Source of the DNA: Apostichopus japonicus
Lineage: Eukaryota > Echinodermata > Holothuroidea > Aspidochirotida > Stichopodidae
Length of the DNA stretch: 64,000 nt
Reading direction: 5' to 3'
Assembly: GCF_037975245.1 (NCBI RefSeq)
Contig: NC_092569.1
Coordinates: forward strand, 18,333,501 to 18,397,500
In this document: piece by piece, positions 1 to 64,000 of the stretch
Layout of the letters: each line of letters opens with the position of its first letter
How positions within the stretch are numbered: the first letter of the stretch is position 1
The notes under the pieces: model-generated
What the model saw: the letters and a program-made list of their open reading frames with translations, nothing else
Told to the model about the DNA's origin: nothing
The model's database searches: none
Translations under genes and position numbers: made by a program

Positions 1-1526
<1,526 letters not shown>

Positions 1527-3472
1527 TTTACACAGTATACACTTTCTATAATTGACAATTAGAACTTATTACGTATTGTATAGAGTGCACCTCGGGTGCT
1601 TTCAAATCTGACAATGTACACAGAACTACAACATTTTAAGGGAAACCAAGTAATACCTCAACATACCAGAAAGTTCCATTTCCATTTATACGCATTCAAC
1701 AAGTGACAACCATATCCTTCGTATGCATTATTTAACAATGAACTAGACTAGTGAATTACATTGATTTCAATTAACTGAAAGTGTCACGGTTGTTGCATGA
1801 GCTAACTCACTCCGAACATTAACCTTCCTTAATGCTTTTCGATTAGACAATCAAACAAATTTCGACACTTTTGTGCCAAGTACATCAAACCCATCAACCC
1901 CCCCCCCCCCCATCAATAAGTCTTAACTTGAAATGTGAAAATATGTACTTCCACATAGAGAAAACAATATTCTGAACATTCACGAACTTAGAATCACTTA
2001 TACACAATACCACTTCAGCATATATGTATATATCAAGTTTATGCCCTCATCGTCCCTAAAGTTTAAGTACAGCCTGTCCGGATGGGTTCTGTTTACATAA
2101 AGCAAAAAGATAAAGGAAACGTGTTTGTCATCGTCAAACAGTTCAAAAGAGTTCATAGAATATAAACAAAAAACTTGTTGGTCATTTAGCCTGCATGTCA
2201 TTGTGTCCGTATGAAAAGACTGCTATACACTGCAGTAGGCTACTGATTTAATTAATTCACCATCATTGTGTTTAAATTGAAAGTAAAATAAGAACATTTG
2301 AATAGTTTGCAATGCTTCATAAAGGCTTCGGTAGATTTTTGAACTATATTATGGAGTGCACTGAGCTACAATTTTGTATTGCATAAATCGATAAATAATA
2401 ACCCGTAGCGTTTGTATCATGAAACGATTAAAGAGTTTACATCATGAAACGATCAATACTATTTAGAATTGTAAACGGTGTCATGGCGGTATTTATTGAG
2501 CTTGCTAGAAGTCATGCATTGCAAATTAATTAACTTCTGTCAGGCGAAACAATCTACATGATTGCCTAGCATCTAACACATTTAACTGCAGTCATAATTC
2601 TATCTGAGTAACAGTACTTTCATAACGTATTTTTTTGTAGAGTTTCTGAAATTGGACAACCAAAAACTCCTAACGCCTGCACAACCCACCTAATAAGAAC
2701 CATGAGAGATCATGCTACAGTGTGATTGTGGGTTGCGTGGGTTATTGAAACTAATTCATTAAACACGCATGAAGAAACAAATAGTTGCTTTAAGTTTCCG
2801 ATTTCACGAAAAAGAGTAAACAAGAGGCCAACAAAAGCTTCTATCGACATCACCTTTCTAGATTTCACTTTACAATCTGGCAAAATCAAATGCGATGATT
2901 TTTTTTTTATTGCATCATTCATTGCTAGTAAGATACTACCGAATTCAGTTCATTGCAGAATACTGCGTAATATTTGCATGTTCACATTCGCCGAGGCATC
3001 TTATGAAATAAGTATTGGTTTTCCCTTATCCTATACTCTTCTAATTCTATAAAATTCAGAAAAAATAAGAACATAGGAAGCATTAAGAAGGAAAAGAGAA
3101 CATAAATATTAAAATTGCTTATAGTCAATGAGTACTTGGATCTACATATCTATTACAATATATTATATTAAAAAAATTTTGTTTATTCTTGAATAAAACT
3201 TGTGGGGCGTGTTCACACACTTTCGTGATTTTTTGTTTACTTCCTTGCGTGATGCTTTATTGCACTTTTCGTTAAGTGGGAAATCAAGGAAGTCATTAAA
3301 CTGAACGTATTTCCAGCAAATATTGTGGAAAATCCAGAAATTCGTGTTCCAAGAACCGTTAGGACACTGTACATATATTGTCCATGTCTAGCTGCAGTTG
3401 TTCTACCCTGCCGCAAACGAGACACTTCTCACTTCCTTTATTATTGTCCATTCCCGTTACCACCGTTTCGAG
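1527..3472. other. intergenic, no gene seen
   Basis: An AT-rich stretch with a C run near 1899-1910. The open frames around 2726-3052 on both strands lack homology and splice context. I see nothing functional. Confidence 0.55.
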
Positions 3473-3671
3473 GTAATTTTCACTATAACAGCAGCGGTGA
3501 ATCTTTCTGCACCCATAACATAGATAATGACGGATGTTACCTAAACTGCGCCGTGATGCAGCGAAGCGGCTGGTGGCTCTTCCATAAAAAACTGTTACAA
3601 ATTGCTATGGGACTAGATGTTGCCATTTCCGGTATAGGAATTATCCCCGTGTCGATTACTTGCATTTAATA
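3473..3671 (+). pseudogene. decayed last exon of a fibrinogen-related protein
   Basis: The frame reads like the calcium-site exon of the FREPs further along. It has a serine/Phe-rich start, a DNDG motif, then NCA and SGWW, which are the hallmarks of the fibrinogen C-terminal domain. An AG acceptor precedes it in the same phase (1) as the last exons at 7124, 44127 and 51910. After GWW an A-run near 3588 puts the reading out of frame: the frame one base shorter gives the expected Asn-Cys-Tyr but soon meets a stop. The first acidic residue of the usual DxDND site is Asn here. No upstream fibrinogen exons are visible, so this is a single-exon relic of an older tandem copy lying in the same orientation as gene 1. 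Confidence 0.7.
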
Positions 3672-3685
3672 TCATCACACTTGCT

Positions 3686-4305
3686 AATTAATGATAATGA
3701 TAATAAATTATATTTATATAGCGCTTAATACAGCGTTTCAAAGCGCTTCACAAAGTAGGAAAGAGACACAGGAAACCAAGAAAATAAGTGAACTTGGAAT
3801 CAAACAGGAATGTTTTAAGTTGTCTCTTGAAAATAGAAAGTCACGAACGTGAAATGGGAGTTCGTTCCAAACAGGAGGCGCAGCGTCAGAAAAGGCACGG
3901 CCGCCATAACGAGTGCGGGTACGTTGACCAGGAGTTTATAGCAAATGCGCATGATAGGAAGATCAAAGCGTAACTGTAGTTGACCGACGCAAATGAGTAA
4001 GAAGGTCAGTGGTATAATGAGGGGCAAGCCCGGTGATCGCTTTGTAGGTGAGAAGTAGGATCTCAAACTGGATTGGCAGAGAGACGGGAAGATGCAATAA
4101 ACGGAGTGCAGGGGTGAAGATCAAACGTTTTAGTGAGTGAGACTTGGCGCGCAGCAGCATTCTGAATTATCTGTAGGGGAGCTATATGAGAAACTTGCAA
4201 ATTATGCATATAAACTATTGTAGTAATCCATCTCAATATCAATTCCTTACGTCCATGGGGATTGTGTTCATCAGTGCGTGTCACAGTTATGAAGCTATAA
4301 CGCAA
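3686..4305 (-). mobile_element. non-LTR retrotransposon 3' end (CR1/L2-like), degenerate
   Basis: On the minus strand, three overlapping frames together give the carboxy-terminal part of a LINE reverse-transcriptase protein. The pieces, in order, are IQNAAAR, a LPVSLPIQF segment, then LLLTYKAITGLAPHY and TDLL. This order is characteristic of the C-terminal region after the RT domain in CR1/L2/Rex-type elements. The frame changes at least twice, so no intact protein remains. The 3' end runs into short ATTATC-like repeats (3686-3712 on the plus strand), the usual tail of this class. Only about 0.6 kb survives, consistent with 5' truncation. Confidence 0.8.
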
Positions 4306-4781
4306 CTAGTACCTAGTTCAACCACACAACGTAATGATATGATTAGGGATAGAATCTGCATCTGCGTTTTATTTAAGTACCACGCATCACAGACCTTTGC
4401 GGTGGTAAAAAAACCTGTTCCCCACTTCAGCAATACAAACACTAGACATATCAACTTCACTCACCCCCATCGCACCAGTCAAAATGTTTCTTGATGACTT
4501 TTTGAATTACACTTACAACAGGGAAACATTCTCTCGTAGCTGTCTGTAGGCGAGGAGGTGGAGGAGGGGTGGTGCGGGGTTTAATTTTTGATTTTTTTTT
4601 TTGTCAGAGGCTTAGATCAACGTTGTTCTACTTCTGGCAGTAGATCTTCTTTGCCATGAAAGATAATGGGTAAAGTCTAGTAACATTTCATTTCCTCGTT
4701 CATAGTAAATGACAACACGCCAAGCAGAGTAGCTAAAAACAACGGGAAGCAAACGAAAGTGTAGGTTGTGCAGATATGATA
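4306..4781. other. intergenic upstream of FREP gene 1
   Basis: No gene is seen. There is a short purine-rich patch near 4550 and a T-run near 4591. The stretch leads into the TATA box of gene 1. Confidence 0.5.
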
Positions 4782-4790
4782 TATAAAAGG
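4782..4790 (+). promoter_or_regulatory. TATA box of FREP gene 1
   Basis: TATAAAAGG lies about 195 bp upstream of the proposed start codon and is followed by a CT-rich stretch at 4791-4805. A transcription start about 30 bp downstream (near 4812) would give a 5' UTR of roughly 165 nt. It is a close match to the metazoan core-promoter consensus, but use is not proven. Confidence 0.6.
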
Positions 4791-4976
4791 CCTCTCTCTC
4801 CCTCTGCTTGCACGGAAGATGACGTATAAGAACATACAGTTCTTAGTCGACTACTCAAAAATGTATATAACATGCCAACCTAAAGCATAACGAGTACCAC
4901 TTCTGTGACAAATATGTACGCGGTACGCTGAGTCATTTGTATTGTGTGTCTAAGAAGTTTGAGTCTAGCCTTAGGT

Positions 4977-7458
4977 ATGATGATAGTGCCGGCGTGCAAT
5001 TCTGCATTTCTCTTCGTATTGGTATATCCCTCCTTCATGATATTTGTATTGTCAGCAACAAGAGGCCAAACGGTAAGTGTTAATTCTTTTTGATACATCT
5101 GTTTAATATTGTTAAGCTCTTTGCCCTACAAGTAATGAGCTAGGTACTGGTACTTTTAAGGTGGTACTTATGGCTGTATAATCAACACAGAAACAAAGAA
5201 ATTATATTCGTTGTCGTCGTCAAGTTCGCTGTTGGGAATTGAACTGAAGCATTGTTTGTTTGCTTTTAGAAACTGGTAAATCAGCTTTTCGCATAAACAT
5301 TAATCTTAATTTAACTGCTATCGAATATGGGAACACCATAGATACAGCCTGTTAAAGTGTTCCGTAATGTTCATTTCTGATAGGTGAATCAAATAAAAGA
5401 CGAGAGTGCAAACAGTTACAGGAGTAGAAGAAGCACAGAAAGTAAGTAGATACATGAATGTAAATGGATGCAATTAAATGTACCATACTATGTAACAAAG
5501 AGTAAAAACAGAACGATATCATTGAGGGATGTAAAATCCCGGATCCGCCCAAGTCGAGTCTTGTTCTGTTATGTATGTTGTCAGTGTTATACTTGTTATT
5601 AAATAGAGCCTACTTTATATATGTCATATATGTTATATTTTTATTTGTTCTACATATCCCATTAATTTTCTCATAGCTGGTTTCTCAGAGGTCTACTACC
5701 GTCAACCTACTTTTCCGAAAGATTGTCATGAAATATTTGATGACACGTTTGATTGGGAACAAGTGACGTCGGGAGTTTATCTGATCCAGCCAACTGATTC
5801 ATTGGAACCCTTTCAGGTTTACTGTAACAATTCAATTGACGGTGGTGGTTGGACGGTGAGTATGACCCTTCTTGTTCGTATTCGATTCAGGAGAGTAGTT
5901 CTACATATCACATGATCAAGGGTATTTTGGCTGAATTAAATCTCGATGGAGAATATGTTCGTAATGGCCCTCAAATAATGCTTACCCTTCAAATGCATCC
6001 TTTTGACAACATGTAAACGTCAAATATTCTTTCGAATCCGGTACGTAACGATCGCTTTAGTAAATTATAATACAACGACTCTAGATGACAATATATTTTG
6101 TTGGAAATGTTTTTTTTAAAAGGATATATCGAAAGAAAATTGAAGCTAATTTATGAAGTTGCTCACTTATGAGCCTTATAAAAAACAGGAGGAAGATTGT
6201 TCCACTTCGTCAACCCTACACTACCGCCTCAACTATTATATTAGATTTCATACTACTATACTTGTGTTTACTTAATTACTTTATTCAGGTATTTCAAAGA
6301 CGAATTGATGGCTCGATCGACTTCTACCGAAACTGGAACGATTATACCCAAGGTTTTGGTTTCCTCCATCGAGAATTTTGGCTCGGAAATGAGAAATTAT
6401 CTTTCTTAACAAATCAAAACCATTATAGTCTACGAATCGATGTAACTGACATACACGGAAACTCTTACTTCGCAAAGTACGAACTTTTTCGCATCAGCGA
6501 TGAAAATGGCAAATACAGATTGGTTAATATTGATGATTACGATTCTAACAGTTCTACAGGTAAACACCATCACTTATTAAGCTTTGTAAGCATTCCAAAT
6601 GAAATGTACACCTCTGTTTTGAACATATAGGCACATAAGCGCAGGAAACAATGAATTTTCAACCAATTTGCGAGTTTGGAGGACTGGTAGTTGCAATTCC
6701 TGCTGAATCTCGGTAGAGGAATTTTAAGGTTCTGCTGTCGAAATTATACTAGCGTTGATCTTTGCTATTATTCGTATCATATGCGTTGGATATTAATTAT
6801 TCATAACCATTTTATCAACAACAAGAAAAAAAAATCTATAAACTAAAGATTTTCTTATTCATCAATACTTTATTTTATCGTGCATATTGTACACTAGTTG
6901 AAATGAGTAACTAAACATGAAATGAAATGTAAAATATTTCGCATAACAACATAAGAATGTTTTAGCAAGATTGTAAGATTAGACAAGCCTTTTTTAATAA
7001 AGAAGATTATCAAATATTTTGGTGCTGATGATCTCTATTTAACTCAGGTTGAGACTATGTTTTCATCAGCACTAGGTACGCATATATTATAGAGATTTAT
7101 GTTCTTTAATCATATTTTATTAGGTGACGATAAACTGAGCTGGCATAAAAGCATGTCTTTTAGTACATATGATCGAGATAACGACAACTGGACAGACTTG
7201 AATTGTGCAGAGAGACACAAAGGCGCCTGGTGGTTTGGAGAACTCAACGATGACGTGGCATCTGGTTGTGTTACAGATAATGGGTATTGCGAGAGGTGTC
7301 CCAATGGTGATGGCTGTGCTGAGTGTGGGAATGTTCATTTGAACGCCGATTTCGATGGGTCAACACGCGGAACCAACATATTTTGGGATTCTATTACAGG
7401 CGATGATAACGATTGTGGTTTACATTACACGGAAATGAAACTACGACCAAAAATGTAG
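4977..7458 (+). CDS. secreted fibrinogen-related protein (FREP gene 1)
   Basis: Five exons splice in frame: 4977-5072, 5384-5441, 5677-5855, 6289-6559 and 7124-7458, giving 312 residues. Exon 1 encodes a hydrophobic signal peptide (MMIVPACNSAFLFVLV...). Exon 2 is a 19-residue linker with RSRR-ST at residues 45-50. Exons 3-5 form one fibrinogen C-terminal domain: a PKDC start, GGGWT at the exon 3/4 junction, then VFQRR, FWLGNEK, a DRDND calcium site, and GAWW in the last exon. Between GAWW and the C-terminal ExKLRP the loop is enlarged and carries five extra cysteines. All junctions are GT-AG, and phases (0,1,0,1) match gene 2. Exon 4 agrees with gene 2 at about 64 of 90 residues. The family includes lectins that bind acetylated sugars, so a role in immune recognition or adhesion is inferred. 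The exon model is strong; the ligand is unknown. Confidence 0.9.
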
Positions 7459-7817
7459 GGACCAAAAACGACGACAGTTTTTGTTTCCAATGCGTTCGTA
7501 AACGCGCTCCGTATGAAGTCAATATTGAACTGCTAGTTGTTAGCATATGTAATATGAAAAAAACTCGATGCATTTTTAGAATAGAAGTAAGTTTTCTAGG
7601 TGTAGCAGAAACAACTCTTACCTTGATTCCTTTTTTTTTTTTAAACGCGCTACGTGAAGGACCTCTTCCATTTTAGTAGTCTAATGTAGTACATTATTAT
7701 GGAAATGAACGAATTTTACAAGGATTTAACATTTGCTTTTTAATGTTTGAAACATCAAAACATCAATGTAAAACGTGGAATATATATGTATAGATCGATA
7801 GATACGTGTGAGTATGC

Positions 7818-7819
<2 letters not shown>

Positions 7820-7870
<51 letters not shown>

Positions 7871-7884
7871 CATATATATATATA
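7820..7884. repeat. (TA)n microsatellite
   Basis: About 65 bp of TA repeat with two interruptions, followed by a GA-rich patch to about 7950. It lies within the probable 3' UTR or flank of gene 1. Confidence 0.95.
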
Positions 7885-8100
7885 GCAAGAGAAGGAGAGA
7901 GGGAGAGAGGTGGGTGGAGAGATATGTCAAGGCAGAGAGAGACTAGAGGTTTCCATTGAACATTTAAACAGCTAATTGCTATTCTTAATTATTTTGCTTT
8001 ATACTGCTGACATAATTTCCTTCCCTGTCGAGCTGATAGCGTCAATGCTGAATTATAATATAATATAATATTATTCTAATTCTTCAAATCATTCCAGTGA

Positions 8101-8106
8101 AATAAA
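8101..8106 (+). terminator. candidate polyadenylation signal, FREP gene 1
   Basis: AATAAA about 640 nt after the stop codon is the first well-placed signal downstream of gene 1. Genes 2 and 3 have first candidates at similar distances (about 830 and 690 nt). The assignment is by position only. Confidence 0.35.
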
Positions 8107-8796
8107 ACAAACACTTCACTCCATGTGTTTTGTGTCATAACTTTCACGCAGGCAAATTACACGCTCGTCAGTGAAAGATAAATTAAACGTTCAGGTAGAC
8201 CAAGAGCATTTCTTCTTACTCAGTGCAGTATGGAGTCTATATACCACTGATGTAAAATGGGTGATATTGTTCATTGCAGCCGTTTAAATTAATACACTAA
8301 TCATGTATCTATAGTCAAATAAAAGCATCAATGTCAGAATAATTGGTGCACATCACCAACGTAGATATCTTAATAGCTGCAATTAATGTTGGCTTCCCAC
8401 ATGTCAAATTGATATCTCTTCGGAAACACTCGAAAAGCCAGATTGATCGTTTACTATAACATGAGACAAATACATGTATAATTCGACGGCAGACGTGGCG
8501 TTTTTCGCACGTATCATACCAATCCCCGGAATTGCCCAGATAATACCTATTCGTTATACTCTCCTCCCCAGAATATACCAATTCGTGATATCCTGCTCCA
8601 TATTCTTCCAAACCCGAGCACACCTTTATTTACAAACCTTCCAGAACATGAACAGAAGACGGTTAAATGATCTTTATTTGGTGGCGCTATGCATAAATAC
8701 TGCTTGCAGCCGTTTCAACGACGGCAAAAATTCGCATTATGCATGTCATGTACGGTACTCTGTATACATCTGTCATCTGAAATCACATATATAAAT
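8107..8796. other. intergenic, no supported gene
   Basis: Open frames on both strands between 8315 and 8794 have no recognisable domain or splice context. I see nothing else. Confidence 0.45.
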
Positions 8797-9282
8797 CAGG
8801 TGCGTATCCAGGGGGGGGGGGGGGGGCGTTGGGGGCGCGCGCCCCCCGGGTAAGAAAAAGAGGAGAGAAAAAAAAGAGAAGAAAAAAGGAAAAACGAGGG
8901 GAAAAAAGAGGAGGAGGAGAGGAAGGAAGGGAAAAGAAAAAGAGAAAAAGGAGAAAAGGAGGGAGTAAAAGAAAAACGCGAAGACACCGGGGAGAGAAAG
9001 AGGAACAGTGACATCATTACAGCGCTGAAGGGTAGCCAGTGACGGATCAATGATTTCGTAAAAGTGTGACTCACCCTACCCCTTACACCGACAACTCCAT
9101 TTTTTGACGTTTCCATTTTCCTCTCTCACTAATGATCTATATATGTACTATATATGGTCTATCATAACGCGTGTGTAGAATTGTGCTATGAAACAAACTG
9201 TGGCTGGTCTCGAACTCGACCGTGTCGTCGGGGAACATGACGCATTTTGGGATGGGGGCGACCGCCCGCCCCCCCCCCCCCC
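8797..9282. repeat. G-rich dispersed repeat, hAT-like terminus
   Basis: It begins CAGGTGCGTATCCAGG followed by a long G run and GGGGGCGCGCG. This resembles in reverse complement the right end of the repeat at 36540-36703 (CCTGGATACGCGCCTG). A purine-rich AAAGAGGAG stretch follows at 8850-9005, and a C-run lies at 9270-9284. The start resembles hAT-type termini, but I could not find the matching right end or an 8-bp target duplication. Confidence 0.5.
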
Positions 9283-9420
9283 CCATTCAGCATTTTTTTA
9301 AATGATATCGCTAAAAGAGGCTAGGAAACATTTAGGGTTTCTAGGAACTATTTAAACCTGACTTTTATCCAAGAAAAAGAAAACTTTTTGTTCAACATTG
9401 ATAAATTTACCAGAAATTAT
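9283..9420 (+). repeat. left copy of an inverted ~120-bp repeat
   Basis: The core AGAGGCTAGGAAACATTT at 9316-9333 and surrounding bases match, in reverse complement, 35058-35076 and neighbouring bases, with further agreement over about 120 bp (for example GACTTTT then TCCAAG). The two copies lie just outside the two palindromic tandem arrays, 25.7 kb apart. They could be terminal inverted repeats of a large element or two unrelated dispersed copies. Confidence 0.5.
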
Positions 9421-9745
9421 ATTGCTTTTATTGACGTTTGCACTCGGGTATAAAAATATGGTATATATAAGGGAAAAATCTACGCTATGACTGTCATTGT
9501 CTTTAAACCTTCAAAATGTGAGTTAAAAAGGCAAATGCATTGTAATCATACTGCAGATACATAAATTTGAGACAAAAAATAACACAATGAGAAAATTATT
9601 CTTTGTTTGTACCAACTTATGTATTTCATGTTATATTTTATCTACATGACCATAAACTGAAATTTAGTAGGTTAATTTCTTACATGAATAAAGGAAGAAA
9701 AATACCTCTTGTCCCTGTACAAAAGTGAATCAGTGAAACAAATAC
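9421..9745. other. AT-rich spacer, nothing recognised
   Basis: AT-rich sequence between the inverted repeat and the tandem array. It includes a TATATAAGG-like string near 9463-9471, with no gene downstream to support it as a promoter. Confidence 0.4.
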
Positions 9746-9749
9746 ACCC

Positions 9750-10915
9750 CACAACTGCAAGGGAGTGTCATTTAGCACCAAGAAGAAACACCATTAATGG
9801 CTTACAATACAGTTCTGAGGGGCGTACCAATACGCCCCGCTAATGGTTGGAGTGTCATTTAGCACCAAGAAGTAACAACATTTAGTGGCTTGCAATACAG
9901 TTCTGAGGGGCGTACCAATACGCCCCACTACTGGTTGGAGTGTCATTTAGCACCAAGAAGAAACACCATTAATGGCTTACAATACAGTTCTGAGGGGCGT
10001 ACCAATATGCCCCGCTACTGGTTGGAGTGTCATTTAGCACCAAGAAGTAACAACATTTAGTGGCTTGCAATACAGTTCTAATGGGCGTACCAATACGCCC
10101 CGCTACTGGTTGGAGTGTCATTTAGCACCAAGAACTAACACCATTAAGGGGCGTACCAATACGCCCCGCTACTGGTTGGAGTGTCATTTAGCACCAAGAA
10201 GTAACAAAATTTAGTGGCTTGCAATACAGTTCTAAGGGGCGTACCAATACGCCCCGCTAATGGTTGGAGTGTCATTTAGCACCAAGAACTAACACCATTA
10301 AGGGGCGTACCAATACGCCCCGCTACTGGTTGGAGTGTCATTTAGCACCAAGAAGTAACAAAATTTAGTGGCTTGCAATACAGTTCTAAGGGGCGTACCA
10401 ATACGCCCCGCTAATGGTTGGAGTGTCATTTAGCACCAAGAACTAACACCATTAAGGGGCGTACCAATACGCCCCGCTACTGGTTGGAGTGTCATTTAGC
10501 ACCAAGAAGTAACAAAATTTAGTGGCTTGCAATACAGTTCTAAGGGGCGTACCAATACGCCCCGCTAATGGTTGGAGTGTCATTTAGCACCAAGAACTAA
10601 CACCATTAAGGGGCGTACCAATACGCCCCGCTACTGGTTGGAGTGTCATTTAGCACCAAGAAGTAACAAAATTTAGTGGCTTGCAGTACAGTTCTAAGGG
10701 GCGTACCAATACGCCCCGCTAATGGTTGGAGTGTCATTTAGCACCAAGAACTAACACCATTAAGGGGCGTACCAATACGCCCCGCTGCTGGTTGGAGTGT
10801 CATTTAGCACCAAGAAGTAACAAAATTTAGTGGCTTGCAAAACAGTTCTGAGAGGTGTACCAAAACGCCCCGCTAATGGTTGGAGAGTCATTTAGCACCA
10901 AGAAGTTACACCATT
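9750..10915 (+). repeat. tandem array with palindromic core and higher-order structure
   Basis: About 14 units each carry the palindrome GGGGCGTACCAATACGCCCC (8-bp arms, 4-bp centre) followed by a spacer starting GGTTGGAGTGTCATTTAGCA. The first units repeat about every 87-88 bp. From about 10085 on, long (about 88 bp) and short (about 64 bp) units alternate, making a higher-order repeat of about 152 bp copied roughly five times. Decayed units continue to about 11100. The long unit contains a TAGTGGCTTGCAATACAG block that the short one lacks. The same palindrome, one base different, recurs in opposite orientation at 33581-34446. Confidence 0.93.
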
Positions 10916-12455
10916 AGTTCTGAAATAACATAATAACACCATTAGGTGGCTAAGAATGCAGTTCTGAAGACCGATACACCCCCTACTGCTCGGAGTGTCA
11001 GTTAGCAATAAGAAATTACATCATTAATAACAACAATAAGTGGCTTACAATGCAGTTCTGAAGGATGTACTATTCAGACCCTCAGATTGCTCTAATGGGC
11101 ATACTGATACCCCTACTAATAATTTTTCACCAAAAAAATACAATAATAAGAGAAAGTCACTGTAACCTTACCCCCCCCCCCCTCCCCCCCCCTTTTTATT
11201 TCACACACACTTAAAACAAGCATTTTAGGATTTGCAGAGTAGAAGACCATGTGGCTGTTTCAGTGTTGCCACTTTCTGAACATGAACACATATACCCTAC
11301 AAGACAATTAACCTCCCTGTTGTCCCCAAATGACCTTTGACCTTCACCAAAATCAATACACTTCTTTTAATCAGTGCTATACACATTTTTTTCATCCTCT
11401 GTGATCTAGGATCATCCCTAGCAACAATAGTCACATTAAGTTCTGTGCCATCATCCCATCAAAGTTTCCTTGCAATGGTTTTCCTCTTGAACGCAATGGC
11501 CAGACCAAACAGACTCAGTGTGAGCATTTCTGTGTCATCTTCAGAAAAAAAGAGAGAAATAAAACTTTATTCTACACTGACAGTCTAACCATTTTATTTA
11601 TTTTTTATCTGTTGCATTGATAGTAAAAAAACAAATGAACAAAGACTGCAAATGTTTTTTGATATGATAAGTTAGCAGGACTATACTGTCATATGATTGC
11701 AGTGCTATCACTCTGCTGTCCTCTACAATCTGAGTAATACTATGACAGAGGTCACATTTCTGCCTGTATTAGTAGCCTACATGTTGTTCCCATTATACAA
11801 GTGAAGATTCCATTTGAATGTAATGTGTCCCCTTGGAGTAATATTGAATTAAAACATTGAATTTAATTTGATGTGACATTTGACCCCTGTTTCTGGGGGG
11901 GGGGGTCTGCTAGACATAGACTTTAACCCTAAAACACCTTCATACCAAGTTTTAAGAAAATCAAGCCAGTCATTGAAGAGGACTGTTTGACATAAAATTG
12001 GACACCCCACACAGACAACTTTTACCCCTCCCTCAGTCAAACACTTCCAGTGACCATGCAATACCCCACAATGAATGACCCCTATTGGGAAAACTAACCA
12101 CTACCATGGCAACTGTTGCATAATACTGTTAATGGTCCAACTGGCAAAGGAACTACAATATTGTACCTAATCCTTCCTATCAGAGTGATTAAATAACAAT
12201 TATTTGAAAATTCACATACTGTAAGAGAGCGATTCTGTGTGCACAACACAAATTTATGTGTTATGTGTAGACAAGGACTTTTCCATACACACTTTCAATG
12301 TCTTAATGCATAGGTCATTGCAACCTGAATATACAATATGGAGGAATGAGATGAATAACTGCTCGGCAAAAATTCTTCTATAAAAACAACATTCATAGTA
12401 GTCACCTTTACCTCAATGCTCATATGATGCCTGGTTTCCCCTATTTTGATGTGCT
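10916..12455. other. decayed repeat-rich stretch
   Basis: It opens with diverged units of the preceding array and a C-run near 11170-11192. Text around 11330-11580 and 11870-12060 contains TGACCTTTGACC-type motifs of the kind repeated at 12960-13920. The open frame at 11337-11588 is not supported. I see no intact gene, though the last exons of the minus-strand ParB-like gene could lie here undetected. Confidence 0.45.
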
Positions 12456-15400
12456 TGTTTGCTAACCAAAGTTTTGTATCTTTACATTCTTGTCTGGATT
12501 TCTCTCTCTCAGCTCCTTACAGGCTGTCAGATTGTGGATGCCACCAATAACTTCATAATGGTATCCATTTGCCTGAAAGAAAAATTTGTTACAAAATGTG
12601 AAAATGAATATATCAGTAACTTAAGTCAAAGTAGCGTAATGTCAGACTTTTGTCCTCAAAGATCAGGTGTAATTGACATGCAAACAGAAAGCCACAGGGC
12701 TTAGTGATTCCTTTGCCTATTGTTATTGTAGGGCATTGGAGGGGAGAGTTCTACTGAGTACTTGGGATCCACAGTGAAATGGAAAAAAAATCTCTTGCAA
12801 CTATTAGCAAAGGAGAACTAAATGTGTACTCAAAGATATGGTGTGGACAACCCTGAGTTATCATGTTTTCAAAGGTTTTTAATATTATGATGTATGTAGG
12901 AATCCACATGTCAAGTAAAAGATCTGTTCATGTTGTTCTTCTTGTCTAGGGCTAATATTGCCATGTGCATGGTGAGGTACCATGTTCAAGAAGTTTTTCA
13001 GACTGAAATTAACTGACCTTGAGTGACCTTGACCGAAACAGCCAAAAAAAAAGAAGACAAATGCTTAATTCCTATCAAATTTGAAATTTACCAAAACTTC
13101 ACTTCTTCAGCTAGAAAAGTTGTCAGTTGTTGACCACTAGTGACCTCAAATGACCTTGACTTCTCCCAACACACTATCAGCTGAGTATTTACTAAGAGTG
13201 TCTTCATACTGAGCATTAACTTCATGCAAGCTGTACTTAGTGAGATATGTTTTCAGAATTTAACTAAAATTTACCTCAAATGACATTTGACCTCAAAAAA
13301 GTTAACATTATAGATGGCAAGTATTCAATCAGAGGAACAAATTTGACATTCTATGTAGCTTTATTCTTTGAGTTAGCTCATTCACAAAGTTTTCAGGTTT
13401 AGACCATTGGTTATCTCATATGACCTTTGGCCCCTCCCAAAGCAATAGCAGTGAAGAATTTACTAAGGTGGTAGATACCGAATACATTCTTCTAATTGTT
13501 CAAAGTGTGAACTATATGTAAGCTGTACATGGTGAGATAACCTGTTAACAAAGTTTCAGATTTTTAGGTGGTGTGGACCTCAAACAATTTTTGACGTACT
13601 AAGTAACAGCAAGTGGTAAGCACTCGATTGAGGGATAAGCATACTAATTTCACTTAACCTTTACTTCAGTAAGGTCATTTATAGGGTTTATAACGGTTGA
13701 CCACTGGCAATTAAATAACAATTGCAGCTGAGAATTTGCTAAGGGGTAGCTTTCTACCAAGTATGAACTTCATGCATATTGCACTTGTTGAATTATCAAA
13801 GTTTTCAAAATTTGAGCTAAGGCATCTCTCTCTCACATATGCACACACAAGCAGTCACTGCTGCATGGGTTTTGATAAACAATTATGAAGCTCCATTATA
13901 AAAATCACTTTATAATCAAGTGCTGATTACTCACCGTGGGTTCTGAAAAATTCTCCAAGTTTTCCAAAGTTGTTGCTATAACAGTCAGTGGTTGATATTG
14001 TGGTTGTTAAATTCTAACATAGCCTCTTTTAGTTTGGTGAGAAATTACACATTCACTTCTCTCAACTTCCGACCAACTTCTAGATTTTCTATGTCAATAT
14101 TTGCAACACCTGTGGAGAAGTAAAAACGATGGTAAGTAAATTTCTGCAAAGCTAACATCAACTGACAGGGAAATGCCATACTGTAGGTATGCAAAAGGTT
14201 TTCCGTAAACTTTGTAAAGCTAAAAATACTATTCAAACCAAATGAACACAGTGACTATAGTGATTGTTAAAGTATGTTGAAAAGCAATGTTCAATTAATG
14301 AACACATTATTAATGGGGTTCTGACCCCTCCATGATAACACTCAAATAAAAACTGATACTTCTATTGATGTTGTAAATTTCTGGTGAAAAGTCAACAGTT
14401 GAGGCAGTTCTTAATGGGCATGCAGTAGGAGGCATACAGATGGCTCAGTATGAAGGACACTGCACAGAAACTGATGTAAAATGAATTTAACAGCTGCCTA
14501 CTGTCCTTTTAGTTGTGGGTTGCTGAATATTACTCATACAGTATGCGGGCCCACCATGGTAGCCACAGGAGAAAATTTTGACTAACAAAAGGCCAAAAAT
14601 AGATTGCTGAAAATGGAAGATGATTGTTTTAGCATCTAGGACAAACTTTTACCAATGTTTTTTCGTGTTGAAAGTTAATGCTTATTCAAATTCTCTTCAA
14701 TTTTTCTTTTTGTCCAGTAAATTGGTGAACCAAAAGGTTTGGTTTTTTTTTCCCTTTGTTTTTTGGTGGGCCAGATTAGATTGTCTGGCATGCTCAATCT
14801 GGCTAGTAGGGGCCCCCTGTTCTAAAACCACAACAGTTCCAATTCCTGAGGCAGTATATTGTACTGCTACCGTACCTGACAGCTTCTAAGGGTTCTCACC
14901 TAAGAATGCTGCATTAACTTCCTTCTTGATGAATTCTAAAGGGCTGACAACTGGCTGATCCTTATTACTCTTCCTCTTTTTGTGAAGCACAGGTTACCCT
15001 TTGCTGAGCCTTTCTTTTCTCTTTACTTCCTGATGTTGAGGGTCTGTTTTAAAGTGGAAAAGAGCAGTTAGTAAACCTGAATATGATAATATGCTAGTGT
15101 CCTTTGACTCCTTGGACTCCAATATCTCAACCCCAATCTTGGCCCAATGTCTGACCCAGAGGGGAGAAGGGGTACACATGAGGCTTTCACCCCCATGAAA
15201 TTGAAGACTGTAAACATTTTACTGCACTGGTGCATGTCAGTCTCTGAAGCAATAATATTCCTTGTTACTATATCATATTGATTCAAAACTAATTATATAG
15301 TTGCAATAAAATTTTAGGATTTTGGAGTAGCCGACAACAGGAACGAAATTAGGATTTAGGAGCACTTCACGTTTTAACAATTTTGATATGTTAACACTAT

Positions 15401-15611
15401 CCTGGCTTCACTGATTAAATAGGCTTAGGGCCTAGCTCTTGCTAAGTTGGAGTTGGACGTGACAATGTTATTTTCTACGAAATTTTAACAGATTTGTATT
15501 TGCAAACAACAAAGACACACGTTGTTTTTTTTTTTAAATGAAAGCTGAAGGTTAAGGAACGTGAAGCATCAATCGAATTAATCAAATAGCTGCACGAAAT
15601 TAGGACTCACC
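12456..15611 (-). CDS. ParB/sulfiredoxin-fold-like protein gene, partial exon model
   Basis: Minus-strand exons can be read at 15043-14900 (PSTSGSKEK..., then PLEFIKKEVNAAFLG), 14109-14049 (VANIDIENLEVGRKLREVN), 13975-13935 (NNFGKLGEFFRTH) and 12572 to about 12490 or 12456 (NGYHYEVIGGIHNLTACKEL). A non-coding first exon probably ends at 15611 with a consensus donor. The 15043-14900, 14109-14049 and 13975-13935 exons join in compatible phases through GT-AG sites. The order, an I-ENL...GR.LRE start and then a YEVIGG.H...A motif, resembles ParB/Srx-fold domains known in bacterial partition proteins and in scattered invertebrate proteins. Problems: an extra base in the A-run near 14990 breaks the first coding exon, and at least one exon between 13935 and 12572 is missing from my model. 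The function is unknown. It may belong to the surrounding mobile element rather than the host. Confidence 0.45.
12960..13920. repeat. degenerate repeats with TGACCT motifs
   Basis: Several diverged units of roughly 200-250 bp recur, each with phrases such as TGACCTCAAATGACCTTGAC, TTTACTAAG, CTTCATGCAAGCTGTAC and GTGAGATA. They lie in what would be an intron of the minus-strand ParB-like gene. They look like an old interspersed or tandem family and not coding sequence. Confidence 0.6.
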
Positions 15612-16075
15612 TTTGATGTTGTGACCTAGCCTACACAGACTTCAATCTGGAAATAGTGTGCACGCTACCTAGGGCCTAAGTTAGAGCCCGTAGAGGCCCC
15701 TTTTCTTCTAAGTTCTATTTGAGGCGTATTACAACGAACCGAACTTGTCAGAAAAATTGGCAAAATCGCATGGTCAATAACTTCCTGGGCTCCTGCCTTT
15801 AATTGTACCGTAAATTGTCGAGAGGACTAATAAATTTAAAATGCCGGTATATCCTAGTCATTGAATCAACTTGAAGTAGGCCTAACGTTTAATACTAACT
15901 CACATCATGTAGTGTACTTCACTTGTTCACCTTTGACCCTCAAGTTTTATGTCAAATTCACGTACGTACATAATATAAGCTTAAGGAGGTAGCACTTGTA
16001 TGTTACTACGCGACTGTGGTCGCCGTTTTCTTGTTCGTCGGAAAATATCACAGAAACAGATTGTAGTAGTAGAAA
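15612..16075. other. upstream region of the ParB-like gene
   Basis: It contains the probable non-coding first exon (ending at 15611 on the minus strand) and its upstream sequence. No clear TATA box is visible. Nothing else was recognised. Confidence 0.35.
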
Positions 16076-16083
16076 CCGTCAGG

Positions 16084-16817
16084 CAGGGGCGTAGCGAGCG
16101 GGGGGGGGTGTGGGGGGGGGGTGTCACACCCCCCAATAATTTGGTCGCTGTCGGCAAATTTTGGGTCTGTCGGCAAAAGGAGAAAAGGTGAAGAGAGCGG
16201 AAGGGGAAGAAAGAAGGAAAGCTGAATAGAAAAAGGAGAACGGGAGCTTCTTCCGTGCCAAATTTGATTTAAAATATGCACCAGATTGCATCTAAGGACG
16301 TTCAAACTAATTTTTCCAAAGGGGAGGGGTAGACCCCCTACCCTTAGACCCCTCCCCCATTTCAGTCACCACTTCCAGATCCGTCGGCAAATCAAATTTG
16401 ACTTAAAATATGCACCAGATTGCATCTAAGGACGTTTCAAACTAAAACCTTTCCAAAGGGGAGGGGGACACCCCCTCCCCTTAGACCCCTCCCCCATTTC
16501 AGTCACCACTTCCAGATCCGTCGACAAATCAAATTTGACTTAAAATATACATCAGATTGCATCTAAGGACGTTTCAAAACTAAAAATTAGACCCCTCCCC
16601 CATTTCAGTCACCTCTTCCAGATCCGTCGGCAAATCAAATTTGACTTAAAATATGCACCAGATTGCATCTAAGGACGTTTCAAAACTAAAACTTTTCCAA
16701 AGGGGAGGGGGACACCCCCTCCCCTTAGACCCCCCATTTCAGTCACCACTTCCAGATCCGTCGGCAAATCAAATTCTCCACACCCCCCCCAACAAAAACC
16801 CCTTCGCTACGCCCCTG
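16084..16817. mobile_element. hAT-like non-autonomous element with 8-bp target duplication
   Basis: The element begins CAGGGGCGTAGCGA and ends with its reverse complement, TCGCTACGCCCCTG. It is flanked on both sides by CCGTCAGG (16076-16083 and 16818-16825). Eight-base duplications and CAGGGGCG termini are typical of the hAT superfamily. The 734-bp interior has no transposase. It consists largely of four imperfect copies of a unit of about 130 bp (16258-16780) containing ATGCACCAGATTGCATCTAAGG and TTCCAGATCCGTCGGCAAAT. A related stretch occurs in the fragment at 21703-22110. Confidence 0.92.
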
Positions 16818-16825
16818 CCGTCAGG

Positions 16826-18645
16826 AGTGTCACTCGTTGACTTGTTAAATGGCTGTCAGCTTTGCTTGTTATTGCACTTGCTTCAAGTAGCATTTTTTCA
16901 CTCACAATCAAGTCAGAATTGATTGAAATATCTTTTCTAATCAGTTTGGGTTGAGGACAAGCCACACTACATGACACGGACGTTTTTTTCGTCAAAGTCA
17001 GTCTAGAGCAATGTATAGGGTGTCCATTATGTGCTTGCATCAACAACTTAAAAATAGTAATACACAAAATATGACGACAGATCATGAAGAAGTTCGAATT
17101 CAAAGTATAACGTTAAATGCTTGTCTACACTGCGGTTGGACACCTGCAATCACAAATAAGTTACGCTTGGCAGTTACATTAGCACACTGCGGTTCAAGCG
17201 TCCTTTGACTCGAGTCAGAGAACAATAGTATTCACTGTTGATGTCAGTTCTGTATGAAGATAAAAAACACTGATAATGTGCATTCTGACAGTTAACCCAC
17301 CACAATGGAGGTTATAGGTCGGTTAATTACGCGGTGACTTGATTCGGTTTTTCAAGAATGGTATGGTTTAGACATTTTATCCTTCACTGACCTTTTCAGG
17401 TTTGCCAAGCAGAATTACCAGAGATTCTTAGACTCCAGAAGTTATAAGTACCATATACAGTGTCAAAACTCCTTTTTATTCTCAGAGGGTTATGGAATAA
17501 TTTGTCTGAGAAAGTTGTACTTGCAAGTAGTGTACGAACATGGGAAGTATCACTTCCTTGGTAAGAAAGGCTTTGGGTGTTCATTTAGAATATTTGAGAA
17601 CAAATGGAGAGTGAATGCTTCCAGGAAAGTACTCTTTGAAAACGCCTAGCAATTTTAGCGTGCTATGATTTGGGGCGATTGGCTATGCACTTTCAATTTA
17701 TTTTAAAAGCATACCCATATACATGCAAGAACCAAAAACTCCACTTGGTTATTCTTAACACAAAATATATTTCATTATACGGAAATAAGTCCAAAATTTT
17801 TCCTCACCTTAATGCTGTTTGGGATCGGCGGTATATTTCGAATCTTCATGTAATTGGTGACAAGGGCTCTTTGGTTCCAAAAGTAGAGTCCGGACAAGTC
17901 CGAAAAAAAGAAAAATCTTGAGTCTTCCTCTGCCACACACCAATTTCTTGGTCTCGTCATTTTATAAAATTATTATTTAGGCGTTTCGAACTTTTTCGCA
18001 ACTTCGGCTCTACGATTTTGCGTTTGGTGCATCCGTGCATGAGCAGTCTAACCTTGTCAGGGTATAAATACGTTGGCGGTCTGAACAACTCCCTGGTCTA
18101 ACAAACGTATACGTATGTGTATGCAACTACCACAGTGAAAATTAACGATATCAAATAATAGTGCGGATGTTTGTGGTAGAAAAAAGACAACAAAGTCTGG
18201 TTGAACATCTCCACGTTTGCGGTCAACATCGAGAGGGCCGATGAAAGATGATATTACGTAATCATTCCTATCACGTTGCGTTCTCTCACACAGGAAATGA
18301 AGGTTAACGTTTTTTAAGTTGACGACATGCCATGGCCTTAGCCTTTATTTAGAACTATAGTTGTAAATAATGAAAACAGTGTGTTTGGCGAATAGGATCA
18401 TTTATATACCTACCAGTATGTGTATGCATGGAGGTCAAAAACAGGTAAAAAAACCAGGTAAAATGGAGGTAAAAACAGTTTAACCTCCATGGAGGTAAAA
18501 ACAGTTTTCCCTCCATGGTGTATGCATGTGTGCATGCGTGAGTGTATGTATGCAATGCATGTACGTGTATAGGTATGGATGGATGGGAATAACAAAGAAG
18601 CTGCATTAAACAAATATATGATGCATTTCATTGAAAATAAGGCTG
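16826..18645. other. no gene recognised
   Basis: Open frames at 17011-17208, 17396-17584 and 17670-17921 have no domain or splice support. Near 18424-18520 a short unit (GGAGGTAAAAACAG) repeats imperfectly, followed by a TGTATG-rich patch. Confidence 0.45.
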
Positions 18646-18649
18646 CAAT

Positions 18650-18775
18650 AATATATATATATATATATATACATATATATATTTATATATATATATATAC
18701 ATAAATATATATTTCTATATACATATATATATATACATATATATATATATTTATTATTATTATCATTATTATTAT
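18650..18775. repeat. compound (TA)n / (ATT)n microsatellite
   Basis: TA repeat with interruptions passes into an ATT run. The run lies at the 3' side of the minus-strand Penelope-like relic. Confidence 0.93.
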
Positions 18776-18844
18776 TATTATAGAAAACCAGAGAAATAAG
18801 ATATGACTCATAATTGACAAATAAGGAGTAAAGTTTTAGAAAAT

Positions 18845-19345
18845 ATATTAGAATTTCGGTCCCCTTGGGGCCTTCGTTAGCAATACTTGGCAGTCGAATG
18901 AAAAGTACAAAATATACTAACACAATGAAATTTTGACGCTAGATAAGTGTAAGTTGCATTGATGGAATTAAAAACCAAATAAACCATGACTATACAGGAA
19001 GCGGATGAATGAGCAAAGAACGGATAACATGTTTGTAGAACTGATAGTTGTTAAGGCACTTAAGGGGTCCCAAGTCTTTGTCGAGGCCGGTGACTTAATA
19101 CGAAAGATCCAATCGATTTCTTTACGTTTACGTTCAGTAGCGAATTTGAAGTTCGAGGCAATTAAAATACATTTTTAGTTTTTGAGAGAATGTCTATGAA
19201 GATTGAAATGTTCGGAAACGGGGAATCTGATCAAATTATCTCGAAATATACTATTTGTGATTACTAAAACGTAAGCGGAACCGGGAGCCTGTTCACCTAC
19301 ATAATTGCCCTCTTTGCAAAGTACACAATAGAAAATGTAAATAAC
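18845..19345 (-). mobile_element. Penelope-like element, GIY-YIG endonuclease relic
   Basis: Minus-strand translation gives a degenerate GIY-YIG domain as found at the C-terminus of Penelope-like retroelements. It shows a CKEGNYVGE start, a FPVSEHFNLHRHS block with the conserved HFN...H spacing, then FKFATERKRKEIDWIFR with the conserved glutamate-rich helix. At least one in-frame stop (after HSLKN) and further stops after KTWDP show it is dead. Downstream, AACGAAGGCCCCAAGGGGAC resembles the terminal hairpin-like string of this group. No reverse-transcriptase portion is visible upstream. Confidence 0.72.
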
Positions 19346-19584
19346 ATACCACAAAAGAGGGAATGGGGATAGTTGACTATAGTCTTAGACCCGTTACCGT
19401 TAAATATCATTGAATTTCTGTTATTGCGTGATTCCTGAAGAACAGATAAATGAAACGTTAACCTATGTGTACAACAAATTTTACATCATTACTCACTATC
19501 ACACATTCCCACTAGGATATTTTTAGTATTCAACAGGGTTGTATACATTTAGGTTGTCCCTTGCAATTTTAAAGTGAGTGTACG

Positions 19585-20902
19585 CAGGGACGTAGCTAAG
19601 GCCTGAAGTTGGGGGGGGGGGGAGGCAGTGGCTGAAATTCCAACTGGATGGGTTTTGGAGCCAGAAAATTCCGACTGCTGCCTTGTATCCCCCCCCCCCC
19701 CCAAACCCGCACTACTCGTGAACGATACGGTGAGTGTTAGTCAGACATCCCATCTTTCGCGACTGCAATTTTGTTCCGATTTTTTTGCGGTACATTTGTA
19801 GCACTGGCCCTCACTTCACAAACTTATTAATCACTCTGGTTAAGCGGGTAAGCAACTGAGTTGAGTTATCTGCTTGATAGGCTACATAGACTACTAACTA
19901 CAAAAGCTATGTTAATGTAACAAAGGGGAAAACCATTTTTCAACAAATTATATTCGACGACATAGTGAATTACCCCAAAATACAGTGCTTTTTCCTAGCG
20001 CGCTTAATATTATTTTCTTGGGGGGGGGAGGCTATTTATCACTTGCATGAAAACAATTTCAATTGTTCACATCATTCCAACTGAGCATTATGGAATGAAA
20101 TGAACACTTAAACATTTTGCAGGAAAATGTTGAGTTGACGACTGATACGATAAGTTACTAATCAATTAAACATTTTGCAGAAATTTTTCAATTGCTCCAT
20201 TGGAATGAAGTGAACAATTGAACATTTTGCCAAAACATGTCCAATTGACAAGATAAGATATGTTGTCAATTAAACATTTTGCAGAAAATTTTTCATTGCT
20301 CAGATGGAATGAAGTGAACAACTGAACATTTTGCAGCAAAATGTCCAATTCACGAGATATGATAAGTTGTCAATTAATCATTTTGTAGAAAATTGTTCAA
20401 TTGCTCAGTTAAAGCAACTAAGCAATCCAACATTTTTTTTTTTTTTATAAGATTTTATCTTGTTATCTAAACAATTTACTGAAAAATTTCACCCTATGGG
20501 GCAAAGTTTTTCTCATGTTGATGGCACTTTAAAGCTTCCGTAGATAAGCATTGAGCGTTTTTATCGTATACGTTGTACAGTAATTTTATTAGGCATTTCT
20601 TTTTACAGTATTCAAAATCGCACGAAGTTTTGTATGGTGGAGTATAAAGATCGCGAGATACAATTTCTAAATGTGACAAGGAAAACGTGGTAAATATGAC
20701 TGATTAAAGGTCAATTTTGACCGAAAATTGTAGGTCACTCACAAATTACAAGAATATATGAAATTAGAGTGCGACAGTCGGAAAAATTAGAGTGAGACAG
20801 TCGGAAATTCGGACTGTCGCACTCAAATTTTCCAACTATCATCAGTTTTACAAAGATTGGGGGTGGGTGTGAGACACCCCCACCCCTCTAGCGACGTCCC
20901 TG
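19585..20902. mobile_element. hAT-like non-autonomous element with 8-bp target duplication
   Basis: It starts CAGGGACGTAGCTA and ends TAGCGACGTCCCTG, which are near-perfect inverted termini. AGTGTACG is present on both sides (19577-19584 and 20903-20910). At 1318 bp there is no transposase frame. The interior has G and C runs (19609-19622, 19690-19702) and a set of tandem repeats at 20040-20440. Confidence 0.9.
20040..20440. repeat. tandem repeats inside the hAT-like element
   Basis: About four imperfect units of roughly 110-125 bp contain CAATTAAACATTTTGCAGAAA, CAATTGCTCA, GGAATGAAGTGAACAA and a ...CCAATT...GATA segment. Their restriction to the element interior suggests amplification during or after transposition. 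Confidence 0.75.
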
Positions 20903-20910
20903 AGTGTACG

Positions 20911-21702
20911 CATACACACGGCACGTCGAATAATACACGGGCGAAACTCGCAGTGTCCTGCATTACCATTGAACTTCTGAGTTCGTATATTTTTCAAGAA
21001 ACCGACACGGATACATACGACAACGTATACCAATATGTAAATGTCTCTCAAGATCGGTATGTCATAGGCACCTATAGATGACTGAATTTCCCAGTGAGGT
21101 AAAATTCCTCCTAGATGGTAATCAAACGGTTTAAGAATTTTACCCAAAGGTGACCATATTTTAATATGTAGCATATATGGGGCCAATACATCATAACTTT
21201 AAGCCTTCGAAATAACCTATTGTAGTTGCATATAACAAGGTTTGAACCTAACTGGAGACCAAAACTTCCCCGTATGCAACACCTTTGAAAAATAAAGAGG
21301 CGCGGGGGGGGGGGGGTCGGAAAGAGGATTCAAGAAAGTTTGTAATATATAGGCTTCTTAAATAGTGCAGTTCCTAAAGGGTCTACTCGTTTGTATTGGG
21401 TTTTAATGCCTTCTAAATCGCTTAATTTTCAAACAGTTTCTGTGAAGACTACTATATTTCAGTCATACTTTCTCAAGCGTGGGCACAATGCCTAAGCGTG
21501 GGCACAAGAAAGCGTGGGCACACATGCATGTTAACCAATATGTATATGTGTAGTGTACGCGGCTGCGTGCAGTACATATGTTATCTATGTATATATGTTA
21601 ATCGTAATGTCTTTTTCCCGTTTTGATAGATGGGCTATAGTATGGGGTGCCTCCTATGATAGTAAGAAACCAGTTACCATTAAGTACCATTGACGTACCC
21701 AT
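20911..21702. other. no gene recognised
   Basis: Short G-run at 21305-21316. A short direct repeat of AAGCGTGGGCACA occurs three times near 21475-21523. Nothing coding. Confidence 0.45.
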
Positions 21703-22110
21703 CAGTGGCGTCGCCGAAGGGGGGGGGGGGCTGGGGCCTGAAAAAAATCGTGCCCCAGGTGCCCTTCCTCTTCAGATGCGGTTGTAGTGTTAAAAAAAAA
21801 ATACTCAGAAAAAAATCTTTATTTGCCTAAATTAAAAACATCAATATTGGACAGATGCAAGCCCGAAAATTACTTCAAGTTGCTAAATATAGCACCAGAT
21901 TGCATCTGAGGACCCTTAAAATTGATCCAAAATTCACAAAGTGGAAGGGAGAACTCTCCCCTATCACCCCTCCCCCTGGACGGCATTTAACAATACACAT
22001 TGTGCCTCCATAAGTAAGTGATGTGCCCCCCCCCCCCCTCTTTACTACATGAAAGAGGACAGTAATGATGGATGAAGAACCCGAAGTACATCTGTTTTTC
22101 CGTATCACAT
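21703..22110. mobile_element. hAT-like fragment, right end not found
   Basis: It begins CAGTGGCGTCGCC followed by a G-run, in the style of the intact hAT-like elements nearby. At 21891-21990 it shares AGCACCAGATTGCATCTGAGGA and a CCTCCCC block with the interior repeats of the 16084 element. I did not find the right terminus or a duplicated GTACCCAT, so it is probably truncated. Confidence 0.5.
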
Positions 22111-24410
22111 ATTATTTCACAAAAATTACAAAATTTAAACCCCAATGACGTGCGGGCATAATCTATACGAATTCAATACATCACTAACTATAGGTGGTGG
22201 CGAGATCCCCAACCCTAAATGTGATAGATTTTGTGTATAACTTCTGCATATCAGTTTCCAATCTTATTTCCGAAAATATTAATCAATAAGAAGTGCTGAA
22301 TATGAACAAATCCTAAATGAGAGTATATGCCTAGAGTCGGCGAATAAACAATTTTGGTTGTAAAATATATACATGATATTTTTCTCAAATTGATACATAT
22401 GACCTTGAATTTTACCCATCTTTTTAATTGTGTTAATGACAATGACATATGTAAAGGAGGATTTTGTAACACCTTTAGATCCAGAGATATGTGTGTTTTC
22501 CACGTCGCAAAAAAGTACGCCCTCTGTTCCATCTTGTTGCTAAAATGTGTTTTTTCCCTCTTTTGTTGGAGACTAGGTATTTTCCTTTATATAGTAACAT
22601 TATTCAGCTAGGAGTTGATCACAATGCACAGAGTAAATTGGTAAATTTGTATAATTATACTCCAAACAAAATTAAAATAACCCTATCAATTAGACACAAG
22701 CATTTTACTGTTTTCCAAAATTATCATGGAAGTTTGATGTATTTTGCCACATTAGGAGGCTTTAAATGTATTGTCAATGTTAGTGCGATTAATTAAGTGA
22801 AAATAGCTATGGGTTGAGCGCCGTAGGCTAGGACTATATTGTAATGGACTTGTCGCAACAGAAATGTGTATGTGTATGTGTATAGGTGAGGCGGGGGGGG
22901 GGGGTGGGGATATAATGATATTCTTTATAGCAAGTGATTTTAATGTTATGATCACAAGCTGGCTGAAAAAATATACCATAATTTATCTTACAAGCATGCA
23001 GCTATTTTTTTTGGGTGGGGAGGGGGGAGGGGAGGTGGTCAGGTCGACCGTTGTTTATATAGCATCAGCAAAGTCGTTGGGAGCTGGGGTTAGCATCGAT
23101 GTGGGGCAGATCTCCATGCCCCTGCCCCCATACCCCACCGTGCTACTGTTTACACAAGTGAAAGCGACATTTTCCAAATGTATACATGTAAACCACAAAT
23201 GAATACTTCTACAGAAAGGCTAACCTAACACAAATAAGACTATATGCATGTGTGTTTGACAAGTAATACTGATGAGAACTCCGCATAGTGCATATTTTTA
23301 CACAGTACAACTAAACAAGTCTACTACAGTACTATTATAAAGGTTACCAGAGTTAGCCTTTTCACACAATAGATCTAGCGTATTTTTTTTTCACCTTTCT
23401 AGGGTTCCAGCATACGTTTTATCAAAAATCGCACCAAATCGGTAATTCACAAAATAATTACTTTGTTTTCTGAAACTTTGAGACCAAATTACCACTTGGC
23501 AACCCAATAAAATATATTTATAGGCTTCCGTGGCTTTTACACTATAATACCGCGTGAACTGCTTTAATATTAATGGGTTTTTCATACTTGGGTTTAAAAT
23601 CCACAGTTAATTTTCTTGTATTATTTCCTGATTGTTATTAACCGTTTTAACTTGTTAAAATAATCACTGGACTGCCTATGATATGAATCAGTGCAACGAA
23701 CAGTCAACGAATTATTGAAAACAACACATAACAAGTGAGTGAAACTGATTATCTAGCGTTTTCTGGGGTTTTATTTTGGCAAATCTAACGTTTTTTTGTT
23801 ACTTGTCGCTGGTAACCCTGATTATTATTATGCTAACCGTAAATGACCTTTTGCCACCCCGTACTAGTTTTAAGTGATTGACAGATCAGCTGTGCCGCAA
23901 CCCATTACAACTCCCTGGTAGTACAGTAGATACTGTAAGTTTAATCGCACAAAAACATCGTGTGTTATGACACATACGTTGTACTCCCTGTCCCAGGGCA
24001 ACTCCGAATATTGAGCCTATCGTTTTAAATTCTACACTTGTTGCTAGCGTCCATACTGACACGATTTTTATCGTCAACTCTTCTTCGAAATCGGGTGTTT
24101 TTCGTAAAAAGCTTGCATCCTGAATTCCTGACCATTGTCGATACAATACAACATAATAATCATAACTGACCTATGAATCTTACGTAGCATTGTCACTCTA
24201 GGCCATGAACCTTGAAAACGAAAGTTTTGGACCAAATGTACTACTAGTACGCGATTTCCGGCTGCGAGTGACACATTTCCAATCCGAATTTTTTACCGGC
24301 CCGGGCAAGGATCAGATCCATAGTACGGCTCGAGTGCAAATGCGACTGGATCAATGCATCAGTTTACCCCGTGGAGAGATGATCGTCTGATAAAATCAGA
24401 GGATCTGATC
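22111..24410. other. no gene recognised
   Basis: Mixed AT-rich sequence with G-runs at 22891-22903 and 23016-23035. Open frames on both strands (22251-22796, 22864-23202, 23886-24390) show no domain. The last part precedes the TATA box at 24420. Confidence 0.45.
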
Positions 24411-24419
24411 TGGATCTTG

Positions 24420-24427
24420 TATAAAAG
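24420..24427 (+). promoter_or_regulatory. TATA box of the transposase-like gene
   Basis: TATAAAAG is followed about 30 bp later by a probable short non-coding first exon ending at 24459 with the consensus donor GTAAGT. This is a plausible promoter for the plus-strand gene relic that follows. Confidence 0.45.
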
Positions 24428-27400
24428 CACAAGTCCAAGGAACAGATTTAAGAACTTAGGTAAGTGCTAATTTTCAAATTTAATCTTTATAGCAGCAAAT
24501 ATGCTCATATACTTCATTATTGCATACTGTACATGGTGCAAATTGCTATAATTTATTTCAGGCTTTTCCAGTTACAAACATGCCCCTCCCCCAAGAAAAA
24601 AATAACAAAACATAAATAACAGTTTTGGCATATATATGTCCCTGCATGGTCCAGTGTGCAGATTTTTACTCACATTTGTTGCTCTCACTATGTGTGATTG
24701 TGGGAACTAGGGACTGTGTCCCAATGGCTAGGAAAATTATTGAAGGTCAGGCTATTTTATTGAAGTTAATGAGTTTTGTCCTTTTTTACAAGTTGTACTG
24801 AAGTTTGGTAGAACACTACCATTTCGACAAAATATTGTCAACTAAAAATTCACTTTTCAACATTGCAGCATTGATACTGACATTGGAGAAGTCCTCTCCC
24901 TCCATACAACCACATACAGTACCTCACAGATGTGCAAGATTTCATAACAGGGCTACACAGTCTGCATAAAGTACTAATCTCAGAAGCAATCGATCACAAC
25001 AATATTGTCTTGCCTGATTGCAACTCCATTGTGGAAATAAAACCTGAAAACTTTGCCTCTTTGGTTGTGGTCAAACAGTGTGTCAATAAAGGATCATATG
25101 ACACCTAGCCAGTTCATATCACAGTGTAAGGCAGTCTATACTGCAGCAACCAACAGTGAATATATACAGTCTTCAAAAGCAGGGTTAACCACAGAAAGGG
25201 AGTAAAACTGTTGAGCAGTGGTCATGCTGTGAGGACTTACTCTTTCAATGCATGCCATTGTGCTCCACTTACATGGGAAACAAAATGTGTGAAGGAACCC
25301 TTACAAATTTTAACAAATTACCAGTTTTCTGTCAGAATGTAAAGAGGATGATCCTGACAAATTGGACATTGAGCCAACTCTTTTCTTATCTCCACACAAA
25401 AGCAAGGGAAATACATCCCTACCTAATACACTTAAAAGGAACGTGAGCATGGATAATGAAATGGAAAATTTGGAAGAGGAACCAACTTTAAATAATCATA
25501 CTAAAACAAAACTTTCACTGCCGTTTGAATGGGGCAGTCACTGTGAGTCACAACATCAGTACTATTTCTCCAGATACAACAAATGATTCGCTGTGGTTGT
25601 ACCTTGACATAAGTTCAAATGGAAGTAGTAGCAGTAGCTTTGGTATTGCCAGAGAATTTTCTGCATCAATTTCTTCATGTGATCAAAACCTTTTTTTTTT
25701 ACCAGGAGTGAGAAAAAACGAAGGAGACCCAATCAAGCATTTGATCCACTGCCTATGTTCCAATCTGATTGCTGTGATGGTAGCTGTATCAAATCGCTTT
25801 CTTACGATGACCTAGAACAGTCTTTTCTAGAGGTTAGTGAAGTGAGGGAAACTTAGCTAAAGCAATTCACTCTGGACAAGATTTGGATTCATCAGGAAAG
25901 ATCATGTCACACCTGAGACAAATCTTGTTCTATTTATGTAATTTGTGGGAAGATTGTATGTGAGAAAGCATTTTGTATGTTCTTTGGTATTAGTAGCAAG
26001 TTATTCAAAGATTGTCTGAAATAATTTCAAGTTGGCAAGAAAAATGCAATTCATGGCAATAAAGGCAAGAAAAGGATGAGAACAAAACTCCATTTGCACT
26101 AGCTTGGATGAGGTGTTTATTTGAACATATTGGAGATTACATGCCCCACAAAACAGAAGTGCACCTTCCAGTGTCATACACAAAGACTTCTCTCCATGCA
26201 CGCATGAAGAAGGAAATGATAGATAGAAATTGGCATTGGTGAACAAAGCATCATTTCCAAGGAATACTTTATGGAAATCTTTAGAAGAGTTCAAGATTCC
26301 TAATTATTTTATCTTGTGAATGTGCATGGATTTATGACAGTTATTGTTGCATACATTGCATGGGAAAAGGGGAATAAAATTTCAAATTCCTCATAGCTAG
26401 CCTAGTAGCTTTAAATTGATTAACTAGCATGAAGACATTGATAAAGTAAACTGAAACTTGTGAGGTCGAAAGTGTTGTTGTAAGACTGTTTTGCCAGAAT
26501 TATCACACAAACAATAGCTGTGTACATTACAAATGATAACTTTCAAGTACTGTACATGGTCTGCTGATCAATCACAATTGGTGGGTTATAGCCGGGGTGT
26601 CAAAACCACAGGCATTGCATCCTTTTATCTTTGCTGACTATGTAGGCTTTAACTTCATACAATCCAGTGACATTTAATCTGTTTAGTTAACTACATGTGC
26701 AGTCCATTAAACATTTCTTCAGAAAAATTCATGTGTCTCTATTGTTAGCTTCAGTTTCAGCAAGCACAAAGACTGTACTGTACATACTGGAGAGAATACA
26801 CCTCACAGCTAGTGTGCCACTAAAGCTGCATTATCATTCCTTAAAAACATTAGAATTATTGTCAAAAAATTTGATTTAAAGAAGTTCTAAAGAACATGTG
26901 ACATAAGTTTGATTGCAACCTCCACTCAAATCAGGAGTAAAAGTGCTTTCTGCTGAAATGTCAATGAACAACTCCCTTAGATAGTGACATTTTCAGAAAG
27001 TTCCCCCAAATATGCCAGAAATTGAAATATGCTTACCTTTGGTCAAACTTCTTTAATTGTTTTAATTTCCACCTTTGAGGACATTTACCTCAACTGTCTG
27101 GGAAAATGATTAGGGTCTTATTTCCAAACATCCCTATCAATTGGTCTAATAAATAACATGAGAAGATGTTGTACAGCTTTACTTGTTCTTTTCTCAATTA
27201 GCTACTCTCAGCACCCTATACTCCTTTAAAGGAATTCTCTAAAGTACCTAAAAGAATGCTTAACTTCAGTTATAATTAGTAAACAATTTCAACATGCTCA
27301 TTGCATTATTCTATGGGTATTCATAAAAACAACATGGTTCAAATTGACACAATAAAACTCTATCACTAATCACTACATAACTTTTTCTTGATTAGGTTAA

Positions 27401-27842
27401 GCAGTTCAATTTTACACCATTGTGTGAAGTAAAACTTGTACTTTAAATGCTTAATTAAAGTATTTCAACATTATATTTTTCTAGACGACTGAGTTTACTG
27501 TGGGTGGTACTTGAAAGAGGTAGCGGAAAGAACAAGGAGTGGAAAGGAAAATGAAGAATGCCGACAATTGCAAGAAGTTCATCTTAATCATCTTAAGTGA
27601 GTCAAAATATTTTACTAATTTAGAATTAAAAGTTGATGTCTGCTTTCCTTTTTGAATCCTTGCAGAAGTCAAAAGCAATAGAAAGACTATCTATTCCTTC
27701 AAGTCCTCTATATGTGTGGGTGTGTCAGTGATGCTCCTAGTTAACACTTATCTCTTTCAAAAACTTGCTTGAACTACAAATTGGATATAGTAGCCCTAAC
27801 TAAGATGACAAACCCTAAAGTTCAGAGAAAGGTCATTGGATC

Positions 27843-29090
27843 GGTCTCAATTTTTCGTAACAAGTAATTAAAATGGCAGAAAATGAGATAGGGGCCTTTT
27901 CTGGCCCTACTCTGAGTGTGCTCTATATTCACAAGCAAAGGCATGTTTGAGTTTTAATTTCCATAGGATCCTTGCCCAGTAGTAGTTGTACGGGAAAAGT
28001 GCAAAAAAAAGTCAAGTGGGTGGTACGTTTTATGAACAGCGCCCTCAAACTTAAGAAATCTCACTTCTGGCCCTAATTGGGGGTCCATTTTGGGCCTGTG
28101 GGTATATTACAATTTTTTTTTTTAAATACCATTTTTCAGGAGCGTATTGACCCTATTTTTAGAAACTCAAGTAAAAAAGTTGTGTATTTTGTGTTATCTA
28201 CTCAAATTTCTGACTCGAAAATTGCGAAAATCACCTCGTTCATATGTATGAAAATGCTTGCACAAGCCGATTTGAGTAATTCAAATGACAACAACTTCTT
28301 AGCATTAGCATACAGGTGCTTAACAATTAAGAGGGTGGTCTACTAGCATAAGGACCACAAATAAACTGCATTTCCAGGGTCATATGTTGAACGATGTCTG
28401 TGAACAGCACCCTTAAACATCACATTTTACCAATATGTTGGGCTATTTTGGGCATTTCAAGGTCAAATTTGGTCACAATTAAAAATTTTTTTTTTGGTTT
28501 TTAATACAAAACTAGTAAGATATATGTATAGTTATGATGCAAAGAATGAGCTAAAACATCTTTTATATTAGTTATTAATGCTCTGATGAGCAGCTTAAAG
28601 TGGCGTATGAGAGTTACATCAGCTCTACAGAAACATGCTTGCGAGGGCAAACAGTGGTAACATTGTATCTTCATTCAAGGAGATGTTAAACAACATTAGA
28701 AACTATTGAAATGTATTTATTAAAAGTGTTCTGTCTAATACTCTTTGACTCCCTCTCACCCCCACCCCCAGCACCCTCCCCATAGTGCACTAAGCAGATT
28801 TGTATACACACAGTATGTGACTGACTTTTACTGCATAGAGACTGCATAAACATGCATTCAAGGTATACTGAATGTTTTGGTATGGTAATCTTCTGCTTCA
28901 AATTGTCTGTATGCATGTAACCCACCCCTCCCACCCACATCCTCTACCCAACCCTATATCAGAATAGAAAATTGTGAACCAGTGCGTACAGTGTGCACTA
29001 TATATGTGTGTACATGTTCAGTATGTGTGTTATTTTACACCAAGCAAATAAAATACACACTGTCCACAATCATGTACAGTACACACTGTG
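27843..29090 (+). repeat. left arm of a 2.9-kb inverted repeat
   Basis: The sequence from GGTCTCAATTTTTCGTA onward is repeated as reverse complement in 29448-30716 with high identity. Matching landmarks include AACAGCGCCCTCAAACTTAA (28035) and its complement at 30509. The whole inverted repeat sits in the intron between the transposase-like exons at 27596 and 32107. No coding capacity was recognised in it. Confidence 0.88.
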
Positions 29091-29447
29091 TACTGGTCAT
29101 TCCATTCAATACTGTGCATATATCAATGTCATTTTAAATATTTGAAATGTAGTGTATGCTTTTGCTAATTCAATGAATTAAAAGACTTTCAATAATTTAA
29201 AAGGAATGTTTAACCAGTACATAAATGTGCAGTGTGTATACTGTACATGATTTTGGACAGTGTTTATTTAAAAGTGCTTGGTGAAAAATAACACTGTACT
29301 GAACATGTACACACATATATAGTGCACACTGCATAGTGCATACTGTGCATATTTCAATGTCTTTTTAAATATTTGCAATGAAGTGTATGCATTTTCTAAT
29401 TCACTAAATTAAAAGACTTTTAATATTTTAAAAGGAATTTTTAACCA

Positions 29448-30716
29448 GTACATACATGTACAGTGTGTATACTGTACATGATTTTGGACAGTGTGTATTT
29501 AAATAGTACTTGGTGTAAAATAACACTGTACAGAACATACATGTACACACATACAGTATATAGTGCACACTGTACGCACTGGTTCACATTCATTTTCTAT
29601 TCTGATATAGGGTTGGGTAGAGGATGTGGGTGGGAGGGGTGGGTTACATGCATACAGACAATTTGAAGCAGAAGATTACCATACCAAAACATTCAGTATA
29701 TGCATGTTTATGCAGTCTCTATGCAGTAAAAGTCAGTCACATACTGTATGTATACAAATCTGCATAGTGCACTATGGGGAGGGTGTTGGGGGGGGGGTGG
29801 GGGTGAGAGGGAGTCAAAGAGTATTAGACAGAACACTTTTAATAAATACATTTCAATAATTTCTAATATTGTTTAACATCTCTTTGAATGAAGATACAAT
29901 GTTACCACTGTTTGCCCTCGCAAGCATGTTTCTGTAGAGCTGATGTAACTCTCATATACGCCACTTTAAGCTGCTCATCAGAGCATTAATAACTAATATA
30001 AAAGATGTTTTAGCTCATTCTGTGCATCATAACTATACATATCTTACTAATTTTGTATTAAAAACCGAAAATAAAACTTTTAATTGTGACCAAATTTGAC
30101 CTTGAAATGCCCAAAATAGCCCAAAATATTGGTAAAATGTGATGTTTGAGGGCGCTGTTCACAGGCATCGTTGGGCATATGACCCTGAAAATGCAGTTTA
30201 TTTGTAGTCCTTATGCTAGTGGACCACCCTCCTAATTGTTAAGCACCTGTATGCTAATGCTAAGAAGTTGTTGTCATTTGAAGTACTCAAATCGGCTTGT
30301 GCAAGCATTTTCATACATATGAACGAAGTGATTTTCGCAATTTTCGAGTCGTAAATTTAAGTAGATAACACAAAATACACAGCTTTTTGACTTGAGTTTT
30401 TAAAAATAGGGTCAATACGCTCCTGAAAAATGCTATTTAAAAAAAAATTAAAAAATACCCACAGGCCCAAAATGGACCCCCAATTAGGGCCAGAAGTGAG
30501 ATTTCTTAAGTTTGAGGGCGCTGTTCGTAAAACGTACGACCCGCTTGACTTTTTTTTGCACTTTTCCCGTACAACTACCACTGGACAAGGATCCTATGGA
30601 AATTAAAACTCAAACATGCCTCTGCTTGTGAATATAGAGCACACTCAAAGTAGGGCCAGAAAAGACCCTATCTCATTTTCTGCCATTTTAAATACTTGCT
30701 ACGAAAAATTGAGACC
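29448..30716 (-). repeat. right arm of the 2.9-kb inverted repeat
   Basis: Reverse complement of 27843-29090, separated from it by about 360 bp of related, internally repeated sequence (29091-29447). Mirror-image small open frames with the same CMFMQSLCSKSQSH string occur in both arms, a by-product of the repeat. Confidence 0.88.
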
Positions 30717-30867
30717 GTAAATTTTCCTCAAAATTAGCTAAATTCGAAAACTGGCCACATGTCTTCCACAATATCTGCAATATCAGACATAAAATACTTA
30801 ACATTTATGCAAAAAATGCCTCCAAACTTGACACAAATTAAGGGCTCTTAAAATGCAATCTGGATTT

Positions 30868-31033
30868 GGTTGCTAGGCGGGGCCGTATCCTAGCAAGGAA
30901 AATTTAAAAAAAAAATTGTTTGCCCAATTTCATCCTTTGAGACATATGGCAAGACACCATATCAATTTCAGGCGATTCTGAGAGGGTCGACGTGGAGGCC
31001 ACTGTTGATTTGGCATGGATTGACCCATATGTG
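30868..31033 (+). repeat. direct repeat copy 1 with small hairpin
   Basis: Begins GGTTGCTAGGCGGGG, with TTGCTAGG...CCTAGCAA forming a hairpin, and ends GGCATGGATTGACCCATAT. It repeats at 31808-31983. Confidence 0.8.
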
Positions 31034-31790
31034 TGTAAATGTTCAGTACAGTGTTATTTTTACACCAAGCACTAAATAAATACACACTGTCCACAATCAT
31101 GTACAGTACACACTGTGTACTGGTCATTCCATTCAATACTGTGCATATTTCAATATCATTTTAAATATTTGCAATTTAGTGAATGCTTTTGCTAATTCAA
31201 TAATTAAAAGACTTTCAATAATTTAAAAGGAATGTTTAACCAGAACATAAATGTGCAGTGTGTACTGTACATGTTTTTGGACAGTGTTTATTTAATAGTA
31301 ATTGGTGTAGAATAACACTGTACTGAACATGTACACACATATATAGTGCATAGTGCATATTTCAATGTCTTTTTAAATATTTGCAATGTAGTGTATAATT
31401 CGTTTGCTAATTCAATAAATTAAAAGACTTTCAATAATTTAAAAGGAATGTTTAACCAGTAAATACATGTACAGTGTGTATACTGTTCATTATTTTGGAC
31501 AGTGTGTATTTAATAGTACTTGGTGTAAAATAACACTGTACTGAACATGTACACACATATATAGTGCACACTGTGGACCATACCAATAATTCAGTATACC
31601 TTGAATGCATGTTTATGCAGTCTCTTTGCAGTAAAAGTCAGTCACATACTGTATGCATGTATACAAATATGCATAGTGCACTATGGGGAGGGTGTGGGGG
31701 GGGGGGTTGGAGTCAAAGAGTATTAGACAGAACCCTTTTAATACATTTCAATAGTTTTTAATGTTGTTAGCATGGCTGATGTAACTCTCA
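31034..31790 (+). repeat. partial third copy of inverted-repeat inner sequence
   Basis: It repeats, with deletions, material of the inner right arm and loop: the ACACTGTCCACAATCATGTAC phrase, TTTAAAAGGAATGTTTAACCAG units, and the GCAGTAAAAGTCAGTCACATA block followed by a G-run. It lies between the two 170-bp direct repeats. Confidence 0.75.
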
Positions 31791-31807
31791 TTTTCGCCAC
31801 TTTAAGT

Positions 31808-31983
31808 TGGTTGCTAGGCGGGGTCGTAACCTAGCAACGAAAAAGTTTTCAAATCTTTTTTTTGCCCAATTTCATCCTTTGAGACATATGGCAGGACACC
31901 ATATCAGTTCCAGGCGATTCTAAGAGGGTCGACGTGGAATCGACCCAAAAATCTGTTGATTTGGCATGGATTGACCCATATAT
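31808..31983 (+). repeat. direct repeat copy 2 with small hairpin
   Basis: Second copy of the 30868-31033 unit. Here the hairpin arms GTTGCTAGG and CCTAGCAAC are perfect 9-mers. The copy carries about 14 extra bases before CTGTTGATTTGGCATGG. Confidence 0.8.
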
Positions 31984-33530
31984 CATTTACATTATTTCTC
32001 AAATGATATTGGATCAAAACTCAAATCAATATTTCTTATCTGATATCGTAAACCCTGTATCAGTTAAGAGTTTATTTTGTATCATTATATGTTCTATTTT
32101 TACTAGGTCAAAAGGAGAGCAGTAACATCTTGCCCGCACTAAGGCGTGCCAGGTTTCTTTGGAACTGAATACCCTTATAGTCGATGGAATGGACCAATCA
32201 AAGACTGATCTGCCACATTTTGTCCAGAGTGATAAGGATGTAAAACATCCACATCCACATAACAGGTCAGTATTATCATGGAGGTCTGTTTTACCTCCAT
32301 GGTATTGTGAAGTGACCTAAGAGTGCACAAGACGGAGAGTGTTTATGTCATTATAAGTGTAACCATCATGTTTTCTGGTTTCCGAAAAATTGTAATCCTA
32401 CAGTATGAAATTGTAATGTCATGTTGGTGTATAGTACAGTATGTATGTGCGTGAGCAGTATTTGTGTGTGGGTGTTTATACAGGGTGTTTGTTTGTATGA
32501 TGCCTTGTTTTACAACACAATGTCTCAAGAGGGGAAGTTTGATTATCTTCATAAATAGTATAAGGATGGACACCTAAGGTTACAAGAAGTCTAGTGTTCC
32601 TATTGTTTTGGTTGAGGTCAAATCAATTCTGTTCTTTATTTGTTGTTCTGATAAAGAGAATGGCCTTAGTATCCATCAAATATTATGTGACTGTTTTGTT
32701 TTGTTTGTTAAAGCACATAGTACAGGTTAATTATCAAACTTTATTTAACAGCAGAAAACAAGTAATAACAACCTCTTTATCATACATGTCAATGAAGTAG
32801 TATATATATATTCATTCTTCTCTTTCTTTTCAGGTGGTCTAATTCACACTAAAGGTCCATGTGACAAGTTTGCATATATGTTATGACTGATCTGAAGCAT
32901 ATCCAACATGATTCAAACATGACCATTACATGCAATTTGTGGACACTAGTGAAGCACAAGGATACTCTTGGGAAGGATCTGTTTTTGCAAATGGATAATT
33001 GTTACAGGGAGAATAAGAACCGCTATCTTCTGTCCTTCTGCCCTTCTGCTCCTTGCTTTTAGAGTAGAAGATCTTCAGAGTGGTGATATATATAAATGTT
33101 ATAACTTTGCGAAAGAAGTTATTGAAGTATCTGACTATATTAAAGTTGGGAATATAGCAGCCGTAAACCTCATTGATTCAAGCACACGACCATACTTTGG
33201 AGAAGTCACTAAAATTGAAAAGGATGAGGTTATTTTACATTGGATGAAGGGATCCTGGACTGGAGACTGGAAACTGCTAGACTGTGGCCAAGGAAGAAAT
33301 AAGCAGCCATACACACCATCAGTTTCTTTCCATTCCTTAATGTTCTGGGACTTAAAATTTAACCCATAAAAATCGCCTTCCAAAGAGGGAAGTCTGTGAC
33401 TTGAAAGAAAGATATGCAGCTATAGATCAAGAATTTGAGCTGAATAACTAGGAAACCTTATGTTTTACACATACTATTGATTGGGCAGTGTGTACTCTTA
33501 TTTTCTTGCAACAACTTGTGTAAAAGAAGA

Positions 33531-34465
33531 TATGTAGTTTTGAGAAACACACACAATTTTCTTGGTGTATTGCTACACTTAACTGGTTGGGGCGTACTGG
33601 TACGCCCCAAAGATATATACAATTTATCATAGTGGTGTATTTCTACTCTAAACTGGTTGGGGCGTACTGGTACGCCCCAAAGATATATACAATTTATCAT
33701 AGTGGTCTATTGCTACACTTAACTGGTTGGGGCGTACTGGTACGCCCCAAAGATATATACAATTTATCATAGAGGTATATTTCTACACTTAACTGGTTGG
33801 GGCGTACTGGTACGCCCCAAAGATATATACAATTTATCATAGTGGTATATTTCAACATTTAACTGGTTGGGGCGTACTGGTACGCCCCAAAGATATATAT
33901 AATTAATCATAGTGGTGTATTGCTACACTTAACTGGTTGGGGCGTACTGGTACGCCCCAAAGATATATACAATTTATCATAGTGGTCTATTGCTACACTT
34001 TAACTGGTTGGGGCGTACTGGTACGCCCCAAAGATATATACAATTTATCATAGAGGTATATTTCTACACTTAACTGGTTGGGGCGTACTGGTACGCCCCA
34101 AAGATATATACAATTTATCATAGTGGTCTATTGCTACACTTAACTGGTTGCGTACTGGTACGCCCCAAAGATAAATACAATATATCATAGAGGTGCATTT
34201 CTACACTTAACTGGTTGGGGCGTACTGGTACGCCCCAAAGATATATATAATTAATCATAGTGGTGTATTGCTACACTTAACTGGTTGGGGCGTACTGGTA
34301 CGCCCCAAAGATAAATACAATTTATCATAGAGGTGCATTTCTACACTTAACTGGTTGAGGCATACTGGTACGCCCCAAAGATATATACAATTTATCATAG
34401 TGGTGTATTGCTACACTTAACTGGTTGGGGTGTATTGGAACGCCCCAAAGATACAAAAAATATTG
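33531..34465 (-). repeat. 70-bp tandem array with palindromic core
   Basis: Thirteen units of 70 bp each contain GGGGCGTACTGGTACGCCCC on the plus strand (9-bp arms, 2-bp centre) followed by AAAGATATATACAATTTATC. Unit 9 has lost three or four bases of the left arm, and the last two units are diverged. Read on the minus strand the palindrome differs by one base from that of the array at 9750-10915. The array begins about 80 bp after the last codon of the transposase-like gene. Confidence 0.95.
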
Positions 34466-35057
34466 TACAATATATCCATTTTGCCCCAAAATGACTATTT
34501 ATCAAAAAATACTTGCATTTTATGTTCGCTTTGGGAAAATCATACCAAAAATAATCATATATTAAATTTTTGCTATATTTTGTCAACTTGATTGATAAAA
34601 ATCTTTGCTTTTGTTAGTAAGTGATGGTTTATTCAAAATTCAGTGAATGTTATGGCTAAATTGCTTAATTTGTTAGTATCTGTAACAGCTAACTCTTTTA
34701 AGACATCTAATCCACCAGAATTGAGATAAAATGTTTATGTCTGCTCGTTTTACTATGAATTAACAAGGTAACACTGTTGTATAAAATTATTCCATTTAAA
34801 TGGCTATTTATCCTGCATTTTTGAATAAATGTATATTTACAGAATTTTACAAATAAGAAATGTTACATGCAAATAAATGAGAAAATACGCAACATATTTC
34901 ATATGTCATATTTTTCATGTACTTATATAATGAAAAAACCAGGCCTTGGTTAACAGACCACATTTCAACGTAAAATGTTTGAATTCACTCGTACATCTTT
35001 CATTTTTCAGCTTTTACTTGGAGAAAAAGTGAAAAGTCATATTTCCTTAATTACCCA
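34466..35057. other. AT-rich spacer, nothing recognised
   Basis: AT-rich sequence between the array and the right inverted repeat. No gene or motif recognised. Confidence 0.45.
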
Positions 35058-35110
35058 AATGTTTCCTAGTCTCTTCTAAGTAATTTCAAAATAGAAAGTG
35101 CTTAGAGGCA
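34990..35110 (-). repeat. right copy of the inverted ~120-bp repeat
   Basis: Reverse complement of 9283-9420 around the core at 35058-35076. See the left copy for the comparison. It abuts the GGCGCTACGC-rich dispersed repeat that follows. Confidence 0.5.
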
Positions 35111-35116
35111 ACTTAC

Positions 35117-35272
35117 AAGGCCTGGGAAGTGTCATTTCCAGCGATCTGGGAGACATTTTCGGCCAAAATTTGCTTGTACGCTTCGCGCCAACCTATGGTG
35201 GCGCTACGCTTAGATAATTTGCCTACAGGCTTCGCCCCTTCCTTGGCAAATTCCTCGCTACGCGCCTGTTCG
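35117..35272 (-). repeat. dispersed repeat with GCGCCAACC...GGTGGCGC core
   Basis: Contains GCGCCAACCTATGGTGGCGC, which is a near palindrome, then GCTACGCTTAGATA, and ends CGCTACGCGCCTG. Related copies lie at 35842-35942, 36540-36703 and 55790-55840. The end resembles a hAT-type terminus in reverse. Confidence 0.65.
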
Positions 35273-35623
35273 AATTTGTAACGCAAACAGCAGATATCAC
35301 ATCATATCAGTGAGCATGAAAATGGCGTTCCAGGATGAAAAGCCTCAAAACTGTCCGACTTGCCTGAAAAAATAACCAAAAGTTTTCGCGCGCGAAGCGC
35401 GCGTTCAACGTGTTCATGTCAATATCATATAAGCAAGCATCGGTTATTACATCGCATGCCATCATGTACCGTACGGTCCGTTCAAATTGCGCAGTATTTC
35501 GCGGGATGCTAATGTAAACAACGACATGTCTCATGTAGATGTATAAAAAGCATGGAGGTCCAATTATGTCAAAACTCTCTTTTACATTAGTAATGGCGAA
35601 TTAGGGGCTGCACCCCCGCCGCG

Positions 35624-36006
35624 CAGTGGCGGAGCGTCCATACGGTCGGGGGAGGGGTGGATGCCCCCCCCCTGACGGACTCAAATGGACTGCTGGCGCC
35701 TTTTTCGGCTCTTTACCACTTTTTACTTATTCTAGATTATTAACATTTTTATTGCGCTCTCATCTACTTATTGACATTTGTCACATTTTGTTGGTGTAAT
35801 TTGGCGATGACACCTTATTCTTCGTTTATCTGCAAATTAGCCAGGCCCGGAAAGGGTCATTTCCGGCGATCTAGGGAGTATCTTTATTCAAAAATTTTCT
35901 GTACGCTACGCGCCAACCAGTGGTGGCGCTCCGCTTAGATAGTGTCGAAAGCGCTCCTACAGACCATTCTCGCCACTCCTGACCAATACCCCTAGCTCCG
36001 CCACTG
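35624..36006. mobile_element. 383-bp hAT-like MITE with 8-bp target duplication
   Basis: Starts CAGTGGCGGAGC and ends GCTCCGCCACTG as its exact reverse complement. CCGCCGCG occurs at both 35616-35623 and 36007-36014. It has no coding capacity. Its interior includes a copy of the GCGCCAACC...GGTGGCGC repeat, so that repeat is part of at least one hAT-like family. Confidence 0.92.
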
Positions 36007-36539
36007 CCGCCGCGCCTCCTACGCCTATGTGTGTAGTGTTCGCTCTCGGAAATATCTGCTATTTTTTCATTTCCTTCAACCAAGTTTTATAATAGCCGTT
36101 ATAAGAGGTTTTAATGTTTCTACACCAATAAATTAACTATGTCTGAATTTTCGACAATTTCTGACCGACATTCTGCATCACACTTCCCTCTACTCGTGCA
36201 ATTTTGACCGGTCTGTTAGGGGTTGAAGGAAGTTTTTCTATATTGGTTGTCCATAGATGAAATTTTGTACAACATTATGGGTATGTTTTCAAGTGAGTTT
36301 ATTCACGAGAAATGTGAATTTTCAAATTCTCAACAAATATGGGGCTTAAAACCTTGAAAAGTGGGGCTGACGGGTATTGTGGGCCGCGACGTAGAATCAC
36401 CTACAAAAGCAAAGACCCACAGGAGATGCCATCAGGTCGAACATGATGTGTGCCGGGTTGACAAACTTCAAAAAGGTTATGGATGGAAAAAAAAAAACTA
36501 TTAGGAAATACCTGGTTCTCAGGCAAAAAGTGTACATCT

Positions 36540-36703
36540 GGTTGGTCATTTCAAGCCCGAGAAGTGCCGTTTCCGGTGATCTGGGGGGGGGGGGGGGGTT
36601 TCAAAACAAGAAATTTTCTTGTACGCTGCGCGCCAACCGATGGTGGCGCTCCGCTTAGATAGTAATTCGCGCCCCCCGGGTTTGAAAATCCTGGATACGC
36701 GCC
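36540..36703. repeat. dispersed repeat, right terminus of a hAT-like family
   Basis: Carries the GCGCCAACCGATGGTGGCGC core after a G-run and ends GCGCCCCCCGGG...CCTGGATACGCGCCTG. This end is the reverse complement of the start at 8797. The left part is not resolved. Confidence 0.6.
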
Positions 36704-38305
36704 TGTAAATGATAGGTCGGCTAAGTCGTCACTGATGGTTTAGTGAACATTTCTCTCGTTGAAGGTATTAAAAGTTCCATGGATCATACAGTTTTCTTCA
36801 AAACTATAGTTGAGTCACCTCGACAATGTGTTTCTTACTGTTCTTTGCTAAATAAAGATATATCCTGCTGCATCCCTCAGATCAGGAAGCGTTACAGATG
36901 CTTCTACATGTGTAATAGCTCCCTGCTCCCAAACACTTTCTTGTTGTTCTTTTTAACAGTTCGATGTTTCGGTTATGAGTTTCAACGGACATTCCGCTTT
37001 ACCAAATATATTATTGTAGTCCAGTCCATCTTCCCGACAGGTGATGTCGAAAGTTTTCAGGTGCCATGCATACAGCAGTAATGTCTGTGTTAAGCTTTTG
37101 ATATGAAAATATTTAAAAAAAATATATAAATAAAATAGAGCTTCTCTGTTACCTCAAAGAAAACGGAAATTTCACCCAATCTGTTACTCGGTTAACCAAA
37201 AGACATAGCACATATTACTTCAGAAATGGCTCCCTTCTGTCATCGCTGTATGCTGTGCTATCTGTCTGCATTATGGGCTCGTCTTTTAGTCCCTTGTAGT
37301 TTATGTTACTTTGTCATTCAGCCCCTAAAGAAGATTCTGCTAGGATCGAAACGTCAGTACACTAACACATTCTCTTACACAGGCCATTTAGTGGATACTC
37401 ATGAGTTTGCTAACAGTTTTTGTTTATTCTGATCAGTGTATGTTGTGAGAATGGCTTATCGGTATGAGGTAAGTGTCAAGAGGTCTTCTGTTGAGCATGG
37501 GATTGAATCTTGAGAAGCTTCTGACAATGTGAAGACTATGCTTATACGATATCGGCACTCGCCCGTTATGACGCAGGACACACCGCAACAACATTATTCA
37601 TATAAGAACATTTTCACATTGAATCTTTCGTGAGCTTCGAAATCAATTGCACATTACTAAACAGATTATAATGGTAGTGGATATTGGTAAACACAACTGC
37701 AATGATTATAATAATGAACTTTTACCTTTGCCTGAATGATATGTAAAATATTACAATTAGACCCTTACACATGTAACAATTTATATATTGTTAAGTATAT
37801 AACATGTTCAATATAGGTTTTAATCAATAAATAAACCATGGTTACCTTACGCTTTACTGTAACACTCATTTACATATGAACTTCATCAAGAATAAAAACA
37901 AAATCCTGTGCTTGTAGGGCTATATTCCATGTTAATCTCAACAACTTGTCGCATCTCTGAAATAATGTTTTGTCACCTTGTTTTTTTTTTACAACTGCAC
38001 CTGTAAATTCGGAATGATACTCTGTATTCCATATATATACAGCAATACTTTGAACCAGGAAGGTGTTGATAGCTCCATTGTTGAACAAACGCACACTAAA
38101 CCGGAATGTACGGCAGTGTTACCAAATATAACTGATACTAAAACTCGGCCCTTAAATGCTTCGGTCATGTCACTTGGTTATTTCTGAGGTGAGTCGATAA
38201 ACAAAGAACCATTTTTCAAAGGAATCATTCTCGTCTGAGGAGCGGTAGGATAAACATTTCTCTCTCTCTCTCTCTCTCTAAATATTATCCACAATTTGCT
38301 TCAAT
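36704..38305. other. intergenic upstream of FREP gene 2
   Basis: No supported gene. An open frame at 36743-37081 contains a cysteine-spaced segment (SPRQCVSYC...SCC...CFYMC) that could be a relic of a PAN/apple-like exon, but this is weak. Near 37321-37353 the string CCCCTAAAGAAGATTCTG with ATCGAAACGTC resembles the terminal sequence of Penelope-type elements. A short (TC)n run lies at 38259-38279, just before gene 2. No TATA box was recognised. Confidence 0.35.
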
Positions 38306-41300
38306 ATGACACTCAATTGTTTGATCTGGATTTTGATCTGCTTCGTAGCAACGATTTCATCTTCTCTCGGGGAAATGGTGAGTAAACGTAATTAATTTAT
38401 TTTAACAAATTATTTTTTTACTTTGCTGTTTTAAATTTCTCTTGGCGATTTTAATATACCATGTCACCTTTCTTCTTCGTCAGCTTCGATCGTTTTACAA
38501 CTTAAGCTTTTAAATTTTGCATTGCCTTTATATTTGTTGTATCTACTCTAACCTAGCCATGTAATATTAACACACAATTAGATACCTGTACTATATATCT
38601 GATTTATCAACACTTCAAATGTGTATATCTTAGAAACCAAAAGAGTTTTTCAAAAACATTCAACAGATTTTGAGTGATATATCGCACACAACAAATGTAC
38701 TGAATACGGGGCTAATTGGCTAGGTTCTTTAACGGCTTGTACAAAATGATACATTTGAAGCTGTAGACAAGCACGTTAAAGCCTTAGTAAGTCTTCCATT
38801 ATAACAGTTGGTACTAATATGTATCATGGCTGTGTTAACTTTAGGCTACAAAATAGACATCGTCAATGATTGCATGATTATTATGTGCCAACAAAGATTG
38901 CTTAGATTTTATTGCTAGCATGCAACCTTTTTAAACATTTATATATCAAGGCTAGAAATATGGATATATCTTTGTAATTCATTTCCTTGAAGGGTCTTTG
39001 AAACAAAAATGACTGTAATTAATAGATACTTTTGGTATAGTTTGAAAACTTTACATTTCAATAATATATGATAATGTTAAACGTAATTCTTGTAATAAAA
39101 CTAATTTGTGTTCAGAATAAGAAACAAAGTTAATACAAAGTAGGAAAAATCAAGTATGAATCAAACTTACCCCAAATAAAACTTATAAATTTAATACTTC
39201 TTGTTAAAACACAAATTGACGCTTTGCAAATAATGATATTGAATTTAAAAAAAAACTAAACGCTTACATATATAAGTTGCAGGTTAATGATAAAATCGTT
39301 AACGCATTTTAACAAAAAAGTTCACATAAAGAATATTTCTAAACTAGCTCCCCTGATACAAGTGTTTTTAGACTTTCTTTCAGTCTACTTCACATAAAAT
39401 CCGTTTGTGAAGTATTTAGCTATGAAGATGCTTCTTTTTAATTTTTAAAAGAGCAAGAGGTATTTATATAGAGCAAGATGTGTTTATATGCTTCCATCCG
39501 ACCCTCGTATATTTAATTATAATGTTAACTAAAGAACTCTTACATGCATAAAGCAAATACAATTTCGAGGCAATGAAACCCCTCAAATACATACATTAGA
39601 TTTAATCCGTACAGCAATATAGCTGGAAGACGATTTTGGAATGACAGTGTTGTGAAATTGGAAGAAAGCATCAAATTGAATGCATTTGTTTTTTTTTAAT
39701 TTTCGAAAATAACTTTGTAAAAGTAAACAATTTTAATGTATGAACATCTGGACATATGTTTGATTCTAACATTATGTTAGTTAGATACAAAGGAAATCAA
39801 CTACCTTCCTCAAGTTAATGTAACTAGCCTAGGACTATACTGAATGTAAATCGCATGATTTGTTTTCAACTAACTACAATAACTCTCACGTCATTGTGAA
39901 GTATTGCGTTCAATGCGTAACTACTTGAAATTTCACTACTTGAAATCATTACAAGAAAAAGGCCCGGCTTTGCGTAAAAACGCGTAATTAATAATCACGT
40001 TCTAATATCAACAAAATATGCGATTTGTAAGTCCCCCTATACCTATTAAAATTAGTTCCAACCTCTTTGAGTCTTTTTATGTAACTCACTGTTTATTTGT
40101 ACACATCATCAGGTACTCATGTACCATATTCGGAAGTAAACTGCCTGGAATATTGGTTTGCTACATTTGCTACATTTCTACTATTCCTTAAAAACAATTT
40201 CCTTCAAGTTGTGTAATTTTTAAAGAAATGGTCTCCGCATTGATCTTCTATGTTGCGCAAGAAGCCATTTTACTTCTTGGCTGTCGTAGTTACCGTCATC
40301 ATTTGGTTACAAATTCCAAACAAATGTTTGCGTGCTTTTCATTATGTGCTAGTTACTAATCACTGATAATTACTAAGGCAAATGTAATTTGTTACTTTCA
40401 CCAAAATACGGCAGTGAAGCATCTTTTATTCTTAAATAAAATTGAACTCTCTTTCGTGACTTTTTGCTTAAATCTTTAGGAGATTGTTGAATCGACCAGT
40501 GAGCAACTTCCTCCTAACCGAAACAGAAGAAGCACAGATCACGGTAACGATAGATAGTTTTGAGTTTGTCTGCTTAATGCATTTGTTAAGGTTCAGTTTC
40601 ATTGATAACATTTCTGCTGTTAAAAAAATACCCATCAGTTACGTAACAGATATAATAATGGAAACACAACTCGATAATCATTTGTAAAAGCTACTCTCAG
40701 TTTTTGAATATGTAAAACATACTTTAGTAATTGTTTTGCCACTTGTTTTTATTTTGCATATTTCAAAAATTGTCCGTGTGGTTTATCGGTCTTCATCCTT
40801 TACCCACTGTGTACCATTGCAATATTCTTCTATTCGGTTGTTGTTTTACAACTTGTTTATCTATAAAGCATCCATTTAGTTGTTAATGTTTACTGTATGT
40901 TACTTAACACACCCTTTCTTGTTTACTCGATGAGTGTACAGTATGTGATTTAATATACCCCTTTTATTTCTAGATGTCAATATATCAATAAACATACACT
41001 TTCATGTTTTCTCTTGTTATATGCTCCACTATTCAATCATTTAAAAATATCTCACATTCTTCTAATGGGAGGGATGAAATAATAATTACCCATTATGAGA
41101 CAACAATATCTTCATCAATAATTTTAAAGCTATTGAATGTTGATGTCTCGTATAGCAGTAGTTTCTTAATATTTTGAAAAACGGTCATTCATGAACCTGT
41201 TATATCTTCCTGAGTCTCAAAGAATGTTTTGTATCATATATAGAGATTTCCTATTTTTACTACCAATCCGGCGAGTATCCCAGAGATTGTCAAGAAGTAT

Positions 41301-41499
41301 TTGATCAATGTGAAGGAGACTCCCTTGATTCCGGTGTATATTTGATCCAACCAGTTGGCGCGAAAGAACCATTCGAAGTACTTTGTAACAATTCCATTGA
41401 TGAAGGAAGATGGACGGTAATTTTGTTCTCTTAATTTGATTGAAAGATTTATAGATGAAGGCTTTTCATCTGTTTTATTTAAAACAAACCTTCCACGAG

Positions 41500-41577
<78 letters not shown>

Positions 41578-44464
41578 GTTAGATCGTCTTCGTTTCCCAT
41601 TACATCGTCACATTCAGCATCTTATTGTACTGCTGCCACATGGGTACCGAGTGGACTCATTTTGCGTTCTTTTGTTCAAAAGGAAATGTTGTGACGTAAT
41701 TTGTCGTCTGGCGAACAATTCATTTGGTTGATTGCCAATTCATGTTAATTGTATATATGATACATACACGGAAGCCATTGCTGTATTTAAAATTGGTTTC
41801 AGTTTTGTATTTAACAAGGTAACCTTTATTTCGGTTAATAATAATAAAGGCTAAATAAGTGTTTGTAAAATACAAGATCATGTCGTTTATGTGCTAGCTA
41901 AGATTAAGTAGTGTCGCATAGGTAGAAAGGAAAACTAGACAAAATTTATAGGTAGCCCTTTTTTTATTCAATGATTTTCAAATCCTATATGCGTTAGTAG
42001 TTGGCAGTGTCTGTGTTCTAGAATCATTCATTTTCTGAATCTTAATTTAAGAAGGGTGGAATTTGTTTTCCATATGATGATCAAAGTGTTCGTCTTATTC
42101 AAATGTACGGTAAGAAAGAATACATAAAAATTGACGTCGTACGGTGTTTACATTTATTACATGCCGAAGTTGTTATGACATGTTTGTTAGTTTGTATTAT
42201 AAACATACACGAGAATACAATCATAATAAATTAAACCAGTATCAACAATTGAAATGAAGGCCTTACAAGAGGCTCTAACACAATATTGCCAAATTAAATG
42301 TTTTTTTTTCGACGTGTTACCTGTGCAAATTGTCTACCATTTCTATTCAACACAGGTGTTACAACGTCGTATGGACGGATCGATCGATTTCTATCGTTAC
42401 TGGGATGAGTACAAAAATGGTTTTGGGTTTCTCAATACTGAATTTTGGCTCGGCAACGACAAGATTGCTCTTTTGACTAATCAGAAAGACTACGAGTTAA
42501 GAATTGACATTACTGATCGGCATGGCTCGTTATATTTTGCAAAGTATAATCTCTTCCGGATCAGTGATGAACAGAGTAAATATAGACTAGTAAACATCGA
42601 TGGATATGATTCTGCCAGCTCAGTTGGTATGTAAATGTTTATACCATGAAACATTATGGTAATATTAAAGTTGAAATATGAATGATAAAATATTTATTTT
42701 AAGTTCTGAGCAACTTTCTGCAAACTTTTGAGTCATTCACTCATGATAAAAGCATAATGCAGACTGTTTTATACTTGTTGAATATAAGACGTACGAAAAA
42801 GTGCAATGATATCCTCCATATTGTATGTTACTTTCACATCATCAGTGCAACTAGAAGTTCTTAATTTTATCAATTATAAACAAATTTCGCGAAATTATGA
42901 ACTACACACATTACAAGGGCATATTTTAATTTGCCCTACCTGAAGATGTAACTAGATTACTTTAATTGGTAATAATCTGGCGCACTCCTTATCTTTGATT
43001 GGGTCTTTAGGAATGTAGATTTCCCACTCGTAAAACAAAGTGTTGCGTTATATTAATTATGACTTCCGTGTAGGTGAAGTAGATTTAGCATGTTACCCCG
43101 GATTATCAACAATACTTTACAAGATGAATTCAACTCTTTGTCTGACATGTAATTATTATTATTTATTAAGGTTATTCCAAAGTTTGCAAAAAGGTATAGA
43201 CTGAAAGCATGCAAGCAAGTCATATAACCATAATACATGCTTCTAGTTCGTGTTGTGAGTTGACGTCCTAACATTGGTTATCAGGGGCATTCAACAGTTA
43301 CGATTGTCAAATAAAGCCACCTATAGTTCCAAATGGTTTCCTAAACTTCGCTATTCAACAACACTGCACTCATGTAGGACCGTCAATTACCATTGCACAC
43401 CCTACACCTGTCACCATTAGTTTAGTGACAGAGATAATTGTGATAGATAACTTTCCCAACCAGCTAAGATTATTCAGTTCGTATTCTAATTGGGAGGTAT
43501 AACAGCGTAAATAGTTCTGAAACATGTGACTGAAGCCTCCAGCAAGTCAAAATGTAAAATCGCCGTGATTCATGTTTTAATAAGTTTCTCTATCGTCTTT
43601 ACTGGAAATGCAAATCATCTAATATATTGAAGCTAGAATGACCTGGTTTTTTTTAACAAAGTGTTTTCTTTTTTACATGTACCTTGCAAATATGGACAGA
43701 AAAGAAACGGGGTATTAAATCACACATTGATAATGATAGCCTCCTGACAATATAATTAAACCCGACCTGAAATCTCACAAAAAGAGCATGATTTTCATGA
43801 GATTTTTGTGGGAGTCGTTTACCGTTGAAATCTGCAAAAATAAGATAATGGTAACATTAATTTACCAATATAACCAGTTGCATATCATTGAAATAAGAAC
43901 TGTAAGTCAAAATATCGCTTTCAGTGATTCCTTCTTATGCATCAGTTCACCTTTGTGAACTAAAGTTGAATTATTTATATATTAAGGTAATACAACTTAC
44001 CAACTGTAATGTATCAGCTTCCGCAGAGTATCACGCACATATTGCAGACAGCATTAATACACATACGTCTTAAATTAAACTATACTAATTACATTGATCT
44101 CCCTTTTTTTTATCTCATTTGAACAGGAATTGATCGTATGTCATGGCATAAAAATAAGTTATTCAGTACGAGGGATCAAGATAACGACGGTTGGAGTGAC
44201 TACCACTGTGCAGAGAAGCACGTGGGTGCCTGGTGGTTTGGGCATCTTAACTATCAACCTAGCAGTACTTCATGTGCTTACGATTATTATTGTGAGTTTT
44301 TTCCAGTCGGTGGAGGTGGATGTGTCCAGTGTGGGCCTTTCCATCCTAACAGCGACTATGACGGCTCCACACGTGGAACCAACATGTTTTGGGATGACCT
44401 TCGTGGTGGAGGAAACAACGATTGTGGACTGATTTATACTGATCTAAAAATAAGACCGACTTAA
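38306..44464 (+). CDS. secreted fibrinogen-related protein (FREP gene 2)
   Basis: Five exons join in frame with GT-AG sites: 38306-38377, 40480-40543, 41244-41416, 42356-42626 and 44127-44464, giving 305 residues. Exon 1 is a signal peptide (MTLNCLIWILICFVATISSS). Exon 2 is a 21-residue linker with RNRR-ST at residues 38-43, matching gene 1. Exons 3-5 encode one fibrinogen domain: YPRDC, CNNSI, then VLQRR, FWLGNDK, RDQDND at the calcium site, GAWW, an enlarged loop with four extra cysteines, and a KIRPT end. At the usual GGGWT position this copy reads EGRWT, losing two glycines. Introns are long (2.1, 0.7, 0.9 and 1.5 kb). It is a close paralogue of gene 1 in the same orientation. Secretion and lectin-like binding are inferred from the family. 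Confidence 0.88.
41502..41574. repeat. (TA)n microsatellite in FREP gene 2 intron 3
   Basis: About 73 bp of uninterrupted TA repeat, 85 bp after the exon 3 donor. Confidence 0.96.
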
Positions 44465-47400
44465 TTCATAAGGCTAACAATATGTGAAATTAACTTAACG
44501 AGTCGGTTAGACGAATTGTTTGTACATGGCTAATGCCAGGAAAAGAAATTTTATCTAACCATATCATGAGTTTTAAAAAAAATCCCAAAACACTGAGTAA
44601 TTTGATCTATTTCATATTTTCTTTTGTTTTCCTTTGTCTTCGTTCATAATTCTCCAATTTGTGAAAACCCTTTGAATATTTGTAGACAAAAACCTAATTT
44701 GCTCCTGCGATAATTCATAATTACTTTGTAACTTGATTGCATCGAAATATGAATGATGTCTCAAATTAGGGACATGTACGGTTTTAAACATATCGCTTCT
44801 GTTGAAGAATAAGAATTTTAATGAAGGTTTTTGTTTAATTACAAAAGACTAATTGCAAAAGACTTATTTTATTTATATATTTTTTGAAATTCAGACGTGC
44901 ATCTTCCCAGAAATGTTAATGTGTACCAAAAGTGAACTAGAAGCAAGCAGAAATTATCTCATGGATTCACATTGTAGAGGGTTTTTCTTTTCATTTCTTT
45001 AATGTTGTATATTTAGATAGGCAACCACGGAATGAGTACGGTTACAAGTTTTAGTAAAGTGGTTATAAAACATATCCAACACAACTGGGGATCACTCTTT
45101 AAATATTGTCGCAACACTATTCTCACATTGGAAATTGAATTCATTTGTTTCTTATTGTATGTGTGAAATCATTGCATTGCATTGCATCATATGCATGTTG
45201 AAGTCTTAATATTAAGCTGCTTCTAATATATCCATTTTAGTTTAAACCCATATATAAATATGAATTTGGAGTCAGTTGTTCAGTACGCAATCAAAATAAA
45301 ACAAAATGGTATGCAATTGTGCAATCATATTATATTCAACTGAAATGTTTCGTTTCTCCACCATCCTGAGCACCTAGAAAATAGAATAAAATAAAATTAA
45401 GGGTAACTCTGAAAACAGAATGGGGACATGGAAATTGGAGAGGAAAAATTGAATTTCTTTTCATAACAAACTGAATACTTATTTGCTTCTAAGGTTAATG
45501 CAAACCTACAAATCATTTTTTGTTATAGTTCTAACCAGCGAATTTAAGTTCATACTGCCGATAGTGACGATCCAGGTAGTATGAAGTTATATTTGTGAGC
45601 TTAAATTGTCTTCTTTTTCCCCCGTTATATATTACTTCCAGCCACACTCTGTCGGATCGTTAAATATGTAGACACCTATCTCCAGACATGGAGCGTACTC
45701 ATTATCGATCATGCGGTACGTTTCATTTTAGTTTCGATACACTTGTAGGAAAACGATAACAATGCATTTGTTTTACTTCCCAAGATAAATCTGACCATTC
45801 TCTGTGTCAACTTGGCTTCTAAAGTGAAACATAACGTGTATACCTGTATAGTAACTGATACGCCATGAAGTTAAGGTATTATACGTAGTCAACTGAAACT
45901 GAAGCTTCCTGCTATTCTTATTGCGTTCTGCTCGATTATCTGCCGTATGAGGGAGTTAACTCATCCAGTCACTTGTATGTAAAAGTTAAAGATTGTGTAT
46001 GTGGTTTACCACTCGACCGCAACTCCGGGACTAGAGGAAGAGCAAGACATTGTACTAACCAGATATGGCATGAAGAATACATCTATTTTTTGGCGTAATA
46101 TTTTACAGCAGGAAATATAGGACCTGCTTACAAGTTTCCTATTTTTTCTTCTTTTTGTTGCAAAACTATTGCCACGGGCGTCTACAGCCAGGAAAAGCGA
46201 TCGCAAAAGAGGAATGTGGCAAAAGAAAACATAAAACAGCACAGACACTGTGATCCTCATTCAGTATATCCATGCTCGTACATATTAATTGTTATGATGC
46301 ACACATGTAACTGCTAGAAGATTAACCGATTAATTTACTGTCATGATAAACTAGTTTACATATTAATATATTGCAAGGTTCACCATAAATCTCAACGCAA
46401 GACTTAGTTGCTCCTTTACAGCCCATTCTCTCCATTCCTCACTTTTGTTTTTGTTTTTCTTTAGCATGGATTACTACAGCTGACATTCGTTGCATACATC
46501 ACGTTAAATATAATACTCAAAATTACAGTAGAAATGCGATGGCAAAATGTCCTCTCTAATTCATGTCGTTGTGATAATCCCATAGTATATAACAATTTTT
46601 ATTTTTAATACTAGGTTGGAAGCTCTAGCATCAGTCACTGACCTACACATAATGTAACTCTGAACGAAATCCAATAACAATATTCATCAAAATCTATCAC
46701 TGAATGAACCAATCACGATTAAGAAAGAAAACAACACGTGGTCCTAATTTTTAGTTATGTGTTTCCTTGTCTGATAATACGGGCTCCTAAACTAGACGTC
46801 TGATATAGGACCGAACAATTTCTTATGTATTGGGAATTAACGAGGGGAACTTGAAGGTTAAAAGTAAAATGGATGAAAGTCTAAGGTGCAAAGGGTGAAA
46901 GAAATTTCAGGAGCTTGATGTAGGAACTTAAAGGAGCTATAATATCACTTTATGAAAAGAGGAAGCAATGTTATGCTGAACAAAAATAGAAGAATTTAAC
47001 CGAAAGTTAACTGAAAATGATTTGAACAATCAAATCTATAAACATGGGCAACTTTTTATGAGTATGTTAACATACAATTTTCTAAATATCTAAATAGTAT
47101 ATCATGCCATAAGTGCTTTGTTGTGTTTTAAGCTATTCTCTATCAATTACCAGTATCTTATTTCATTTGCAAGATATCCCAGATATAGATGTTCCTTCAC
47201 GCACAAGGCATATAAAATATACTTCTCTTCTAGGAAGTTGTTTATGACAGCTGTGTCTATTGTATACACCACCGATGACGACAGGGAGTCTTCCCTACAA
47301 CTTCTTATAACATCTTATAAAGTGATATATGAGTAGTCAAGAACACTTTAAGGAAAGAGAGACCATATATAACTAATATGTTATCGAGAAACCGTGCAAT

Positions 47401-49000
47401 ATAGATTATCTGTCAAATGTGTGAGTGCGACTTGTTCATATCAAAAATGATTATTCTGTAAACATATAGCTTAAAGACAAATTTCAATAAAGAGTGAATT
47501 AATACGGTTTTGTTGACATAACAAATATATCACACAGTGCTTTGACCAACCGACAGATAAGCTTGACTGACCATTATAGCAGAGTCAAAGTACTATAACA
47601 TATGCAGTCCGTTTATATATTGTCTGTATTTTAGAAGAAGAAATTCTTCGCCAGAGCAACTTCTAATCAATTGCTTAATGCAGTGATTATTATGATGTTC
47701 TATACGAAGATTGCTTGTATTAGACACAGCGTGTCGTTTAATTGAGCGGAGAATGAGATTTTAAGAAATGTTGCTGTACCAGCGACTAATTGGTACTTAG
47801 CTTTTACAAAAATGGTGTTCTTTATTATAATACCTGTGAAAATAATAAATCAAGTCAATAAAATCAATACCACTTTTACTCTAGTGAACTCTGTTCTGAC
47901 AAAATAAAAACGTCATAATGACACGATTTTTCCATTGCTCTTTTTACTATTATTTCTGATCTCTCTGCATGTTGGATTTGCGTGCATTATGTATACTTTA
48001 CTGTTACTAACAGTTTCATTTAATGATTAAAAAGAAAAACGAAAAACATTTGAGTCGTGCAGAATAATCAAACGAAATATGAAGTAAAACAAAGATCATA
48101 GTAACATTTAACAATAATTTGTTGCAGCTTTCCAGTGGTAAATTCATTTTAGGGATTTGCAAAAGAGGTATGATTTGCACTAAATTAATACATGTTGTAT
48201 TCAAGAAGTATTCATTTGAAATTCAATGCACGTTCTGTAGCAAAAGTTAACTTGGAACTATGATGTCATACATGCAGCAAAAAAATGGAATACAAATTTT
48301 ACATGAACAATTAATTTCAGAACATTCTTCAGTATATCGTTCAAGTGGCTGGACATTGCCAGTTAATCGGCCTTGTTTCCAATTGACTTATACGATACAG
48401 TGTTTTGCGTTGCCCTCATTGCTTACGAACCTGTGAGTTTAAATGAATATTCATCACACAATTATATATTACAAATTAACGAGTAATGCAAACAAAATGT
48501 ATTAACAACGGAGGTCAAAATACCTCGCATTTATATATCTGATAGACATGCGCATACGTTTTAATGGTGCTAACATTAATATACGGTTGGAGCAGTTAGT
48601 CAATCCAAAGTTTGCAAAAAGAATTGTCTGAAAGAAACACGCTTAGAAAAAACGATACAATTCGTTTCTTAAGAACTCTTTAGAACTTCAGATTTACACT
48701 CCATTAATCTAAAGTGAGTCCATTAAGAAAGTGAATCAGCAAAAGAGATGTGTACTTGCAATCGGTTTTTGTTTTCATTTTCACTCAAAATTCATTCATC
48801 GCGCTTCACGGTAAAGAGTATCGCGTCATTGCAGGGCCTGACATTGGTTAATCGATACCTTAAGTCGACGGTTTGTACAGTCGAGACCATCAAGGGCGAT
48901 AAATAGACTGTATACTAGAACATATGTGCTAGACTATTTAACACATATTCTTAATTTGCAAAACCAATTTCGTAAAAGAAAGCTAGTTTATAAATCCACC
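44465..49000. other. intergenic between FREP genes 2 and 3
   Basis: About 4.5 kb without recognised exons of the FREP type. An AATAAA at 45295-45300, about 830 nt after the gene 2 stop, is a candidate polyadenylation signal. No dispersed repeat with termini was identified. Upstream of gene 3, GATAAATAG near 48897 is a weak TATA-like string. Confidence 0.4.
46006..46260 (-). CDS. uncertain small secreted-type ORF
   Basis: An 84-residue minus-strand frame begins with a hydrophobic segment (MRITVSVLFYVFFCHIPLL) followed by a basic stretch (TKRRKNRK). A possible donor GTAAGC follows KRRKNRKL in phase 0, so it could be a signal-peptide exon. However, no partner exon is visible downstream on that strand before gene 2. 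It may be chance. Confidence 0.15.
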   Translation of the reverse strand: MRITVSVLFYVFFCHIPLLRSLFLAVDARGNSFATKRRKNRKLVSRSYISCCKILRQKIDVFFMPYLVSTMSCSSSSPGVAVEW

Positions 49001-52000
49001 ATGAATGTGATGCTATTGGTGATATATATAGTACCACTGACCAAAGGTAAGGGCTTCGCTTGTTAATTAACTTAATTTAATTTTCAAATTAACAGTATTG
49101 TGAGATTACATCGATGGTTAATATCATCTGCCTTTCATGTGAATTCAAAGATGATTCTCATGTTTGAACTTTAATGTGTATCATCAATAGCAAATGCATA
49201 AAAATATTTCTGTGATAAACTGATCAAATATCGAAATATCCAATGACCGGAATTCTAGCTGACCAGGTATGTTCTTTTTGTTAATATTTTATATGTCAAT
49301 ATTAAGATAATAACTTACTTTAGGAAAGATTTGTTGCTTTTTGGAATTGTTATTTTTTCTTTCATTACATCAACCAGCCTATGGACATGGCTTACGAGGG
49401 ACATTTGAATGCACCAACACACCTACATTCTACACTGCGGTCCTGTCTGGTAAGTTCCTCAGGTTTAAATAAGTTGTCATGCTAACACCGCAGTCTTACC
49501 GGTTAGTCCATGATTTCATGTTAAACCTATTTATTTTATGGTAAATAACTTTCGTCAACGTGGTCTCGTGCATCTGCATCCAATGACCGGTATTGTAACT
49601 GATCACGTTTGTCGCTCCCACTCCCTCATTTTTGAAGATGACATTGATGTGCTAACTTACTTAATAAACTAATAACTACTTGTTTTATTTTTCCTTTAAT
49701 ATATCAACCAGCATATGAATCTGGATTACGGGGGACATTTCAATGCACCAACACACATAAATACACTACCGCCCTATCTGGTAAGTTCATTGAGTTACAT
49801 GATTTATCATAATAATACAACCGCAGTCTTACACGTTTGTCCATGACTTCAGTGTTTTTCTGTGAACGAGGAAACATCACCTCAGACAATACCGATTAAT
49901 GTATAAACATACTTAGGTAGTTCTCTGAAATTTAAGTTAAATTTGTATCTAATGGATTAACTACAGGATGTGATTGTGATGTAATACTTAATAATACTAC
50001 TCACTTGTATTGGTAGCGCACGAGAAACAACTAGTTAAACTTCAAAGCACTGCGCTTTCATTAGGTTCGGTGTTATAATGCTAAATCATTTGTTGACTAC
50101 TTAAAACATAATAAATAAAATAAGCAGAAATGAATCCACACGATGACTGTTTTCAATATTTTGCGTGCGTCAAGGTTACCATACAGACTGTAAGGATGTT
50201 TACGACGCTGGTCATACACAAGATGGCATTTACACCATTCTACCATCTGGATGGCCGGGTTCACCATTTACTGTTTACTGTCAACTGGATAATGGCGGAG
50301 GATGGAGGGTAAGTCAGTTTGTAATACCTTGTGAGAGGACTAGCGATCCAGAGGAAATTTCAACTATTCGTCATGTAGCACTCTTGTTTAAAAGTTTTTG
50401 TTTCTTTGCTTCGGTTAGACTAAAAATTACATGCACGGCTTCAAATGTTTGCATAATTTGTATTCGATGTTTCTAAATTTCATATAGGAATCGCTGCCTT
50501 TTTTATGGTCTCTAATAACTTCTTGACAATGTATTCCAAATACGTTTGAAAATTCCCATGACGGTTGCATATAAAAAAAAATAATGTTATCGGAGACAAT
50601 GACAGGGGGGCTGTTGCCCATTTTTCTGCAAACGACGAAGAAATATATTAACAGTGATTTAACAAAATAAGGTAAAACCATGTTTTGCGTAGCCTTAATT
50701 GAAACTTTGGAACGCTTCCCTATATATAAAACCCTGGAAATTGTTCATTAAACCCGCAGATACAAAAGAAAGCTGATGTTATTTACGATTAATTATAGTC
50801 ATAGATAAGTGTTCTCCAAATTAATAAGAGAAAATTGTCTTATATTTTTAAAACTGTAGTCCGAATAACAGACTCGTTATATAGAAAGGGACAACGTTGA
50901 TAATCGGAAGCTATCCATCGATAAACTGCTGTTAATATTAATCATTTATCTTTATCGCAGTCTTCCATCAATCCAATGTATTTTAAGGATACTTTTGAAT
51001 ATTTTTCATCTAGGTTTTTCAACTTTGACATTGAACCGTAAGTTTCAATCAAACTTGGATGCGTACAAAGCCATGTTGGGGTAACTTGAGCGATGATTTT
51101 GGCTTGGGGAATAAAAAACTGCATAATCTAAAAACTATCCTCATTTTATTTTCTCCTATCCAGGTTTTTCAACGTCACAGTGGCATTATCAGTTTTATCA
51201 AAACTGGGATGCGTACAAAAAAGGATTTGGTGATCTGAACGATGATTTTTGGCTTGGAAATGAGAAACTCTATTATCTTACAAACCAAACAGGTTACACG
51301 TTGCGCTTCGATGTTATCACGTCAGGTGGAGATCAGAAATATGCTTCATATACCGAGTTTCAGATTGAGTCTGAGAGTTATAAATACAGACTGAATAAAT
51401 TAGGCAGCCATGATGGAACAACAGGTTTGTATACGTTTTAATTTGAAGTTCCAATTTTCTTTTAATTCGTTAACTTAATTACAATTAAGGTGCAAAAAAA
51501 GCTTAATTACATTATATTTACTTCTCGGAACCTTCTATCCGAACGTTCACTGCGTTAAGAAGACGACCAGGGGAAGAAGTAAATACTAGAACATTGAGAA
51601 AACCCTAGGCTTGCAATGGTATCGTCCATGGCTTAGTGTCCCGTCTCAGTTCCAGACATAGTTGAAAATACGTTTATGCATGCCACTAGTCAGATCGGTG
51701 GGTGATACTATGAGAGGACATATTTTCAAAATTAATATGCTTGATTAATTATAATAAACTGAATATGAACTGTCACTTAATATTCACTTGACAGTTTTGT
51801 TTACCTTACAATTCAGATATTGTGCTCCTGAAAGCGGCTTTATTTTATAGCACATTACAATAAAGGTGCGATGCCTTTTATTAAGTGTTCACGTGTTTTT
51901 TTCTTAAAGGTTCGCGTATATATAACAACTTAGGCAAGGCTTTCAGCACCTATGATCGAGACAACGACGACTGTGATGCTTTCAACTGCGCGAACCGTCA

Positions 52001-52220
52001 CAGAAGTGGATGGTGGCACTCGGATCATTGGTGCGCAACTTGTGATAATAATAATGGTTACTGTGACCAATTTCATGTCTGCGGAAGCTGTCACTCCGTT
52101 TGTACCAGTGACAACCTTAATGGAGACTACAACGGTGTCTGTGGAGAAAATGTATTTTCCAACCACAATGCTTACTGTAGTTTAAATTTCACTGAGATGA
52201 AAATTCGGCCATCCTTGTAA
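49001..52220 (+). CDS. fibrinogen-related protein with duplicated small exon (FREP gene 3), one-base frameshift
   Basis: Exons: 49001-49046 (short signal peptide, MNVMLLVIYIVPLTK), 49378-49449, 49712-49780, 50175-50308, 51164-51424 and 51910-52220. Exons 2 and 3 are phase 1-1 duplicates of 24 and 23 residues, both with GLRGTF.CTNT and one cysteine. Exons 4-6 form a fibrinogen domain: TDCKDVYD, GGGWR, VFQRH, FWLGNEK, DRDND, SGWW and KIRPSL. Six extra cysteines lie between GWW and the DNLNGDY motif. There is no RxRR linker exon. Exon 5 is 261 nt, one short of the length needed to keep phase: the T-run at 51193-51196 lacks a base, so translation would shift before the Y-QNWDAYKKGF part and meet a stop. 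Either this is a young pseudogene or the base is a sequencing error. All splice sites are intact, which favours recent function. Confidence 0.78.
49236..49905 (+). repeat. tandem duplication of an exon plus its flanking introns
   Basis: Two units of about 335-340 bp: the first holds the exon at 49378-49449, the second that at 49712-49780. Shared intronic landmarks are ATCCAATGACCGG (49239 and 49579), TATCAACCAG or CATCAACCAG before each exon, GGTAAGTTC after it, and CCGCAGTCTTAC (49488 and 49821). Confidence 0.88.
51005..51130 (+). pseudogene. decayed duplicate of FREP gene 3 exon 5
   Basis: Exactly 150 bp upstream of exon 5 there is a diverged copy of its first part: TAGGTTTTTCAAC at 51011 against CAGGTTTTTCAAC at 51161, then GGATGCGTACAAA (51058 against 51208), GCGATGATTTTGGCTTGG and ATAAAAAACTGCATAATCT. 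It has lost the reading frame and sits in the intron. Confidence 0.8.
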
Positions 52221-55102
52221 ACATAATGTATTTCATGTTTAGTTTGCTTTGCAATCTAATTTACTGCTTTAATCAAACTACCAAAAGAACATTGTTGTAA
52301 TTATATGTGTTGCTGTGCTTCTTGTTGTTCTGCTTCCGAAAGCCACAACAGTAAAATAACACCAGAAAGAACAAAAAGCGCAAAAATCTGTTGGAATGTT
52401 TAATGTGCGTGTATTAACACAGCGTCTGAACGACAAAATGTTAGCTCGAGGTGGAATCATATGTATTTATATATATGTAGCTTGGTATGAATGAAAACCG
52501 TTGATGCCAATGTTTTATCATACATATTTCCCGTTGTTGTATTTAACGATATTTATTATTCATGACTTATTCAGATGCTGCGACATTCACGCTAACTTCG
52601 AACATGCGAGATATGAACCGTTTAGTATCGCATACAAATATTTCTTCCTGCACGTGAAATTCATGTTTTATGTCTTATTTGGGTAAATTTTAGGCTGTTT
52701 GTTCTCAGTTCATACCTTTTTCTTCTGTTCTTGATGAAGTTTTGGTCGACTACTTTTAATACATTACGGTTTCACACATATTACGTTTATATATACATTT
52801 AACGGTAGATTATGATAAGACAATACTGCGACCAGTACAAGGTAATATTCAGTTATTAACAGTTTGTTAAAATCCTCTAATATTTGAACTGCTTGCGTTA
52901 TTTCTTACACCAAAATAAATGTAATTATGATTGTATTTTTTTTTTTAGATTTTTTTTCGGTGGCTAAGAATGTAATTGAGGAGTAATGAGCTGGATAATC
53001 TGATGCCTTCTTTGCCCTATTTTAAGTAACGAAAAGACTCGCTGATATTTCTATTGATTCACACATCAGTCTCGCACATCAGCATCCTTTTAAGCTCCGT
53101 TCATTGTACTAATCGATCAATTTGATTGTATTTTTACACGCAAATCACGATAACAACAGCATCATGTATAGAGTTTTGACATGTTTTATCATATCGCAGG
53201 TATTTTTCAACAGTTGGAGGACCAACTATATTGTAGCTGTTCTTATAGTCACAGTATCCCTCTAAACGAATGCCTTATGCGATGAGCAAACCAATTTCGT
53301 TGAAGCGTCATCACTAGTTGCATTAATGTGGTTAAAGCTAGATATGTTAAATATTTTGCGATGATCACATCATGTGAAATATATATGGATAAGAGTTGTA
53401 AATGTTTAAAGTTATAGCCGATATGATTTCCATTTTTTTCCCTCTGTTGTTCTCCTTTGTTCTATTTTGTTTGCCTGTATTTGCATTTTGGTGAAACAGA
53501 ACGTCCTAGAAAATATTAAGTGAACACATAACTATACCAACGAAACTTATTATCGTGAGAATAAAACGTTTTGTGAATTTGTGCAGATATTGCGTTTTCT
53601 TTCTAGAAACACCACGACAAGAGATGTCCATCGTCACTTACAGATGCAGTTCAAAGTAGGCCATTATTTTCAATTAAGTCTGCATTTTCATGTCTGTCAT
53701 ATTGTAGCTACCTGTGTATCAACATGTAAATATATATTTTACGCAGTCCATTTTGTTATGGATGAAAGTTTGTTACAGAATATTCCAATGGTAGAGAATT
53801 TGAGACTATAGATGCTAACAAAAACAGTTCTATTTTGATTTCAAATGTGAAATTTAGAATGCATTGCTTTGGTTACAAGTGACTTGTTTTTTACGGATCT
53901 TCTATACAAGTGTTTTAAAAGGCTTTGCTTTTTATTTTAGACATTGCTGTTAATTGGATTTGTTTCTAATGTGATGTGATCACAGTGTATGTTTAACTGG
54001 TAGCCAGAGTTGAGAATTTCAGTAAATTGCAAATATTCCACTTTTTATATTTTCATCTGACAATATAGACAGAATTCAACGTTAATTTTATTGTTTATAT
54101 GTAAAAAGTATTCCAAGTATTACATTACAATATAGTCCGAGTATTAACACAATTCCCTCGTAGTTCTATCACTCTTCGGTTTCTGTAAATACAAAAACCT
54201 ATCATTGTTTCTTGTTGTTATCTGGTTTAATCTGGCCAGCGTGGTTCCTCAAAGTCATGCATCAAACGTATGTAATATTTGAGGATTGTGAGTCCTTACA
54301 TTAGGGTAGACTTTAAGTACTTAATTATTTGCATAAGGGAATCACTGTTGAATGAGTTATTAACAGCAAAAGTGAGGACGTTTTCAGGGATATAGCTCTT
54401 TTCCTTACTAAATGGAAAGTTTTTATAGAACTAGAACCCGATGATGAGAGTTTGTCCATTCATTACGCAAATATATTCACCTAGTAAGCAATCACGTTTA
54501 CTATCCACCAACATTAGCGTCGTGAGTTGTAGCCTTGGTAATGTAATGTAAATGTAAGGTAATTTGTTTTCATCCAAGGAACATTGATCTTTTATGGTAT
54601 TGCTTCTTTGAACGCTCGAAATGAAGTTACGTCTGTAAACATGTAGCTACAAGGCACGCCATTCGATTTTCCGTAGATATATAAGCATACGTTTCATTGA
54701 CCTATAGGCGAATTATTTAAGCGACATTACTCATTGCCCTAAACTGGTGTCATAGAACAGCCATTTTCGCAAATTCCAAGTTACATCTATATTTCAAATA
54801 AACTGTGTGTCGTTATGCTAATGAAGACGTTTAAGACATATATTTAATTTCTTGTGGTGACAAGTGTTATGTTGAAAATTAGAGTAAGTAATAACATTTC
54901 TGAATATCAAAATGCATGCTAGAGGAAATTATTTGTAAAGTCCGATACATTGTAGAGAGTCTAGTAGCATCGTAACATAATAGAACAATTACTCATATTT
55001 CCACATGTGCAAGACACATGATTGAAATAGAGTAAAGAATTAAAAGAAAGTAGATAATAAATTTAGTTACAGAAACCATCCAAAAATTTGGTAGTATGAC
55101 CT
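52221..55102. other. intergenic downstream of FREP gene 3
   Basis: No gene recognised. AATAAA at 52914-52919, about 690 nt after the stop, is a candidate polyadenylation signal for gene 3. Open frames at 52278-52460 and 53581-53811 are unsupported. Confidence 0.45.
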
Positions 55103-55110
55103 CATATGGC

Positions 55111-55902
55111 CATGGGCGTCTATCAAGGGGGGGGGGACCGGGCACATGCCCCCCACAGTTCAATCGGTGGAGGACACACTATCAAATGTCCCCCACACAT
55201 TTGGTAAAAGATAAAATTTGAAAATACACGCGCATGTGTGGGGTCCTGGAAATATAATTAAAGTGGTTTGTCTTGCCATCCTAGTTTCAAATTTCATAGA
55301 AATGTGTTCTCGTAGACCAAGCAAAACATTTAAACTGACACAGTCCCTTAGGAAGTGTGTCACGGGTGGCAATACAAAGCATTGTGGTTTAGCATGCTAT
55401 GACGACTATTGGCCAAATTTGCGCTAAGCTCACTATACGAACTCTGATCTGGACTGTGCCTTATTAGTTAGTTATATAAATTAATAATAATGGCGTATGA
55501 GAAAGTGCACCATTTTGTAGTATGACTTTCAGGACGGCAAGTCGAGAAACTCACATGCAGTCGCGGTGGATAGCTTCCTTCTTCTATATGTCCGGGACAT
55601 TTTGGGCTTATATGAGGCCCTGGGGTCATTTCCTTGACCGACTTGGTGCAATATAATGTTCCCTTTTCGAAGTTAAATTTATTCACAGATAGTTAGTTGT
55701 CATTGGCTTGAACAATTGAGGGGTATTCTGTTCTGAAACATAGGGAAAATGGGGCTGCGATCTCGTAGGTATTGGTATCTGCAATTTTCTTGGGACGCTG
55801 CGCGCCAACCGATGGTGGCGCTTCGCTTAGATAGTACTTACGGCCGGACTACTTCAATCAATTACGCCCCCTCCCACGTTTAAAATCAGATTGACGCCCC
55901 CG
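55111..55902. mobile_element. hAT-like element with 8-bp target duplication
   Basis: Starts CATGGGCGTCTATC and ends GATTGACGCCCCCG, which are imperfect inverted termini. CATATGGC occurs on both sides (55103-55110 and 55903-55910). The 792-bp interior has no transposase. It contains the GCGCCAACCGATGGTGGCGC repeat near 55802 that is also found at 35-36.7 kb. Confidence 0.85.
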
Positions 55903-55910
55903 CATATGGC

Positions 55911-57163
55911 ACATCGTCGTATACCCACCATATAAGAGATACATGAGCCATTACACAATATTGAACCTTTGAGGTTCATTGAACACTTCTCTAACGTTAG
56001 TTACTACGATGTTAGTCCAATAGTCTAATATCCTACAAGTTACAAATATTGAAGGGGTGAGTTGTGGAATGATTTTAGCCGTTTTGTCGTGTGTATTATA
56101 GCCAAAAGATTCATGTTTTAATATGCCATTTGTCATTTGACCTCGACAATGTGTTCCTATGTGTTCCTTTATGTGGTTAATCACAATGTTTCAGCAGCTC
56201 ACGTACATGTAGCAAAGCCATCGGGTAAAGTATTCATTGCATTTTATCACAATTTGTAATTTGACGTTATTCCCATCAAAATTTGAAGTCCGTCTGGCTT
56301 ACAGTTTAAAAGAGTTAAAAATAAGGTTTTTGGACAAAATGTGGCCAAGTGTGACCGCTGATCCAATCGACAACGTGATCTTTATAGTTTAAATTATATT
56401 TGACTTTGGCAGTCTAGTATCTTATATGGGCAAAATGGTTTTTCATCACGAATTAATGTTATGTAAGGTACCCCACATACAAACACTAATGCACAGCTCT
56501 CAAAAGCAATCCTGCCTACCAAGGTAGAACTTGTAATAGTTAGGAACATAGTGGTAACTTACACGATCTCAAGTGAAAACATAAATATGACTTATCAGTT
56601 TCGGTCTGCATTTTATTCGGAACACCGTTACAGAGGGACGTGTCTTAATTTATCATCTTTACAAAGTGACTAAAAGAAACAGAATTCACAAAAAGCGTTG
56701 TTGTAACTATATGTAATGGTGATTGAACTTCTCATACGTTGATATGAATCAGTTGAATTACATTAGATGTTAGACATGTGGCAATATACTCCGAATTATC
56801 AAAAGGAAAAAGAAGAGACTAATGCAAAGTTTTTACATCCTTGTAAATGTCGTCATGTACATTTCCATAGATAAGGTAGAGTGATTTGACATGGCTTTAA
56901 CTCAATCACGTCCGTTATCCAGGCTTTTTTTCTTTTCATGGTCCTTCACTCTTTCATTGTTCTGTTACAGTTAACCTCACTGTCAAATGTATTCAGATAG
57001 TTTGTTGTTATCTCATTCCATGTTGTCTTTTAAGAAAAAATGTCATGCATAGAAATTTCGAGTGCTCACAATAAGGGAGACGTTTTCAGATTTTGGTAAC
57101 ACTTTTTTGTTAAATTATCTTTCACAGTAAAAATGTAGACACAATATTCACTTTGCTGATAAC
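55911..57163. other. intergenic between convergent genes, no gene seen
   Basis: Separates the 3' side of FREP gene 3 from the 3' end of the minus-strand mosaic gene. Nothing recognised; the frame at 55951-56184 is unsupported. Confidence 0.45.
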
Positions 57164-57169
57164 TTTATT
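57164..57169 (-). terminator. candidate polyadenylation signal, mosaic FREP gene
   Basis: AATAAA on the minus strand lies only 15 nt after the stop codon. That would imply an unusually short 3' UTR, so another signal further on may be used. Confidence 0.35.
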
Positions 57170-57183
57170 TCTGAATCACGTCA

Positions 57184-60100
57184 TCAGGATCGAGGTCGTA
57201 TCTTCATTTCCGTCGACTGTATGTTGTTATTCCCTCCAGGGAAATAATACCAATAAATGGTATAAGATCCAGTGTATGGTCTATTGAGGTCACAATAAGA
57301 AGAACAATAATAATAACTGTACCACCATGCGGATTTATAATTAGCGGCATTATTAGAAGAACAATCATCGTTGTCACGGTCACGTGTAAAAAATGCTTCT
57401 CCATTGTGATAACTATGACCAAGTGCGTTGTAGCCTAGATAAGCAAACAGAAAGAAAAGGGTCAATGAAAGCATTGTCGCAGATTGTATGTATGAAAACT
57501 GCAACAAATATAACTCAATGTTAATATATGACACGGAGACTGAATGGTTACGTCATAGAGTAACTAAATGCATCATACAATCGAGTGTGTTTTATTTAAA
57601 TATTAAGACACCCTTTTACAAACAATGGGCAAGTCGTTCACAGGAAATTAAAATTATTTAGAAGAGCATTTATTTCTAGTCGTATCCATATGTAAAGATA
57701 GGCATCAGTTTGTGGGAGTTCAACATGGACCTCATTTACATATTAAAAGAGGGTACACACAGTGAAAGGTTCTTCAAAGTCCTTGTCACCTCATATATTT
57801 TACATGTTATAATATTTTTAAAAGAAGTAGTTACAATGTTTTGGATTTTCGTAAATCGGAACTCATTCTTTTAACATGATTTGACTTGATTCAAATCGAA
57901 AGACCTCATTTTAATATCAACCAATTGTTTAATAACCGTTTATATAACTGTGATTCGATCCCTACAATTTTGAACTTCAGACTTTGACTGGAGTACTTAT
58001 GTATCTATTTAAGGATTCCAAATATTAGCACAATGATTAAAGCTCCACTTGCGGAAAAATAACCGTTTTATATCTTACGAGGGAGACTTGTACGTAATAT
58101 TTGGGCATTATAAATCTCTCCATTTTTCTTTGTTTTAGATTTGTCATAAAAATTGGAAAGGTATACTTGAAATAATAATGTTCAGTTACTTCGATATTCT
58201 CCCAACTATAACAGAAAAAACAGTGTCCCATTATTGTTTCATTATTGGTTGCAACCAGTAATCGATTTAAAATTATCGCTACATTATTCTAAAAATAAAC
58301 GTTCTGAAATGAACGACATATGAGTGTAGACATTTATATATTTCATGTTATAGCATGTGATAATTGTTCAATACAATTGTTCATTCTCGAAGTAATAGAC
58401 TGACTTTGGTACGAATTACTGTGACGATCGATCTTGTATAGCGTGGAACCTTATTGCGAACCATTCGCAGCCATACATTATCTCGTAACAGTGAATTAGG
58501 TTTGCAATCAAATAAGTATATCGTCTTTCGACATGTAACTGTTTTCAACGGGTGCGAACTTAAAAGTTTCTGTTTTTCTTTCTTCGGTTTTTTCTTTACT
58601 CTGCCTACTGCTATATCTTGGTATATTTCCAAAGACCAGTTAAACACAGCTAAAGACCATAGTCTATGAATCTAACATGTAAACATTATCTATGTGATCT
58701 GCATGAGATGGGATATTTGGTTATAGTTGGGTTTCCTTTCTATGTCGAGGCAAACGAATTGAAGAAAGTTTTCCAGATCATAGAATATGGCTACGTCTTA
58801 TGTGTAGTTTCAGTATTTTCAAGATGTAATTGAACCAGAAAATGAGCACATGATTTTAATATATCTGGACTATCAGTTCTTGATAGTCATGATAAGTCTA
58901 TTATAAAATCTAAGTATTTGTAATCTCTAATATAGCACGTTGAAAAAATAGAATTGCTCTGAATAGTTGCCAAGTGCATCCGTTATGATGATCATATGCA
59001 CATCAGATTGTAGAATGTACTTGGAGAAAGAAGATAAAATGGAACTCACCTGCTGTACTTGAAGAGTCATAACCACTGATACTTAGTCTGAAATTAGTAT
59101 CCACATTGCCCACGCTGAAGGAGCTATACTTAGCAAAGTGATATTGGCCAGATTTTGAAACGAAATCAATCCTTAGCTCATATTGACCTTGGCTCGTCAA
59201 TGCTGCAAGTTTATCGTTGCCAAGCCAGAAATTGCCGTCGGCAGTTCCAAAACCCTCTCTGTATTCATTCCAATCTCTGTGAAAACTCAAACTACTGTCA
59301 ACACGTCGCTGGAAAACCTGTAATTATAGTAACACAAACAAAAAGGTAGACGCAACTATATATAAACTAATTTTATTACATTTTAAGATGGTTGCAATTA
59401 TCCCAGTTGAGATACCCTCAAAAGTCCATTCAGTTTACATGATTGTGTTGTGTTGTGTATAACCCATGGATCTGAAAGGAGTATCATCATGCATAATACT
59501 TCTACTTTAAAAAAAAAAGCAGACCAACGTTCGCAAGCCAAAATAAATACACTTAAGACAGATGTTCTCTAGACATACTGGTGTCCATAAACCAAATTAG
59601 TATGCAGTTTTAAATTATCCTATTTGTTAAGTTGGCTTTAATCGTTACAAATTAATGATAACATAATATTAGTAATAAATATTTAAGAAATAATAACAGT
59701 AACAATTGTGTTTTCATCAGTGACAAAAGAGAAAGAATACAACTTCCTTTCCTTTGTTATCTTTAAAAATGACAATAACAGATACATACCAACCAACCAC
59801 CTCCATCTGAGACGTCACACATTACTTGAAATGGGTTGCCTGTCCACCCTGCTGGTTGTATAAGTCGAATGCTGTTGGAGTCCTCTGTACTATATGCTTG
59901 ACAGTCTGATGCAGTAGCCCGATCACATTGGACCCCGTCTCCAGTGTATCCTACGTTACAGTAACACTGTGATAAGCCTTGTCGTTCCTCACAGTTACCA
60001 TTGGGACTGCACCGGTATGTGTCATCACAGCTCAACAGACCGCTGTTGCAGGAACATCGTTTGGTACAAGAAGGGTTCACATATACTTCACCTTCCTAAC

Positions 60101-62968
60101 AAGATAAAACGGTACGCCTTGTCAAGTAGATGCAAAATAATAATATCCTTCAATGGGAATACTCAATGTTCCAAGTCGAGGTATAACGAGCAGTGCAATA
60201 GGTGACATTCCTTCATAAAATTAGAGCAGCTGCAGGGTAAAGATTTAACGTTTTTAAAATGAATCATTTCAAGCACCATAATAACTGTTTTGTTCCGGCT
60301 TTTCTTCTCATTGTAAATTAGTTTGATACGTAAACATTTAGGAATGGTATCTTACCGCTAGGACTACTCCTTGACCGTTCTCTGCTTCCTCTATGAAACA
60401 ACTACAATTCTCTCTAGGTACACAGTCTTCCCCGTCCATCAAGAACCCATCGGGACAAACGCAACTGGGTGTGCTAGAGCATGATTCGGTACATGTAGGA
60501 TCGGCACATGAACCTTCACATTTACACCTGTTGAGAACCTTGTTGGTGGGACACCACTCGATGCATGGGTCTGGAATAGGAATAACGATTAAGTTACGAC
60601 ATCAAAAAGGAAAGCTTGATGGAAAGTGTACGATGATCTATTATCTCAATAACACATCATGTTCATAAATTATCATTTGATATTGTATAAAAATGCGAAA
60701 CATGCTTCACAGCTAAAACGACATATCTAAATAAACCAATGAAATAAATAGCAAACCGCTCTCTGCCCTTACTAGATGAACAAAATACATCGATTTATGA
60801 AGAAACTAAGTCTGAGCTAAGTGCTTGATAGCAGTGGCCAACAACGTGCTCATGAAAGTAAAGTTACATGCTGCAAAATGAATATTAAATATTACTACGA
60901 GCTCATTCATCTAAAGGTACCTTGGTTAATGGCATGGATGTAAGGTTGGTTCAGGTGGGAAGTATATCGTTAGTAAGCGAAACATTCCCGCTCTGTATCA
61001 CACCGCAGGTCAAACATATTAATATCATCGAATTATTGAAACATGTGTGAACGGCAAAAATCGCAATATTTTAATTTCACTGTTTAACGGTTAGCAAACA
61101 TATTAAATGTCACTTCGGGCGAGTAACGTGTCCAGATAAGAAGTTCACAGTTTAATAACCCACCTGTTGTTCCGGTATACTCTCCGGTGCTAACCAGTTT
61201 GTAATGACTGAAGCTGTCACTGATGCGGAAAGTTTCATACGTCACGAAGAATGAACAACCGGATTCTGTAGTTATATCCATGCGTAGCTGATATTTCCTC
61301 TGATTGGTGATGTAGGATATCTTCTCATTGCCGAGCCAAAATTCACGAGCAAGGAAACCAAAACCGTTTTCATATTCGTCCCACGTACGGTTGAAGTTGA
61401 TTGAATTATCCTCTCGTCTCTGTATGACCTGTTGAAATAATTTGAGACATAAAAATATCAAACTGATTGAATTGCAAGACCGTTAGTTATTAACTGTAAG
61501 ACTAGTGTGAAACAAAAGAAAGGCACAACTATACTGAAACATGGAACAAACAACCTGCAGGAAGAGAAAAATGAGATAAATTAAATATAAACAAATTAAA
61601 ATCACTTACAAACCCCACCAAATGTATATTGATGCGAATACTATATAAATATTACCAATATATAAGTTGTGTCATCTTCGCCAATTTAGTATTCTTATTG
61701 AAGTCAGGAATATGTGGAAAGTATTAAAACGTATTGGAAAAACATGTAGGAATATAAGTATGGTGCAGACTGCTTTTGCGAAAGAGCATGACAGATGATT
61801 CGACCAACCTCTTTTTGTAAGACATAGATATTGTGTAAAGCTCGCCGAGCCTACTGTGTAACATCAACTATATATTAGTACATCATAATAATATGAACAG
61901 TTCTGTAGTATGAGAAATGTATTATTTCAACAAGAATAATTTCAATTGTGGTGATAAATTTGCAATGTAAATACAATATTCACAGTATAAAATACAACAC
62001 CTACCGTCCATCCACCATCACCTAGACTGTTGTTACAAGATACTTCAAAAGGTTCAGGATAGCCGTCTGGTTTGATGACGTAAACACCATCGTTTCTAGA
62101 CGATGGACATTGGCTTAGCACTTCATGGCAGTCTCGTGGATATTCAGCACGTTGGTAGAGGAAAAACGATGACTCTAAAAGGAAAAGGTAACACAACATC
62201 AAGCTAAGAGGTTTCATAACTCCGGAGACACTTGTGTGACAACAGAGATCATATAGCCTACCTTTAGTGTTTACTTTGTCAATGTTCACAACCACTTGCG
62301 TCATTTCCTGATCACGTTATAAAAGTTTGGCATGGGCAATTACGAAGATGTGATTTTAAAATCTAGTTACTATTACTTACTGGTCTGTACTATTTCAAAC
62401 ATTTTCTATTTTTTTTTAAATGAAGTCACTCGTTTTGTCTTATATCCCTGAAAAATTTGGTAAGTTAAGCATTTGAAAAATACATAGCAAATTAAAAACC
62501 TCATTTTAAAGACGATCAATATTTTTTTAACGAATTTTGTTTCCTATACATCATAATTTTCATACACAAAAAAGTACTAAAGTAAACAAATTATCTTTAA
62601 AAAAAATTAAAAATCTTTGAAATTATATAGTGCTTATTATACTTACAATTGATATGTTAACAACATATGATGTCTTTGACGATACTTCCCAAACGATGTG
62701 TATATCATATACGTTCATAATTGTTTGGAAATTCTCCAAATGTTACGATGTTGTTGTATCTTAAAGAAAAACAATATTATTTTCACTCGTCTTTGGAGGT
62801 TAGCTTGTGGTTGGGGTAAAGGGGAAGGAGAGGGGAGAAGGGAGAAGGGAGAGAGATAAGGTAAAAAAAATGCTACAACGTTGTTAACGTTTTGAAGTTT
62901 TTAATATGATAGAAACACTTACTTAACGTTTGGTCTCCGTAGTCACTAATGCTCCTTTGGCGTTCCGG
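57184..62968 (-). CDS. mosaic protein: partial fibrinogen domain, TIL/TILa-like region, complete fibrinogen domain (5' end missing)
   Basis: Seven minus-strand exons join in one frame (507 codons including stop): 62968-62923, 62174-62005, 61428-61164, 60570-60356, 60095-59790, 59317-59050 and 57434-57184. The first is a short linker (PERQRSISDYG). Exons 2-3 encode the N-terminal two thirds of a fibrinogen domain (YPRDC, GDGGWT, VIQRRED, FWLGNEK). The calcium-site exon is absent. Instead a 12-cysteine trypsin-inhibitor-like exon follows in the right phase (DPCIEWCP...CVCPDGF). Next is an exon with a TILa/VWC- and EGF-like part (GEVYVNPSC, CNVGYTGDG) and the start of a second fibrinogen domain (GGGWL). 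Exons 6-7 complete it (VFQRRVD, FWLGNDK, DRDND, SAWW, MKIRPRS) without the enlarged cysteine loop of genes 1-3. The signal-peptide exon must lie upstream and was not found. Whether both halves are one transcript is inferred from matching phases and the lack of another start. Confidence 0.78.
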
Positions 62969-64000
62969 CTAAAATAAGGTCAAAAATATGTATTAACAAT
63001 GATCGTCAAATAAGTACAGGGTACAATTATATAGTAAAATATGTCAACGTTACATTTTTCTTATTTTCCATTGTCCTATATTTAGGTTAGTCCAACTTTT
63101 ATTTTATTTTCTCATCTATAAATTGCAACATTTCACATAGCTGCTTATTATTTTAGGACAAGTTAGAGAAGAGTTATTGACGCAGTCATGTATCTGTATT
63201 AGTAAATAGCCGCCGTTTATTGAATACAAAAAGAAAAACAATATAGACACGACAATGTTTGGTTGAGTTGTAGAGGAGTATGACAATAAATATGATAAGA
63301 AGTTTTAATTTTTACGTGAATTCAGGTGAATATTGAAGATTAAAATTAATCCGATAAATATGTCACTTCTCTAAGTACAAAACACAAACAACGAAAGATA
63401 AGGTTTGAGTTTAGCATTGTCTTGAAAACATATATATTTTTTTTTTAATATCCCATATATTCAGAGTGAATTTATGCCCATCAATTTGTTCTAGACAATG
63501 AACATTTACTATATGCCCATTAGGTATCACGTTCTTGATATGACTTTTATAGTTTAAAACATTTTTTTGAAGAAGACCTATTGGTTAATAAAGATTTGGT
63601 TCTAATGTATAATAACGTTCGATAAAATTTTTGTAGAAAACATAATTATATAAAAGAAACGTTAGAATCTTCATAATAACATATTTTTCTTGTAAATTGT
63701 TTAATTTAATTAATTCACATGAAACAAGTTCATAAAAATACTTTGCAAATTTCACATCTGCATTATGTATTCTCGAATTTGGATTAAATTGAAATTGTTC
63801 TTTGTACTGGCAATGAAAAAAATATATAATCTTTACACACATTAAATGATCGGGATTATTAATAGAGCAAATTGTTTATTGATATCATGCAGCTGTTTGG
63901 GATAAATCTGACAAAGATGAAAATTTGTGGCGACAATGAACTTACAACGACATCAGCGATTAAATCAATTGACAATTCTTACAACAGCAACGTTTGGATG
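62969..64000. other. upstream of the mosaic gene, signal exon not found
   Basis: By analogy with genes 1 and 2 a signal-peptide exon ending in phase 0 should precede 62968 on the minus strand. No candidate with a good donor is visible here, so it probably lies past the window edge. The AT-rich frame at 63585-63842 is unsupported. Confidence 0.4.

What the first reader, a model, noticed from the sequence alone, without database searches (positions are those of the whole stretch)
9283..35110. Possible ~26-kb two-gene mobile element bracketed by inverted palindromic arrays
Two tandem arrays 23 kb apart are built on 20-bp palindromes that differ by one base when one array is reverse-complemented. 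Outside them lies an inverted similarity of about 120 bp. Inside, a ParB-like gene (minus) and a DUF7869-type transposase-like gene (plus) diverge, each with its 3' end towards an array. This symmetry suggests one large DNA transposon with subterminal repeat arrays, a layout I do not recognise from any described superfamily.
Basis: partly seen in the sequence, partly recalled or inferred. Interest (0 to 1): 0.75.

Follow-up and report, generated by a model that had tools for sequence, protein, structure and literature searches.

The report
Giant two-gene DNA transposon
This 26-kb stretch is one copy of a large, recently mobile DNA transposon in what is probably a sea-cucumber genome; it carries two broken genes and, near each end, an array of palindromes, and it fits none of the transposon superfamilies I could test it against.

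Summary
Window 9315-35075 (25,761 bp) is one insertion of a DNA transposon with 23-bp terminal inverted repeats (20 of 23 identical) and a 4-bp target duplication (CTAA here). In the same 671.6-Mb genome the terminal repeat occurs 88 times (control 0) and pairs into 37 elements, 31 of the 33 main-type ones 22-45 kb long. The 4-bp duplication is exact in 17 of 19 copies read at both ends and flanks are unrelated. An empty paralogous copy of the host repeat confirms the insertion point. The palindromic arrays lie just inside the termini; over 424 right-array units the palindromic core varies about five times less than the rest, as expected of a binding site. One gene encodes DUF7869, found in 35 of 37 pairs, mostly truncated, complete in three. 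The second, divergent gene is in 31 of 37. The 'ParB-like' label is not confirmed. Most likely DUF7869 is the transposase, complete relatives move the giant broken copies in trans, and the arrays help assemble the ends. DUF7869 matched no other transposase family in Pfam and no held paper names it.

The parts
9315..35075 (+). whole transposon copy, 25,761 bp
   Evidence: end of homology at both sides in other copies, TIR and TSD
9311..9314 (.). target duplication CTAA, left
35076..35079 (.). target duplication CTAA, right
9315..9337 (+). left terminal inverted repeat AAGAGGCTAGGAAACATTTAGGG
35053..35075 (-). right terminal inverted repeat, 20 of 23 identical to the left
9762..10916 (+). left subterminal array, 14 palindromic sites
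   Evidence: recurs in other copies
33563..34453 (+). right subterminal array, 13 palindromic sites, 70-bp unit
   Evidence: recurs in other copies
   Evidence: C9:18345965-18346075
13917..14107 (-). second gene, upstream exon, broken by a frame break and stops
25683..26239 (+). probable N-terminal coding pieces of the DUF7869 gene, frames broken
   Evidence: read by eye; no Pfam match
32116..32265 (+). DUF7869 gene exon (LIVDGMDQ...)
   Evidence: exon ends by eye
32871..33041 (+). DUF7869 domain, truncated (profile 23-81 of 192)
8797..9314 (.). left part of the host repeat (about 2.1 kb DNA transposon, TIR CAGGYGCGTATCCAGG) into which the element inserted
35076..36705 (.). right part of the same host repeat; TAAAT repeats at 8792-8796 and 36706-36710

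Best explanation
Window 9315-35075 is a non-autonomous copy of a giant two-gene, cut-and-paste-type DNA transposon family. Shown: 23-bp TIRs, a 4-bp target duplication, 37 paired copies in one genome, subterminal palindromic arrays at fixed sides, two divergent genes inside, broken in this copy. Inferred: the DUF7869 protein is an RNase H-like (DDE/D) transposase that cuts at AAGAG/CTCTT and inserts at staggered 4-bp sites; a dimeric DNA-binding protein, either the transposase or the second protein, binds the palindromes, loads many subunits on each end and helps bring together ends 20-45 kb apart; relatives with complete genes act in trans on the giant broken copies, which share the same gene lesions and therefore moved after those lesions arose.
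For: TIR pattern 88 hits vs 0 control; 37 left/right pairs in element geometry vs 1 pair in any other geometry within 45 kb. TSD exact at 4 bp in 13 of 15 copies (2 of 15 match at 2 bp, 0 at 3, 0 at 5, 1 at 6); best of 20,000 shuffled pairings 7; 4 of 4 further copies match. Flanks: no same-strand similarity among 19 left or 28 right flanks. Empty paralogous target in L025. Ends 98% identical on average. DUF7869 in 35 and second gene in 31 (E 1e-3) of the 37 pairs. Complete DUF7869 exons in three copies with this right end, C22:19.53-19.57, C12:24.97-24.99 and C8:11.10-11.11 Mb, each with a matching 4-bp duplication; joined C22 exons E 7.8e-63. Second-gene exons without stops in two of those three (C8, C22). 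A 2.7-kb copy at C14:24.69 with the same kind of ends, neither gene matched, and a CCAG duplication suggests that the ends suffice in cis. Palindrome core 1.8% vs 8.7% divergence. A second, distant family (39-45% identity in the second gene, E 1.4e-5 and 0.02, with 2 TGA) keeps the divergent gene pair at C17:24.69-24.71 Mb and, mirrored, at C16:42.32-42.34 Mb.
Against: No catalytic activity or fold of DUF7869 was tested; the D / D / HTHEDVDQ motifs are by eye, and PDB sequence searches found nothing. The low-variation block of the right-array unit is wider than the palindrome (unit positions about 15-51), the core ranks sixth, not first, among 70 circular 20-bp windows, and array homogenisation could also keep it uniform. 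Left arrays of other copies were not read. The second gene's function is unknown. Two of 19 duplications match at 3 of 4 bases only. C12:24.97-24.99 has complete DUF7869 but no second-gene match, and in C8 the two genes' exons are only 0.9 kb apart, so 'complete' copies may have lost parts. 14 of 88 TIR hits stay unpaired.
Confidence: 0.75

Rival explanations
1. DUF7869 and the second protein are cargo or regulators; the transposase of these ends is a third, unseen gene elsewhere (the giant copies and the DUF7869-bearing copies are all passengers).
For: Most copies have a truncated DUF7869 (32 of 53 PF25273 matches are the same truncated exon, profile 23 to 80-82) yet have moved recently; only five loci hold complete DUF7869 exons, two of them in another family; no fold evidence.
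Against: 35 of 37 pairs carry DUF7869; complete exons occur in three copies with this right end; a distant family keeps the same gene pair. Pfam frames scanned inside the element gave no other transposase domain (weak sub-threshold hits only: Acetyltransf_5 E 0.095, HU-CCDC81 E 0.034). Not scanned: plus strand 9315-17019 and above 33600, minus strand below 11100 and above 33200.
Confidence: 0.17
2. Dispersed segmental duplication or a repeated host gene pair, not transposition.
For: Genes with introns, large size, many copies on one chromosome (C16 12 of 37).
Against: Exact shared ends, 17 of 19 four-bp duplications, unrelated flanks, empty target.
Confidence: 0.01
3. Endogenised virus or Polinton/Maverick-like element.
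For: Large size, short TIR.
Against: No polymerase, capsid or integrase domain in the Pfam frames scanned; Polintons have 6-bp duplications (recalled), here 4.
Confidence: 0.02
4. A diverged member of a described DNA-transposon superfamily whose transposase is too distant for Pfam to link (for instance one with 4-bp duplications such as Academ, Sola2 or Ginger; recalled).
For: TIR plus short TSD is the general cut-and-paste anatomy; Repbase sequences could not be searched here.
Against: DUF7869 full-domain match (E 7.8e-63) with no transposase family among the other hits up to E 10 (Pirin, Lep_receptor_Ig, Tautomerase_3 at E 0.07-0.14); termini AAGAG..CTCTT fit none of the termini in the passages.
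Confidence: 0.25

Closest known systems
CACTA/EnSpm (CMCT group)
   Same: Two-gene elements with many short subterminal sites bound by one element protein (recalled) and short TSDs (CMCT 2-5 bp, passages of PMC12730594)
   Different: CMCT termini are mostly CA..TG; here AAGAG..CTCTT; DUF7869 shows no Pfam link to them; palindrome-cored arrays of about 1 kb
KolobokP and other composite Kolobok elements (PMC9587614)
   Same: Two-protein DNA transposons reported in echinoderms among other phyla (abstract)
   Different: Those have long terminal direct repeats and a His-Me finger nuclease (abstract); Kolobok TSD is TTAA (recalled), here varied 4-bp sequences
KDZ (Zisupton/Kyakuja/Dileera)
   Same: Eukaryotic DNA transposons that carry accessory genes (passages)
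   Different: Zisupton 8-bp and Kyakuja 7-bp TSDs (passages)
Galileo/Foldback P-superfamily elements (PMC3573991, PMC3688188)
   Same: Internally repetitive ends with multiple transposase-binding sites (titles and abstract openings in the listing)
   Different: There the repeats form long TIRs; here the arrays are subterminal and differ between the two ends

Membership tests
Cut-and-paste DNA transposon (TIR class) | terminal inverted repeats | tested here: met
   23 bp, 20 of 23 identical; 88 genomic hits, control 0
Cut-and-paste DNA transposon (TIR class) | fixed-length target duplication | tested here: met
   4 bp exact in 17 of 19
Cut-and-paste DNA transposon (TIR class) | DDE/RNase H transposase | not tested
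CACTA/EnSpm (CMCT) | CA..TG termini (most members) | tested here: not met
   termini AAGAG..CTCTT; definition from passages of PMC12730594
CACTA/EnSpm (CMCT) | 2-5 bp TSD | tested here: met
   4 bp
Zisupton / Kyakuja | 8-bp / 7-bp TSD | tested here: not met
   exact at 4 bp in 13 of 15; 0 of 15 at 5 bp, 1 of 15 at 6 bp; 7 and 8 bp not computed
hAT | 8-bp TSD, 5-7 bp in some lineages | tested here: not met
   definition from passages of PMC12730594
Kolobok / piggyBac | TTAA target (recalled) | tested here: not met
   one TTAA among the 17 exact duplications
Polinton/Maverick | PolB, integrase, capsid genes (recalled) | tested here: inconclusive
   no such Pfam domain in scanned frames; some frames not scanned
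Academ / Sola2 / Ginger | transposase homology | tested here: inconclusive
   no Pfam link from the joined complete DUF7869; Repbase proteins not available
ParB partition proteins | ParB_N domain | tested here: not met
   no Pfam ParB_N match in the joined exons or in the genome at E 10 (an unrelated DUF5376 at E 0.022 in 114); PHROG ParB E 0.12 only

The most novel reading that the evidence does not exclude
DUF7869 defines an undescribed superfamily of eukaryotic DNA transposons: 4-bp target duplications, AAGAG..CTCTT termini, a conserved divergent partner gene, and long subterminal palindrome arrays that serve as centromere-like loading platforms for an element protein so that ends up to 45 kb apart can pair.
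Probability: 0.45. Interest if true: 0.85.

Novelty: new variant of a known kind. Interest (0 to 1): 0.74.

Why it matters
DNA transposons of 22-45 kb with exact ends and target duplications are, to my knowledge, large for animals; [quoted passage not shown] The family would give a function to a domain of unknown function, DUF7869. It also offers a system in which end arrays, a partner gene and complete partner copies can be compared, so how long transposons bring their ends together becomes testable. Copies appear to carry nested repeats along and are unevenly spread over chromosomes.

Tried and rejected
Larger element 8797-36705 with TAAAT duplications: turned out to be the host repeat into which the element inserted. 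Viral contigs with the DUF7869 exon and with the second gene: no relative confirmed at E 1e-3. Phages and plasmids by tblastn with the second gene: none. PDB by sequence: nothing meaningful. ParB_N in the whole genome: none. Literature: searches (DUF7869: 0 papers) showed no description of such an element in the titles and abstract openings listed (lists capped); only open-licence PMC papers are held. Read in part: PMC9587614 (abstract), PMC6431247 (section 5 and passages), PMC10344927, PMC12730594 and PMC4455052 (passages). No structure was predicted: the gene is split into exons, and the single-exon DUF7869 ORF at C20:9563474 could not be fetched.
Full report
Observation. Tandem Repeats Finder shows a left array at 9762-10916 and a right array at 33563-34453. 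The 20-bp palindromes in them differ by one base when one is reverse-complemented; there are 14 sites on the left and 13 on the right and none elsewhere in the window at 5 mismatches or fewer. An inverted similarity of about 93 bp lies outside the arrays. It scores just above the best of 500 shuffles (43 against 42) and 2 of 2000 random segment pairs of the window reach it. Pfam DUF7869 matches on the plus strand. No ParB family in Pfam or NCBIfam matches the second gene.

Termini. The genome search became usable (G000, 671,581,487 bases in 35 contigs; window = C9:18333501-18397500). Size and largest-contig length (C16, 46.036 Mb) fit the published Apostichopus japonicus assembly (671.60 Mb, 23 chromosomes up to 46.02 Mb; passages of PMC10344927); this identification is an inference. 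Right-array matches fall in about 37 places by my count of a capped list. Left-array matches pair with most of them in one geometry. Homology ends near window 35075-35079 in most right-end loci. Aligned ends give AAGAGGCTAGGAAACATTTAGGG at 9315 and, reverse-complemented, AAGAGACTAGGAAACATTTGGGT ending at 35075.

Target duplication. Of 35 rows, 15 had both ends read cleanly; the 4 bases outside are identical in 13 of 15. At other lengths 2 of 15 (2 bp), 0 (3 bp), 0 (5 bp) and 1 (6 bp) match; the best of 20,000 shuffled pairings is 7. The two misses (C4:2.5 ATAT/ATAG, C17:36.3 AGTA/AGTT) match at 3 of 4 bases. The 20 rows not counted had only one end fetched, an end not found in the fetched piece, or an altered end (C4:5.08, C20:18.6). 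Two of those rows were completed later and two new copies read; all four match: TCTT, CACG, CCAG, GTAT, so 17 of 19. The C14 copy's right end reads CTCGT, not CTCTT. No two of 19 left flanks (250 bp) or of 28 right flanks (400 bp) are similar on the same strand. The 17 duplications favour T then A in the middle (11 of 17 each).

Empty site. In L025 the window's left flank (to 9311) continues directly into its right flank (from 35079), apart from small differences, one of them at the junction itself (CTAA there reads CCA). The flanks belong to a host repeat of about 2.1 kb with ends CAGGYGCGTATCCAGG and TAAAT duplications at 8792-8796 and 36706-36710. So the element went into an older DNA transposon. 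L025 is a paralogous copy of that repeat, not an allele.

Copies. The TIR pattern with up to 2 mismatches has 88 hits and none in the reversed control. They pair into 37 elements, 35 of them under 45 kb, with a single left/right pair in another geometry; 14 ends stay unpaired. Of 33 main-type pairs, 31 measure 22.3 to 44.8 kb, median 28.5 kb; the other two are 45.2 and 124.5 kb. A second type (AAGAGGATAGG left end) has pairs of 2.7, 15.2, 16.6 and 37.0 kb. C16, the largest contig, holds 12 of 37 (binomial P 3.9e-6). Mean pairwise identity is 0.980 over 28 right ends and 0.985 over 19 left ends.

Genes. DUF7869 in the window stops at profile position 81 of 192 and the coding frame then breaks. 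Of 53 PF25273 matches in the genome, 32 are this same truncated exon (profile 23 to 80-82); 30 of the 32 lie inside paired elements. In all, 35 of 37 pairs hold a DUF7869 match; the exceptions are both on C14. Sets of exons reaching 191-192 occur at five loci: C22:19.56, C12:24.98 and C8:11.10, each about 3.5-4 kb inside a right end of this family and each of the second type, and C16:42.32 and C17:24.71 of another family. Joined exons of the C22 copy with one window exon match DUF7869 at E 7.8e-63 over 11-192. Of 20 right-side loci, 19 were readable in the DUF7869 exon; 16 show the same frame break and three (L017, L024, L026) keep a longer 122-aa frame that still lacks the second half of the domain. 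The second gene, on the other strand, gives 123 exon matches and lies in 31 of 37 pairs at E 1e-3, 33 at 0.05, 34 at 1; it is not found in the 2.7-kb C14 copy, C12:24.97-24.99 and C6. In most main-type copies its first exon carries a TGA and a TAA; in C8 and C22:19.54 both exons are open. A distant pair of loci (C17:24.69-24.71 and its mirror C16:42.32-42.34) has a 39-45% identical second gene, with 2 TGA, diverging from complete DUF7869.

Arrays. Across 424 right-array units from 31 copies the palindromic core differs from consensus at 1.8% of positions and the rest of the unit at 8.7%; 353 of 424 keep both 8-bp arms complementary. The low-variation block is wider (unit positions about 15-51). 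Against the reading: the core is sixth-lowest of 70 circular windows, and array homogenisation is an alternative. Genome-wide the exact-arm motif occurs 922 times with 0 in the control; the 50 distinct sites shown lie in two copies on C1; the other 872 were not listed. Left arrays other than the window's were not read.

Mechanism. Exact ends, fixed 4-bp duplications, unrelated flanks and an empty target show transposition. That DUF7869 is the transposase is inferred from its place in the element, its completeness in relatives with the same right end, and by-eye acidic motifs (VDGMDQ, LDN, HTHEDVDQ). Shared gene lesions in many recently moved copies imply movement in trans. The arrays as binding platforms are inferred from conservation and palindromic form. 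The name ParB for the partner rests on resemblance by eye (YEVIGGIHN) and failed the profile tests, so no parS-like claim is made beyond analogy.

Comparison and novelty. TIR plus TSD make it a DNA transposon. CMCT termini, KDZ/Zisupton and hAT duplication lengths do not fit (definitions from passages); TTAA families do not fit (recalled definition). Repbase proteins could not be searched, so a link with Academ, Sola or Ginger is open. DUF7869 is in none of the held papers. I rate it a new variant of a known kind, with a fair chance of being a new superfamily.

Noticed in passing
6157-6630 (+), about 42300-42680 (+), about 61150-61500 (-): Three fibrinogen C-terminal domain exons (PF00147, E 1.5e-28, 1.5e-29, 9.5e-25): the element sits in a cluster of fibrinogen-related genes.
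   Followed up: partly
16084-16817: Short hAT-like element with 13-bp inverted ends CAGGGGCGTAGCG and an exact 8-bp duplication CCGTCAGG (16076-16083, 16818-16825), nested inside the transposon.
   Followed up: partly
27842-31770: Nested inverted composite repeat (27842-29093 against 29458-30717, 93%) apparently in an intron of the DUF7869 gene; L009 and L010 carry its right-hand part without a break as far as the fetched stretch goes (window 28762 and 28969 onward) and L025 the part from 29549, so it seems to have moved with the element.
   Followed up: partly
35116-35267, 35842-36020, 36553-36705, 55745-55900: Four copies of one repeat end (GCGATCT...GCGCCAACC.ATGGTGGCGCT.CGCTTAGATA), all on the plus strand.
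   Followed up: partly
G000:C16: 12 of 37 paired copies lie on C16, and seven of its left ends fall between 14.6 and 19.8 Mb; cause unknown (insertion preference, low recombination, local hopping).
   Followed up: no
G000:C20:9563474, C12:32587140, C17:7458637: Distant DUF7869 matches in open frames of 875, 366 and 245 aa (E 1.1e-4, 2.0e-5, 4.7e-4): other DUF7869 families in the same genome.
   Followed up: no
G000:C1:3183886-3308397: A left/right end pair 124.5 kb apart, possibly one element with large nested insertions or a rearranged pair.
   Followed up: no
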